A stretch of 64,000 nucleotides of DNA from Ulota crispa (lineage: Eukaryota; Streptophyta; Bryopsida; Orthotrichales; Orthotrichaceae): NCBI GenBank assembly GCA_963920765.1, contig OY987247.1, positions 15,286,471 through 15,350,470 on the forward strand, written 5' to 3'. Below are positions 1 to 64,000 of this stretch, one piece after another. The notes below the pieces were generated by a model, which was not told the origin of the DNA, searched no databases, and saw nothing but the letters and a program-made list of their open reading frames with translations. The number at the start of each line of letters is the position of its first letter. Within the stretch, counting starts at the first letter, position 1. The position numbers were made by a program, and so were the translations under genes.

Positions 1-183
1 TCTTTTCACAAAAATATTGGATTTGGCAGTCAAGCGTTGAATCAGCTTCCATCCTACAATACTACTCCTAATAATGTTTCTCAAGTGGCCAAAATTCAAA
101 GGGAATTCTGCAAGCATGTAGCTCAATTAGAGAGTGTGAAGAATATTGCATTACAAAAGCTCTACAGCCACATCGGTTCTTGA
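1..183 (+). CDS. C-terminal exon of an unrecognised gene (5' part outside window)
   Basis: Frame 1 is open from the first base through 60 codons to a TGA at 181-183. The peptide is mixed and soluble-looking, with an amphipathic helix-like end (IQREFCKHVAQLESVKNIAL, then a short tail ending in YSHIGS). It has no ATG near the start, so it is most likely the last exon or the end of a longer exon. I do not recognise the family. A Harbinger transposon begins 165 bp after the stop, so it probably sits in this gene's 3'UTR or just past it. A chance open frame of 60 codons is possible, but the balanced amino-acid composition in AT-rich surroundings favours real coding sequence. Confidence 0.5.
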   Translation, partial: SFHKNIGFGSQALNQLPSYNTTPNNVSQVAKIQREFCKHVAQLESVKNIALQKLYSHIGS

Positions 184-347
184 GGGGCGGCCAAAGGTAA
201 TGACAAAAACCCTATCTGAAGAATAAGGCAAGATACATACCACATCTTCACATTACTTAAACATAATTTATCCAAATTAATGTGAAGGAGTCATGCACTA
301 TATTTAAGAATTCCTATGGTGTCACATGATAATTATAATATCTCTTA

Positions 348-494
348 AGGGCTGTTCCCACTTGGCATTTACTAGAAGAGCTTAAAAAATATAAAAATGA
401 GCACTGTTCCCACGAATTCAAATATTTAGGACGTGGACTGGGTTTAGAAACTTTAGAGACGTTGCGCAATTATAGGGAAGCCTTGTGTTCCCAC
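348..494. repeat. Left terminal inverted repeat and subterminal TGTTCCCAC motifs of the Harbinger element
   Basis: The 9-mer TGTTCCCAC occurs three times near the left end (353-361, 405-413, 486-494) and once inverted near the right end (6548-6556). Spaced subterminal copies of the terminal motif are typical binding sites for the transposase or Myb-like partner in Harbinger elements; binding here is inferred. Confidence 0.6.
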
Positions 495-1559
495 CTGCAA
501 TTTTAGGGGGGGTCTTAGCGGTCGCTTCTGACAAGGCAAGTAGACATTTTAATGATGAGAAGTGGAGGGGTTCTCACTACCCCTCACACTTTTTTAAAAC
601 TGAACGTCTGTTTACTCGCTGAATTTGTCTTCCCTTCTCCTGTAGTCTTTGTCGCCATTGCTTTGGTTTTGCGGTGCTCCTTGCTCTGTATATGTGGAAG
701 CGCATCCGTGAATACTGTTTGCAAATGAGTTGCCGTTGTGTTTGCGTGATTGTGGAGCGGGTACCGGCGCAAGGAATTGTCGCGAGACCTCAGAGCCGGT
801 TTTCCGAAATTTGTGGTCGTCTTTCTTAGTTTTGAACTCCAGTTTCTGTAGTATTTCTGAACAAAAACAATTTTGTTGTGCACATATGCGTTCAAGCTGC
901 AAATTTGGTGTTCAGACATCCGATTTAGGGCAGAAGGTACATGTGAATTGCTTAAGGGTTTTGTAATTTTTTTTTTGTATGGGTTGCTTGGCTGCAAGTC
1001 TTCAGAATGTAATTCAGAAGGGGAGAAGTCCACCTAGGGATAGTTCTCTTGTTCGCCTCATCTTCATGTGTCATTTGATATGCTGTGTCTTTCGTCTAGA
1101 GGGGGGGGGCTTCAGGGATTCATTGTCGTTGCAATTGTATTGGAGGTGTTCTGGTTTTTTGAAGGATATTCTTTGTGAGGAGTGAATGCGTTATTTCAGT
1201 TTGTGGCAGTGTGCATGTTCATTAGTGATGGACATCAGTCGCAAGTCCAAGTTGGTTGTGATGCTCGGAGTGTGGTTGCTTGTGCAAACCCTTGATGCAC
1301 ATACAAATTTCTCCTTTGCAATTCCCAAAGTTGTGGAGGAGGGTTCATCTTCTACTGTTGAGGAAATCTTGGAGACTCTAGTGGAGGCAATTCAGCATCC
1401 CCTGGATGCTGTACAGTTAGGGTTTTGTGGTTTTTGGTCATGCACGTCTCTTTCTCTTCTGAGTGAAGACCTGGGGTTTTGGGTGAAACCCCGCTCCATT
1501 GCTTGGTTTTCCAGATTTCTCCTCACTAAAAACGATGACACACAATGGCTACAATTTTT

Positions 1560-2614
1560 TTGAATGCCAAAACGTAACGTATTCATACTGTCAGTTGGCA
1601 CCTCAAATTCAGAAAAAGGATACAAGATACCGTGCTACGATTCTAGTTGAAATTTGGGTGGCCTACATGTTGTTTAAGCTGACTTAGGGAGTACCATTTT
1701 TTGTATGTTATTAGTTCTTTGCAATTGGGAAGAGTACCATTTATGGAATAATCAGGGAAGTCATCCACGCTATAAATGATACCTTCAAACACTAGATCAA
1801 TTGGCCTACAGGTGAGCGGCTTTGGTTGACACAAGAGAAGTTTGCTAACTTATGTGGATTGCCTGCTGTAGTCGGTGCTATTGACAGGACTCATACTTCC
1901 ATTGCAAAACCAAGGTTTGTACCTGCAAATTACTACTACTTCAAGTTGGAGGGCTACACCTTCAACTGTCAAGCTGTGGTGGACACCGACAAGTGATTCT
2001 TGGATCTTTTTCTTGGAATGCCCAGATCAACAAATGATTCCAGCGTGCTCTGCAGGTCTTCTCTGTATGAGGTGTCCACTCGTCAGAACTTCTTCAACAA
2101 CCAAGTTGGTTCCGAAGGTTTCTCACCGTACTTGCTCGGTGACCAAGGATATTTGTTACTACCGTGGCTTATGGTGCCTTACAGAAGTAACACAAAGTTG
2201 TCATTTGCTAACAACCTTTTCAATAAGCAGCTTTGAAGAGGCCGCTCCGTGGTTAAGAATGCCTTTGGCATTCTTAAGTCAACATTTTGAGAGCTACTAA
2301 CCAAATCAGATTTGGATGTGGCTTTTGTGCCTGATGTCATTTCATATTGTGCAATACTTCATAACATGCTGTTGGAGCAGGAAGAAGAAGATGTTGAGAA
2401 CTTATTCGGCCTTCTATGTAATGAAGGCCTCGGTGGAGAAGATGTGGAGGAGGTCCCGTTGACGGTGAAGGCAATGGTGTACATGAACCAGTGGACCAGA
2501 TCTCGAATACGGCTAGAACGGCCTCAGCCATTGACAAACGTTAACGTTTGGGCGTGTACCTTAGCACACAACGGCTTGAAGTGCCAGCATAGAATTTCAA
2601 GTGATACTTCCTAA
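1560..2614 (+). pseudogene. PIF/Harbinger transposase (DDE_Tnp_4 type), broken
   Basis: Conceptual translation shows the family order. A helix-turn-helix-like segment (AIGKSTIYGIIREVIHAI) lies at about 1720-1775. The first catalytic Asp is in VVGAIDRTH near 1870-1895, followed by the NYYYFKLEGYTFNCQAVVDT block. The second Asp lies in YLLGDQGY near 2140-2160, and the late block AILHNMLLEQEEED lies near 2350-2395. The reading is interrupted by in-frame stops (after the VVDTDK segment near 1995, around 2236, near 2290, and in the HTH region) and by frame changes, so no intact transposase is encoded. Family members cut and paste DNA at TWA sites as partners of a Myb-like protein. The N-terminal limit is uncertain; reading frames at 1186-1560 may be part of it. 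Confidence 0.85.
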
Positions 2615-3476
2615 CTATAACGATGACATCAAATGTTTCATGAGTTCTGTGGCAATGTGCATGTGAAACAAACACTGTACATGTCAATTGATTTATAGAA
2701 CCTCACTTCATGCAATCCAGCAGCACATGATACAAACAAACAAACAATAATATTTGTTTTGATTAAAGCCGTAGTATCAGACATTTTGAGTCCTAAACCT
2801 CAAATTTCATAGTCACTAGAACTCCTATAAGTCAGAGTCAGCGGTAAAGAAACCCTAATTCAAACGTATTATATGTGACAATTTTGCTCAAGTGAGGACG
2901 GGATTGAGACTCCAGTACGGCAATGCAAGTGCTTCGGAGAGGCACTTGCTTCCTGTACTCACATAGGAACTACTCCTTGATTGGGTGGGTAGGACATGTA
3001 CCGGCTTCTGTGGTGGCGGCAGCTGTCCCCGCAGCATCAGAGGTGCTGGCCGTAACCAGTGCAAGGGCAGAACCGGTTGGTTCTTCATGTCAAAGGGCTG
3101 TCCTAGCAAATTCGGCACCAATTTGCTGGGCTGTGGGGTTATGGGGGAACTCAAGAGCCTGGACAGAGTATGCACGGTTTGGTGGAGTACTATTATCACA
3201 GCTGGTTAATCTTCGGAAGCCGGTGCTTAGCACCTTTGCGATTTGAGAGAGGTATACGGCAATGTCACTTTACTTGGATACCGCTGCCCTTGCAATTGAG
3301 TTCGCTTCAGCTGCATTCGTGTACATGCATTGATATTTTTCACGTAGAAATGTCATATTTTGTTCGAATAATTTGAACTGCACCTTGATCTTCGTACGCT
3401 CCATATCTCAATTTCCTTGTGCAATGTCTTGCATCTCCTTTGCTGTTGTGTGAGCACTCGCCTTTATCACCTTCGC

Positions 3477-4327
3477 CTATAAGGTATGAGTTGAAGAACT
3501 TTTGCGCTTCACGCTTGTGCTTCCTTGCCGCCTCCCCATCACGTAAGATGACGTCTCTAACGAGCTGATGATGTGTGGTGTCACTCTAGGTGGAACATTG
3601 GATTTGGGCCTGAAAGAAGGTGCTGCTGCCGACCCTGAAGGATGCGCTGCAGCAGTAGGGGTGGACGCCACACTACGTGGAGGTGAGGTAGACAGCCTTG
3701 GAGAGTGTGGAGTGCGCTCTGTAAAACTAGAAGGATGTGCAGTGAGGTTGGTAGGGTCATCAGACTCTTGGTAACTACTGTCTTCTTCTCCAATCTCAAC
3801 TTGAACTTGGTCAACTACTCCCAAATTGGCGTCAATGTGCAATAGGGGCACATCTCTGAGATGTATAGGGCGGATGTGAGGCCTTGAGCTATACCACTCA
3901 TCAATGGCATGGTAAAACTCTAGAGAGAACTGTTTCAGTAGTCCATTGTCTCGATGTTGGACAGCTGTCATATTCCAATACTCTGGGATATTCCTTCCAA
4001 TGCGGTGCAGGTAGTCTGAGATATGTTTGAACTCTAGAATATGAAGTTTCATTTGACCTTGCAAGCAATCCCATTGCAAAATACAGGTGAGTAGTTTGCC
4101 TTCATCATTTCTTGTGAAATTTGTTGCCACTTGGTAGTATCTAGCGTCATCAAGTCGCGCCCGTCCATCGTATCCAACTCCTCAAGGAATAGGTCTCCCT
4201 TTGTCAATATGAGAGCCAACACTTCATTGTGTATCCAATTGGGACCTCTGTCCTTCCTAGCCATCTTGTTGCTGCTGCTCAATCCAGGATTGCTGGTAGG
4301 AGGTGCCTGTGGAGGTGGTGTAGTCAT
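3477..4327 (-). pseudogene. Myb/SANT-like (trihelix-like) Harbinger accessory protein, broken
   Basis: The N-terminal part (4327 down to about 4070) reads MTTPPPQAPPTSNPG, then a Trp-containing Myb/trihelix-like segment (RGPNWIHNEVLALI, later TTKWQQISQEMM). The second part (about 4110 to 3477) continues in another frame with LQWDCLQGQMKLHILEFKHI, then a Ser/Pro-rich tail ending in basic residues. The two parts overlap out of frame near 4050-4130, a single frameshift rather than a clean intron, since no good splice pair is visible. In Harbinger elements the Myb-like protein brings the transposase to the terminal repeats and the nucleus. Gene and transposase point toward each other. Confidence 0.72.
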
Positions 4328-4622
4328 GGACGCAAGTGGTGGGTTATTGTTGATGGAGGTCGCCTAGCGCAGAAGAGTAGGGCTTGCTGGCACCGTATGA
4401 GATGCTTGTGGTGTCATATGTGAAGGTTTGGCGCCGCTGCTAGGGCCCCATTCAATAGGCGGAGGTTGGCCAAACTGGAATCTGATAAGGGGGACGCCAG
4501 CTGCATCACCATCAAAGGATAAGATACTACATCATAAACTGTTACATTGCACATTGATCTTGTTCTCATTGCTGCATTAGAGGTTTTTTGTGTGTTTTGC
4601 AGGTCAATTTGCACAAGTAGTA

Positions 4623-5235
4623 GGTGAAAGCACACTACGGTTGTCCAAAATCGTAGTCATGGCACAATTTTTGCACAGAGTGAAAGTTTGGAGTCTTTTT
4701 TCTTGTAGTCTTTTTTACTTTAAAATAAAATAAAAAATAAAATAGAGTCTTAAATCTTGCATACATTGATAATTGCATAACAAAAAGTGAATTTCATCTA
4801 TTAATTTAATGTACAAAGTATAAACATTAAAATGTTTGTACTGTCACAAATTTAGCTTTACCATTGTTGTACTTTTTTTGCCTAGTTTAGGGTTTGATTT
4901 TCACAACTCAAAAAGCTAAATCCAATGCTCTTATGTGGTACTTAGACTAGGCATTTAATGAGTGTTTTTGGGTCTACATAAGGAAATATCCTAGCACATG
5001 TGTGCTTTTAGCATGAAGCCCACTTATTGACCTTAAATAGTTATTTTAAGTTTTTTTTTTTGGATTGTTTGATAAAAAGCATTGTGGTTGAGATGGGCCA
5101 CCATTGCATTTTGGTTAAAATTGACATTTTGGCTCCATTTACTATCAAAATGTGTAAATTTTGTACCAAATATGTACATTTTGTACTAATTTTTGAACCT
5201 TTGGGGGGGGGGGTGACCATAGTGTGCTTTCACCC
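4623..5235. mobile_element. TA-flanked MITE nested in the Harbinger element
   Basis: The ends are GGTGAAAGCACACTACGG on the left and its inverse (ACTATAGTGTGCTTTCACCC type) on the right, each followed by TA (4621-4622 and 5236-5237). The TA duplication and absence of coding capacity suggest a Tc1/mariner-type non-autonomous element of 613 bp. It must be younger than the Harbinger copy it interrupts. Confidence 0.7.
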
Positions 5236-6597
5236 TAGTTGTGAACGTAATTGTTAATAGCATTTTGTCTCTGAGGAAGTTCTAGGTCATAACTACAAAA
5301 TCATGTAGGGATCCACAGCGATGGGTACCATGTATACCATGAACCTGGTATGCAGAAGCAAGGAATGCAAGCACATTGAACAGGTACAATTCATCTCCAT
5401 TACAATTTTTATGAATGCAAGTGCTTCCCTTGATTACAATATTCCCAGGAAAAACTTGATTTATGCAAAAGAAATTGTCATGTACTAAAAATGAAGAAGA
5501 CTGAAATTATCGTTTGTTGGCATTTCAATTGGGTGAGGTGGCACCGCAGGTGGCCAAATCAGAGAGTTGTAAGACTGGGAATTCAAGTGGTTCTCCATGT
5601 TTGACGAACTTCACTGTCTTGAACACACGCAAAAGAGAAATTTCGAAGCATGAAGGTTTTTGGAAATTCCAAAGATCTACGACAATGACAGCAATGTCAC
5701 ACAGTTCTCTTTAGGCATGTTACTACACGGCGTTGCTGTAATATGTGGCACTCTACAAGTGGCCTTCATATGAATAAAAAGGTCTACATTTTGGAGCATG
5801 TAAACTCTCGCAGTACTAGGTAGTAGATGTTATTTGACATTGTGCCATGCTTAATGCTAGGCATTGCAGTGAAAAATGCTGATCTGCCTTTAACACGTAT
5901 GAAATGTAGAACATCGAGTCTCACTACTTCCTTTCTTTGAATACCATGTCAATATTGGTACTCGACAATGTGCAGCTGTCACTACATTCTTCTGGTACTT
6001 TCTAGTTACACACAAGTCACATTTGAGGATTTTGAAGAAACTACAACGTAGATTGCATTCATGTTCTCTCTGCAGCTATATCATTGCGAAGCAAGAATTC
6101 AAACAACAAGAAAAGATATAGTAACGTACTTGAACATCTCCCGACTTCACCCCAATGGTGATATCTGTGTCCACTGCAGAGGCCAAACCTAAAGTCATAG
6201 TAGAGGAATGCCTTGCTCCTTTGTATTTGTACGCAAAGTCGCAAGCCGCCTCATAGGTGCTCCATGGAAGGAGCCCTAGACGCGGGAAGGGGCCTCCACT
6301 GAGAACTGCTGGATATTTGCGGAGTCGCTCTTACGTAATCGACCTGGGCAGTTGCCATTAGCAAAGAATGCCTTCACAATGCCGAGAAATCCTCAAATGT
6401 CCATCTGTGTCAAGATTTATGGCTGCCTAAACTTTGCATGGAAAGCCCAAATTTTAGGAATTTTTTCTTTTGCTTTTTAAGTTCGTCGCTCTTAACTCTC
6501 AGCCAGCCCTGCAGCCACCTAGGCTTAGGGTCTAATACCCCTTGCCGGTGGGAACACATATGTGTTTTAGCGCTTCAAATACTAATTTACCCTCAAC

Positions 6598-6622
6598 GCT
6601 AAGTGCATGTGCAAACAGGGCT
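6598..6622. repeat. Right terminal inverted repeat of the Harbinger element
   Basis: Read inward from 6622 the sequence is AGCCCTGTTTGCACATGC, matching the left AGGGCTGTTCCCACTTGGC with several substitutions. It is followed directly by the TTA duplication at 6623-6625. Confidence 0.75.
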
Positions 6623-6625
6623 TTA

Positions 6626-8360
6626 GGTGGAAAACTAACGTCAATTGTTATAAAGAAGAAAAAAAATTGTAGTTATATCAAAATGTTGACAAATTCAACA
6701 TCCATGACTTAAATAGCTTTTTCAACAATATTGCAACAATGTGTACAATTATTACTTGCACCTAAAAAAAGGATGAAAAGTCAAATTTACATCCATTAGT
6801 GGATCAATGAACATTCACTACAATTGGTAAGGCTAAGCATGTATGAATTATCACTTTAAAATGAATATTTTTTAGAAAAAATCTTAGAGTCATTCTGAAT
6901 TTGATACTTACACTTTGATTGATTATCTGCCTTGGATCTTGCAATGCTTATATAAGTAATTGTTGTTGTTATTATTATTATCGTTATTATTATTATTGTT
7001 ATTGTTGTTGTCATTATTATTATTATTATTATTGTTATTGTTGTTATCATTATTATTATAAATGAGTGGTGTATTTGAAGAACATCCTTTTTATTTCTTT
7101 AAACTATAAAGTGATAAATCTCCAACCACCTACGCTATCTTAAATTCACTTCCCCGTCATTTGAATTTTGATTATGTAAGCTATGTAATTTTCAATAAAA
7201 ATAATGGATTGAATAACATAATTATTCATTTAATTTTAATATTTTTAAAAACAAGCCACATTTATAGTAAGTAGATTTATGAAAAAATAATTAAAAATAA
7301 TTAAAAAAACATTGTTTATGAAAACAAGTAGATTCTCAGTCTTCTATCCTAATTGCATTCTTTGCAAAACCTAATGATTCATACACGTGTCAATGAAGTA
7401 TTACCTTTACCAATACACATATAAATCTAAAGTCATTTATCTAGTTGGAAATTAAGAAATTAAAATGTAAAATATTCATCTAGAATACAAATTAGGCAAG
7501 GATTTAAGGTTAGCTAGTCCTTGTATGCCCAAGGTTTGCCCTACAAATCAGTCCTAGAAAGTCCAAACAATTTTCAAATTTGCTCAATAATGTTGTTATC
7601 AATAATTTTATTCAATGAATTAACTTTCAGTTTTGGAAAATTGTAAGTATACACCTTTTTTGTCCAAATATAGGCACTATTGTAATTGAGTGTGGATTAA
7701 GCCTATTAAGCAAAGATGGTGTCAAAAACTTGAAAATCAAGAAAGTTTGTTCATATTCATCCAATCTTATTGCAAACAGTGACCCAATTTGAGCAAATTC
7801 ATGTCTTTTAACCATTTAGGGTCAGGGCGCCCTTGGATCAGTGCTAAAATCAATCAATTTTGGTTGCCTCATCCCTAAAGAGTTAACAAACAGCACAAAG
7901 ATGAAAAAGATCAAACAAGGTCTTCCACACCTCAATCAATTAAAAGCTTGACATTAAATGTGGTGTACAAGTTGCATCACCTTTGGGCATCATGGTAACT
8001 TTAAACAAAGACACTCAATTGTCATAATGTAATACTATTCAACAACTTTTCCATGGTAAAAGGATTTGGACTCATTGATTCTTTTTCTTGGAGCAACTGA
8101 ACACTAGCATGGCATTAGGGTAGCTCTTCCAAAACCAAAATGACACCTCATCCAATGGTCAATATCAAAATTTGGTAGAAAACTTATGAATATCCAACAA
8201 GTGAAAACCCATGAAAGCTTGGCATATAAAACGTGGTATTACATTACTTCCACTTAAACCTAAAATAGTATTCCATTTATCACTTCAATTTTTTACACCA
8301 AAAGCATCCAAACAAAAATCTGCTCTAACCAAATGAATAATAAGGGTATAATATTGTAAA
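6626..8360. other. AT-rich intergenic DNA, no gene seen
   Basis: I see no open frame with family features and no clear element ends here. The only structure is the ATT/GTT simple repeat listed separately. Confidence 0.6.
6957..7060. repeat. Trinucleotide microsatellite (ATT/GTT)n
   Basis: Imperfect run of ATT, GTT and ATC/GTC triplets. The low-complexity minus-strand open frame across it (Ile/Thr only) is an artefact of the repeat. Confidence 0.9.
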
Positions 8361-8771
8361 GAGAATCAATATGTGCACATCACGGTTGATATATGCACGC
8401 CCTGGGTGAATTTTAGATTTCTACCATGAAAAAGTTGAATTTGAGAATTTTAAATTTAGATTTGGATTAAGGGATCATGATTTTGACTAGAACCATAAAA
8501 AGGTTGCAATTGATCAACATCCAATGAAAAAGCTTAGTTAAGAGAAAGATTGTTATTTTTACTTTTGTTTGTAAAAAAAATAAACTCTTTCATTAGGTGT
8601 TGTTCAATTGCAACCTTTTTTATGGTTCCAAACAAAATCATGGCTTAGAGTCCAAATCTGAATTCAAAATTCTCAAAATCAACTTTTTCATGGTAGAAAT
8701 CTAAAATTTATTCCCGAAGGAATGCGCATATATCAACCTATCAACCTCCGGTGTGCACATATCAATTCCCT
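8361..8771. mobile_element. Fold-back MITE upstream of the lipase gene
   Basis: The two halves are inverse copies of each other over about 170-190 bp: GAATCAATATGTGCACA on the left pairs with its inverse at 8750-8770, and TAGATTTCTACCATGAAAAA pairs with TTTTTCATGGTAGAAATCTA. The loop lies near 8540-8590. No coding capacity. Target duplication is ambiguous (a TTGTAAA on both sides may be partly terminal repeat). It ends about 1.5 kb before the lipase start codon. Confidence 0.75.
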
Positions 8772-8789
8772 TTGTAAAAACTTGCTCTA

Positions 8790-10236
8790 TTAAACCACAG
8801 TAATAACCATGACTCCCTTTCTCAAATTCACCGCTCCTACCCGATTAAATTCCCACCGTTGATGAGAGCGCCCACATTCCTTATGCATGTACAAGGCCCG
8901 AGCATCCTCCAACCAGAACCAGCCACCTGGTCACATCTCAAAAAAGCCAAGTGGCATCGCCGCACGGAATCTTCTTTTATCCTAGATTCAATTCCCCTTT
9001 GACTCTCTAATGACACTCCATGTCAGACTCCTCCTAACTCAGCTCCAGATGGCGGATTCCTATTCCCTCCGTAATCCAGACCATTCCCCCCCACACTAAT
9101 TCTGCTTCCACACTAATTAAGCTTAAGAGCTCAATAGCTCATCATCTGCTTATTGATTGTTGCTTCCCTCGCAAACTACGTCGTCACAGATTCTTGCTCG
9201 GCGTCTGTTTTTTTCTGTGCGATCGCAAGCGGCAGTTCCTCTGCTCTTTTCTCGCTCTTTTCTCGATTTTTTTATGATCATCCGAGGGTTTTTATAAAGC
9301 TGTTGACAATTCAGACGACGGCGACGGCGAAATTCGTGGCGCTGCTGGTGATCAAGTGCTTCAGGAGCGGCTTTTTGTTTTGTTCTTCTGTTCGCAAGGT
9401 GCGTGATTGTTGTTGTTTATTCCACAGTGAGTTTCTCCTAATTGACAAAGAGCATGATGCAGTGAGGTTGAACTCGTTCTGGAAATAATCGGTGTTTAGG
9501 TTTTCAGTCGATGCTGAGAATGCGAATCTGATTGACTGAGGCTTTTTCTATGAGGATGCTCTCGCGCTTTGGCAATGCTTAAAGTTTAACAGATTAAGTA
9601 AGTTCTTGATTGTTAAAGTACTACTCTCGTTAGTAGCTGGATTAATTCTGAGGATTTTGACTTTTGCACTCTGTTTTTTCTCTGTCGAAATCATCACGTG
9701 AGCTCGGGATTTAGAATTTTCCTTATACATTTCTTTGAATTTGTGAAAGTGAAGATATGTAGTGTTCCGATTCAGCTCCAGGAGTCTTAATTCTACTTAA
9801 GAGTGTGAGCTTCTTCATCTGTCGAGAACTGAGAGACTAAATTAGGGTTTGACTTTTTCTGTTACTCACGAGGATTTTTGTTGTGCATTTTATACCGTTC
9901 GGTGAATATCTAGCTTTTTTGTCTGGTAGTTCAAGGATATCTTTTTTGATACGTTGCTTGTTGAAGCTATTATCGGAATGCTGCAACAGTTGTAACAGCT
10001 CTGCTTGGTTTTGCGAATTTTATTCGCTTTTTTATAGTTCTGAGTGCGTCAGGTTTTTGTGTCTTGTGTTCTGTGATTTTCTTGCTTTTCTATGTGTGAA
10101 GAAAGTTTGTTCATGGACGCAGGCTCTCCATCATCCAAATTATGCCTCCCTGCCTTTGTATATGAGGTCGGTTGCGTAATTGGATCGTCAGGGGACTGGT
10201 TTGAAAGAATCGCCGGGATTTGATGGTTGAAGTCAC
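8790..10236 (+). promoter_or_regulatory. Promoter and long 5' leader region of the lipase/P-loop gene
   Basis: Base composition becomes less AT-rich from about 8800, with C/T-rich stretches typical of plant core promoters near 8990-9170. No confident TATA box is seen. Several short open frames (for example 9153-9488 and 9883-10179) lack family features and look like leader sequence. A 5'UTR intron is plausible: a donor-like CGCAAG|GTGCGT near 9398 and an acceptor-like GACGCAG near 10130 would remove most upstream ATGs. This intron is inference only. Confidence 0.4.
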
Positions 10237-13200
10237 GTGATATTGGGAAATGAGGCTTCGACGACAATGCAGATTCCTCAGTGGTTGACATCACTGCAGC
10301 GGCAGTTTGAAGTGCGGGCACAGCAACAACAGCGTCCACGCCACGATAACGGTGTGGCAGCTGCAGTGGCTGGTCTGCAATGGCCACAATGGCGATGGAG
10401 ATGGCCATGGCAGGACAGGAGGACTTCACCGCTACAGCGCGAGGCAGGAGAGGACTACAAGAAGAAAGTGGCAGCATTGTGCGCTGCATTGAAGGTGGAG
10501 AATGTGACGGACTTGCAGGACCTTCTGGGGGCAATGGTGCTCTCAGAGTCTGTGTACAAACGACCTGAGTCTGAGGTCATTAGGGCTGTCAACAAATTCA
10601 AGGAAGATTTTGGAGGCCATTTGGTGGGGGTGCATTCCATCCAAACCTCCCTGGATCATGTTCCTCACAGGTGATTTCCGAACTTTTATTACCTGTGATG
10701 ATCTTCATTTTTCATATTTATTAACCAGGTTTTTCACCTAGCTACACTGTTTATTCTACTTAATGCTATTACTTGTGTGTTAAATGCTAAGTCAAACACC
10801 ATATGCTTGTTTAGTTTACCTGGCGATGAACACCACTTACTGAGCTTTTGAGGTTGTGTTGATCGCTCGTTGATGAGTGACTATTCTCTCAGAAGCTTCT
10901 TGATGCTGGTGCAAGGTTAATTGTTCAACAAAGACTGTTTAGTTGCTTTGTGGCTTGCATTACAGCAAGATTGAGCCCTCAAAGGGGCCGCGAGTATTTC
11001 CCAAAATTTTCCCAATTAGTGACTTCAGAATTCAGATTATGTTGAAGAGAGTGCTACCTCTTTAGTTCTTTTGTGGACAAACGCTGGGAAAAGCATTTCA
11101 AAGCACTTGCAAAGCACTTGAGTAACTTCTTTGGACAAAGTAGCGACCTTTCCATAGAACAGGATGAACATCTACTTAGTGGCCTCATTCTTCTCCGAAC
11201 CTTATTTTTGTGTTACACGAAGCCATGCATGACCCTGAATAGAGTGAATGCTGTCTTTCGGTTATTGCCTATGTTTTGACTGTAATTAGATTTTCATTTT
11301 GTTTCGTTTTGAAAGTTTTATCGTATTTTTATCCTGTTTTCTTAAGAAATAATCCGTTGGTTTTTTTGTTTTTTGTATTTTGTTTTGTCGGTGTGCTATT
11401 ATATTAATAATCGGTTCTCTCACAGGTACTTGCTTGCCGAGGCGGGTAACACGCTTTTTGTTTCCTTCATTGGCACCAAGCAGTTGCAGGATGTGGTGGC
11501 GGATGTCAACTTCCTCCAACGGTCTCTATTTGGAGAAGATTTTGAAGACATCGATAGTGATGAGCAACAAGCGAAGTTGATCGTGGAGGGTAAGGGTCTC
11601 GGTTTGAACGGTGAATTACCCCCCCGGTCGGCCAAGGCAGTGAAAATAAAACCTGCTGCACATAGGGGCTTTCTTGCACGAGCAAAGAAAATACCCGCCA
11701 CTGAGCTTTATAGACTAGCCCAACGAAAAGACCGTAGGTTGGTCTTGTGTGGACACTCACTTGGTGGAGCAGTAGCGGTGCTTGCTACTTTGGCTATACT
11801 TCGAGCTTTTGCAACTGCTCGAGCACCTAATAAGGTTCAGGTGAAGTGCATCACATTCTCTCAGCCTCCTGTTGGGAACGCTGCTCTTCGAGATTACGTG
11901 CACAAGAAAGGATGGCAACACCATTTTCGGACCTACTGTATCCCAGAAGATGTCATTCCTCGAATTTTGTCACCCGCTTATTTCGAGCACTTTCGCTCGC
12001 AAATGTTGAATTTGGTTCCCAAAGAAGAACCAAAAGAGCAGATGGTTTTAGGTGTTGGTCCTAATCAACCGAATCCTTTCTGGAGAATTGCAAGGCTTGC
12101 GCCACTTGCAGGTGCAGGGGTGCAAACCTCAATGCAATGGCTGAAGGGAAAACGCAACGGTGCTCAACTGGAGACCCCAGTAGAAGGGGATGAGGCTACA
12201 GGCTCTGCACAAGTGCTTAATATATACGAAGATAGTGAGGGCGTTGCTGTGGTAGTGGCTGAAACGAAATCAGGTCAGCGTTCGCTGAGTTCTTGAACAC
12301 CACCAGTGATTATCTTTCATTTTCCATGTTTAACCGGTTTCTGTATTTTTTCAAATTTGTTGGTTTACAACGCACTAACCGTCGGTTCTCCCCCGAACCC
12401 TGAATCAGGTGATGGAAAGCCTGAGCTGAAATATGGTCCAGTTGCAGCTGAGTGGCTAGACAGGGTTCCGTCCCTACCATCCTTACCTTCTTATGTACCA
12501 TTTGGCGAGCTTTATTTGCTAGAGAAGCTTTCCGTTCAACAGCTTTCTGCTTTGGAGTACACTCAGCTGACAACGATGCAGTCGGTGTTGCTGGAGCTCA
12601 GAGAACGGTGTCAATCTCACTCCATGAGGTCCTATCGAGCTCGGTTCCAAGAGATTTACAACTCATGTATATCAAGAGATGTGCCAATTAGTAACATTGA
12701 GAATTTTCCTCTCTTGCCGCATCTGCAACAATGGCTGAGTAGTCTAGGAGGGCAGATGGCCGAAGCTGGAAGATTATGTGAGCCTATTAGTATCAGGCTG
12801 GCCACAGCCATGGTTCCTTTAGGCTGGACAGGCTTGATAGGAGAGAAGAAGGGATGTCGTCCCTTGAAGGTGGACATTTTGGGCCATGGTTTACATTTGT
12901 GTACGTTGGTCCGAGCGAGGGTGAATGGACGGTGGTGCTCTACGACTATAGAAATCTCGCCGCCTACACCAGAAGGGGAAAGACATTCTAAGCTACAGAG
13001 AATGCGTATTCGCGTTGGAGATCCTCTCCAGCAACCCGCACCAGTACTCGCAACTTCTGAAACCGAGGTCTTAAATGGCTCTGGGTGTGATATCAGTGGA
13101 AGCAGTAGTTTTGAAGTCGACGGACTAGGCGAAGTGACCATCTTTTGCAGCACAGATTTCATGACCACGTCTAGAGAAGTGGCCATGCGGCTTCGACGTG

Positions 13201-14054
13201 TACGTTTACTAGGCTTTGAAGGAGCAGGGAAAACTTCACTGTACTTTGCCTTATCAGGAGATGAGGGTATGATGTTGGCTCATAATTTTGGTGGTATGCT
13301 ACCTGATTTGGACTGGCGTGAGGGCGTAGTTGGAGGCGTCAGTTACATCGATGGCCCTGGAGTGAGCCTTCAGGATTTACCTGGAGATGCGCAACGGCTG
13401 CAGAAGGAGTTGGCTGTAAAGGTTGGTCCGAACTCTAAAAAGCTAGATCTTGTCATTCTGGTTCACAATTTGGCCCACAAGATCCCTCAAATGCGAGCCG
13501 CTTCTCGACCTGCTCTTTCTCTGCTTATGGATGAGGCTACCGCCGCTGGGGTGCCCTTTATTTTAACCATCACGAACAAGTTCGCAGTTAGTGCTGACAG
13601 GCGACAAATAGCAACTGTTGGGGTTATGGAGACATACCAAGTGCCGCCGAACCGAAGCGTGGTAGTGAACTCATGTCCCCATGTAGTGCATGGAGTAGCC
13701 ACAGAACCCTTGGTTGAGAATGAAAATATACCGCAGCGTATCATAGCAGGCTCTATGAACCTTGTACAAAGACCGTTCAGGAAGAACCCTATGGTGCAAA
13801 AATCCGAAGGCATTGAGAATTTGCAGGCTCTTGTGCATAGCGTTTTGATGGATCAAGAAGAAGCTGCCATGAAGGAGTTTTCGAAGCAAGTTTTAGCGTA
13901 TGAGAACGCCAAAGAGATGAACACGCTGGCAGCCATCAACCACCTCGGGCGTGACAAGTTTGCAGGTGCAACCACCGCTGCAGGAATCGGAGCCGGTTTT
14001 GGTCTAATTATTGTGTTTATGTTGGGTGCTGTCAATAATTTGCGTAAGCCTTAA
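10237..14054 (+). CDS. Class-3 lipase fused to a C-terminal P-loop (GTPase-like) domain
   Basis: Three exons, 10237-10670, 11426-12273 and 12409-14054, join in frame (GT-AG introns of 755 and 135 bp) to give 975 aa. The start could also be the ATG at 10267. Exon 2 opens with YLLAEAGNTLFVSFIGTKQ, the N-terminal signature of lipase class 3, followed by the nucleophile elbow GHSLGG (Ser about 256) and a PEDVIPR segment with the likely catalytic Asp (about 320). The catalytic His is not obvious. Exon 3 has GFEGAGKTS (about 696-704, Walker A), a DLPG segment (about 750, G3-like), TNKF (about 816, a G4-like motif lacking the usual Asp) and a hydrophobic stretch near 951-969, then a short basic tail. 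The family hydrolyses ester bonds of acyl lipids. It resembles a large plant lipase class; I recall Arabidopsis At3g07400 as similar but could not check. A C-terminal membrane anchor is inferred. Confidence 0.88.
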
Positions 14055-14996
14055 AACCTTCCAGCGTCAAAGCTTTTGAAAGTTGTAGCTTTCCAGAGTC
14101 TCTTTCATTGGCACTTCTGTCTTCTACTCCTGATGGATACCCTTATTAGTCACGATTGAGTAGAAAGGTCTATCTTCGAGGTCAATTTTTTGTGTGGTTT
14201 GGAAAGCGACAGGGTTGAAGGTGGTAACTCTTTGTAGGATGTGAGTAATTCCCTCATTGTCTCTACAAGAGAGTTGGTACATGTCAGCCAATAGAGAGCT
14301 CGTTCAAATTCTGCTGTACATACTGTTAGTTGATTTCCACTCTAGGTTTTTGGCCTTCTGATTTTAGGGGTCTTCTCCCGCATGCAGAACATGCAAGGTT
14401 AGAAAGATCTGAGAGAAGGCTGTTATTTTCCTGGATTACCGTGGGTAGGGAGAGAAGCGAGGACACGTCATGTGGATGGGAATTATAGTACAGGAAAGTG
14501 AACTCCACCTGATGTCTAAAAGTGGGTTTTGGTCATTTAAATTAGTGACAGTGATTCTTTGTCAGCGATTGTGTCAAGATTAGAGGATTTGAATTTGGAA
14601 AATCGTGAGTTGCGAATTTTTGGATTCTTTGGCAGTCATTAACTTGTTGGCTGTCACGTTCTGTAGATTTTTAAGGAATTGCAATATTTGGGGTTTTACG
14701 ACGTCTGTATCTTCTGTAGAGCTTGTGATTGTTGAATTGCGTGTCCTACTTCATTTCACTATCAGGACTAGGAGTCTTGTCAGAGCAAGTTCTGCAGGAA
14801 CTGGACCTGTTGAAGCGGACCTGGCCTTGCAGAGTACTTGATGAGGCACACCTACTCCGTTCCCCACGCTCCCCAGAGTGGACACCTATGAGGTTAAATT
14901 TTGCAAAACTTTTTCCAGTTTTTTTTCACAGCCACAAAGAACGTTAATCTCTTAGTGTTGAATTTGGACTTTTAGCACATATTTGTATTTTCTGAA
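14055..14996. other. 3' flank of the lipase gene, no further gene seen
   Basis: Contains the 3'UTR of the lipase gene in its first few hundred bases. Open frames at 14605-14947 have no recognisable features. Confidence 0.5.
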
Positions 14997-15312
14997 GGGA
15001 AAATTTCATGGACACCTCTGAAGTTTGCAATATTTTCATAGATACCCCTGCTTTTTCAGAAATATCACAAATACCTTTGGACCAAAAAATTTAGGCATTT
15101 GTTTTGTTGTGCATGTCACTTTCCTTCTTTCTTTGTGCGTATGCATAACAAGAAAGAAAGAAGTAGTGTACGCACAAAGGGAGAAGGAAGTAACACGCAT
15201 AACAAATTAAACGCCTAATTTTTTTGGTCCAAGGGTGTTTGTGATATTTCTGAAAAAGCAGGGGTATCTATGAATATATTGCAAACTTCAGAGGTATCCA
15301 TGAAATTTTCCC
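14997..15312. mobile_element. Hairpin MITE, Mutator-like (copy 1)
   Basis: Nearly perfect palindrome of 316 bp. Left end GGGAAAATTTCATGGA and right end is its inverse; the loop is near 15140-15160. Flanked by TTTTCTGAA (14988-14996) and TTTTCTTAA (15313-15321), a 9-bp duplication with one mismatch, typical of Mutator-like elements. Two full copies and a half copy of the same family occur at 49323-49634, 49886-50191 and 15761-15880. Confidence 0.8.
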
Positions 15313-15760
15313 TTTTCTTAAACCCCCTGAGCTAATTATGAAGATTACGGTAGGGGTCATTGATCTGGGGTTATTTAGAGTGTATGAAATCAAATTGTTC
15401 GACCATATGTCTACTACGCTTGGGTTACTGGGTTACAGTTCTTGTGTCGTAGCACCTGTTCTAGTGATATTTGGTCTTCGCAAATTTCTGTAAATTTGTA
15501 AGGACAAGAGTCATAACCGTGTGTTGGGGTTGGATAACCATTTTAAATTATGAAGGATGATCTTAAAAAATTTAGGTGAAGAGCACTAATGATTCCTATT
15601 AAATTCTATAATTAATTGTTTTGTTCCGTTTCAATTGATATTGTTGATTTAGCATATCGCAAAAATAATAAGCTATTTGAACGTCTTCCGAAAAATTTAT
15701 TATGATGTCAAGATGTTGGCACAGCGGCTGCTTCTAAGAAGGTTATGAATATATTTTTTA

Positions 15761-15880
15761 GGGAAAATTGTGACTCTTCTGAAGTTTGCCATATTTGTAT
15801 AGATTACCCTGGTTTTTCAGAAGTTGCACAAATACCCTTGGACCATAACTTTTAGGTGTTTGATTTGTTGTACATGTCAC
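15761..15880. mobile_element. Half copy of the Mutator-like hairpin MITE
   Basis: Matches the left arm of the family (GGGAAAATTGTGACTC..., then the CCTTGGACCATAA segment and a TGTACATGTCAC end) and stops abruptly 7 bp before a TTAACCC terminus at 15888. Loss of the right arm may reflect deletion at or after a later insertion. Confidence 0.65.
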
Positions 15881-15887
15881 AAGGAGG

Positions 15888-16131
15888 TTAACCCTTAACC
15901 CTTAAAGGACTGAGCTACTATAATACATAGTATGTATGTTGCTGAATAACTGCCATTTGCTACCAACACATAGTTTCAATTTGGGATCTTGACTACCTCA
16001 CTAGAACAGCATTGATCTATATTCTAACTTTTTTGTTGATCTCAAATGTAATAATGATGTGGATGCACTCCAAATACAAGAAAAATACCCCATATTGTAT
16101 TGGTCACAAAATGCTACTTGGTCCTTTAGGG
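15888..16131. mobile_element. Probable TTAA-type element, decayed
   Basis: Left end TTAACCCTTAACCCTTAAAGGACT resembles the TTAA family; a right end CTTGGTCCTTTAGGG lies at 16117-16131 but is followed by TACG, not TTAA. Assignment is tentative. Confidence 0.35.
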
Positions 16132-16426
16132 TACGTTGAGGAGGACATTTTTTGTCCTCTAACCTAGAAAAAACATTTTGTATGACAAGCGTTTGCTCTT
16201 TTTCATTTGATTTTTTTTCAAAAGTGATCATAGACTCATGGTCCATTGTGGAAGGCAAATAACAACTTCACCAAATGTTCTCATATTTTTTGGTAACTCA
16301 AAGTTTGAGAATTTTAGAGTCATAGTGTTAGGTCCCAAGTTGCCCATATTACAATTTTCATGAGGTTAGCATGCACTATTGACTTTTGTAACTTTAAGTA
16401 ACAATACTGTTAGTGTCCCTTGTTAA

Positions 16427-17351
16427 CCCCTAAAGGACCAATTGTCCCCTCAGGGGACTAATGGACCTCGGGCATGTACCTATGACTAAACTAGTTTTAT
16501 GAATTTTTGAAATTTTTGAGGTTGGTGGGAAATTCAAAAGTATGTGCACATCTATTTTTTTCTTCATTCTGACATTTATTGAAGAAGTTATGCATGAATT
16601 TCTGAAAAATGGGGGAGGGTAGGCAATTCGGGCAGCTCAAAAAACTTCTTCAAAAATTGCATTTAAAAAAATGAAAATCCCAAATTGATTTTTTAAAATT
16701 TTTATATATGTGAAAAGCTTTGAATCATTCAATTTTGATTGATGAGTGAGAAGTTTTAGTTTGTGGGCAGGTATGGAATTCCCAAACCTTTGTTCATTTT
16801 GCCCCTTGTTAAATTTGGTGCTTTAATTTTTAATTTTTAATTTTTTTCCATGTTGTAGTAGACTAAGATTTCTTGGTTTTTACCATTTGGATAAAAGTAA
16901 TTCATATTTCTCAACTTCGTATAAATCCTCCAATCTTGCCTAGTGTATATGTAAATTTCATGGCCTTACAATATTGCAATATTTTACAAAGTATGATCCG
17001 CACCTCCAATTCATTTGAAAAGTCTTCCACACATACCTAACTTGGTTTTCAACATGGAAAAAATAAACCTCAACATTGCGTAGAGCAACATTTTTGATAT
17101 TGGAGCAATCAAAAGTTTTTGAAATTTTTGGGCAGCACGGGAAAAAACCTTATTTTGCACTCTGGATTTCAATATCTCACTCCTCTACTTCTAGATTGAG
17201 CTGATTTTTTTTTCACAAGTACCTCCCATAGTCTAGGGCAAGATCCTATGGACAAATTTTCAAAAAAAAAATTCCTACTTTTCTACTCATTCTCCCAAAA
17301 GTGTTAGTTTTTAGTAATTTTCACAGAAAAATGGGCTTGGTCCATAAGGGG
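16427..17351. mobile_element. TTAA-flanked non-autonomous element (piggyBac-like ends), 925 bp
   Basis: Left end CCCCTAAAGGACCAATT follows TTAA at 16423-16426; right end, read inward, CCCCTTATGGACCAAG, preceded outward by TTAA at 17352-17355. Interior shares long similarity with 34125-35041 (for example the GAAGAAGTTATGCATGAATT block). No transposase frame. Confidence 0.78.
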
Positions 17352-17420
17352 TTAAAACATTGTAGAAGCATTGTAGAAGCTACAAGTTGGGCAGGCTGCG
17401 ATCACCCACCCGGCGCTTAA

Positions 17421-17938
17421 CCCCTAACAGCTCAATCGACCATTTCCAAGTCGCTGCCCAATTTTCATGGGTTGCCTAAGATGAAAAAATATTTTTTTTT
17501 TTGTAATAGAAAATCAAATTCTATTTTCCAACCCAACTTGAATCATGTCAATCCAAGTTAAACTCCATCAAGGAGAATTTTTCAAAGACAAACACTTTAA
17601 TATTTTCTAGTGTTGTAAAATTTACTATTTTGGAAAAATAATGATGTTCTCTCCTTTGAAAAGATTGCCTTTTTGAAGTTTATGATAGAATGTTTGTTTT
17701 TAACCAATCATACCAAATTTTAAAATACATGTATAAAATTTGTAATTTTGGTGAATATTAAATGGTAAATGCTTCTATAATCATTAAATAAAAATCCAAC
17801 TAAATGTCTGACTATATGGATAATTACTAAATATCATGATTCTTGTTTTCTCTTTTGAAGCAAACTTCATCAAAGTTATACAAGTATCATTTTATAATAC
17901 ATCTATGTTTTGCCCTTAACACCTTGAGCGTTTAGGGG
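17421..17938. mobile_element. TTAA-flanked non-autonomous element, 518 bp
   Basis: CCCCTAACAGCTCAATC after TTAA at 17417-17420; right end inward CCCCTAAACGCTCAAGG before TTAA at 17939-17942. Interior differs from the ~925-bp group. It starts only 65 bp after the previous element. Confidence 0.75.
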
Positions 17939-17942
17939 TTAA

Positions 17943-18421
17943 GGGTTAATAAACAATTCATGTGATAGTAAATACACCCCTATGATTGAGAGTTCCTTTG
18001 CAAAAAAAAAAGAAAGATAATCCTCAAGGGTGAGCATGGAACATAAAGACCCTACTCTCCCTTGCAAGGGGTCATTAGGGTAAAATTTAAAAATTGCAAG
18101 TGACACTTTCAAGTATTTGTATCCTTGTACACTGAAACCTTTCTTCTTGCAAATTCCCTATTTGCATAATCAACTATAGTTTTTAAATTGCATACTCTTT
18201 ATGTGCATAAAGTGTGTACTGGGACCACCTACAAATTACCACATCTACAGTCTTGTTAGTGTCTTTTTATATTAATTCCCGTTTCAATATACAATAAGTG
18301 CAAAGCACTATAATATTAAATGCCTCTTGATAGAATACAATGCCGCTTTTGATGTCAGAGCTCATTTGGTCTGAAATAGAAGGCAGGCAACCATGACCAA
18401 TTTTTTTAGACGAGCCACTTG
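17943..18421. other. Intergenic DNA, nothing recognised
   Basis: No gene or clear element ends seen between the TTAA element and the first long palindrome. Confidence 0.5.
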
Positions 18422-18423
18422 TA

Positions 18424-19300
18424 CAAGACCCTCTAGAAAGTCTTGCAACTCCTCTATGAAGCCCTTTAAATTCTTTCTTTTATTTTCATTGTAAATGTAT
18501 TCTATCAAACTATCCTATCAAATGTATTGTTTTACAAAACCTTTACGAACATATGAAATCTTAATGCCTAAAAATAGAAACTCTATTTTTGGTGAATTAT
18601 TTTATTTTATTTTCTTAGCTTCACATAAAAATTAATTGAAAAATATATGTGATGGTTTTTCAACCTTTGATTGCACAAATATATAGGAAATGCCATTGTT
18701 CACATCTTTTGTATTACAAAAATGCACACTATGTAGGTAGAGTTTTCCTCTATGTGGCTATAAAGCCTATAATGTATTTTCCAATTTTCTTTCATAAAAA
18801 TTAAAGGCTAAGGAAGTCAAACTCATGTTATAGTAGGCTTCTACATTACTATAGCTTTCTAATGACCTTATTTGACTATGATGTTCAAGTTTTAGCCTAC
18901 TATAACATGAGTTTGATTTGCATAGCCTCAAATTTGTATGAAAGAAAATTAGAAAACACATTATAGCCACACATAGGAAATTTTTACCAATATAGTGTGC
19001 ATCTTTGTAATACAAAAAATGTGAACAATGACATTTCCTATATATTTGTTTTATCAAATGTTGAAAAATCATTACATGTATTTTTCAATTAATTTTATGT
19101 GAAACCAAGAAAATAAAATAAAATAATTCACCAAAAATAGAGTTTTTATTTTTAGGCATTAAAATTTCATATTTTGGTAAAGGTTTTGTAAAACAATACA
19201 TTTGATAGGATAGTTTTGATAGAATACTTTTACAATGGAAATAAAGAAAAAAAATTGCAAGGCTTCATCAAGGAGTTGCAAGAGTTTCTAGAGGGTATTG
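18424..19300. mobile_element. Long palindromic MITE, Tc1/mariner-like (copy 1), 877 bp
   Basis: Both halves are inverse copies of one another with about 400-bp arms: the left GAATTATTTTATTTTATTTT segment pairs with its inverse near 19120, and the left TGTTATAGTAGGC pairs with GCCTACTATAACA across the centre near 18860. Ends CAAGACCCTCTAGAAA and (inward) CAATACCCTCTAGAAA lie next to TA at 18422-18423 and 19301-19302. No coding capacity. Confidence 0.8.
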
Positions 19301-19302
19301 TA

Positions 19303-20187
19303 TAGTACCCAAACCAAATTTGTTGCTGGCCCCTTTTTGGCACTTTTACCATCGATGGTATATGGCAATTTAGAGAATGTAAACAGAACTTTTTTATTTT
19401 GTAATATTTATATTTGATTATAACTAGCAATCCCAATCAAGCATCCCAAAGATCAACCTCAAAAAATCAAAACCCAATTTTTGGTAAATTTTTTTTGTAC
19501 AATAACCAAGGTTTTACAAAAAAAATTGATTGAAAAAGAATTGGTGATGAATTCTTGAGATTTGATTGTACAGATATGTAGGAAACATCCATATGCACAT
19601 TTTCCATGCTAAAAAAGAACCCCTTAAGTAACAAAATTTTGATCTACAAAATATTCAATGCAACCTTTTATATGCCCAAAATTTGTGCAATAGATATATT
19701 TTTGTTTTAACTAGTTTTTCACTAAGTATACAAAATATCATGTTCAAAAGTACAAACTTAGTCACAATGTTCAAGTCAAACAGCAAAATTTGATTACTAT
19801 AAAGAAATATTTACTTTGCAAAATTTGGGCATATAAAAGGTTGCATTGAATATTTTGTAGATCAAAATTTTGTTACTTAAGGGGTTCTTTTTTAGCATGG
19901 AAAACGTGCATATGGATGTTTCCTACATATCCGTACAATCAAATCTCAAAAAGTCATCACCAATTTTTTTCAATCAATTTTTTTGTAAAACCATGGTTAT
20001 TGTACAAAAAAACTTTACCAAAAATTGGGTTTTGATTTTTTGAGGTTGATCTTTGGGAGATTGGAATTGCTAGTTATAATCAAATATAAATATTACAAAA
20101 TAAAAAAAGATTGTATACATTCACTAAATTGCCAAATATGGTAAAAGTGCCAAAAGGGGGCCGGCAACGAATTTGGTCTAAGTACTG
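19303..20187. mobile_element. Long palindromic MITE, Tc1/mariner-like (copy 2), 885 bp
   Basis: Ends TAGTACCCAAACCAAATT and (inward) CAGTACTTAGACCAAATT next to TA at 19301-19302 and 20188-20189. Arms of about 400 bp include TGCTGGCCCCTTTTTGGCAC and the ACATCCATATGCACAT block shared with the other copies. It abuts copy 1 and shares a single TA with it. Confidence 0.82.
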
Positions 20188-20189
20188 TA

Positions 20190-21767
20190 CATTGTGCGAA
20201 TGAAATAAATGACTTATGACGCTTCACCTCTTTGTGTGCCTATCCCTTAAAATAACTCCCCACCATTCCCATGAAGTAAGAGAGGTTTCATTGTACGTTA
20301 AATAGGCCCTCAATAACACTTGGCGTGCTTCCTTTGCTTGGCGCGCCTCATTGTAAACGCGCAACCATCATATGCTAGCCAATGTTTGCTTAATTGTAGC
20401 TTGAACGCTAAAACGTGCAAGATTTGATGAAACGTTAGCGCTCCAAAATCCAAGACAATGGAAACTTGTTGATTGGTTGACACAAGAGGCCCACAATTGA
20501 ATCTAGACACATGTATTCCACAATACACATTTAGCGCTTGCTTGTACTTGGTTGAGTGTAAGGGAGAAGCATTGGAGATTTGAGTGAGCTTGTGATTGTA
20601 AATGCACCCTAGACACCTGCTTTCTAGATCTCCAAGTTGTGTGCAAGGGTGCAGATGCTCTTAGGTTGGATATTGTTTTTTGAACCTAAAAAACACAAAA
20701 TGTGTAGATACATGATAGGATAGTGAAGACATTTTATGAGTCAAAATAGATACTAGAGGGTGTCTTTTATTCAACAAATAGGAAAAAACGATACTTTAGG
20801 ATGGATTGACATGTCAAAAATGAAACATACATAGGGTCCAACAAAACACCCTTGTCACTCAAGTAAGAGACTTATATTTATTTTCATGGAGTAAATCCAT
20901 GAAGCCCCCCTCACTTTTCCAAGCACCCTCCACATGGAATTTTAATGCCCTCAATAATTCTTTTCAACTTCTAATAATTTTGAAGATTTTAATCCCATGG
21001 AAGCAAAGTTAACAAAATCTCTCACAAGTTTAAGATACAATTCACCCGCCGTGTCATATGCATTGGATCAAGGTTAAATTAGACCTCTGGGTGCAAATAA
21101 TTGATGAGATTTTAAAATCTTATCTAATAAGTCACTTAGAGAAAATATGAGCCCTCTACAAGGCCCCTAAGAACCCCTTTCAAGGGGTCTTCTTAATTGT
21201 TTTAATTTGTACTTTGGGACAAAATAAATTCCTTACACCCTACTATGCTTTTGAGTACAACCACGGCTCACTTTATCATGTCCAATTTTCATTGGTGTCA
21301 CAATTACATGTACATATTACCATGGTCCTTTTTCTCTATATTAAAGCCTTTAACATAGTATTTGTGAGGGTAACATTAGTTATGATTGTGTACAATAGTA
21401 GGAGAATAATTAAGAAATTGTAACATAGTACTTGATTGCCATTTTCTATTCATAATTTTAGTGATGTACGTCATACAAGGTAGAGACACTTCACACACGC
21501 TTTTATTGTACCCACTCTAGACACAATAAATGTTAGAGAGACCATTCTTAAGGGCCTTGTGGAGAGTTCATATTTTTTCTAATGTTTCATGTATCCCCTT
21601 CATTGTGAAGGTGCCTTTAGGAATTGAACTATAGCCAAGTGCTACATCCATATAGTTACAAGCAACCCATTTGATTGCCGGGTGAACTGACCCCCTTGTT
21701 GCCCCCCTCCCCCCACACTTGGATGAATGAGTCCAAGGGCTTGATCTATTCACATTCATATTTGTGA
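20190..21767. other. Intergenic DNA, no gene recognised
   Basis: Short open frames only (for example 20310-20528 minus, 21214-21423 plus), without family features. No element ends identified. Confidence 0.5.
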
Positions 21768-22395
21768 AGCAAGGGTGGAAAACTCAGCTTTTTTCACACA
21801 AAAAAGGTGAAAGTAAAACTTGCCTTTATTTTGCAATCGGTCAATTTTATCTCCCTCTATACGATTCTTGAACTAAATCCAGGTCTCAAAGCTCAAATGT
21901 GAACTCAAAATTTCCAAATTCAAATTCTTGATGAATTTTTTTATAAAATCTTACATTTTTAGTCATTTAAAAAATCAGAGCCTTTTTTTTACTTTACAAT
22001 CTCTACAAACACGTTTGTGCAATAGACTAAACCCCCAACCCCATTTATTTAGAGGGCAACAAGGGGTTAGTTCATCGCAAACCCATTTGAGAGCTAAGGT
22101 GAATGACCTCCTCGTTGTCCTTGCTTGTATAAATGGGGCCACAAGTTTGGTCAATGGCTATATGAGTTTTTTGTGGCCAAGGTGAAAAGGTCCCGTTTTT
22201 TCACATTTTCAAATTGTGAGAGTTTGGAAATTTCATTAAGAGATTGGATTTGGGAGTTTTGAGTTCACATTTGGATTCAAAAATCTTGTTTAAATTCACA
22301 AATTGTAACAGAGAACAAAATTAACCAACTTCAAAATAGGAGTAGATTTTTTTTCCCCTCTTGTTTATAAGAAAGTGGGACTATTCCACCCTAGG
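21768..22395. repeat. Inverted pair related to the GGCTCA-type MITEs
   Basis: Left GGGTGGAAAACTCAGC and right TATTCCACCCTAGGGC are inverse partners, as are the inner AAATGTGAACTCAAAA and TTTTGAGTTCACATTT blocks. The same inner block is found in the MITEs at 32794, 42396 and 43274, so this looks like two decayed copies in opposite orientation or one fold-back. Confidence 0.55.
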
Positions 22396-22587
22396 GCATT
22401 TTTTTTGGGTTTGATAGTTTTTGCCAAATTCTAGCTATCCATCCACAATTGGGTAATGAAAAGAGGAACTAGTGCACATTTGTCCAAATTTGTTGTTAGT
22501 TTAGCTCCATTCTGCCAAAAAAAACGCTTCTAAGATGGAGGCACCCATTGCCAACAATGCCTCATATCCAACCTCTGGGAGGCACTA

Positions 22588-22998
22588 AGGTAGAAGCACC
22601 AAAATGTGACACTTACCTCAAATGTGGTAATTTGGTGGGTCTTTTGAGAATGTAATTACATGTGCAAGTTAGGAAGTGGGATTCAAGCAAAATTGTTTTT
22701 GGAATTATCTGAAATTGTATGAATAAATTATGAATTGTTGAAGGTAACTCCCTAGATTGACATATTGTGGACACTAGACCCCTAAAAAAGCGACAACAAA
22801 AAGACCATGTCTTTACAACAAAAAGACCATGTCACACCCAATCATAAACCGCCACCTACACAATTTATGTTCCTTTATGTCAACTTGCATGTCTAATTTG
22901 GATGCATGTGTATCTTGTTTGGGTGCAGCAGTGTTTACTTTTAGGTTTAATTCTGGATTTCGCTAAACGGCTAGTGTTGCATTTGGGTGCTTCTACCT
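22588..22998. mobile_element. TA-flanked MITE with AGGTAGAAGC ends (copy A), 411 bp
   Basis: TA at 22586-22587, left end AGGTAGAAGCACC, right end inward AGGTAGAAGCACCCAAATG, TA at 22999-23000. Its right part matches the left part of the MITE at 43592-43922 in inverse orientation, so they are the same family. Confidence 0.78.
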
Positions 22999-23000
22999 TA

Positions 23001-24047
23001 TTTCTGGTCTCAACCAAGACAATTTTCCAACCAAGCCTTAGAATGGGTTCTTTTCCTTTTTCAAGGTTGAGACCAGCCCCTCATCACCCAAGGGGACCAA
23101 AAGTGTCCTCTCATACTCTAGCAGTCTGTTTTGAAATGCTCTAACTTTTGCATACATTGTCCAAATCCAATAAAATTTGTTGGCAAAGTTGCGCACTCTA
23201 ATCTAGTTTGTACAATAAAATTTTCAAATCAATCTAATACATGTTGAGTTTGTGAAAGCCATTCAAAGTTCACATGGTCATTTGAGTTCACCACTTTGCA
23301 TTGATACAGCTACAATTTTGGAGGCTTGTATCTTTTTTGCCAAATATTTTTTTCAATAAAATTTGTTGGTTTTTGTTCCCCTCAAAGTCTAGTAATTGTG
23401 GTAGAGTTTTCATGTCAATTCAAGCTCCTTTGAACTCCTGGGAGCAATTCAAAGTTCAAAGTCCACACATTTTTACATTATAGCAAACTTTGGTGGCTTG
23501 TAACATCTTCATACAAAGGTTTTTTTCAATAATTTTTGTTGGGAAATTTGCATATACTAGTCTAGTTATTGCTGCTAAAATTTCATATCAATCCAAGAAG
23601 TTATGAGTGAATGAGAAGCATTTTAGTAGAAGGAGGTATAGCCATAGATGTGATTTTTTGCTACTTTTTTCACTATTTTTGGACATTTCAAAACAATTTT
23701 GCACACATAATGTATTGAATGATATTTTCTTTCACCAATGTGTTTGTGTAATGGTTTTGACTCACTTTGCATTTTCAATACTTCTCAATTGAGTAGGTAT
23801 AAATATCGAATCTCACACCAAAATGTGTTTTTAGGAAAATTTTAGCATCTATTTTCAACACAAAAACATTATAATCTTCCAATCTAGGAGGTCAAATGAC
23901 CCCAAATTTGATCCACATCATCCTCAACATGCACACTACAAGATTGTATGGTTGAGTTTTTCATACTCTACTTACATTTAGACTTACACCACTTGAAAAG
24001 TAATGATGTGTTTCGGCCTCTTTGGACCTTAGGCGTTGAGTGGTTAA
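23001..24047. other. Repeat-derived DNA ending in a TTAA-type right terminus
   Basis: Contains degenerate internal repeats (TCAATAAAATTTGTTGG and TCATATCAATCCAAG blocks) and a segment near 23870-23950 similar to the interior of the element at 33089-33977. A right end CTCAACGCCTAAGGTCC (inward) adjoins TTAA at 24044-24047. No left end was found, so the element is truncated or too decayed to delimit. Confidence 0.4.
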
Positions 24048-25957
24048 GTCATGCCATGTGTCCCAATGTGGTGAAAGGAAAAATAGGAATGAGTGGGTTG
24101 AAAGTAGTTTGACTAGTATGAGAATTACATGAGTCTAGAGGTTGACAATGGGTTCAAAACACTTTTCGAATCCCAAAACTCATAGCAACTTCAGTTTTAC
24201 AAACAAAATTATGAAAAATTTACAATCACAATATTTCTTATCTTCTTACAGGAGAAAATATATATGGTCTCACACTCTATATAATTTGTTGCATAATCGC
24301 TTAAGTTATCAGGTATGGGTGCCCTTACATTAATCCACCTTGGCCCAAAAACATGAATGTGCAGTAGACAGAACCTCCCGGCCACAAAGTCATCTAGGCG
24401 GGGGGGCAAGATAGTTCATCCCGGCTCCATTCATCCAGGCATTGAAGGGGCGGATACTTCACCCTGGCCCCATTTAGTATACCCAAGCTACATCAATTAC
24501 CCTACACTTACATGGAACCTTCCATTTTATCCCTAAGAAATCCCTCCCCCAATCCCCCCCAATGACCAAACACGGCCAATCTACCATTTATTTGGGTGCA
24601 CAAGCATGTTCCAAGGTCACTCTATGAAGGGCTATTGGTTCATTTGGTTGATTGTGAGGGTCTTTGTTTACCATGCCAAATGTTCGAATTTCATGCTCAC
24701 ATTTGTCAACTTTGTCAAATGTTCAAATTTAATGCTCCAATTTGTCAACTTTGTCAACCCACATTATAATGGTCAAGAATATGTTGGTAGGTCTCGTGGC
24801 AATTCACTTTGACCATATATAAATGGTACATCACGTCATTATTTTTTGGTTATTTCATTATTTGAGCAGCTTACTTTGGATGATTCAAAATTAAAAAAAT
24901 TGCAGCATTCTGTGTTTTGGTATTTTCCCACTGGACTTCTACGGAAGAAATCCAGATTTTAAAATGATCGGAGGAAAACAAGAAGAAAAGAAACATATAT
25001 TTATCAAATAGGGGGGCTTCAAACATCAAGGAAAACAAGGTTAATTTGAAGCGTTTTCACTTGCAAAAACGGAAGTTTTCTTCAGGTGGTAATCAAGTTC
25101 TCTTATGAGAAAAATCAAAACATTTTGTGCATATTGCATGTGCAAGGGTGAATGCATGGTTGAGTGGCTCAAAATCATGTCACACTATAAAAAACTGCAC
25201 ACATTCAATTTTAAAATGCCTAAAAGGTACATTGAAAATTTTCAAAAAAGATAAAAAAGTTCATTGTAGAGATTTAAACTTCATTGTAATTACAATAATG
25301 TTGTTCAGTTTTTTCTTTGGCTCTTTATGGAAGTGTAAAGGACTTTTGAAAAAACACAAGTGTGACATTTCTGTTGGCAACAAGTTTTTCAAGGATTTTT
25401 TAAAGATAACATAGTTACTCAAGAGAATACAAAGGACTAAAATTCTAGTGGGTATTTGGATAAACTTTTAAGAAATTATAATATTGTTTTGCAAATGTGT
25501 ATAGAATGTTTGCAAAGGACCTTTTAAGGCCTTTTAAAATCTTCAATCTTATGAGTTCTTTTTCTCCTTTGTTTTTTTTGTTTTTCCAAATTTTCTTTTT
25601 GCAACTTGAGTACTTTTCTAAGTTCTAGGTGCACCTTTAGCAATAAGGACTTTTTGAATAACTTTGATTGATTTAAGTCTAAGCCCTAGAATATAACTTG
25701 CAGTGGGTAATTTCAAAAAGAACAGATCCGGAGACATTGGACCGTTGGATTGAGTTTATAAGTCCATTGTAGACATGAAGAGGCCACTTAGCCGCCATGA
25801 CACTTGATGCAATTATAAACTAACACTTGAATCAAAATCCTTAAACCCACTAAAGGAACTTTAAAAATAGGAACTTTTGCCAAAATTGAGCTACTCAACC
25901 TTGCATTCACCCGCAAAAGTACAAGCATAGGCTCTCTTGTGTGAGGAATGAAAAAAA

Positions 25958-25988
<31 letters not shown>

Positions 25989-26295
25989 CAAAACAGGCCT
26001 TGAAACCACCCTTTAAGAAATGAAAAATGGACTATTACAAAAAGTAGCGAAGGAAAAAAAGAAAAAAAGTTGTGTACTTAGGTTTGAAACCCCCTTGTGT
26101 GCACATTCACTGATTCACCCATACAATCATTTATTACAAGAGATTTTGGCATGGTCGTTTACTTGGACAATATATCTGGTAAACTATGTTTGTCACATAT
26201 GTACTTTTTCATCTTTTTCATTTTTTTCCTTTATTTGAGCGACTTTGTAGTTTGCACTCTAGAATGTATGCCCAATAAGGTAAAAGGTTGTAATT
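24048..26295. other. Intergenic DNA, no gene recognised
   Basis: Contains two ~41-bp direct repeats near 24680-24765 (shared block TTTGTCAACTTTGTCAA) and the AAAAC microsatellite below. Open frames lack family features. Confidence 0.5.
25961..25995. repeat. (AAAAC)n microsatellite
   Basis: About seven perfect AAAAC units following a poly-A tract. Confidence 0.95.
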
Positions 26296-27477
26296 TGGTG
26301 CAGGCTCTAAAATGGTGCACCTTTCCAATTGTACAGTCGGGTTCATTAATTTTACTAACTACAATTTTGAGATATTCAGTTTTTTTAATGAAACATGGAG
26401 TACAATTGGTACATTTTTGTCCAAAAATTTATCATTGCATTCTCATGTAATCCCAATCAAGCATACCAAATTTCAATTTCAGAAAAGTGAAACTTCATTT
26501 GTGGTGAAATCTTAAAGCAAAATTCCATGGTTTTACATGGTATTTTATTAAAAACAATTGGTAATGAATTTTTGAGATTTGATTTCATGGGTATGAAGGA
26601 AACATCCATATGCACATCTTCCATGCTAAAAAAATATCCCCTTAAGTAACAAAAATTTGATCAATACAAGATTCAATGAAACTTGTGATAAGCCCAAATC
26701 TTGAATTTTTATTTTATTTCATGAAAATCAAATTTTGTTGTTTGGCTCAAATATTGTGACTAAGTTTGTATCTTTGAACATGATATCTTGTTTAGTTGGT
26801 GAAAAGCTAGTTAATAAATAAAGATATGTATTTTACAAGATTTGAGCTTATCACAAGTTTCATTGAATCTTGTATTGATCAAATTTTTGTTACTTAAGGG
26901 GATATTTTTTAGCATGGAAGATGTGCATATGGATGTTTCCTTCATACCCATGAAATCAAATCTCAAAAATTCATTACCAATTGTTTTTATTAAAATACCA
27001 TGTAAAACCATGGAATTCTGCTTTAAGATTTCACCACAAATGAAGTTTTGCTTTTCTGAAATTGAAATTTGGTATGCTTGATTGGGATTACGTGAGAATG
27101 CAATGATAAATTTTTGGACAAAAATGTACCAATTGTACTCCACGTTTTTCATTAAAAAACTAAATACCTCAAAATTGCAGTTTATAAGATTAATGGACCC
27201 GACTGTGCTTAGTTTGTACATGATTTTTTCATAGCCCTTCAGCAATGTACAAGACATGTACAATTGAGGAGGTGAACTAATTTGGAGACTTAAGGCCTTT
27301 CCACTTCAAAATTTCATAACTAATTTCCCAAAGTTCCAAAAAGTATGAAACAACTTGGATAAGATAACAGTTTACTCTTGTCTTTCAAGAAAAAAATATT
27401 GAAAAATATTTCAAGAAGTTTCATCACCCCAAAATTCAGTTTCAGCCCTTGCATGTTCCGTTCATGAGCTTCCTACC
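26296..27477. mobile_element. TA-type MITE split by a palindromic element
   Basis: The flanks of the palindrome at 26334-27205 match the MITE at 38386-38687: the left GGCTCTAAAATGGTGCACC and the right part from TTTTTTCATAGCCC through CTTCAAAATTTCATAACTAA to TTCCTACCT at 27469-27477. The left terminal bases are decayed. A TTAA element adjoins its right end. Confidence 0.6.
26334..27205. mobile_element. Long palindromic MITE, Tc1/mariner-like (copy 3), 872 bp
   Basis: Ends CAGTCGGGTTCATTAAT and (inward) CAGTCGGGTCCATTAAT; TA at 26332-26333 and TG at 27206-27207. Arms of about 400 bp carry the ACATCCATATGCACAT block and the CCCCTTAAGTAACAAAA block of copy 2; the centre is near 26770. The 150-codon open frame on the minus strand (27263-26811) is a by-product. 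Confidence 0.8.
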
Positions 27478-27481
27478 TTAA

Positions 27482-28127
27482 CCCCACAGTGACATTGCAT
27501 TTCCAGGGCTTCTAGGAATTTTCTCTAGTTTGAACTAAAAGCCAATATTTTGATAAGTTGTATTAGTTCTTTTTGAATTGTAACCATATAAAATCAAACT
27601 AGACATGTTAGAGATCACATTAGAAAAGAAAACACAACAACATCTCCTATGGATTGAAAGATTAAAATGTTTGATCATGAGCATGTTAAAATTGTGAAAG
27701 TGATTTGAAGTCTTTCAATCTTCTTTTCACATACCAAATCAAAAAAGTTGGTCACCAAAAAAATATGAGGTTAAAGAGCCTAACATGTGTAATCCCAATT
27801 AGTTTATGACTTCTCAAAATCTACTTTACAATTTTTTTAAATGATTTTCTAATGTGATTTTTTCTTGAAGTTCTAATGTATTTGAGGCTCATTCCCAAGA
27901 GCCCTCAACACTACATAAAGTCAAGATTGCAATGAACACCTGTGCACAAAATCTTGAATAGAAAAATCATAATTAATCATTTGCAAAATCAAATTATTGA
28001 AGCTAGAACTAAACTTTAGAATGAATTTTTCAAAAATATAATATATTAAAAACAGTAATTTAGTTGGATTTAATGTAACCTCAAAAACTGGTCGAGGACA
28101 GTTTGTGTCCCCAATGACGCTTTGGAG
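27482..28127. mobile_element. TTAA-flanked non-autonomous element, 646 bp
   Basis: Left end CCCCACAGTGACATTGC after TTAA at 27478-27481; right end inward CTCCAAAGCGTCATTGG before TTAA at 28128-28131. The interior (ACATGTTAGAGAT..., AAGAAAACACAACAA...) matches the element at 47150-47793 in the same orientation. Confidence 0.8.
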
Positions 28128-28303
28128 TTAAGGGAAAACATGATACAAACTTCCAAACATGAAAATTCAACCACAAAATCACACAAATAAAAATGTTTTG
28201 TGTTATGATGCTTATGGATTTGTTTACTCAATTGTTTAACTTACTCCAGTTTGCATTTAGTTGACAATTAATTTTCATGTTGACAATTGATATTAAAGTT
28301 GGA

Positions 28304-29177
28304 TAGTACTGCGCCTTGAACCTATATTCATTCACCTTGATTTACCATTCTACAACCTTACCGTTTTATAGAATACAATTAGTATTTTAGTATCTTGTAT
28401 CCCTAGTCTTTCATTCTTAAGCAATCCCAATTAAGCATACAAAATTTTGAGTTTCAAAAAAATCAAAATCCTATTTTTGGTGGATTATTAGATATAAAAA
28501 TAACAATTTTACTTGATGATTGATAAAAAAAATTGGTGATGAACTTTTTGGATTTGATTGCATGGATACGTAAAAAACATCCACATGCACATGTTTCCTT
28601 ATAAAATAAATCTCCAAAAAGCTTCAATATTCCTTATATAGAGATTTTAATGTTAGGCTGATCATGAACAAATCTAGTAAAATAGATATCTCTATTTTTT
28701 GTTTAGATTTATTTATTTGGCTCATACATTATGATTGAGTTTGTACTTTCAAGCATGACGATATGTTTATTTTGCCATAAGCTAATTATAAAATAGAGAT
28801 ATCAATTTTACTTGGTTTGATTATGATTAACCTAACATTAAAATCTCTATAGAAGGAATTTTGAAGCTTCTTGGAAATTTTTGTTATAAGGAAAGATATG
28901 CACATGGATGTTTCTATGTATCCATGTAATCAAATTTGAAAAATTCATCACCAGTATTTTTCAACCCATCAATAAGTAAAATTGTTACTTTTATTTCAAA
29001 TAATTCACCAAAAATAGGATTTTGGTCTTTTGAAACTCAAATTTTGATATGCTTAATTGGGATTGCATAAGAACAAAATACTAGAGATACAAGATACTAA
29101 AATACTAGTTATATAAAACAATAAGGTTTGAATGGGAAAACAAGGAGAATGAATATAGGTTAAAGGGTGCAGTACTT
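28304..29177. mobile_element. Long palindromic MITE, Tc1/mariner-like (copy 4), 874 bp
   Basis: Inverted arms of about 400 bp: TAGTACTGCGCC on the left with (inward) AAGTACTGCACCC on the right; ACCTATATTCATTC and GAATGAATATAGGT; AGTATTTTAGTATCTTGTAT and its inverse. The TA on the right is kept, the left dinucleotide is GA. Same central block as copies 1-3. Confidence 0.75.
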
Positions 29178-29179
29178 TA

Positions 29180-29640
29180 GGTTTAGTGTGAGCTAAACTA
29201 TTATGGTACTTAGGTAGGAGCGCCCTATACCAAGTTTACCTAATAGAGTCACTTTCTACACAAGGTGGTGTTACAAACCTCCTTAGGTCCATAACTTCAA
29301 TCATCTAAACACTCATATAAAACAATAATCTATACACAATAAACTATATTAATTAGAAGGACCTCAACCACCCGACCATAGAGAGAGATTAATTCCCAAC
29401 AAGAATTAATCTCCTCACCCTCCGAGCCCCATCTTGTACTATCAATTTTTTCATAAAAATAGAATCACTTTAACTATTTTTATATTTCTATTTTTAGTAT
29501 TCATCTCCAACCCTTCGCTAAAGTATAACTCTTAGTTACATTTAGAACTATTCTAAATGTGACTCATATCAAATCTCATCTTTTACTTGGAGTTGTCTAA
29601 CTCCAAGTTCCACTCCTTATCTTATCATCAAGGGTACATA
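29180..29640. other. Intergenic DNA, no gene recognised
   Basis: Holds an isolated TTAGGTAGGAGCGCCC at about 29209-29224, possibly one end of another AGGTAGGAGC-type MITE without a detectable partner. Confidence 0.4.
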
Positions 29641-29930
29641 TCATGTCTTTGTCTTCAAGTTAGTACATCCCGTACACTTGTCCTCAAAACTGCATTCCAT
29701 ACACTTGTTATCAAGTTATCATGATACTTATCATCAAGTGTACACATCATGTTTTTGTCCTCAAGTTGTACATCCCATACACTTGTCCTCAAAGATGCAT
29801 TCCGTACACTTGTCATCAAGGATACATCTCATGCCTTTGTCCTCAAGTTAGCACATCATGTACACTTGTCCTCAAAGGTACATCTTGTACCTTTGTCCTC
29901 AAGTGTAGTATCCTTGTCATCCAAGTAGAG
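29641..29930. repeat. Minisatellite of TACACTTGTCCTCAA-type units
   Basis: About ten imperfect units of 25-35 bp built on GTACACTTGTCCTCAAG and CTTTGTCCTCAAGTT cores. The plus-strand open frame at 29721-29948 (Cys/Pro/His-rich) is a translation of the repeat and not a credible gene. Confidence 0.85.
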
Positions 29931-30022
29931 TTGTCTAACTCCAAATGAACAAATTCATCATCCAAAGATGTCCACCTTCAAGGCTTTTCTCTTTGTCCCC
30001 TTATTCACATTCCATTGTGCAA

Positions 30023-30083
30023 TAGTTCATTCATCAATCATTCATTCATCAATCATTCATTCATCAACCATTCATCCATCAAA
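30023..30083. repeat. ATTCATTCATCA simple repeat
   Basis: Units of CATTCATTCATCAAT repeated about four times. Confidence 0.85.
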
Positions 30084-30745
30084 GGTTATGACAAGTGGTC
30101 ATTCTAAAATTTAAATCTAGGTGAACCATAGATAGCTTATTGCTGTTGACAACACTAAATATCATCACTAGTTTGGTGGTTAATTAATAATTGATAAATT
30201 TCATGCAAGTATTGGCAGACCTAATTTTTTTGCTCATCTTCAACCACTTTGTCAATCCCACATTACATGGATCTTGTACTAGTTCGTTGATCTTTCTTTC
30301 CTCTTGGTATAGTGCATGACACTTATAATAAGATTTGAGGAGCCAATCTATTGCTCTAAAAAAAACTATTAAGAATAAAAAACCACTAAGATGAAGCCAC
30401 AATTCTGCTCTTCTTATTGATTGAATTACTCTTGAGTAGATGAGTGTATGTGTTGTGCTTTAGTATTTCTTGTGACCGCAATTTTGTTGGTTATAAGTAT
30501 CATGTAATATAGTTTAATTTACTTGGACAACACATATGTACGTATGTACATCCAGGTGTTCTTTTTATTAAATTTTCAATGGTAAAGCAGCATGCACCTT
30601 CAGGAAAAAACTTTGGATGGAACCATCAAAAATGCACTTTCATCCATAAAACTAGGTATCATCAATAATTTTTATTCAAATATTGGCAAACCTAAGAATT
30701 ATTCTAGAGGAATTTGGTAATTTGGCCAACTTTTTTATGGTAGTG
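30084..30745. other. Intergenic DNA, no gene recognised
   Basis: Only short open frames without family features. Confidence 0.5.
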
Positions 30746-30749
30746 TTAA

Positions 30750-31495
30750 CCCTGAGTGCCGCAGTGACGGGATTCTATTGTTGGGGATTTTAGACGCCCA
30801 TTTGAGGAACTGGATCTACTTTTTTGATCTTATTAAACTACAATTATGAAAGCATTCAAGTTGTCCATGCTAATGGAGTAATTGCAAGGAAAGGCAGATG
30901 TTGTACAAGAGCTGCAAGAGATTTGATTGGGTGAAACACCATACGAGGCAAGGTGGTAAGCCACGTTTTACTGCAACCGGTCAATATCCCTTGCAAGCTT
31001 CCTTGTGTGTGCTTTGTGGTAACCGGAAAGTTGTTGGCAAGTGTTCAAGCATGTTCTAGACCCTTATTATGGCAACCGTCACCAATTGTGCCAGTCATTG
31101 TTTTCCGTGCATTAGCAATTTGAAGCCCTAAAACTTGACATAAAAAGAAGTGCAATCTTCAATAATTTACAAGGGTGTGCATTCACATCTTATCTTGCTG
31201 CTCACAAATTTTGAGATGAATCTGGGGCTTATAGAATTTTGTAAAAATCATCAAATAGCAACTACCTACCAAAAAATGAGATTTAGTCATCACATGTTGT
31301 TTGATCAAATGTTATAATCTCCCATCTCCTGCGGTAAATTGTTCTCAAAATTTGAAAGCCATTTTCTAAGTAGGTGTCCAACTATTTTCAATGGTCATTT
31401 TTTGTGAATCATATGATTGACCGAGATACAATGCATCAAAGTTGTTGGTCTCCAAAAACCCTGATTTTGGTGAAAACGGCCTGGGCGCTCAGGGG
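30750..31495. mobile_element. TTAA-flanked non-autonomous element, 746 bp
   Basis: Left end CCCTGAGTGCCGCAG after TTAA at 30746-30749; right end inward CCCCTGAGCGCCCAGG before TTAA at 31496-31499. The GAGCGCC terminal subtype is shared with the short element at 44324-44565. Confidence 0.78.
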
Positions 31496-31499
31496 TTAA

Positions 31500-32793
31500 T
31501 GTAGCCGGGGTCAAAATGAGGTAAGATCCATCAAAAAAATTCACCCAATAAAAGATTAGCTGATATAAGGTATATCATTTTGGCTTGGAAACCAAGAAAG
31601 CGTAGGAGATATTTTCTTCAGAAGTGACTAGTTCTCCACTTCTCAACAAAATATTCATTTGACTTTGCCTAACAACAGCAAGTAGCAGCTTCAATATACC
31701 TTTCATGCCACATAAGCAATATACATGGTAACGTGTCATTCAATTATTTTTTGGGGAGAACTGGCAATGAGTGTATTGTTGGTTGGTGAAAATACACAAA
31801 AGTAGGAAAAAACGAAGATAATTAAAACTTCAAAAATACATGACAAAATTTCTCAAGTTTCAAAAATATGTCTAATTATTGTATAATTATAATCAGTATT
31901 TAGTGTAGACCAGTTGTTTTTTTTTCACCTACCACATGCCACGTGCTCTCTCAAGAATGGAGAATTCTGAGAGGAAGAGAGGTGCATTGATTCAATTTCT
32001 GACAAGGTAGCCTTATGAGACTCAAAAAAAAAACACTGGTGGACACATGAAAAGTTGGTTGAAAATGAGCAATGAGGGGTGTTTGTTAATAAAGCTAAAA
32101 AGGGTTCCAAGTATTGGTCTTATCTATTTTTAGAAGATTGTACTTATGCCAAATTTGACTAATTCTAGGTGGTTCAAAGTTTAGAAACAAAAAACATGTC
32201 TTTGATTAACATAAAGGGAAAAAGCGGGAGGTTTGTTATTGCTAATTTTTGCTTTTTATAAATCGCACCCCGGAGATCTCTTTAATGGAGGAGGTGGAGG
32301 GAACAATCCATGCTTGGAGAATTTAGTTTTGGAGAATGTGTATAACATAAAAATCTCTTGATCACCATATATGTATATAATCCATGTTTTCATGTTTCAA
32401 ATTTAGTGAAATATGACAAAATGGGTTAAAATCATAACATCCTAATCAATATCAACATCAATTTTTTTTTGCCACAAGCTTACCTTATTTCGACATTAGT
32501 TACGACAACTATTTCACAAATAAAAACGGGTGGAAAACAAAAGTCAAACCACACAAAAAAACCCTCTCAAAGAAATAGTAGGGTAGCCAATAATTGGATG
32601 ATAATTAGCAATAATAGTTTGTGGAGGAAGGTGCACTTGTGGATGGTTCTATCCAATATTTTTCATTATTTGCATGCACTGTAGGATGTGTGTCGCTCGA
32701 CTAAGGAAGAAAGCAGAAAATTTAGCTAATTGGATGGTCTCATTCTTTTATTGAAGAATTGCATAGATATATTAAAATAACTCATTTGATAAT
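31500..32793. other. Intergenic DNA, no gene recognised
   Basis: A stretch at about 32630-32700 (GATGGTTCTATCCA ... TTGCATGCACT) resembles 59410-59475, suggesting an old dispersed repeat. No gene features. Confidence 0.4.
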
Positions 32794-33080
32794 GGCTCAG
32801 TCTACTGCACACACGTCGATGTGGGGCCGGGGTTGAAAACCTCAGGATTTTTCACTTGCTAATGGTAATGGTAATAATTTTTCCCTTGTATTAATATTGT
32901 TCAATTGTATTTTTCTTTACGCTCTAAACTAATGAAGTGTCTCTGAATTCAAAAATGAATTCAAAACTTTGTAATTCAATCACTAAATGGTAATAGTTAA
33001 ACTCTCACATTTTTTGGCAAGTGAAAAATCTAAGGTTTTCCACCCGGCCCCACATCGACATATGTGCAGTAGATTGAGCC
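32794..33080. mobile_element. MITE with GGCTCA...CTGCAC ends, 287 bp
   Basis: About 70-bp terminal inverted repeats: GGCTCAGTCTACTGCAC on the left pairs with GTGCAGTAGATTGAGCC on the right, followed inward by the CGATGTGGGGCCGGGG and AAAAATCCTGAGG blocks. Related copies at 42396 and 43274. Confidence 0.78.
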
Positions 33081-33088
33081 TTTGATAA

Positions 33089-33977
33089 CCACTAAAGGAC
33101 CATACCTTCTTTTTTAGAAACATAGCAATTTTGGGCACGTACCCATGATTGGAGCTTTTCATATTTTAGGCTGAAACTTTAATAAAATGTGGGGACAAGG
33201 TTTATCTTTCATATGTACTAAATTTCATGACATTTAGAGTTATGAGTAAAAAGTTATGGCCTAATATGTTGTTTTTTACATTTGTCAAGCAGCCTAGGCA
33301 GATTTTTAAAAATCACTTTTTTCAAATGTAAATTTTTAAAATTGGTTTAGGAGATTTATGTGAATGTAGGAAGCTTTGAATCATTCCATTTTGATCAACG
33401 AGATGAAAGTTATGAGGATTTTTTGTTTGCGGGCAGTTATGGATTTTCTACTTTAAAATAAACTTTGAAGTCCTTTATATTACTCAATTTAAATTAATTT
33501 GGAAAAAAAAAAAACCAAAGGATGTAGATTGTTTATTACAACATTACAACCATGATTGGGATTGGCATTTTTCATCTCCATAATTAAATTCTTAACAATT
33601 TAGTGGTTTGAATCATTCTTTCCATATGTTATACAATTCCAAATGATTTGAAACTTTTTTGACATGTACTTTACTTAAGTGGAATAAGGAATTTAGAAAA
33701 GCACCACCCACATGACCTTTTTTCCTTAGGAATATCACCTTTTGAAGGGTAGCTGCCGATTTTTCACAAAATGTTTTTGAATATTCAAACCATTCTAACT
33801 TCCAATCCAGAGGACAAAAAACATTGAAATTTTTTTCACATCTTCTAAAACTATTCTTCTACAAGACCTTACAACCACATATGCATAGAAATATTTTTGT
33901 TTTCAAATTTGATTGATGCTCTGAAAATGGCAGTTTTGGAGAGTTTTTGCTGGAAACTTTGCTTGGACCTTTAGGGG
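33089..33977. mobile_element. TTAA-type element with ATAA duplication, 889 bp
   Basis: Left end CCACTAAAGGACCATAC after ATAA at 33085-33088; right end inward CCCCTAAAGGTCCAAGC before ATAA at 33978-33981. Interior shares blocks with the two ~920-bp copies (GAGATGAAAGTTATGAGGA, TTTTGTTTGC). Confidence 0.7.
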
Positions 33978-34124
33978 ATAATCAAGGGCTAATTAAATCC
34001 TGCATGTTTTATAAAGCCAATCTAAAGGGAAGGTAAAATGGCATAACTAAAGGTCATCGGCCTAATTGGACTCACTAAAATGTGAACAAGGTGGCTCTAA
34101 TGGAAGATCCTTTGATCTCTTTAA

Positions 34125-35041
34125 CCCCTAATGGACCTGTTTGTCCGTTCTGGGGACAAATGGGTTTTGGGCATGTACTTATGGTTTAGGTACTTTGTGT
34201 AATTTTTTGAAACTATTATTGTAGGTGGGTAATTCAAAGATTCATGTGGGCATCTAATTTTTTCTTCATTTTAATATTTGACAAAGAAGTTATGCATGAA
34301 TTTATGAAAATTTGGGGAGGAGTGCCCATCTAGAAAGTCCAAAAACTTTTTTAAAAATTACATTTTTTGAATTTAGTTTTTTGAAATTGGTTCTCTAGAT
34401 TTATTTTATACATGAAAAGCTTTTAATCATTCAATTTCACTTAATGAGATGAAAGTTATGAGGAGTTTTTGTTTGCAAGCAATTATGAATTCTACTCTAA
34501 AATAAATTTTGAAGTTCTTTAATTTACTCTATCTTCTATATTTTGGAAAAAAAATAAACCAAAGGAAGTAGATTGTTTATCACAACATTATAACCGTTGG
34601 GATTTGCATTTTTCATGTCAATAATTAAATTCTTAACAATTTTGTGTTTTGACTCATTCTCTACTTTTTACTTACTATTTTTTCCCCATATGTTGTATAG
34701 TTCCAATTGATTTGAGAACTCTCCCACATATACCTAACTTGATCTCCTACGTGGAAAAATAAAAGCTCAACTTTGGGTAGAGCAATTTTTTATGTGAAAG
34801 AGAGGTAAAAGGCTTTTGAAATTTAATGGCAGTAAGGAAAAAAAAAATTTCCCTTCAATTCATATGTAGATACCTCCCTTCTCTCAATCTAGAATGACCT
34901 GATTTTTTCCCCTTAAGTACCTCTTCTAGTCTACGGCAAAATCCTACGGTTGGATTCTCAAAAAAAAAAAAAATCTACCTTCTTACTCATCTCCTAGAAG
35001 TGGCAGTTTTCAGTGATTTTGGCAGAAAAAGGAATTGGTCC
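34125..35041. mobile_element. TTAA-flanked element with decayed right end, about 917 bp
   Basis: Left end CCCCTAATGGACCTGTT after TTAA at 34121-34124. Sequence colinear with 16427-17351 throughout; the right end GAATTGGTCCTTAAAAA has lost the GGGG and TTAA, so the boundary is approximate. Confidence 0.65.
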
Positions 35042-35460
35042 TTAAAAAAATAGTTCTCTAATTTATTTCTACTATCTCACTATGGGTTGATATGATGAGT
35101 CAGCATGGGTTGTCCATCTCACGATATAATTCTCTATTAACATTGCAAGTTTTATTAATACGGGGCAAGGGAGAGGAAAAAGCACCCGAAGGGAGGAGGA
35201 GGGGGGAGAATGAAAAGCCATTGAATTTTTATTTCAGTATTCTCTTTCATAAGGTTAAAATTTTCTATTATAAAGTGTTGAGTGTCAAGCATTGGATATT
35301 TGTCAATCATCCAAATTTTGAAATTCAAGTGAGGGGAGGGGAGAGGAAAAGGACATTGAAGAAAATTTGAGGAGGAGAGTGAGAGGAAAAAGTAGTGCAA
35401 GAGAAGCTAAAAAGTCACACGAATAGAGAGACACACACAACAAAGCACCTACAAGGCATA

Positions 35461-35776
35461 AGGTAGGAGCACCCATAAATGTCAAACTAAGGGTTTTGAA
35501 CATGATGACTATTAATAACCAACTAGCAAATTATAGGATCTTATTAGGAATAGGAAAAAAATGAGTTTGCACATTTGAATGTATTATTTGGATATTGTGA
35601 GAATAAGTTGTGAATTTTTAAAGAGCAAACTGCCATTGTTGTACCCATAACCACTTTTAAGATTTCATGTTCACATGTTGTACATCCTTGTCATTATATC
35701 TATTCGTTTCCACAGATTTTTCAAGATTTCAGAGATGACAGCTATGGGACACTGACACTTATGAGTGCTCCTGCCT
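35461..35776. mobile_element. TA-flanked MITE with AGGTAGGAGC ends (copy C), 316 bp
   Basis: TA at 35459-35460, left AGGTAGGAGCACCCATAA, right inward AGGCAGGAGCACTCATAA, TA at 35777-35778. Almost the same sequence in inverse orientation at 46165-46478. Confidence 0.85.
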
Positions 35777-36041
35777 TACTACAGTAAGATTATATTTTAT
35801 TTTGCAATAGAAATGCATGGAAAATGGAACAATTTGGGTTCCAAAATTGCCATAAGGGACTAAAGAGGTGGAGGCACAAACAACAAGTTCCAAGAAACGG
35901 AAGAGACTACAGGAGCACGTTTCAAGAAATTCGCTTGAGTTACGTAGAAAAAACGGAGCTTACCGCGTGAAAAAAGTCAGTATAACTCATCGAAAGTTCC
36001 AGAAAGGCATGAAAACGAAGAAACCACCCCGCCTCGAGGAT

Positions 36042-36049
36042 TATAAAAG
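36042..36049 (+). promoter_or_regulatory. Candidate TATA box of the phytocyanin gene
   Basis: TATAAAAG in the context GGATTATAAAAGCGCGG, at the start of a less AT-rich stretch and about 360 bp before the proposed 5'UTR splice donor. Transcription would start near 36075. Confidence 0.5.
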
Positions 36050-36178
36050 CGCGGGTCAGGACAGAAAAAGACGAACGGAGTCGTCGGACGTGCGTTGACC
36101 TCCGTTGGGGAACGCAGTCAACTAAGACCCCACATAAACACGCTGTTTCTCGTCACTACCTCCGTCACTCTCAAAACT

Positions 36179-36395
36179 TCGTCGTCGTCGTCGTCGTCGC
36201 CCCTCGTCGTCGTCGTCGCCCCTCGTCGTCTCTATCGTCGCCGTCGTCTCTTTCGTCGTCTCTCTCGCCTTGCTTCCCCCTATATGAACCTCGCAGGCTC
36301 CTTTCGTTTCTGCTTACTTAAAAAACATCGCCTTCGCCATCGCCCTCGCCATTGCCATCGCCATTGCTCTCGCCATCGCCATCGCATCAATCTTG
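36179..36395. repeat. GTC triplet and GCCATC hexamer repeats in the 5'UTR
   Basis: Runs of CGT/GTC (36179-36265) and of CGCCAT/CGCCTT units (36330-36390) lie in the presumed first, non-coding exon. A short upstream ATG frame (36284 onward) crosses the second run and stops at 36403. Confidence 0.8.
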
Positions 36396-36403
36396 CTTAC
36401 TAG

Positions 36404-37650
36404 GTATGCTTGCCGACTTCGAAATCACTATAGAAATGGAGATTGCACATGCAACGTATTTTGCAGGCGGCTTAATTCTAAACATTCTAGACTTTTTTGC
36501 TAAGATCTTTGAGAATGTTTAGCTGGCGTGCTTAGTAGGTATGCTTGTCGACTTTGAATTCACTATAGAAATGGCGAGTACGCATGCACAGCGTGTTTGC
36601 TTTCAAGGCGGCTTAACTCTAAACGTTTTGGACTTTTTTTGGTAGATCTTTGAGAATGTTTAGCTGGCGTGCTTAGTAGGTATGCTTGTCGACTTTGAAT
36701 TCACTATAGAAATGGCGAGTGCGCATGCACAGCGTGTTTTGCTTTCAAGGCTTAACTCTAAACGTTTTGGACTTTTTTTGGTAGATCTTTGAGAATGTTT
36801 AGCTGGTATGTTTAGGCGATGGATCGGATGCTGGTGGATTAGGAAAGGTCTTTGGCATGGAGAAGAGATTTGAGGCTGTTTTGCTTTCAAGGCGGCTTAA
36901 TTCGAAACGTTTTGGACTTTTCTTTGAAGATATCTGAGAACTTTTAGCTGGTGTGTTTAGGCAATGAAATGGATGCTGGTGTGTTTAGGCAATGAAATGG
37001 ATGCTGGTGTGTTTAGGCGGTGAAATGGATGCTGGTGTAATTGGAAAGCTTTTTTTGGCTTGGAGATAAGATTTGAGGCTATTTCGCTTTCAAGGCGGCT
37101 TCATTCTAAACGTTTTGGAAACTTTTTGGAAGATCTTTGAAAATTTGTAGCTGGTGTGTTAAGACGATGGATCGGATGCTGGTGTAATTAGAAAGGTCTT
37201 TGGCTTGGAGATAAGACTTGAGGCCATTTTGCTTTCAAGGCGACTTAATTCTAAACGTTTTGGACATGTTTTATAAGGTCTTTGAGAACTTTTATCTGGT
37301 GTACGATGGATCGGATGCTAGTCTAATTGGAAAGGCTTTTGGCTTGGAGATGAGATCTGAGGCCATTTTGCTTTCAAGGCGGCTTAATTTTAAACACTTT
37401 GGACTTTTTTTGGAAGATCTTTGAGATAATTTTTATCTGGTGTACGATGGATCAGATGCTGGTGTAATTGGAAAGGCTTTTGGCTTGGAGATAAGATTAA
37501 GACCATTTTGCTTTCAAGACGACTTAATTCTAAACGTTTTGGAAGTTTTTGTAGATCTTTGAGAATTTATAGCTGGTTTGTGTAGGCGATGGATCGGATG
37601 CCGGTGTAATAGGAAAAGCCTATGGCTTGGATATGAGATTTGAGACTTTT
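36404..37650. repeat. About 140-bp tandem repeat array in the 5'UTR intron
   Basis: Eight units are marked by the AGATCTTTGAGAA block at 36503, 36644, 36783, 36928, 37131, 37276, 37415 and 37553, spaced 141, 139, 145, 203, 145, 139 and 138 bp. Other shared blocks are TTGCTTTCAAGGCGGCTTAA, TCTAAACGTTTTGGAC and GGCGATGGATCGGATGCTGG. The 203-bp unit is longer because a ~31-bp block (GTGTTTAGGCAATGAAATGG) is itself repeated three times. The array fills nearly all of the proposed intron 36404-37673. Confidence 0.85.
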
Positions 37651-37724
37651 TTGTGGATGTTATTGTTATACAGGGAATATTGAAGTTAGACATTGGTACT
37701 GGAGAGTTGAGACATCTTTCGAAA

Positions 37725-40136
37725 ATGGAGGGAAGAGGCAGTGCAGCGGGCCGGTTGGCTGTGGTAGCGATGACGACGGTGTTAGTGTTGGCGATGGTGT
37801 CCGGTGCTTTGGCGGCGAATCACCTCGTCGGCGGCGCGGCACAGCAATGGAACTATCCGCCGGAGAATAACGTTAATTATTATGACACCACGTGGGCTGC
37901 AAACCAGACTTTTGCTGTCGGAGATACCTTACGTGAGTCTCACTTCCTTCCCAAGGTGAGGTCTCTAAAATGGAGGGGTTCTAAAATGGTGCACTTCTAG
38001 GAGTGGCTGACATGTTTCCCTCAAATATCTATTATTGTCATTGATGAGTCATTTACCCACTTGAATCATCATTAACAGTAATAGATATTTGAGGGGAACA
38101 TGTCAATCATTCATAGAAGTGCACCATTTTAGAACCCGCTTCATTTTAGAGCCTTATATCCTTGAACTTCTTTTGGAATGGATCACTGGTGTGTTGCTTG
38201 TGTTTTGAATTGTGTTGGAGAAACAGAGGGATGGTAGAGTATCACATGAAAGAAATGAGAGTGCCTTGTATTTTGTGTTGTATTAAAATTTGAACCGGTT
38301 CTAGAGTTTCATGCTATCGGATCCTCTAATACATTCTCTAGGCGTAAGCTTATATATGATCGCGAGATGTGACCGTCGACCGTTAAGGTAGGAGGCTCAT
38401 AAATGGAGCATCTAAGGGCTGAAATTGAATTTTGGGTCCTTGAAATGATTTTTTGTAAACTTTCCTTGAAATACATGAAGAATTGGCATCTAACTCAAGT
38501 TGTTTCATATTTTTTGGAACTTTGTGGAATTAGTTATGAAATTTTGAGGTGGAAAGGTCATATAGGGCTCTAAAATGGAGCACCTCCTCAAATGTACATG
38601 ACCTGTACATCGTTCAAGGGCTATGAAAAACAACATGTACATGATGAGTACATTTGAGGAGGTGCTCCATTTTAGAGCCTCCTACCTTATGTAGAACACG
38701 ATATTCGTAAACGTGGTAAAAACTCTTCTACAAAATGTGTTTTGAGAATTCTGAATTATGAATGAACCATTTGTGAGAGTAATTTGATGATTTTTTGGTG
38801 AGATTTTTGATAGCTCCTTCAAGATGTTTCATCATTGAATGATGTAAGGTCTTGAAGAAATTATCATGAATTTCATTCTAAGTCACCAAAGATTTCTTAA
38901 AACCATGAAATCCAAAAGTTCAAAAATGTATCTTTTTTTCCTAAATTAGTGAACATTGCGTTAGAGTGTAGTTGACGGCTTCCTTGTTGTCAACTGCATT
39001 TTGTGAAGCTCTTGATCTCACATTGGATTGGCATTCTTGCAAATAATGCCTGCCCGGAAAATCCTTGTTAAGCTATATGTACGTCTAGGGCTACTTTAAT
39101 TCCACCGTAATAGCTCTGACCGGTGTGGTTTGGAAATTTTGTGTGACTCGTAAGGTAGACAGACCCATACCCGTCTGTTTAAAGGTTTGGTGTACCTCAA
39201 GGTTTTGGAAAACTGAGGAAAAAATCAGTAGGTTTATCTTTCAACAAACTATCATGGAACGTCATATTTGTGAAAAAAAGTATTGTAGAATGTTTTGTAT
39301 TTGAGGGCAAAGTTTCAACTCATAGGGTCCTTCCAAGCAACTCTAAATTAATCTTGAAATTGCTTTAATGTGTTCCCATAATGGCACTTGATGGCCCCAA
39401 TCCCAGCCCTTTCAAAACAACTTAACAACTAACATGTGACAATTTGTTTAAGCTAGTAGCATTCATTGCTCCACTTTGGGTTCAAGAGTAGATGGTGAAC
39501 ATTTCAGATCTAGGGTGTGCCACTAGGGAATGGGTATGTCTACCTTAGCTTCTAGCTCATATTAATTACAACAATTAATATCATTCTGCTCTGTGTGTTG
39601 TGGATACAGAGTTTGAGTATACCGCTGGTGCACACAACGTGGTGCGATATAACACCTCGGCGGAGTTCACCGCTTGTACCGGGACGGTAGTACAAGAATG
39701 GACAACCGGCAATGATTCCATTCCTTTGACAACAGCAGGCACTTACTACTTCATCTGTAGCGTTCCGGGGCATTGCACTTCAGGAATGAAACTCTCTGTT
39801 AAAGTCGCCGGTGGTGTTGTTGCTCCCGCGCCATCCCCCACGGCACCCACCCCGGCACCCACCCCGGCACCCACCCCGGCACCCACGCCAATGACCCCTG
39901 CTCCCACGCCAATGACCCCGGCACCCACACCAATAACCCCCGCTCCCGCGCCAATGACACCCGCACCCGCGCCAACGACCCCGGCATCCGCGCCAACGAC
40001 CGCACCCGCGCCAACGACCACCTCACCCCCACCACCCAGCCCTCCTCCCCCTAGCGCTGCCAGCTCAGGACCTGTTCTGTCCATGGCGGGCCTTGTCACC
40101 GCTGCCTTGGTCGCCATACTAGCATTTCTGGTATGA
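37725..40136 (+). CDS. Uclacyanin-type phytocyanin, GPI-anchored blue copper protein
   Basis: Exons 37725-37932 and 39610-40136 join in phase 1 (C|GTGAGT ... ATACAG|AG) to give 244 aa. Residues 1-30 form a signal peptide (cleavage after SGALA likely). The plastocyanin-like domain runs to about 137 with copper ligands His78 (AGAHNV), Cys119, His124 and axial Met129; Cys92 and Cys125 would form the disulfide. Met as axial ligand favours uclacyanin/plantacyanin over stellacyanin, and intact His ligands argue against an early-nodulin-like protein. A Pro/Ala/Thr repeat (about 140-220) is an arabinogalactan-like region. The last 20 residues are hydrophobic, a typical GPI signal, so the protein should sit outside the plasma membrane. 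Electron transfer or wall roles are family knowledge. The ATG at 37653 in the same frame would lie before an acceptor-like GTTATACAG and is less likely. Confidence 0.92.
37958..38155. mobile_element. Hairpin MITE in the phytocyanin intron
   Basis: Left TCTCTAAAATGGAGGGGTTC and right CGCTTCATTTTAGAGCC are inverse partners, as are CTCAAATATCTATTA and TAATAGATATTTGAG; arms of about 90 bp with a short loop near 38045-38070. The CTCTAAAATGGAG block links it to the next MITE. Confidence 0.7.
38386..38687. mobile_element. TA-flanked MITE in the phytocyanin intron, 302 bp
   Basis: TA at 38384-38385, left AGGTAGGAGGCTCATAAATG, right inward AGGTAGGAGGCTCTAAAATG, TA at 38688-38689. Same family as the split copy at 26296-27477. 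Confidence 0.82.
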
Positions 40137-41013
40137 GCATCTAGTGTTCTGCGCAGCAGTGCCTCTTGGATAGGACACGGTTTTAAATTGGGTTTGAAGT
40201 TGGTGAGAAATGCAAACAACAGGGTCTGGAGAGAAAATCTCTTGAGGATGATATACAGCGCATTGCTGGCTGGTGCATGTAGAATTAGTGTTTAATTTGT
40301 TGTGAATCCTGATCGACGTCTCTGGCCACAGCTGTATAGATATTTTGCAATTCCTGTTGACCTCTTCAGGCCCTTGGGGGTCTTCATGTTTTTGCAGATA
40401 CTAGCAAGACCCTTTTTTGATAGTATCTAACTATCTATAGTTGAATCTGATTTAATTTTGCCTCGCTGAGGTTGGAACTTCACTTTCGTCGCTTAATTGC
40501 AAAGGTTTTGACTTCAACTGGAATAAATGTATGTTTCAAACAATTTTATATAACCTATGATGAGAGGAGATAGGTCGTACCAAGTGTGGAAATTGGCCGG
40601 CGATCTTTGTTTGAAGAAAAGGACCTGCCGAGCAGGAGGCGTTTACTAAGTCACATGCTAGCAGATGAGCACGTGGCTTGCCAAGGAGGTGAGAGCGACA
40701 ATGTGCATGTCCTTTTCATGGTGGGGAAATGTTGTTGAGCTCTTCACATCCTCTTATTGTGATTGCAATGGCTGGTCACAGATTTTATATACAACCTCTC
40801 TGGCTAGTAGGTTGAATAATCAATGTTGACAAATTTATTTGCTTTTGCATATATGGAAACTTGTCAGTGGTTGAATGTTAATTTATGTAGTTGGTCAAAC
40901 GCAGGGTAGAAATAGTCAACAATAGAAACAAGAAGCACTATATTTCTAATGATGATGATTTGAGGTTGGATGGAAATGCTCTAAGCTGCACACAAAAAGA
41001 TGCTGTGAATACT
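40137..41013. other. 3' flank of the phytocyanin gene, no further gene seen
   Basis: The first few hundred bases should contain the 3'UTR. No other structure noted. Confidence 0.5.
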
Positions 41014-41438
41014 AAGCCCCAAACATAAAATTTAGCCTTCGAACTTCTCACCCTCAAAGGATCTCCGCTTGCTAATGAATAGTTTTCATTCCCTTACACG
41101 CGCAAAGTTTGAGACACTCGTGAGTTTGCAGAAATTTTTGCGAGAAAATTTCAGGGTTTGAGGATGCAGGTGCATGAGCCCCGCAAAGCCATGAACGTGA
41201 GTTTGTGAAGTTCACTCCTAATGTGATCACGTGAGGAGTGAATTTTAGAAACTCACTTTCGTGGTTGCTAGGCTCATTCACTTGCGTCCTCAAACCCCAA
41301 AACTTCCTTCGCATAAATTTCCGCAAACTCACGGGTGTCTTAGACTTTGCGCGTGTGAGGGGATGAAAACAATTCACTAGTGAGTGGAGATCTTGTGAGG
41401 TGAGAAGTTCAAAGGCCAGATTTTATGTTTGAAACCCT
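41014..41438. mobile_element. Fold-back Tourist/Harbinger-like MITE, about 425 bp
   Basis: Arms of about 200 bp: CCCAAACATAAAATTTAGCC pairs with the inverse at 41415-41435, ACACGCGCAAAGT pairs with ACTTTGCGCGTGT, and CTCCTAATGTGATCACGTG is at the centre. TAA lies at both ends (41012-41014 region and 41439-41442), consistent with a 3-bp TAA target. A relative forms the right half of 53489-54458. Confidence 0.7.
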
Positions 41439-42395
41439 CTAATGAGAGAGAAGTTCCAAAAAACAATAGAAAGTTGAGGCAAATGACATGTCAAAGTAAT
41501 TAAAAATTGAAAAAATTGAAAAAAATTTAGCTAAATACTTGGAACTGGAAGGCCTCTAATTATAATACACAAGTATGCTTTGCACTTGCTTTGTTGCACG
41601 TCTCTCTTTTCATGTAAATTTTCACCCTTCCTTCATCTACCTTTTCTTTTCCCTCTCCTCAAATTTCCTTTTGTGCCTTTTCTTCTCCCTGCTCTCAAAG
41701 TGAATTTTATACTTTAGGTGACTAAGAGACACACCCAATGCTTTTTAATAAAAAATTTCAAATTTATAAAAAAAATTTAAGGCAATCACAACGACTTTTC
41801 ACCATTCGAGTGGTTGCTTTTTCTTCTCCACAACGACTTTTCACCATTCGAGTGGTTGCTTTTTCTTCTCCCTTTCCTCTCTGTAATAGAACTTGTGCTA
41901 TTGATAGAGAATTATATGATGAGTGATTGAATCATAATATCATGAGTAGGATGGACAACCCAATCTATATTATAAAGAATGGGTTCTTTGTCTCATGTGA
42001 TATAGTGAGGTGTCTATCTTATGGTATAATGTGTTAGCCCTTGTATCTTCACCCATAAGCAAATTTAGCACCTAGGCTATTGCATTCTTGCCACACTCAT
42101 GCATATGATCCCAGGACTCCATATTGGCATTCATGTGTATAATCAGCGTGTACAAAGTAATTTAACATTTGCTTTCTTTTTTCTTCATTTTGAAATCAAA
42201 TTATGAGTTGATTATAGTGAACGGACGAGAGCTCAATTAGGAACACCTGACAAATAAACTGGAAGGTAGACTAGCAGAAGGATAGTTGGTTCAATCTAAC
42301 AACTAAGCTTAAGCCTCAGCTACAACATAAAGACAATTTGGATTGAACCCACGTCTAGAACATGGCTTACAGCAACCCATTGAACTAAATGTGCC
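41439..42395. other. Intergenic DNA, no gene recognised
   Basis: Only the short duplication at 41789-41872 stands out. Confidence 0.5.
41789..41872. repeat. 42-bp perfect tandem duplication
   Basis: ACAACGACTTTTCACCATTC... through ...TTTTCTTCTCC occurs twice in direct succession, indicating a recent duplication. Confidence 0.9.
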
Positions 42396-42680
42396 GGCTC
42401 AGAGTACTGCACAAACGTCAGTATTGGGCCCTAGTGGAAAAGCTCAAGTTTTTTTTCCAAACAAGGGTAATAGCAATGATTTGTCCCTATTTTATTTTAT
42501 TTTTTAATTGTATTCTTTTTGAGGTTCTAGACAAAAGCAAGATCTCTAAATTCAAATATGAATTCTATATTCCCAAATTCAATCTCTTGATGAAAAATAT
42601 TTAAATTCTTACAATTTTTGGTGGGTGAAAAAAAAATGGTTTTTGAGCTTGGCCGCCCTACATCAACATTTGTGTAGGGT
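42396..42680. mobile_element. MITE with GGCTCA...CTGCAC ends, decayed right end
   Basis: Left GGCTCAGAGTACTGCAC, inner TGGAAAAGCTCAAG block pairing with TTTTTGAGCTTGG, and right CTACATCAACATTTGTGTAG. Same family as 32794-33080 and 43274-43576. Confidence 0.6.
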
Positions 42681-43273
42681 TGTCACATAGGACCACTTGT
42701 CTGTCTGCTCATTTGTTTGCCCAAAGTGCCCTATTAAACTCATGTATGTCCAATGTAGTAAACTCATAGTTGACTTCAAAAAATGATAAAAATCAGAAGC
42801 TTTGTACATGGTGGTGACACTCATTGTTGCCAACATAGAATCAAAACGTGGATTTAAAGCCATATCACGTAATAAAAATTAAAAAAAAATCATCTCATTC
42901 TTCTTTTTTTGGGTCAAAAATCTTAGAAAACCCTAAAAGGTAACATTTAGCAAACACATCTGTCTATGTTGTTTGAAGTGTCCTTCTGCTTGTCTTGGCA
43001 TCCAAATCTTGCTTGAAGTGACAACCATGCATATGTGTAGTAAGAGCCGGTTTCCATTAGGGGGTTGGAGGAGTCTAGGCCTAGACCTCTAGCCTCCGGC
43101 TCTCCAAAATTTGACTAACACTCCTAGACCTTCCAAACCCTAGACTAGAGCTTCCTTCCAAAAATGTACTCCGCGTCAAAATTTCAAAGTTTTTCTTTTC
43201 TTTACCTGTGATCAACCTGAATGTTTGGTCTAGTCTCCAATGGAAATTGGCCCCAAACTGAGCCGAAGGTGCC

Positions 43274-43576
43274 GGCTCATATTACTGCACATACATCAAT
43301 GAGGAGCTAGGGTGGAAAAGCACTCAATAATTTTATTTTCACCCGCCTGAAAATTTGAGAGTTTAAATATTTACCATCTATAGATTGAATTTGAGAACTT
43401 TGAATTCATATTTGGATTTAGAGACCTTGCTTTAGTCATGAAACCTTGTGTCGGTTACAAATGAATAACTTGCAATAAAATAGGGGACAAAATTTATTAC
43501 TATTACCCTAGTTGGGAAAAACACTTGAGCTTTTCAACCCTGGCCCCACATCGACATATGTGTAGTAATATCAGCC
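43274..43576. mobile_element. MITE with GGCTCA...CTGCAC ends, 303 bp
   Basis: Left GGCTCATATTACTGCACAT pairs with the inverse ATGTGTAGTAATATCAGCC on the right; inner TGGAAAAGCACTCAA pairs with CTTGAGCTTTTCAACC. It ends 14 bp before the TA of the next MITE. Confidence 0.75.
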
Positions 43577-43591
43577 CCTTGGGCTCCCATA

Positions 43592-43922
43592 AGGTAGGAG
43601 CACACAATTGCAACACTAGCCATTCTCTGACATCTAAAATTAAACCTAAAGTAAATAGATATGCACCCAAACAAGACACAAACGCACCCAAACAAGACAC
43701 AAATGTTGTTGTTGTTTTTTCAGGGATCTAGTGACTACAATAGATAAGTCTAGGAAATTGTCTTCAACAATTTATAATTTATTCATATGATCTCAAAAAA
43801 TTCCAAAAACAATTCTCTTTACATCTATATCCATTTCCTAACAAGCCCATGCCATCAGATTCTCAGAAGACCCTCCCAATTACCACATCTGAGATAAGTG
43901 TTATATTTGGGTGCTTCTACCT
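43592..43922. mobile_element. TA-flanked MITE with AGGTAGGAGC ends (copy B), 331 bp
   Basis: TA at 43590-43591, left AGGTAGGAGCACACAATTG, right inward AGGTAGAAGCACCCAAATA, TA at 43923-43924. Contains a 17-bp direct repeat (GCACCCAAACAAGACAC) near 43660-43700. Inverse relative of 22588-22998. Confidence 0.82.
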
Positions 43923-43924
43923 TA

Positions 43925-44300
43925 TCCAGCAAGAAGTGAGCGAGAGGAAGGTGAGGGAGCGCCTGCAGGATTCGGGCGGCATGAACAACGTGGCTGGTCA
44001 CGCCCCACTGGCCCCACTACACCCGGAAAGGTGACCGTCTTCGGCGCCGTCGACCCCGCGCGCGTCCTCGCTCGCGTGGAGCTCGTCAACAAGTGCTCCG
44101 CCTTCTGGAACCTCACCCTGGACTACAGCCCGAACTGCCCGCCGCTACCACGCCACACTAGCCGCAGCCAACGCCGCCAACGGCAGACGCCACCGCCGCG
44201 GCTGCCAAAGCTGAATTCCATATCCAAGCCAAACTGGTACTGTAGCGCATTCCGAACCAGAAATAGTGGTGCAACTCCTCCAACAGCGTGACTGTACTTT
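43925..44300 (+). pseudogene. HMA-domain (HIPP-like) gene fragment, broken
   Basis: Two overlapping frames together match the C-terminal two-thirds of a plant heavy-metal-associated domain. The first frame reads SERKVRERLQDSGGMNNV; after a frame change the second reads GKVTVFGAVDPARVLARV and then NKCSAFWN, corresponding to the family's KVTVxGxVDPxxVLxxV...AEFW. The metal-binding CxxC segment is missing and there is at least one frameshift, so it is not functional. It is markedly GC-rich against AT-rich neighbours and is bordered by a MITE on the left (43592-43922) and a TTAA element on the right (44324). HIPP proteins bind metals or act as chaperones; that activity is not expected here. Confidence 0.6.
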
Positions 44301-44323
44301 CGTGACTGCTATCCTGCCGTTAA

Positions 44324-44565
44324 CCCTTGAGCGCCCCAGAGAAAGTATACTTCTTCTGGAAGATCTGAAAATAGGTACCTAAGTCATGGTAGTATGATGT
44401 ACTAGAATTAGGGTAGGGTGGTACAAGAGTGACATGGAGTGCAGTACCCGGGTTCCTAGTGATTATGATTGGTTTCACATGAGTTATTTTATTTTTGTAG
44501 AAACCACATGCTTGTGAGTGTGAGTAGGTTTGCCTAAACTAGATTTTGAGCTAGGCGCTTAGGGG
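44324..44565. mobile_element. Short TTAA-flanked element, 242 bp
   Basis: Left CCCTTGAGCGCCCCAG after TTAA at 44320-44323; right inward CCCCTAAGCGCCTAGC before TTAA at 44566-44569. Confidence 0.78.
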
Positions 44566-44889
44566 TTAAGGACAAGGGAGGCCGATTCGGCTCTTATTGA
44601 GTTGGATTCTTTCGCAGAATCGGCAGGCCGTGACCCCCTGCCGATTATAAAACGTATTTGTGCGATTCAAAATCACTCTCATACCAAATTCTACCAAAAT
44701 TACTCACAAACCGTATATAGTATCATATATCATAGAAATTGCCAAATACGGCCTCTCCTGCCCTTAACGCGAGAGAGTGCATAGGTATCTATCGATTCTA
44801 GAAATTAGCTCGCCCTCCGGGCTTGCTAATTTCCAAAATCAGCAGATACCTGCCCGCTCTCTAGTACAGAGCGCCTGCCTACGGCCTGT

Positions 44890-45080
44890 ATTGGGGCTAG
44901 CAACGCCATCTGCAAGGCTTGCTCGCATGGCCTTCAGCGGAGCCCAATAACATCATGTGCAGGGCTTGCTTGCTTGGCTTTCAACAGGCCCTGACAACAT
45001 CATGTGCAGGGCTTGCTTGGCTTTCAATAGGGCCCAGCAACATCATGTGTAGAGTTTGTGTAATTGTAGCCTTCAGCAAG
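44890..45080. repeat. Minisatellite of about 45-50 bp units
   Basis: Four imperfect units sharing CAACATCATGTGCAGGGCTT and GCTTGGCTTTCAACAGGCCC blocks. GC-richer than its surroundings. Confidence 0.8.
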
Positions 45081-46162
45081 GGGAATGCTATATCGTAAGC
45101 CGGGATCCGTGAGCCGGGATTTGTGAGCCTAGATTTTTTGTCAAAATACTCAATTTCACTTATAACCATATACATGAGGCCTTATAATTGTACATTTTAA
45201 ATTTTTATTTTTTAAAAACTTGCTTTTTTTAAAAGTCTTTTCATTGATGTTGAGCTCAAAATTGATTCCTGCTCACCAAATCTTGGCTCACCGCTCTTAG
45301 GCTCACCATTTTACGCTCATGAAATAGAGTCGTCCGGCCCATTAAAGCGAGCAATAGAATAGCTTATGTGATGCAATGCACATAGGCAATAGGAACCCAA
45401 ATATAGTTGTTAAGTTTTTCAACATGATTTTCACATTGACATGTTGAAGATAGGGGAGTTTTACCTTTTTGCACCTTTTGGACCTTGGTCACCACCATCC
45501 AGCCTTTGACCAATAGTATATTGAGCAGTTTCAAGGACTTGCTAAGGCTGCTGAAACTATCAAGTGACGTTGATTATGTTTTTTTTATCCATCAAGGTGC
45601 CACTCTGCATGCCAAATACATTGAAGTATAGTTACAATTCAAAACTCGAGACCCAACACAAGAGTGCTATTGCAAGGCCAAATTACCAATTGGACAAAGG
45701 ATGGTCAAAGATTGTTTTGCATGCCACCTTATAGCAACTCCATTACAGTGATATTCTAGCAGGAAGACTTGCACTCTAGACTTCTATCTACCACATCACT
45801 ATTATGGATTTCTGCAATCTCCATGAAGCTACAATATTTTGTTCACACCATTAAGAAGGTATTTTCAGACCATGTTAAGATCACGTAACAACTCAAATCC
45901 ATTGTTGTTATCACAAATGCGGTGTGCAAGAGGTGCAATGCAAGTGTCTCAAACAAAGCACAGACACTACTCCAAGTGGCCTAAAATGTGGTTTGCATTC
46001 AATTTGAAGTGAAAGCTTTGTACATTGCAAACTCCTATTAAGGTACATGAGCCCATCCTCGACTCACTGCCAGGCTACAACCGCTAAAGGGCCTCCAACT
46101 TCTTTTTTTGTTTTTTTCATTTTACTAAGGTAGAGCGACCAGCACCCAACAATGCAAGCATG
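45081..46162. other. Intergenic DNA, no gene recognised
   Basis: Somewhat gene-like composition at 45430-46030, but no open frame or family motif that I can support. Confidence 0.4.
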
Positions 46163-46164
46163 TA

Positions 46165-46478
46165 AGGTAGGAGCATCCATAAGCGTCAGTGTCCCCATGA
46201 CTGTCACTTCCAAAATCTTGAAAAATCTATAGAAGTGAATAGATGTAATGACAAGGATGTACAACATGTGAATATGAAATCTTAAAAATGGTTATGGGTG
46301 CAATGGTAGTTTTCTCTTTAAAAAATCACAACTTATTCTCACAGTTTCCAAACAATACATTCAAAAGTGCAAACTCATTTTTTTTTTTTTACTAATAGGA
46401 TCCTATAATTTGCTAGTTGTCTATTAATAGTCATCATGTTCAAAACCCTTAGTTTGATGTTTATGGGTGCTCCTACCT
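46165..46478. mobile_element. TA-flanked MITE with AGGTAGGAGC ends (copy D), 314 bp
   Basis: TA at 46163-46164, left AGGTAGGAGCATCCATAAG, right inward AGGTAGGAGCACCCATAAA, TA at 46479-46480. Inverse of copy C (35461-35776). Confidence 0.85.
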
Positions 46479-46906
46479 TAAGAGAAAAATAAACAAACTT
46501 GAATAAAATCGTCAACATGTGGACATTCATCCATAAATTGTACTAATATTAATGAACTTCATCCAAAATTTGACAAACTTGATTTTGGCTTGGGAAAGGT
46601 TTTAGCAATTTCATCCATTTTTCCACCATACTTTTTCAGTGTTACGGTAGTTAGTGACCAATTGACCATTTGAGGTAAGATCTAGGCAAAGTTTTGCCAG
46701 AAATAAAAAACCCTGCTAAACGCACGCAAATTGCCCTTTTTACTGACACTCCCTGCGAGTTGCCAGTATATAGCCATTTTGTTTAGATACTTAGCCAGAG
46801 CTGGTGACCAGTTGTATTAGCACTAATTAGGGTTGCATCCCTATTAGATTGATCTCATCCATGGGGGCTCAATTAGGTCTAGCATTACGTACTTAAATAG
46901 GCTTTA

Positions 46907-47830
46907 AGGTAGCAACACCCATAATCATCACTTCTAAAATCTTGAAAAAATTGTGGAAGGCAATAGATGTAAATTACAAGAATGTACATGTGAATATGAA
47001 ACCTTACTATTGGTATTAGGTGCAATTGCAAGCGGCTCTTTAAAGATTCACAACTTATTCTCACAATATCCAAATAATACTTTTGAAAACGCAAATTCAT
47101 CATTTTTCTCTTGCTAGTTGGATCCTATAATTTGCTAGATGTTTATTAACTCCTAAATGCCCAAGGCCTATTTGAGCTTCTTGGAATTTTCATGAAATTG
47201 CACAATCAATCAACCTTTTAGAAATTTTCATCAACTTTTTTTCAAATGTAACTGTGCAAATTTAAACTAAACATGTTAGAGATTACATGGAAAAAGAAAA
47301 CACAACAATATCACTTATAGTTTGAAAGATTATAATGTTTGAACATGAGGGTGTTAAAACTGCAAAATTGACTTGGAGTTTTCTAATCCTCCTTTCACAT
47401 GTCAAATCTAAAAAGTTGGTCATCAAAAAAATATGAGGTTTAAGGTCATTACATGTTTAACCTCAACCAACTTACGGCTTTCAAAATCTACTCTTGTATT
47501 TTTTTTAAATGGATTTCTAATGCAGATTTTTTTCTAGTCTCTAGTGTATTTGAGGCTCATTTTCAAGATCTTCCAACACTAGAAAACTCAAGTTTGCAGT
47601 GGACACCCTTGTACAAAATCTTGAGTTAAAAAATCATCAACACTTATTTTCAAAATCAGGTTTTTGATGTTGGAAATAGACTTCAAAAAAACTTGTATTG
47701 AAAAAAAAACAATTAAAATAGTGATTTGATAAAGTTTTATTCTACTTCAAAGTTTTGTGAAGACCCAAATCTAGTTGCTTGGGCATTTAGGGGTTAATAA
47801 CCATCATGTTCAAAACCCTTAATGTTATTG
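46907..47830. mobile_element. TA-type MITE (copy E) interrupted by a TTAA element
   Basis: Starts AGGTAGCAACACCCATAA after TA at 46905-46906 and runs colinear with copy D to GATGTTTATTAA, then resumes at 47794 with TTAATAACCATCATGTTCAAA. The right end is truncated after about 47825. Confidence 0.75.
47150..47793. mobile_element. TTAA-flanked element nested in a MITE, 644 bp
   Basis: Left CTCCTAAATGCCCAAGG after TTAA at 47146-47149; right inward CCCCTAAATGCCCAAGC before TTAA at 47794-47797. Copy D shows the uninterrupted site with a single TTAA (TCTATTAATAGTC). Interior matches 27482-28127. Confidence 0.88.
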
Positions 47831-48896
47831 ATCACGCTGCAGGATTACAACGTTTTGTCTACAGATCGAGCGCGTGCTTTGTGCGTTTATCGGTTGCTCT
47901 TCTCGCTAGCACATGTCCTTGAAGAAGACAAAAACAAAAAGAAATGAACGAATTCTTCCAGCAGAGAGAGAAGATTTTCAGACATTGGGTGGAAGTAATC
48001 ATTGAAGCAAGTCAAGCAACTATTTCCGTGATAAAAGACACCTAGCTTGACTGATACCAGAAGAGCAGATAGACTACACTGCAGTTCTTAGTCAACCACA
48101 AGAAAGTATAAATGAGGATTGAGTCTTGCTCCCACACTCTCATTTAGTTGGAGATACTCATAAGGTACATTCAAAGCAAGGGTGTTGAAAACGTGAGGTA
48201 TAGAACATGACCTTTCAGGTTCGAGAGGAGGTTAAATTACAGCCCATGGGAGGATAAACATACTCCCATGGATGAGAGCTCCTTCACACACAAGGAGGAA
48301 AGTTAATATTTGATTGCCTTTGATTTTGTAGTTGTTCAATTTTATGTCCACTAAGAAAAGAGGTTAACAGCATCAGAACATTGTTCAAGCAAAAGGTTAA
48401 CTGAAAGAAAGTAAAACCAATGCTTCGTTCATAGACAAAATTGCCACCTCCACAATTCCTTAAATGAATTCATTCCTCGCTCCAAAGGTCACCAACCCCA
48501 CGCCCACGTTGTTGATGCCCTTTTAAACCGTTTTAGTTCCTCTGTGGTCCAATATTTTCATCCAAAATACGTCAGGGTTAATACCGGGTGTAGTTACCTT
48601 CGCCCATATTCCATTGAAATGAGGAATCGCCAGATGACAACCACACTTAAGCGTCCTTGCATTTAAAATTTGAGTCGAAAGTATAAACTGCCCTTGGTTG
48701 ACATCTCATCAATGAACAAGGCCCTCGTTCACTTCTGCACATTCGAAGTTTATTGTTCCAACCCGACGGAACTGAATGCAGTTATCGAGTTCTATTTTCT
48801 TACACCACCGTTAATTGCACACACTGCTAATGTAGCTCATTTGGTAAGAACTGTTTACATGAAGGTCTGCATTCTCAGTAACAGAAGCACCTGAAT
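47831..48896. other. 3' flank of the minus-strand plastid-protein gene
   Basis: Nearest part should be 3'UTR. No other gene recognised; frames such as 48670-48894 plus lack features. Confidence 0.45.
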
Positions 48897-51425
48897 CTAG
48901 AAGATTGGAAGCATCATCGTTACATCCCATAGCGCCTTCACTTTGCCGGCGACCCATTGTGATGCGGGGACGTTGTTGGTGACCAATCCTAAAAATCTCA
49001 CCATAGCCAATGTAGCCATCTGCAAGTCGATCCCATCCTTCTGCTTTAGCAACATATGTGCATAAAACTTGAAATAAAAAAAGTAATGGCACAAAACAAA
49101 AAATTGTTGTCTTCCCACTGGCAATTCGTTAAATCCACATTTAACTTGCACAAATGGCGTGGTTGCCCTTGCAATTAAAAGGGCTGAAACATTAGATAGA
49201 GGATACTATAACGACCTGATCCTTCGAGAATACTGAAACCATAATGGAGCTGATCCCATCTGCTATACTGACCCCTGGACCAACAGCAACTCATCTATTC
49301 ATACACAGTTGGAATTATTCAAGGGAAAATTTCATGGATACCCCTGAAGTTTTCCATATTTTCATAGATACCCATGCTTTTTCAGAAATTTCACAAATAG
49401 TCTTGGACCAAAATTTTTAGGCATTTGTTTTGTTGGGCATGCCACCTCCCTTCTTCCTTTGTGCGCACAAATAACAAGAAAGAAGTAGTGTGCGCACAAA
49501 GGGAGAAGGAAGTGACATGCACAACAAAACAAACGCCTAATTTTTTTGGTCCAAGGGTATTTGTGAAGTTTCTGAAAAAGTAGGGGTATCTATGAAAATA
49601 TGGCAAACTTCAGGGGTATCCATGAAATTTTCCCATTATTCAATAGGTGACACGTGATGTCAGCTTGACTTGCTAAACGTCCACGGCCACTAATCTTTGA
49701 ATGGTAACGAGGTTCTACAGACGCTTAAAGTGGTCAACAACTTTCCACTTTTAACGCGAATACGAAATTTAGCCGTGTCACAAAATATTTGGCTTCTGTA
49801 CCCCCCTAGATCTCTTCATACAATGCATCTCCAAAAAACAAAAAATCCAGAATATGATAAAATGCTCAAAGCGATATTAAAAGTAGGGAAAATTTCATGG
49901 ATACCCCTGAAGTTTGCAATATTTTCATAGAAACCCCTGCTTTTCCAGAAATATCACAAATACCCTTGGACCCCAAAAATTTAGGAGTTTGTTTTGTTAT
50001 GCATGTCACTTCCTTCTCCCTTTGTGCGCACACTACTTCTTTCTTGTTATGCGTGTGCACAAAGGAAGATGGCATGCACAACAAAACAAACACCTAAAAA
50101 ATTTGGTCCAAGGATATTTGTGATATTTCTGAAAAAGCAGGGGTATCTATGAAAATGTGGCAAACCTCAGGGGTATCCATGATATTTTCCCATTATTCAA
50201 TAGGTGACATGTGATGTCAGCTTGACTTGCTAAATGTCCACGGCCACTAATCTTTGAATAGCAATGGGGTTCTACAGATGCTTGAAGTGGTCAACAAATT
50301 TCCCACTTTAAAAGTGCATACAAAATTTAGCCGTTTCACAGAAGATTTGGCCTATGTATCCCCAAGATCTCTCCACACTCTATGCTTCTCCAAAAAATAG
50401 AAAATCCAAAATATGATGAAATGCTCAAAGCGACACACAAAGAGTATCACTCTACCTTAGAAGATCAAAGGCAATGGTAAAGCATCAAACAGACAGATCG
50501 AGTGTGAATGACGTACCACTTTCCACTGCCGCTCGAAGAAAGCGTGCAGCTCCTCCCAGAGCTTTCCTTTCAACTCGGCCAATTTCTGGAAATCCGTAGG
50601 ATTTACTTGCAGAATTCCGAGAATCGGCTTGCGCAAGTTGTAGGCCAACCACGCAACAGTAAGTGGATCCAAGGCATTTGAGACTTGCGTCAGTTTTCTG
50701 AGTTTAGCAGGATGGGTGGAAAAGGCTGCCAAGACAGCCTCCAGCACTCGCACCCATCCGAAAAAGGCGAAAGCAAAAACAAGGTAATTAAGATCCGTGG
50801 CGATGCGCACCAACTGAGCATGCTGCATTGTGAGCTCAGTTGCAGTCCACTGAGACAATGCCGTCTTGCCATCCTTCGACTCGTAATGCGAGGCCTCAAA
50901 TGCTATGAGCTCAGGCTGCTGCTTCTCCTCCTTCTTAAATATGCCAACCACGCCGCCAACAGTGTTCGTTACAAACTGCTTACTTCCATGTCCAATTTTG
51001 AACACTATTTTTCTTAACGTTCTCACAGAATACAGAGACTCCCCGATTTCCTGTACTTCCGTGTCGTCCCCTGATAATTGGACCTCCGTAATCTCGTCCT
51101 CATCGAGAGCTTTGATACTCTCTGAATCTGCAGGCAGGTCTGCGTCTCTTCCAGCTAATACTCTGCCTGACCTTGCATGAACATAACCTTGTCCTCCGAG
51201 AATACACGAGCTCTTCTCAGTTAACCTCGCTCTTACTGGTAATGCTCTTGTTATAAAAGGTGAAGTAACGTTAACTTTGTAACCAGACTTCTTACTAATG
51301 GAGCTTGAGAAGACTAATGTTGCTGCACCACCACCTGCGTTTCTACATAATATATCGTTTGAAGAAATCACAGGCGACATGCTTGTCTGTTCTATTAATG
51401 CTACATTCGCAATCCCTAAAGCCAT
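48897..51425 (-). CDS. Predicted chloroplast membrane protein of unknown function
   Basis: Two exons on the minus strand, 51425-50517 and 49067-48897, join in phase 0 (GTG|GTACGT ... TTTCAAG|TTT) to give 359 aa. The N-terminus (MALGIANVALIEQTSMSPVI, then Ser- and Lys/Arg-rich to about residue 68) looks like a plastid transit peptide. An acidic segment follows (about 100-130), then a basic one. There is a hydrophobic helix at about 213-236 (LVFAFAFFGWVRVLEAVLAA) and a second, weaker one at about 253-272. The last exon encodes a helix-rich tail (DGIDLQMATLAMVRFLGLV). I do not recognise the family. The 1449-bp intron contains the tandem duplication and two hairpin MITEs. Another frame of the last exon (down to 48811) is also long, but does not match the splice phase. 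Confidence 0.75.
49323..49634. mobile_element. Hairpin MITE, Mutator-like (copy 2), 312 bp
   Basis: GGGAAAATTTCATGGATACC and its inverse at the ends, flanked by a perfect 9-bp duplication ATTATTCAA (49314-49322 and 49635-49643). Confidence 0.88.
49886..50191. mobile_element. Hairpin MITE, Mutator-like (copy 3), 306 bp
   Basis: Same sequence as copy 2 with changes. Only its right flank has ATTATTCAA (50192-50200); the left is AAAAGTA, as expected if it arose by segment duplication and not by independent insertion. Confidence 0.82.
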
Positions 51426-52280
51426 GATACTGTACCTTAAAAAAACAATGTATACGGAAACGCTCTGGGGTTAAATTATAAAACAAAATTAACAGAATGT
51501 CGAAATCATAACACTAGGCATGAGTCGCCTCTCCCTGACACGCAACAAGGCCGCATCGGTTTCAACTCCTCCAGATTTGAACACAAATACCGGTTCTCCC
51601 TGCATTGACAATCACGACGCGTCAAAAGTCATTTTCTTTAGGAGCTCCACAGAAAGATGCAAAAGGTAAAGCAAGTGATCCTATTTATGAATCCAAATCC
51701 GAAGCAGCACAATTGACATTGCCATATTTCAAATTTTCACGCAAATAATTGCAAGAAATTGGCACTTTTCCAGACGCCAATCTGAAACCCTGGATCTACA
51801 CCGGCTTAGACTTCTGTGCGCTTAAAATGTCACAAATGGTTTATTGTCAATCTAGTCAAAGATTGTCTGTTAGGGACGGTGGATCCATTATATACCTATC
51901 ATAATACGCAAACCAATCGTTTTGAATTAATTTTAATTCATATTAATCATGTATAGATGCAATCATTTTTATAGTGGCAATCTAAAACATGCCATTTTAC
52001 CGACAAATGACCGTAATCACTTCAAACCGCTTTTGATCCAGTTACCAAAACACAACACTTCCACGCACAAAAGCTTTAATACTAAAGCTCTAATACACAA
52101 AACAAAGGAAAGCATCACTGCTGCGAATAAACGATAGATTCCGCTAGCTCCAGAAATTCAAAATAATAATCAAATTTCGATTTTCCATCTCAGAGTGATC
52201 AATCCAAAAACCTCACACAAGCTCAAACCTGCTCTCCACGGCTCCACAAGCAAACAATCTCAAGCAAGCACCGAACGTAC

Positions 52281-52480
52281 CTCTTGGAAAGCTTCAACAT
52301 AAGGCTCGACTACAAGCAGCATCGGAGAGCATCGCCACCACGAATCAATGTCAAGCTCCTCCAGCTTCAGAAATTCATAATATTTTTTCAGTTTAAACAA
52401 ATCGTGCTCCTCCTCCTCATTCTTTCGCAATAAGCAGGAGACTGAGTGAGTTTCCCTGTGAGAAACAATACAATACAATT
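52281..52480 (-). promoter_or_regulatory. Probable 5'UTR exon with a long upstream open frame
   Basis: A good donor CCAAGAG|GTACGTTC (exon end at 52281) pairs with the acceptor GGTACAG|TATC four bases before the ATG at 51425. The exon contains an upstream ATG frame from 52478 (MYCIVSHRETHSVSCLLRKN..., then an acidic and Trp-containing part) that would run across the splice out of frame with the main protein. Exon 5' limit is unknown. Confidence 0.45.
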
Positions 52481-52933
52481 TCCTCGGCGCTTCACAAGTA
52501 ATCTGCCAATTGCAAGCTCCGAATTACAAACCAGGCTATTGTCATAAAACCGAGTCCTAAACTCCTCAGCTTACGAATTCACGACAACCGTGTCCTAAGC
52601 TGGCGAATTCACGAAAAATGTGTCCTAAGATGACGAATTGACGGAGACTGTGTACTAAGTTGAGGAATTGACGGATTGTGCCGTTGAAATCTGGCTGCCT
52701 CGTTGCGATTTCTGCACCGCAGAGCTTCAGTTGAGTGGAACGGAATCAGAGGCTACCGACATTAGTGCGGGGAGAGAGGAGCGACACGCGGGCGCAGCAT
52801 GCGGAGTCGAGCGAGATAAGGGCTGGAGCTGATGGAAACAGAACTGGCTCTACTCATAACCCTAACTTTTTGTGGAGGAATCTCGGTGCCTTGATGGCAC
52901 TCCTGCCCCTGCTGATTCCCAGCGAGACCAATA

Positions 52934-53485
52934 GGGGGTTTCATATATCTCAAAAAAACGGTGAACGAATGGTAGTGAACGATTATTACGTTCACGTGAA
53001 GTCACAAAAGTGAACAACGTGAAGCCTTTCCTTCCTGGTCTTTCCTGTTAGTTCCTTCGTTTGTGTTCCTATCGTTCTCACGTGCGCTCTTGTTTGTGTT
53101 GTTGCTTGTCTCTTGGCTCTTGCTTTGCACCTCTGGCTCTCACTCCGCACCTTTATACAATTTGGATGCAGAGTTGATTGTTAGGTTAAGGTTATTCAAG
53201 GAATTGCAATGCGCGAGAAGCAGCAATGGTGGAGCTGAAGAGATCTTGATTAGAAGCGGACAATTGTGGAGACAAAGGGTTCCAGATTAGAAGCAAAGAT
53301 GGTGTTCAAGGGATCTGTATGGGATTGGTGATTGTGGGTAAAATTGAAAGGGTGGTGAGTAGTTCACTACAATTCAGATATTTGAATGGTTGATCGCGAG
53401 GACATCAATGGTGGCTTGACTAACTTGTTCACTAATTTCATTCACGTGAACAAAATTGCTGGTTTAGGGTATATTTGAAACCCCC
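52934..53485. mobile_element. Tourist/Harbinger-like element with unrelated interior, 552 bp
   Basis: Ends GGGGGTTTCATATATCTC and (inward) GGGGGTTTCAAATATACCC, with further pairing of TTCACGTGAA blocks. TA or TAA lies next to both ends. The interior (53040-53300) includes a 75-codon plus-strand frame with a signal-peptide-like start (MFLSFSRALLFVLLLVSWLL) of unknown origin. Confidence 0.5.
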
Positions 53486-53556
53486 TAATATGGGGCTTCA
53501 AACTAAAACTTTATCAAGTGACTCACTCTCGGGGATTCACGTCAGTGAATTCACTA

Positions 53557-53859
53557 CACCAAATAGTGCATTTAGGTGGCCCCATACTAATTTCTCAACA
53601 TTCCACATTATTGAAGTATTTATTGTTATTATCAGTAACTTTGATCAATAATTATTGTGATAAATAATTTTTATAAGATTTGAAAACTATTAAAAAGCTA
53701 TAGAAACACAAACTAACAACATCAAAGTTATAAATCAAGTGAAATTTTAATATATAGAAAGTAACATGCACTTCCATGTGGGTAAGTAGTGGGTCATGAT
53801 GTAACTTTCCAAGGTAAGGCAACCTAATTGTTGAGGCAACCTAAATGCACTATTTGGTG
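53557..53859. mobile_element. MITE with CACCAAATAGTGCATTTAG ends (copy 1)
   Basis: CACCAAATAGTGCATTTAGG at the left and its inverse at the right; about 303 bp. Confidence 0.75.
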
Positions 53860-53861
53860 AA

Positions 53862-54191
53862 CACCAAATAGTGCATTTAGATTGCCCCATACTAATTTCT
53901 CGACATTTCACACTATTTAAATATTTACCATGACGACAGTAAATTTTGTCAATACTTATTGCAATAAACAATGGAGGAAGCAGGTAGAAGTTAAGTGTAG
54001 CAAAAAGCGCCAAAGTTAACGAGCAAAGAAGCTGGAACTTTAGACAAAACCATGAGTTATTGTAACATAAAGAAAGTTGCATGCCCCTCCAAATGACCAA
54101 GGGTGAGTCATGAGGTAACTTTGTCAAGGTAAGGCAACCTAATTGTTAAGGCAGCCTGATTGTTAAAGCAACCTAAATGCACTATTTGGTG
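53862..54191. mobile_element. MITE with CACCAAATAGTGCATTTAG ends (copy 2)
   Basis: Starts two bases after copy 1 in the same orientation, about 330 bp, with the same ends and the CCCCATACTAATTTCTCGAC interior. The pair is head to tail. Confidence 0.75.
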
Positions 54192-54781
54192 TGGTGAACT
54201 GCAAGGTGACTCATCTCTAGCTTTACTTCTAACGTGATTCACGTGAGGAGTGAATTTCAGAAACTCACCTTTGCAACTTTGCGTGGTTCATTCACCTGTG
54301 TCCTCAAACCCCAAAACTTCTTTTTGCAAAAAGAAACTTCTGCAAAGTCACGGCTGTCTTAGACTTTGCGCGTGCGAGGGAACAAAAACAATTCACTAGT
54401 GAATGGAGATCCTATGAGGTGCAAAGCTTGAAGGCCAAATTTTATGTTTGAAACCCCCTAATGACTATTTAATGATGCTAGTAGACGTATTCCACATTTT
54501 TCTTTTCTTTTATCTTTTCCTTATCTTGTGTTCTTTTTCTTTTTCTTTTTCTCCATTCACTCTTCCTTTTCTTCTTTCTTTTTCTTAATTGAACCCATAT
54601 AAATTCAAATATACATAATCCTAGAATAAGTATGTTTGCCATTATCATTAAATGAACATGTAATAAATATGAAAGTTACCCTTCTTTTCTTTCTAGAACT
54701 CCTAAACATGATGCAATGTGGTGGATTTAGCAAAAACTGTGGTGGATTTAGCAATTCCCAAAATTTTGTGTAGGAAACTCG

Positions 54782-54981
54782 NNNNNNNNNNNNNNNNNNN
54801 NNNNNNNNNNNNNNNNNNNNNNNNNNNNNNNNNNNNNNNNNNNNNNNNNNNNNNNNNNNNNNNNNNNNNNNNNNNNNNNNNNNNNNNNNNNNNNNNNNNN
54901 NNNNNNNNNNNNNNNNNNNNNNNNNNNNNNNNNNNNNNNNNNNNNNNNNNNNNNNNNNNNNNNNNNNNNNNNNNNNNNNNN
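54782..54981. other. Assembly gap of exactly 200 N
   Basis: Two hundred consecutive N, a standard placeholder size, so the true distance is unknown. Open frames crossing it are meaningless. Confidence 1.
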
Positions 54982-57900
54982 CAGCAAAACAACTAACTGA
55001 AAATGGACAATGTTGGATTTTAGCTAGTGAAGTCTACATTTCTTCCTAAACACTAAGTGAGATGGTTCTTTCAAGGGAAACAGGACGTCTCAATTATCTT
55101 GAAACATCAAATAAATCCCTGGTTTTGTGTAAGAATTTCAATTATAACTTGATTACTTTTGAAAATATCATAAATATCTCTTGTTTTCTTATGCCTCTCC
55201 AATTCTAAGACGAACCAATGAAAAGGTCAGGGCTTTTTCTAATTTTTGTTTTTATTTTTGTTTTTTCTGCTTGGTCTTAAATATGAATCATCTCGGAATG
55301 TACTGAGCTAACTCTTGCTACTATATTTTACATGTAGTGTTCATTCTCTTCAATGTAGTTTTTCTGTCAAGCTATAAGCTTATGAGAAGGTAATGATAGA
55401 CATCAAATCAACAAAGAGATATTTTAACTTAAAATATCTATGATGACTTTATATTATTTTGGTCTATGGTAACTAAATTCTACTTCCATAAATCCTGTCA
55501 AATTAATTCAACAAAAGCTACCAAGGACTAATTCATCAAAACAGCATGAAAAAAGAAATTCTAAGAAACATTCTAAGTATGAGATTACGTATGATAATCA
55601 TATGTTAAATTAATCCGCACAAAACTTTGACCCAATTGTTTAGATAGGTAATAGCCTAATTCAATATCCAAAAAATATAAAATAATAGAAGGGACAAGAA
55701 TTGTGTGCAATGGTGAATCCTTTTGCATAGTGAGTGGAATTCACTTACGATAATGTAGATTTGTTTTTTTAATAATGAAATTTAACCTCGGGGAGGTGAG
55801 TCTCCAATTTGTAGTAAATAACGTGAGATAAAAAATAGGGTTAATTTTATTCATTGGAGATAAATTTTATATCTTTTTTCAATTTACCATAGCATTAGAA
55901 AAATATGTCTTGCTACATTATGTGTAAAATAGGGTGGTGTATAATTGTCCATTTTAGAATATTGTAGAAAAAAAAAGGGTGGGAATTATAAAAATATCCT
56001 AAAAGCGTTTAGTAGGGTGAGTGTAGGGTTTAGAGTTCATGAGCAATATGGATGAAAAATAGTTTTTTGTTCGGGTTTTGGGTTGTAACGGTTTAGGGTT
56101 TAGCAATAGGCTATAGGGTAATTGAAGAAGGGACAAGCGTGCTGGCAAAGGCTGGCATTGTTGTGGAATCTCAAGAGTAGGGTTTGTGCTGGCAAGCACA
56201 TCAGATTCTTTACACGCTGACTTCTTTACACATTGTTATGCTAAGCTTATTGTTGCTCTTGTTGGCACTTAGGATTCTCATATTTGAGATTGCTTTCTTG
56301 TTGTTTGCAATTTTTCTCTCCTCGGATTATTAGAATGGGCTGAAAGTGGCGCCAAGGGTGGTGTGCAATTGAAGCTTCTCATCCTCCTTACAAAAATTTC
56401 CTCACAACTCTGTACGTGCAAGCGCGAGAGTGTGAGCTTAGTGGAGTTTGCATTTAGGGTTGGATTTTTTTTCTTTATTGGCGCTTTCAAGGTTGGATTG
56501 CTTATCTTCTTCCGCCAACAATGGTGGTGGACGTCGGCGTTACCGCTCAGTTCCTTCTACAATTCTCAACAGTAAGAGTTTGGATTTACGCTCAAACTTA
56601 CCTATTGTAGTCTGCCTGGTTTGTTCCTTTCCTCTTTTCTTCTCCATTTCAAGGTTTAGTACTTCAGAGTTTGCCATTTGTTGTTTTGTGAGTATGCATG
56701 TGGTTGAAGGTAGTCTGAATTTTTAGGAATGGATTAGGGTTTAGGAAGGTTGCTTATAAGTATGGTTTGAGGAACTTGCTATGTGTTAAAATCTTATGCT
56801 ATTTTCTTGCGGGCCAAAGTCTTCTATTATCCCATTATATAAACATAACTTTTTCTTATGGTGCTTTTGTGTTTGTAAAAAAAACAAAGTCTAAAGAATT
56901 AAGCCATATAACCATTTAGAAATAAGCATAGGGTACCCTAAAATACACTAAAGTAGTCAAGAAAAAAATTACCTTAAAGAATCTAAATACCCCCATTTAA
57001 TTACCCCATTATTGCAAGTAATATCCAATCATAAAGGGGTGTGACCCTCGAAAATTTAACCTCTTTTTCTACAATGTTTTTATGCTATGGATATCTAATT
57101 ACATTACATTGTGCATTAAACAAGATTTAGATACACCTAGGTCATAGATTCCTACAATCATCAACTTTGCATTAATTTATGAACCAATTATACTTCCAAA
57201 ATATTGCACAACCACTTACAGTTACTTTGTCATTTACTTTGTAAGAATCGAACCAGAGTGCAAAAATCTTTCGTCATTTTCTATTACCTATCTAGGTGTC
57301 AAAGAGCTTATACAATTGATTTTAAGTGCAAAAACTTTGCCAAGAATATCGTGAAAGCACTGTCCATGTTTGTGACTGTGATTTTATTCTCTTTAACTCT
57401 AGCATGCCCAAGCAAGGCCTCTTTGGTTTGTTAGATTTTTTTCCTTACAAACACCATATCCTTTAATAATGTCCAATTTTATTCATCTAAATTTTCAATG
57501 CTTCTTGTATTGCATCCTCAACTTTATTATTGTGTTGGACTTTAAAACTTCATTAAAATCCTCTATAATGAACCCCCTAAAGCCTTGGGCCCTTTATTTT
57601 GTCAAAAGACACTCAAAACTGCCATTTTTATTGCAAAGAGTAAAAAGTTTGAAGTTTGTCTTTTTGCGTATCTAATCATAGGGTCTTGTACAAGACTAGT
57701 ACAAGAATGTGGAAAAAAAATTCAAAAATTTTGACCACACAGATTGCAAGATTTTTTTGTTTTAACTGTAAAGAACAAACATTTTTGCACCTTGCATGAC
57801 AAGATTATTTGACTTTGAACTTTTTTAACTTAAAACTTTTGCACCACAAAGTTTTGAGGTTTATTATTTTATGGTGGAAAATTGAGTTGAGAATCTTTGG

Positions 57901-59560
57901 AAACAAATCAAAACAAAAATTTCTTAATTTTCATTCTTAAAAAAAATATTAGGTAGAAGAAAGTACAAGATTGAACAAATACTTAAATTGTTAATAACCC
58001 TGCAATGGAATTGAAACGCAATAATCTCAATGGTGAGATTGTTCTAGAAAGCAAACTTCACCCTTTCCAACAATTTTTTTTGAAAAAAAAGTTAAACTTG
58101 CATTCTAAAATGAAGTTGACAAATTATTTTTTCAAGAAGATGCTTGAATTGCCCAAAAAACAAGATTGTCCATAACTTTCTCAAAGCTAGTCCAAATGGA
58201 ATGAATCAAAGCTTCAAATGTAGACAAAACTATAACCTATAAGGAAAAATAATAATTTTAAAACTTAAATTTTTGTAAAAAAAAACTTGCTACCCGCATA
58301 AATTTTGCTTTTGGGCATAGATTGGAATAAAAATTATATTCTCCAAAAGCTAATGTATTTTCCTATCTTCAAAAAAATTTCAAAAAAATTTCAAAAAATT
58401 AGGGCAAAAATTGAGGCTGTATGTACCTACCCAGAATCCCATTTGCCCTGCAAGGGGACAACAAGGCTTTAGGGGTTAGAAAAATACAATTCAAAATATG
58501 TTTAAAAAATTAAGAAATCAACAAACAAGCAATACAAAAGTATCCACACCTTTACTTGCCAAGCTTGACATGCTAGTTTTGAAGAGCCCTCCAGTTTCTT
58601 GTCCCCCACCTTTGCTCACGAAATGTGCTTCATAAGTAGTGGATTGATCAATCAACATATGAAAAGTAGGAAAAAGATCACTACATTTAGGATGAATTAT
58701 GATTTTAAGGATCATTGCTTGACAAACTAGAATTGACTGCCATGAGAATGTTTTGAGGGACTAAGAGCACTCATTATCCAAGTATACCAAGTGTCAAACC
58801 CTTATCATGTAAGGGTGAAAATGCTTTGAGAATATATAAAAACACAATCCACTATAATTTGAATTTTACATCTTGAACTCACAGCCCAACAGATCATCCA
58901 ATATTCACTACTATTCACTTCATACTCAAATTTAGAAGGCAATTCTAAGTTTTTGATTTTGTAGTTTATTTTGTACTGGTGGATGCAATGATTCACTCCA
59001 ACTTTATTGAAACAATCAATAGATCATAATTTATAACTTTTATTGAAATCCATCACAAAGGAACATTTGAACTACCTCAAAGGCCATTAAATGGCCATAG
59101 GGTATAGTCACGGCAATAGACAGCCTCTGGTCACAAGGCAACAGCTTCATTCAAAAGGTGCCACGTGTAGTGTAACAAGGAAAAACCCGTTTGTATTCTC
59201 AATCGTAGATACTCCAAGCTCTGTACACTACTCCGATTCTCTCTTAAGGGACTTCCAAGCAGCTAATATTTTTGGACAAATTCTTGCAAAACTCTCCCCT
59301 CGTTTTCACACTGGCTACATTGATACTACGAGATTTGAGGAGAAATATGGATGGAAATGCCAATACTCAGATGAAAGGGTACTAATTATAGCTACTTTAA
59401 TGGATGACCATGCACAAATGGATGGTTCTATCCACCTGTTTTGCTCTTGCTTTCATGCATTCTAGAGTGCATGTCGCCCAAGTACTGAAATAAAGGAATT
59501 ACTGAAAGTAAAATTAACTCTCATACCTCTGACTTTGACAATAAATAAAATTGGTATTCT
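54982..59560. other. Intergenic DNA, no gene recognised
   Basis: A less AT-rich stretch at 56000-56740 has short overlapping plus-strand frames but no family motif or clear exon structure. A TTAGGGGTTA right-end-like sequence at about 58466-58476 may mark another decayed TTAA-type element. The frame at 59091-59465 lies downstream of, and antisense to, the Tim44-like gene and has no features I recognise. Confidence 0.45.
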
Positions 59561-62500
59561 TCAAACTGAGAGACGTCCACACAGTTTCCACCGTACTTCT
59601 GGATGTGAGATTTGCCTCTCAAACACCCAAATATCTTCCACCGTAAGCTATACAAAAAAGCATCCACACCATAATTAAGTTTATATAACAATCATGCTTT
59701 TTTTTTTAGAGAAAGTCACAGAAGAAAAAGTATAACAAAACTCAGCCGGTTTTCATGCTACTTCAAAATCGGATAATTGTGGCAACAACAAAGGAGTTTT
59801 AGAGTCATGCATGGAAGTATGATGGAAAACAAGAGAATTGAAAATTGGAAAAGGTATTCTAGCAATTTTCTCTCTGAGAATCACAAGAATTTTGAGGATT
59901 TGAGTATTCTGAAATAAGAAGACGTTGATCACCGTGGCCAATCCCAATGCAGCATGGAAGGTTGCCCACATAAAACGAACTGAACAAACCTAATAATATG
60001 TACTATCAATAGAAATCATATCCTGCATTGTTGAAAATAAGAATGTGTTCTAGGTGATACTAAAATCCCAAACTAAAATTTCAAATTTTAGCTAAGACGC
60101 TTTAATTTAAGACAATTTGGAATCTATAAAAACTCTCAATTGTAGAGAATTATCTGAGTAATGCAAGGACTTGTTTACAAAGCTTCAAGAAAGGTATCAA
60201 TATGTAGTGATAGAAAGAAAGAAGATATACCCTCCATTTGAGAATGATAAAGAAACGTTTAAAAAAACACTATAATAGAAATAATTATCAGCTGTCAAAA
60301 TGGAGTATTTTGTTTTTAGTGTGGGCAGTTAGGGATTAAGACAAACACGAATCCTAAGTTGGAATAGGACTGACCTCTTTCTCAGGATCTCCAGCAACAA
60401 CCTTCCCTTGCTTATCATACGCTGCAAACTTCTGCAATTGGAACCAGAAAAAGAAAAAGAAAAGATGAAAAAGAATTCACCAGCTAAAGTGTATCCAATT
60501 TTTTACAATTCCAGAACCAAATAAACACTGCATCTCTTAAATAGAAAAAAAAAAAATTACTACAAGAAAAAAAACTTAAAGGTCTTTGTAGAGGATTACC
60601 TGATTACTGATAATCCGAAGGGTTAGTTGTGCAAATGCTGTGTCCATGTTCTTCTGATCAATTCCTATCTGGAAGGCAACTTCAGCAAGTTAGACCTTAA
60701 ACGTCCAAAGCTTGCAAGACATTTTCTGGACATTCCGCCTCATTCTCAGAAATAGATAGTCTGAAGTACTGTTCTGTTTTGTTTTTCTAAATCAGAAAAG
60801 TTGACGTTGTAGAAGACTTGTTGCTGATTCTACAGCCAAAAGATAAGGGAAACTAACCAAATACAGTGATGCTTAGAAAAGGCCAACCTTTGGAAGAGAA
60901 ACACTTGATAGTGTCAAAGTCCCTTTCTCTTTTTTGTGATCTAGGCCTAATTAGATGTAGGCCCAGTTAGATGAAGTTTTTGATTAATGTCAATGCTTAG
61001 ATATGGTTGACATTTATTTCTTGACCTTATCCAAGCATCAAAATATTCAGAAAATGGCACCGTTGAGATCAAGATGGGCAGACTACAATTGGTGGCCTCA
61101 GTAGTCACGTCGGACGTAAAGGTTAGGGAAGGTAGAATGACAAACAGCCACAAGAGCAATTGAGGTGAACGGCAGGAGGTACTCACCAAACGGCCCTGGA
61201 GAGTCCGTATCGACTTCAGGGAACCTACAAGCTCCCACTGAACTCGTGCCCAAGCTTGTTCCCTGTGCTTAAGCTCCTTTTTCATTACCTGAAAACGTAT
61301 AAAACATCTCATGACATTGAGTTTCACGAAATCCTGAGCACAAAAAGCTTTGACACACAAATGTTTCATAATATAATCATTCTGCAACTCCACGAGTTTT
61401 CATAAATGGATGTTGTAAATGTAAATCCAACAAAGTGTACAGGTGATCTATTGCTGTAGATAAATAAGGGCAAGAATCAATAATCCCTTCGCTAAATCAG
61501 CTGCATCGGGGTATTCAGTACAATTGAGACTGTCTCAGGAACTTATAGAGGACAGTTCAGACTACGTTCCTTATCCCACGTCCCACTAAGATCTCAGAAT
61601 CCGATTGGATGAAAGCAAAAAATTGGGACTTGACAATTCACATTATATCCCACCCAATTCACTGCATTTTGTCTACGTGACAGCATTTTTTGAAAGGGTG
61701 GAATTTCATTAAAGGTTTAGGTCAATTGTTTTGCTCAACCCAACTTTCAACGCAATTCCCACCAATATTTTTATATATGATATTCATGACTTTATTTGGT
61801 ACTCCTTTTTGCCCTCAAAGTTCTTGAAACAATCTGCTTTTACTCTTTTCAACTAAGGTCTCCTTGGTCACTCTTCAGCATAGTTGAAGCACGGGAAACG
61901 AAGATATATTGTACCGTCAAAACGTTGTCAGTAACAAGCTGACGAAGGGCAGAACGATCTCCTACTGCTAAAGCACCGTTAATCTGCATGCAACAAAAGA
62001 AGAAAAAGAAGTCAATGGATATACAACAGTCTCAGATCTCATTAAGGATCATATTGTGCAAGGGTCCAGGTTAAGAACCAAAGACAATAGTGGGCGTTAC
62101 GACTAGAACTTCTATCAAAAGAGTGACAGACCAGGTTTCCAAAACTAGACTAGGCCTAAATTTTAGGATAAATTCCTTTTTCTAGATACTCTGAGAAACT
62201 AAGGGGAAGGGGCTAGATTTTGTTAAACTTCCTGGTTTTTGGAATCCCTATTGTTGAGCCTCTTCCCTGATCACCTAAAAGGACAAACTTGCATATAGCC
62301 ATAATAGAGGCGTCAAATTTCTTTTCTGATTTTCTTTCTAAATGTGACACGTGTTTCACTCAAGGGTTCTATCTTTCAGCACAAGTTGTAGTCCTGACGC
62401 CCACTAACGTCTTGGAAGGCATAAAACCAACGTGCAGCAAACTTGCCTCTTTATAAAGATCAGAAGCATCTCGATAGAATTTCGTTTGGCTGTAGCCTTT

Positions 62501-63543
62501 TGTTTTCTGTCGAATTTTGGCTAACGTAAAACCTGTTTTCAGCTGCCATAAACAGAAGTCATCCACAGTAAATATGAGCAAACATTTAGGGTGTCCAACC
62601 AAATAATCATCCCGTCTTCAGAAATTTAGAAGTCCACACATTACTAGAGTGCAATTTGTGAAGCACGGTCTGTCTTGGTGCCTCCCATTATAGAAAATCC
62701 CTCCAGAAGTATCATAGAAAGCCTAGTCACTTTAAATTCTGCCAATTGTATTGCCATTTGCAGAAAATTCTAACATAAACCCTGAACCTCATAACTTAGC
62801 TAGGTGTTCTAGAATACCTCCAGAGGGCGGGTCATTACTATTTTAGTTTCTTTGATTCAAAATAAGTGGTATACAAGCTCTTGTTCTGGCAAGGACCAGA
62901 ACAGAGTAGAGGATATATACCATGCCTTGCACGTTGTGCTTTCTGATCCTCCATCCTTCTTTCGTAAACCATCTGGTAAAACAAATCCATATAATAAGGG
63001 TGCGCATATAACAAGACATGGAAAAATGTTCAGATTAAGGTACACCAAGAAAGGCTTAGTGATGCAGAAGAAGCAGAAGTTTGTTGAAGTTCGACATCAC
63101 TGAGTAAAAGAAGGACCCAAACGGACCGTTTTAAAAAAGGAAGTGGCGGAGGAAAAGGTTTCCACGGTTCTCCAATGACCCCAGGACTCCCCATGAAAAC
63201 ACGTAATTTCATCTGTACCATGATAGAGTATACGTTACTATCAAGAAAAACAAAAAAAAGGATTATGTTAGCTGAGCAGAGAATATTCCAGCTGTTGTTG
63301 TAAAGACATCAAAGGGTAGACAAAACGAGGAGGAACTGTTTTTAAACAAGAGAAAGAGAGTGGCATACATCCCAAATTGATATATTCTAAATGCATACCA
63401 TACAAAAACTGAGAGTATTAAAGTTGCACATTAAAAGAACAGGAAATTATCAATGCATGGCTTACTGGTTTTTGCATCTGAGGAGGCAAAGCAACAGCCT
63501 TTGCAAAACCACGGTCGCCACGAATAGAGCTTTGCGTTAAAAT
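59561..63543 (-). CDS. Tim44-like domain protein (mitochondrial, mL45-like), 3' part
   Basis: Seven exons on the minus strand: 63543-63466, 62542-62447, 61983-61915, 61288-61187, 60668-60600, 60431-60375 and 59647-59561 (stop TGA 59563-59561). All junctions are phase 0 and give 185 continuous residues. The peptide runs from GFAKAVALPPQMQKP, through DLYKE/INGALAVGDRSALRQ and VMKKELKHREQAW, to ISNQ/KFAAYDKQGKVVAGDP and VEDIWVFERQISHPEVRW. This order, especially YDKxGxVVxGDP and DIWVFER, is typical of the Tim44-like domain in mitoribosomal mL45 and its plant relatives; I recall Arabidopsis At5g27395 as a likely match. The family binds the mitochondrial inner membrane or links ribosomes to it. 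The 5' exons with the targeting peptide lie beyond 64000. The intron after exon 62542-62447 uses a GC donor (GAG|GCAAGT). Confidence 0.88.
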
Positions 63544-64000
63544 CTGCCCATCAAGTAAAAATGTAATGGTTATTACCACTTGCAAAAATTGTATAATTCA
63601 AAGTCCAAAATTTTCATATCTCCAAACTCAATATTTCACATTTTCCTCAAGAAAACTCGACCAGGTAAGTCTTTGCACCAGTTTGTACGTCCAATTCGAA
63701 AATGTTACATGACTTGCTGCAGATTCGAGTTTTACATGAAAAACTCAAAAGAATTCTAGTTGAAAGTTGACTTAAAAATCATGACCAAAAGGTGAACAAG
63801 GTGCTTGAGAAGTATTTCATCCATCCTTCCATCTAATGCGATAACTCTAAATTTGATGAATTTTCTGGATGTTCTTATCAAATCTGCTTCATACTCCACG
63901 TTAAAAACTATAAAACTTCATCTCTTTCACTAAACTCATAAAAATCACGTGACCCATGCACTAAATTGTACAACATAGGATCTTACAGAAAACTACTTAA
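63544..64000. other. Upstream intron of the Tim44-like gene
   Basis: No further exon found before the window edge on the minus strand; this is most likely intron sequence. Confidence 0.5.

Follow-up and report, generated by a model that had tools for sequence, protein, structure and literature searches.

The window analyzed here, a 64,000-nucleotide stretch of the Ulota crispa genome, contains elements that are most likely nonautonomous (MITE-like) DNA transposons of the piggyBac type, residing in a plant genome. Because no piggyBac transposase was found in the window, the assignment to piggyBac rests on the ends of the elements and their target site. The initial annotation had listed six elements with TTAA at both borders and one, 33089-33977, with ATAA on both sides; all are present where it had placed them (Table 1). 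Its view that several sequence groups have only their ends in common was borne out by the five groups (A to E) with unrelated interiors that we distinguish.

Table 1. Elements with piggyBac-like ends and paralogous empty sites in the window
Feature	Position	Strand	Description
Group A element	16427..17351	+	925 bp, TTAA both sides
Group A element	33089..33977	+	889 bp, ATAA both sides
Group A element	34125..35049 (right limit approximate)	+	Intact left end with TTAA; outermost bases on the right decayed
Probable fourth group A element	57574..58475	-	902 bp, 14-bp perfect inverted ends
Group B element	27482..28127	+	646 bp, TTAA both sides
Group B element	47150..47793	+	644 bp, TTAA both sides; sits inside repeat
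Group C element	17421..17938	.	518 bp, TTAA both sides
Group D element	30750..31495	.	746 bp, TTAA both sides
Group E element	44324..44565	.	242 bp, TTAA both sides
Probable short element	15899..16132 (approximate)	.	TTAA kept on the left, lost on the right
Paralogous empty site for the 47150-47793 insertion	46204..46451	+	Single TTAA, ∼80% identity
Second paralogous empty site, same insertion	35488..35733	-	Single TTAA, ∼80% identity

Within group A, 34125-35041 is homologous to 16427-17351 near both ends (∼73% over 335 and 350 bp) and 81% identical to 33089-33977 over 320 bp. This element was first described as having lost its right end: its left end is intact, as reported, but a right subterminal end homologous to that of 16427-17351 is still recognizable, with the outermost bases decayed. 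Absent from the initial annotation is 57574-58475, which, judging from sequence comparison, is probably a fourth group A member in reversed orientation; it matches 33089-33977 at 67.6% over 145 bp, and its identity to all three of the foregoing group A elements is 50 to 55%. Its flanks are not TTAA (on the left TGAA or GAAC, depending on register; on the right TTAG). The two group B elements match at 76% over 512 bp and at 68.6% in an end-to-end alignment of 644 positions, while the group C, D, and E elements (at 17421, 30750, and 44324) have no internal relative within the window at an E value of 0.001. Since end-to-end identity in full alignments is 50 to 65% within group A and 69% within group B, the copies in both groups appear to be old. 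The longest stop-free frame inside elements with two clear ends spans 81 codons, so these elements are too short-framed to encode a transposase. As for two ends previously recorded as isolated, the one at 15888/15895 is probably part of a short element at about 15899-16132, and the one near 24044 is indeed without a partner that we could find. We also noted a 71-bp candidate pair at 7812-7882, which is unproven.

All seven two-ended elements of the initial annotation have identical 4-bp flanks (TTAA in six, ATAA in one), a count that includes elements picked partly for their flanks. We also joined the two flanks of each of 10 elements and looked for matches to them in the window. For one of the 10, 47150-47793, the joined flanks gave matches spanning the junction at two places. 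Because in these two related repeat copies the site is unoccupied and TTAA stands only once, 47150-47793 is an insertion that duplicated 4 bp, the gain consisting of the element plus one extra TTAA. The joined flanks of the other nine elements gave no spanning match within the window. For the 27482 element, the match between its left flank and a related repeat stops at the junction and is uninformative. The ATAA/ATAA flanks of 33089-33977 are in keeping with a duplication of 4 bp and not of 2 or 3 bp, because duplication of TA or TAA would not predict an identical changed first base on both sides. Thus, the TTAA-specific 4-bp duplication proposed at the outset draws on the seven same-flank elements, the two empty sites, and the pair statistics given below; it is the duplication characteristic of piggyBac, with empty-site proof for one of 10 elements and ATAA in one element.

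The target site also bears on whether these could be MITEs of PIF/Harbinger or Tc1/mariner, with targets of 3 or 2 bp that happened to fall in TTAA. A decayed PIF/Harbinger-like transposase frame, recognized by eye, does lie at ∼1.8 to 2.6 kb, although four frames of this region gave no Pfam match. We consider such an origin very improbable, given the net 4-bp duplication relative to the two empty sites of 47150-47793 and the full 4-mer common to all seven complete elements: neither the 3-bp TWA duplication of PIF/Harbinger nor the TA-only duplication of Tc1/mariner was observed. Moreover, the ends surrounding the Harbinger-like remnant form only A/T-rich or weak pairs (three with TWA at 11 to 12/14, eight with TTAA at 8 to 9/14), none of which starts with CCC.

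TTAA is frequent in the window (414 occurrences), which speaks for TTAA and C-rich motifs having come together by chance. Counting convergent pairs with the same outside 4-mer, C[CT][ACT][CT] starts, and at least 9/14 matching bases, we obtained 8 pairs for TTAA and, for the 255 remaining 4-mers, no more than 4 each (4 for ATCG); convergent TTAA pairs averaged 0.26 in 200 first-order Markov simulations, with a maximum of 2. Five of the 8 TTAA pairs are elements of the initial annotation; the others are a cross-pairing of 15899 with 17351, a shifted pairing of 17421, and 57060-58091, which looks like chance. The group D element is missing from the 8 because its left end is one base shorter than its right end, so that an ungapped match fails. 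Of 828 TTAA half-sites, 10 continue with CCCC, compared with 1 of 1584 for AATT and 0 to 4 for six other A/T 4-mers. A less specific scan, which accepted any similar 14-base inverted ends next to any 4-mer, gave TTAA no special standing (AATT, ATAT, TGCA, and CATG scored higher); we attribute this to the long fold-back repeats of the window. Chance is contradicted by the pair statistics, by the two empty sites, and by shuffle controls on the ends (see below), and we regard it as exceedingly improbable.

The ends of all five groups, whose interiors are unrelated, follow a consensus near CCCCTAARNGNCCAAG. Trichoplusia ni piggyBac ends start with CCC. Of 15 ends in the window, 10 begin with CCCC, 2 with CCCT, 2 with CTCC, and 1 with CCAC; the CCCC/CCCT form originally ascribed to them therefore describes 12 of the 15 and not the remaining 3. 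C is found at position 1 in all 15 ends and at position 4 in 13, T at position 5 in 12, A at position 7 and G at position 10 in 14 each, and C at positions 12 and 13 in 12 each. The inverted ends are ∼13 to 16 bp long and imperfect in most elements, in keeping with the short inverted ends (12 to 19 bp) of piggyBac (PMC2872659). The terminal hallmark of piggyBac is given as CC[C/T]T (PMC2872659); here, the first three bases are CCC in 12/15 ends, and the fourth is T in 2/15 and C in 13/15. Coral MITE family III likewise begins with CCCC (PMC2872659). A weight matrix scored the 15 ends at 13.0 to 30.1 bits, which is no independent test since it was trained on them. It placed 13 other positions in the window above 9 bits, led by 24043 (20.8) and 15899 (18.0); when 20 windows were simulated with a Markov model, each had 2 to 10 such places. 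The pattern TTAACCCCTAARNGNCCAAG had no match in viral_contigs and two in genome_contigs (one Rhodobacteraceae and one Nitrososphaeria contig), which we take as chance.

Our yardstick for likeness to piggyBac was a set of 19 coral piggyBac and piggyBac-MITE ends, all from one paper on two corals (PMC2872659). At positions 5 to 13, the mean best identity of our 15 ends to the coral ends was 6.53/9, compared with 3.88/9 when TTAA half-sites were drawn at random from the window (maximum, 4.93 in 2000 draws). Two shuffle controls that preserve composition, in which each end was shuffled or one column permutation was applied to all ends, both gave 4.02, and in each 0 of 5000 reached 6.53; the maximum of the second control, which keeps the relatedness of the ends, was 6.07. 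The resemblance to piggyBac ends noted initially thus exceeds that of shuffled sequences. The closest match pairs the right end of 16427-17351 with the right end of AmiPB2, an element with a 543-aa frame (PMC2872659, Table 2): 12/13 bases are identical. With a matrix built solely from the nine autonomous coral ends, 12/15 ends lay above the background 99th percentile over positions 1 to 13, and only 5/15 did so over positions 5 to 13.

The coral CMITE and AmiPB elements resemble those described here in their TTAA duplication, their 13- to 14-bp ends mostly starting with CCC, their division into several MITE families, and end motifs that match ours at up to 12/13 bases (PMC2872659). However, coral CMITEs are ∼100 bp long and are conserved inside but divergent at the ends (PMC2872659), whereas our elements are 242 to 925 bp long, with similar ends and interiors that are unrelated between groups. 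Trichoplusia ni piggyBac likewise duplicates TTAA and has short inverted ends (14 bp), but is 2472 bp long and encodes a 594-aa transposase; it also carries 19-bp subterminal repeats (PMC10140906).

A tblastn search of the window with the T. ni piggyBac transposase gave a best E value of 1.3; this single-query search has little power to reveal a remote relative. A Pfam scan of ten window frames found matches in two, to lipase class 3 (PF01764) and plastocyanin-like (PF02298) domains plus weaker relatives of these, and none in the other eight; Rfam gave no matches in the window. PF02298 is known as a plant-specific family, and its presence fits a plant host. We rejected 57397-60335 (2939 bp; ends of 14.0 and 13.8 bits) as an autonomous copy: its longest stop-free frame is only 124 aa, and the piggyBac tblastn match there is a 15-residue, chance-level one (E value, 9.9).

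Another TTAA-duplicating superfamily (e.g., Sola3), or an undescribed plant superfamily with ends converging on CCC, is an unlikely source of these elements. Sola3 uses TTAA; the tblastn search of the window found no piggyBac transposase, and the fourth base is C, not T, in 13/15 ends. In the fern Ceratopteris, 2739 Sola elements have been tabulated, with the subgroup not given (PMC6890710). Against such a superfamily stands the position-specific match to piggyBac ends past the first four bases. Kolobok elements share the TTAA target and, like piggyBac, duplicate it, but their termini are 5'-RR..YY-3' (PMC9587614). We did not find such termini: 15/15 ends start with C, the opposite of what Kolobok has, and this contradiction makes a Kolobok origin barely credible.

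Returning to piggyBac as the preferred assignment, we infer that a piggyBac-type transposase encoded elsewhere would recognize elements with unrelated interiors by a short end motif that approximates CCCCTAARNGNCCAAG, excise them, and reinsert them at TTAA sites, duplicating TTAA; one enzyme family may serve all groups. It seems rather probable that the host has its own endogenous piggyBac system, in which a plant-encoded transposase, past or present, mobilized no fewer than five unrelated MITE groups and scattered TTAA insertions across this gene-containing region. Such a system would represent an old, diverse plant lineage of a superfamily characterized mainly in animals, fungi, and protists.

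PiggyBac is listed among the superfamilies found in all groups, land plants included (PMC4438587, Table 2). For the fern Ceratopteris richardii, 1230 "PiggyBac" elements covering 122,417 bp, and so ∼100 bp each, are tabulated (PMC6890710, Table 2); what these have in common with our elements, in a comparison by label and copy table, is the piggyBac label in a plant. PiggyBac is also described as occasional in plants, e.g., red algae (PMC12732532), and is named for plants without detail in PMC2874221, PMC10140906, PMC10813416, and a plant review (PMC10794571). The passages considered from PMC5199201, PMC9033116, PMC9860276, and PMC10619864 hold nothing on plant piggyBac (the last contains only the word "piggybacking"). 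Among the matches listed in our search of the open-access literature, we came across no plant piggyBac family with ends and target sites in the titles or the opening lines of abstracts. The initial remark that no well-described family is known from vascular plants is therefore apt in the sense of "poorly described," but not as a statement of absence, plant piggyBac being listed (PMC4438587, PMC6890710). Since plant piggyBac is already on record, yet the literature searched yielded no described plant family with ends and target, our elements probably belong to a known kind, in a plant branch that has been underdescribed, and not to a new kind.

If a transposase confirms the assignment, these elements would constitute a documented native plant piggyBac lineage with defined ends and target, which would help to trace the history of the superfamily and its possible horizontal spread. 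It could then be asked whether precise excision, the property behind the use of the insect element as a tool, is retained by piggyBac elements of plants, and "PiggyBac" labels in plant repeat tables could be checked against real ends.

A 71-bp stretch at 7812-7882 with TTAA on either side and ends CCATTTAGGG and CTCTTTAGGG is possibly a very small relative. The isolated element end at 24043 (interval 23644-24043) shares matches of 23 to 29 bp with both group B elements (27482-28127 and 47150-47793) at a collinear internal position; it is perhaps a remote group B remnant.

Possible small relative, repeats and a transposase-like frame in the window (fold-back coordinates approximate)
Feature	Position	Strand	Detail
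Possible small relative	7812-7882
Long fold-back (near-palindromic) repeats	26391-27147		Arm complementarity within 84-98%
	18507-19216		As above
	19444-20058		As above
	28360-29127		As above
Second palindromic family	14986-15314
	49323-49634
	49875-50202
Second palindromic family, additional location	15779-15880
Decayed PIF/Harbinger-like transposase frame	1800-2610	+	By eye
ORFs facing it	3477-4363	-	By eye
Tandem array	36394-37644		Units ~139-141 bp

A Pfam scan of four frames of the PIF/Harbinger-like region gave no matches, and we found no convincing element ends around the transposase-like frame. Besides the four long fold-back repeats, a second palindromic family has arms of ~98-127 nt that are 88-91% complementary within a copy. 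The tandem array lies a short way upstream of the plastocyanin-like gene (PF02298).
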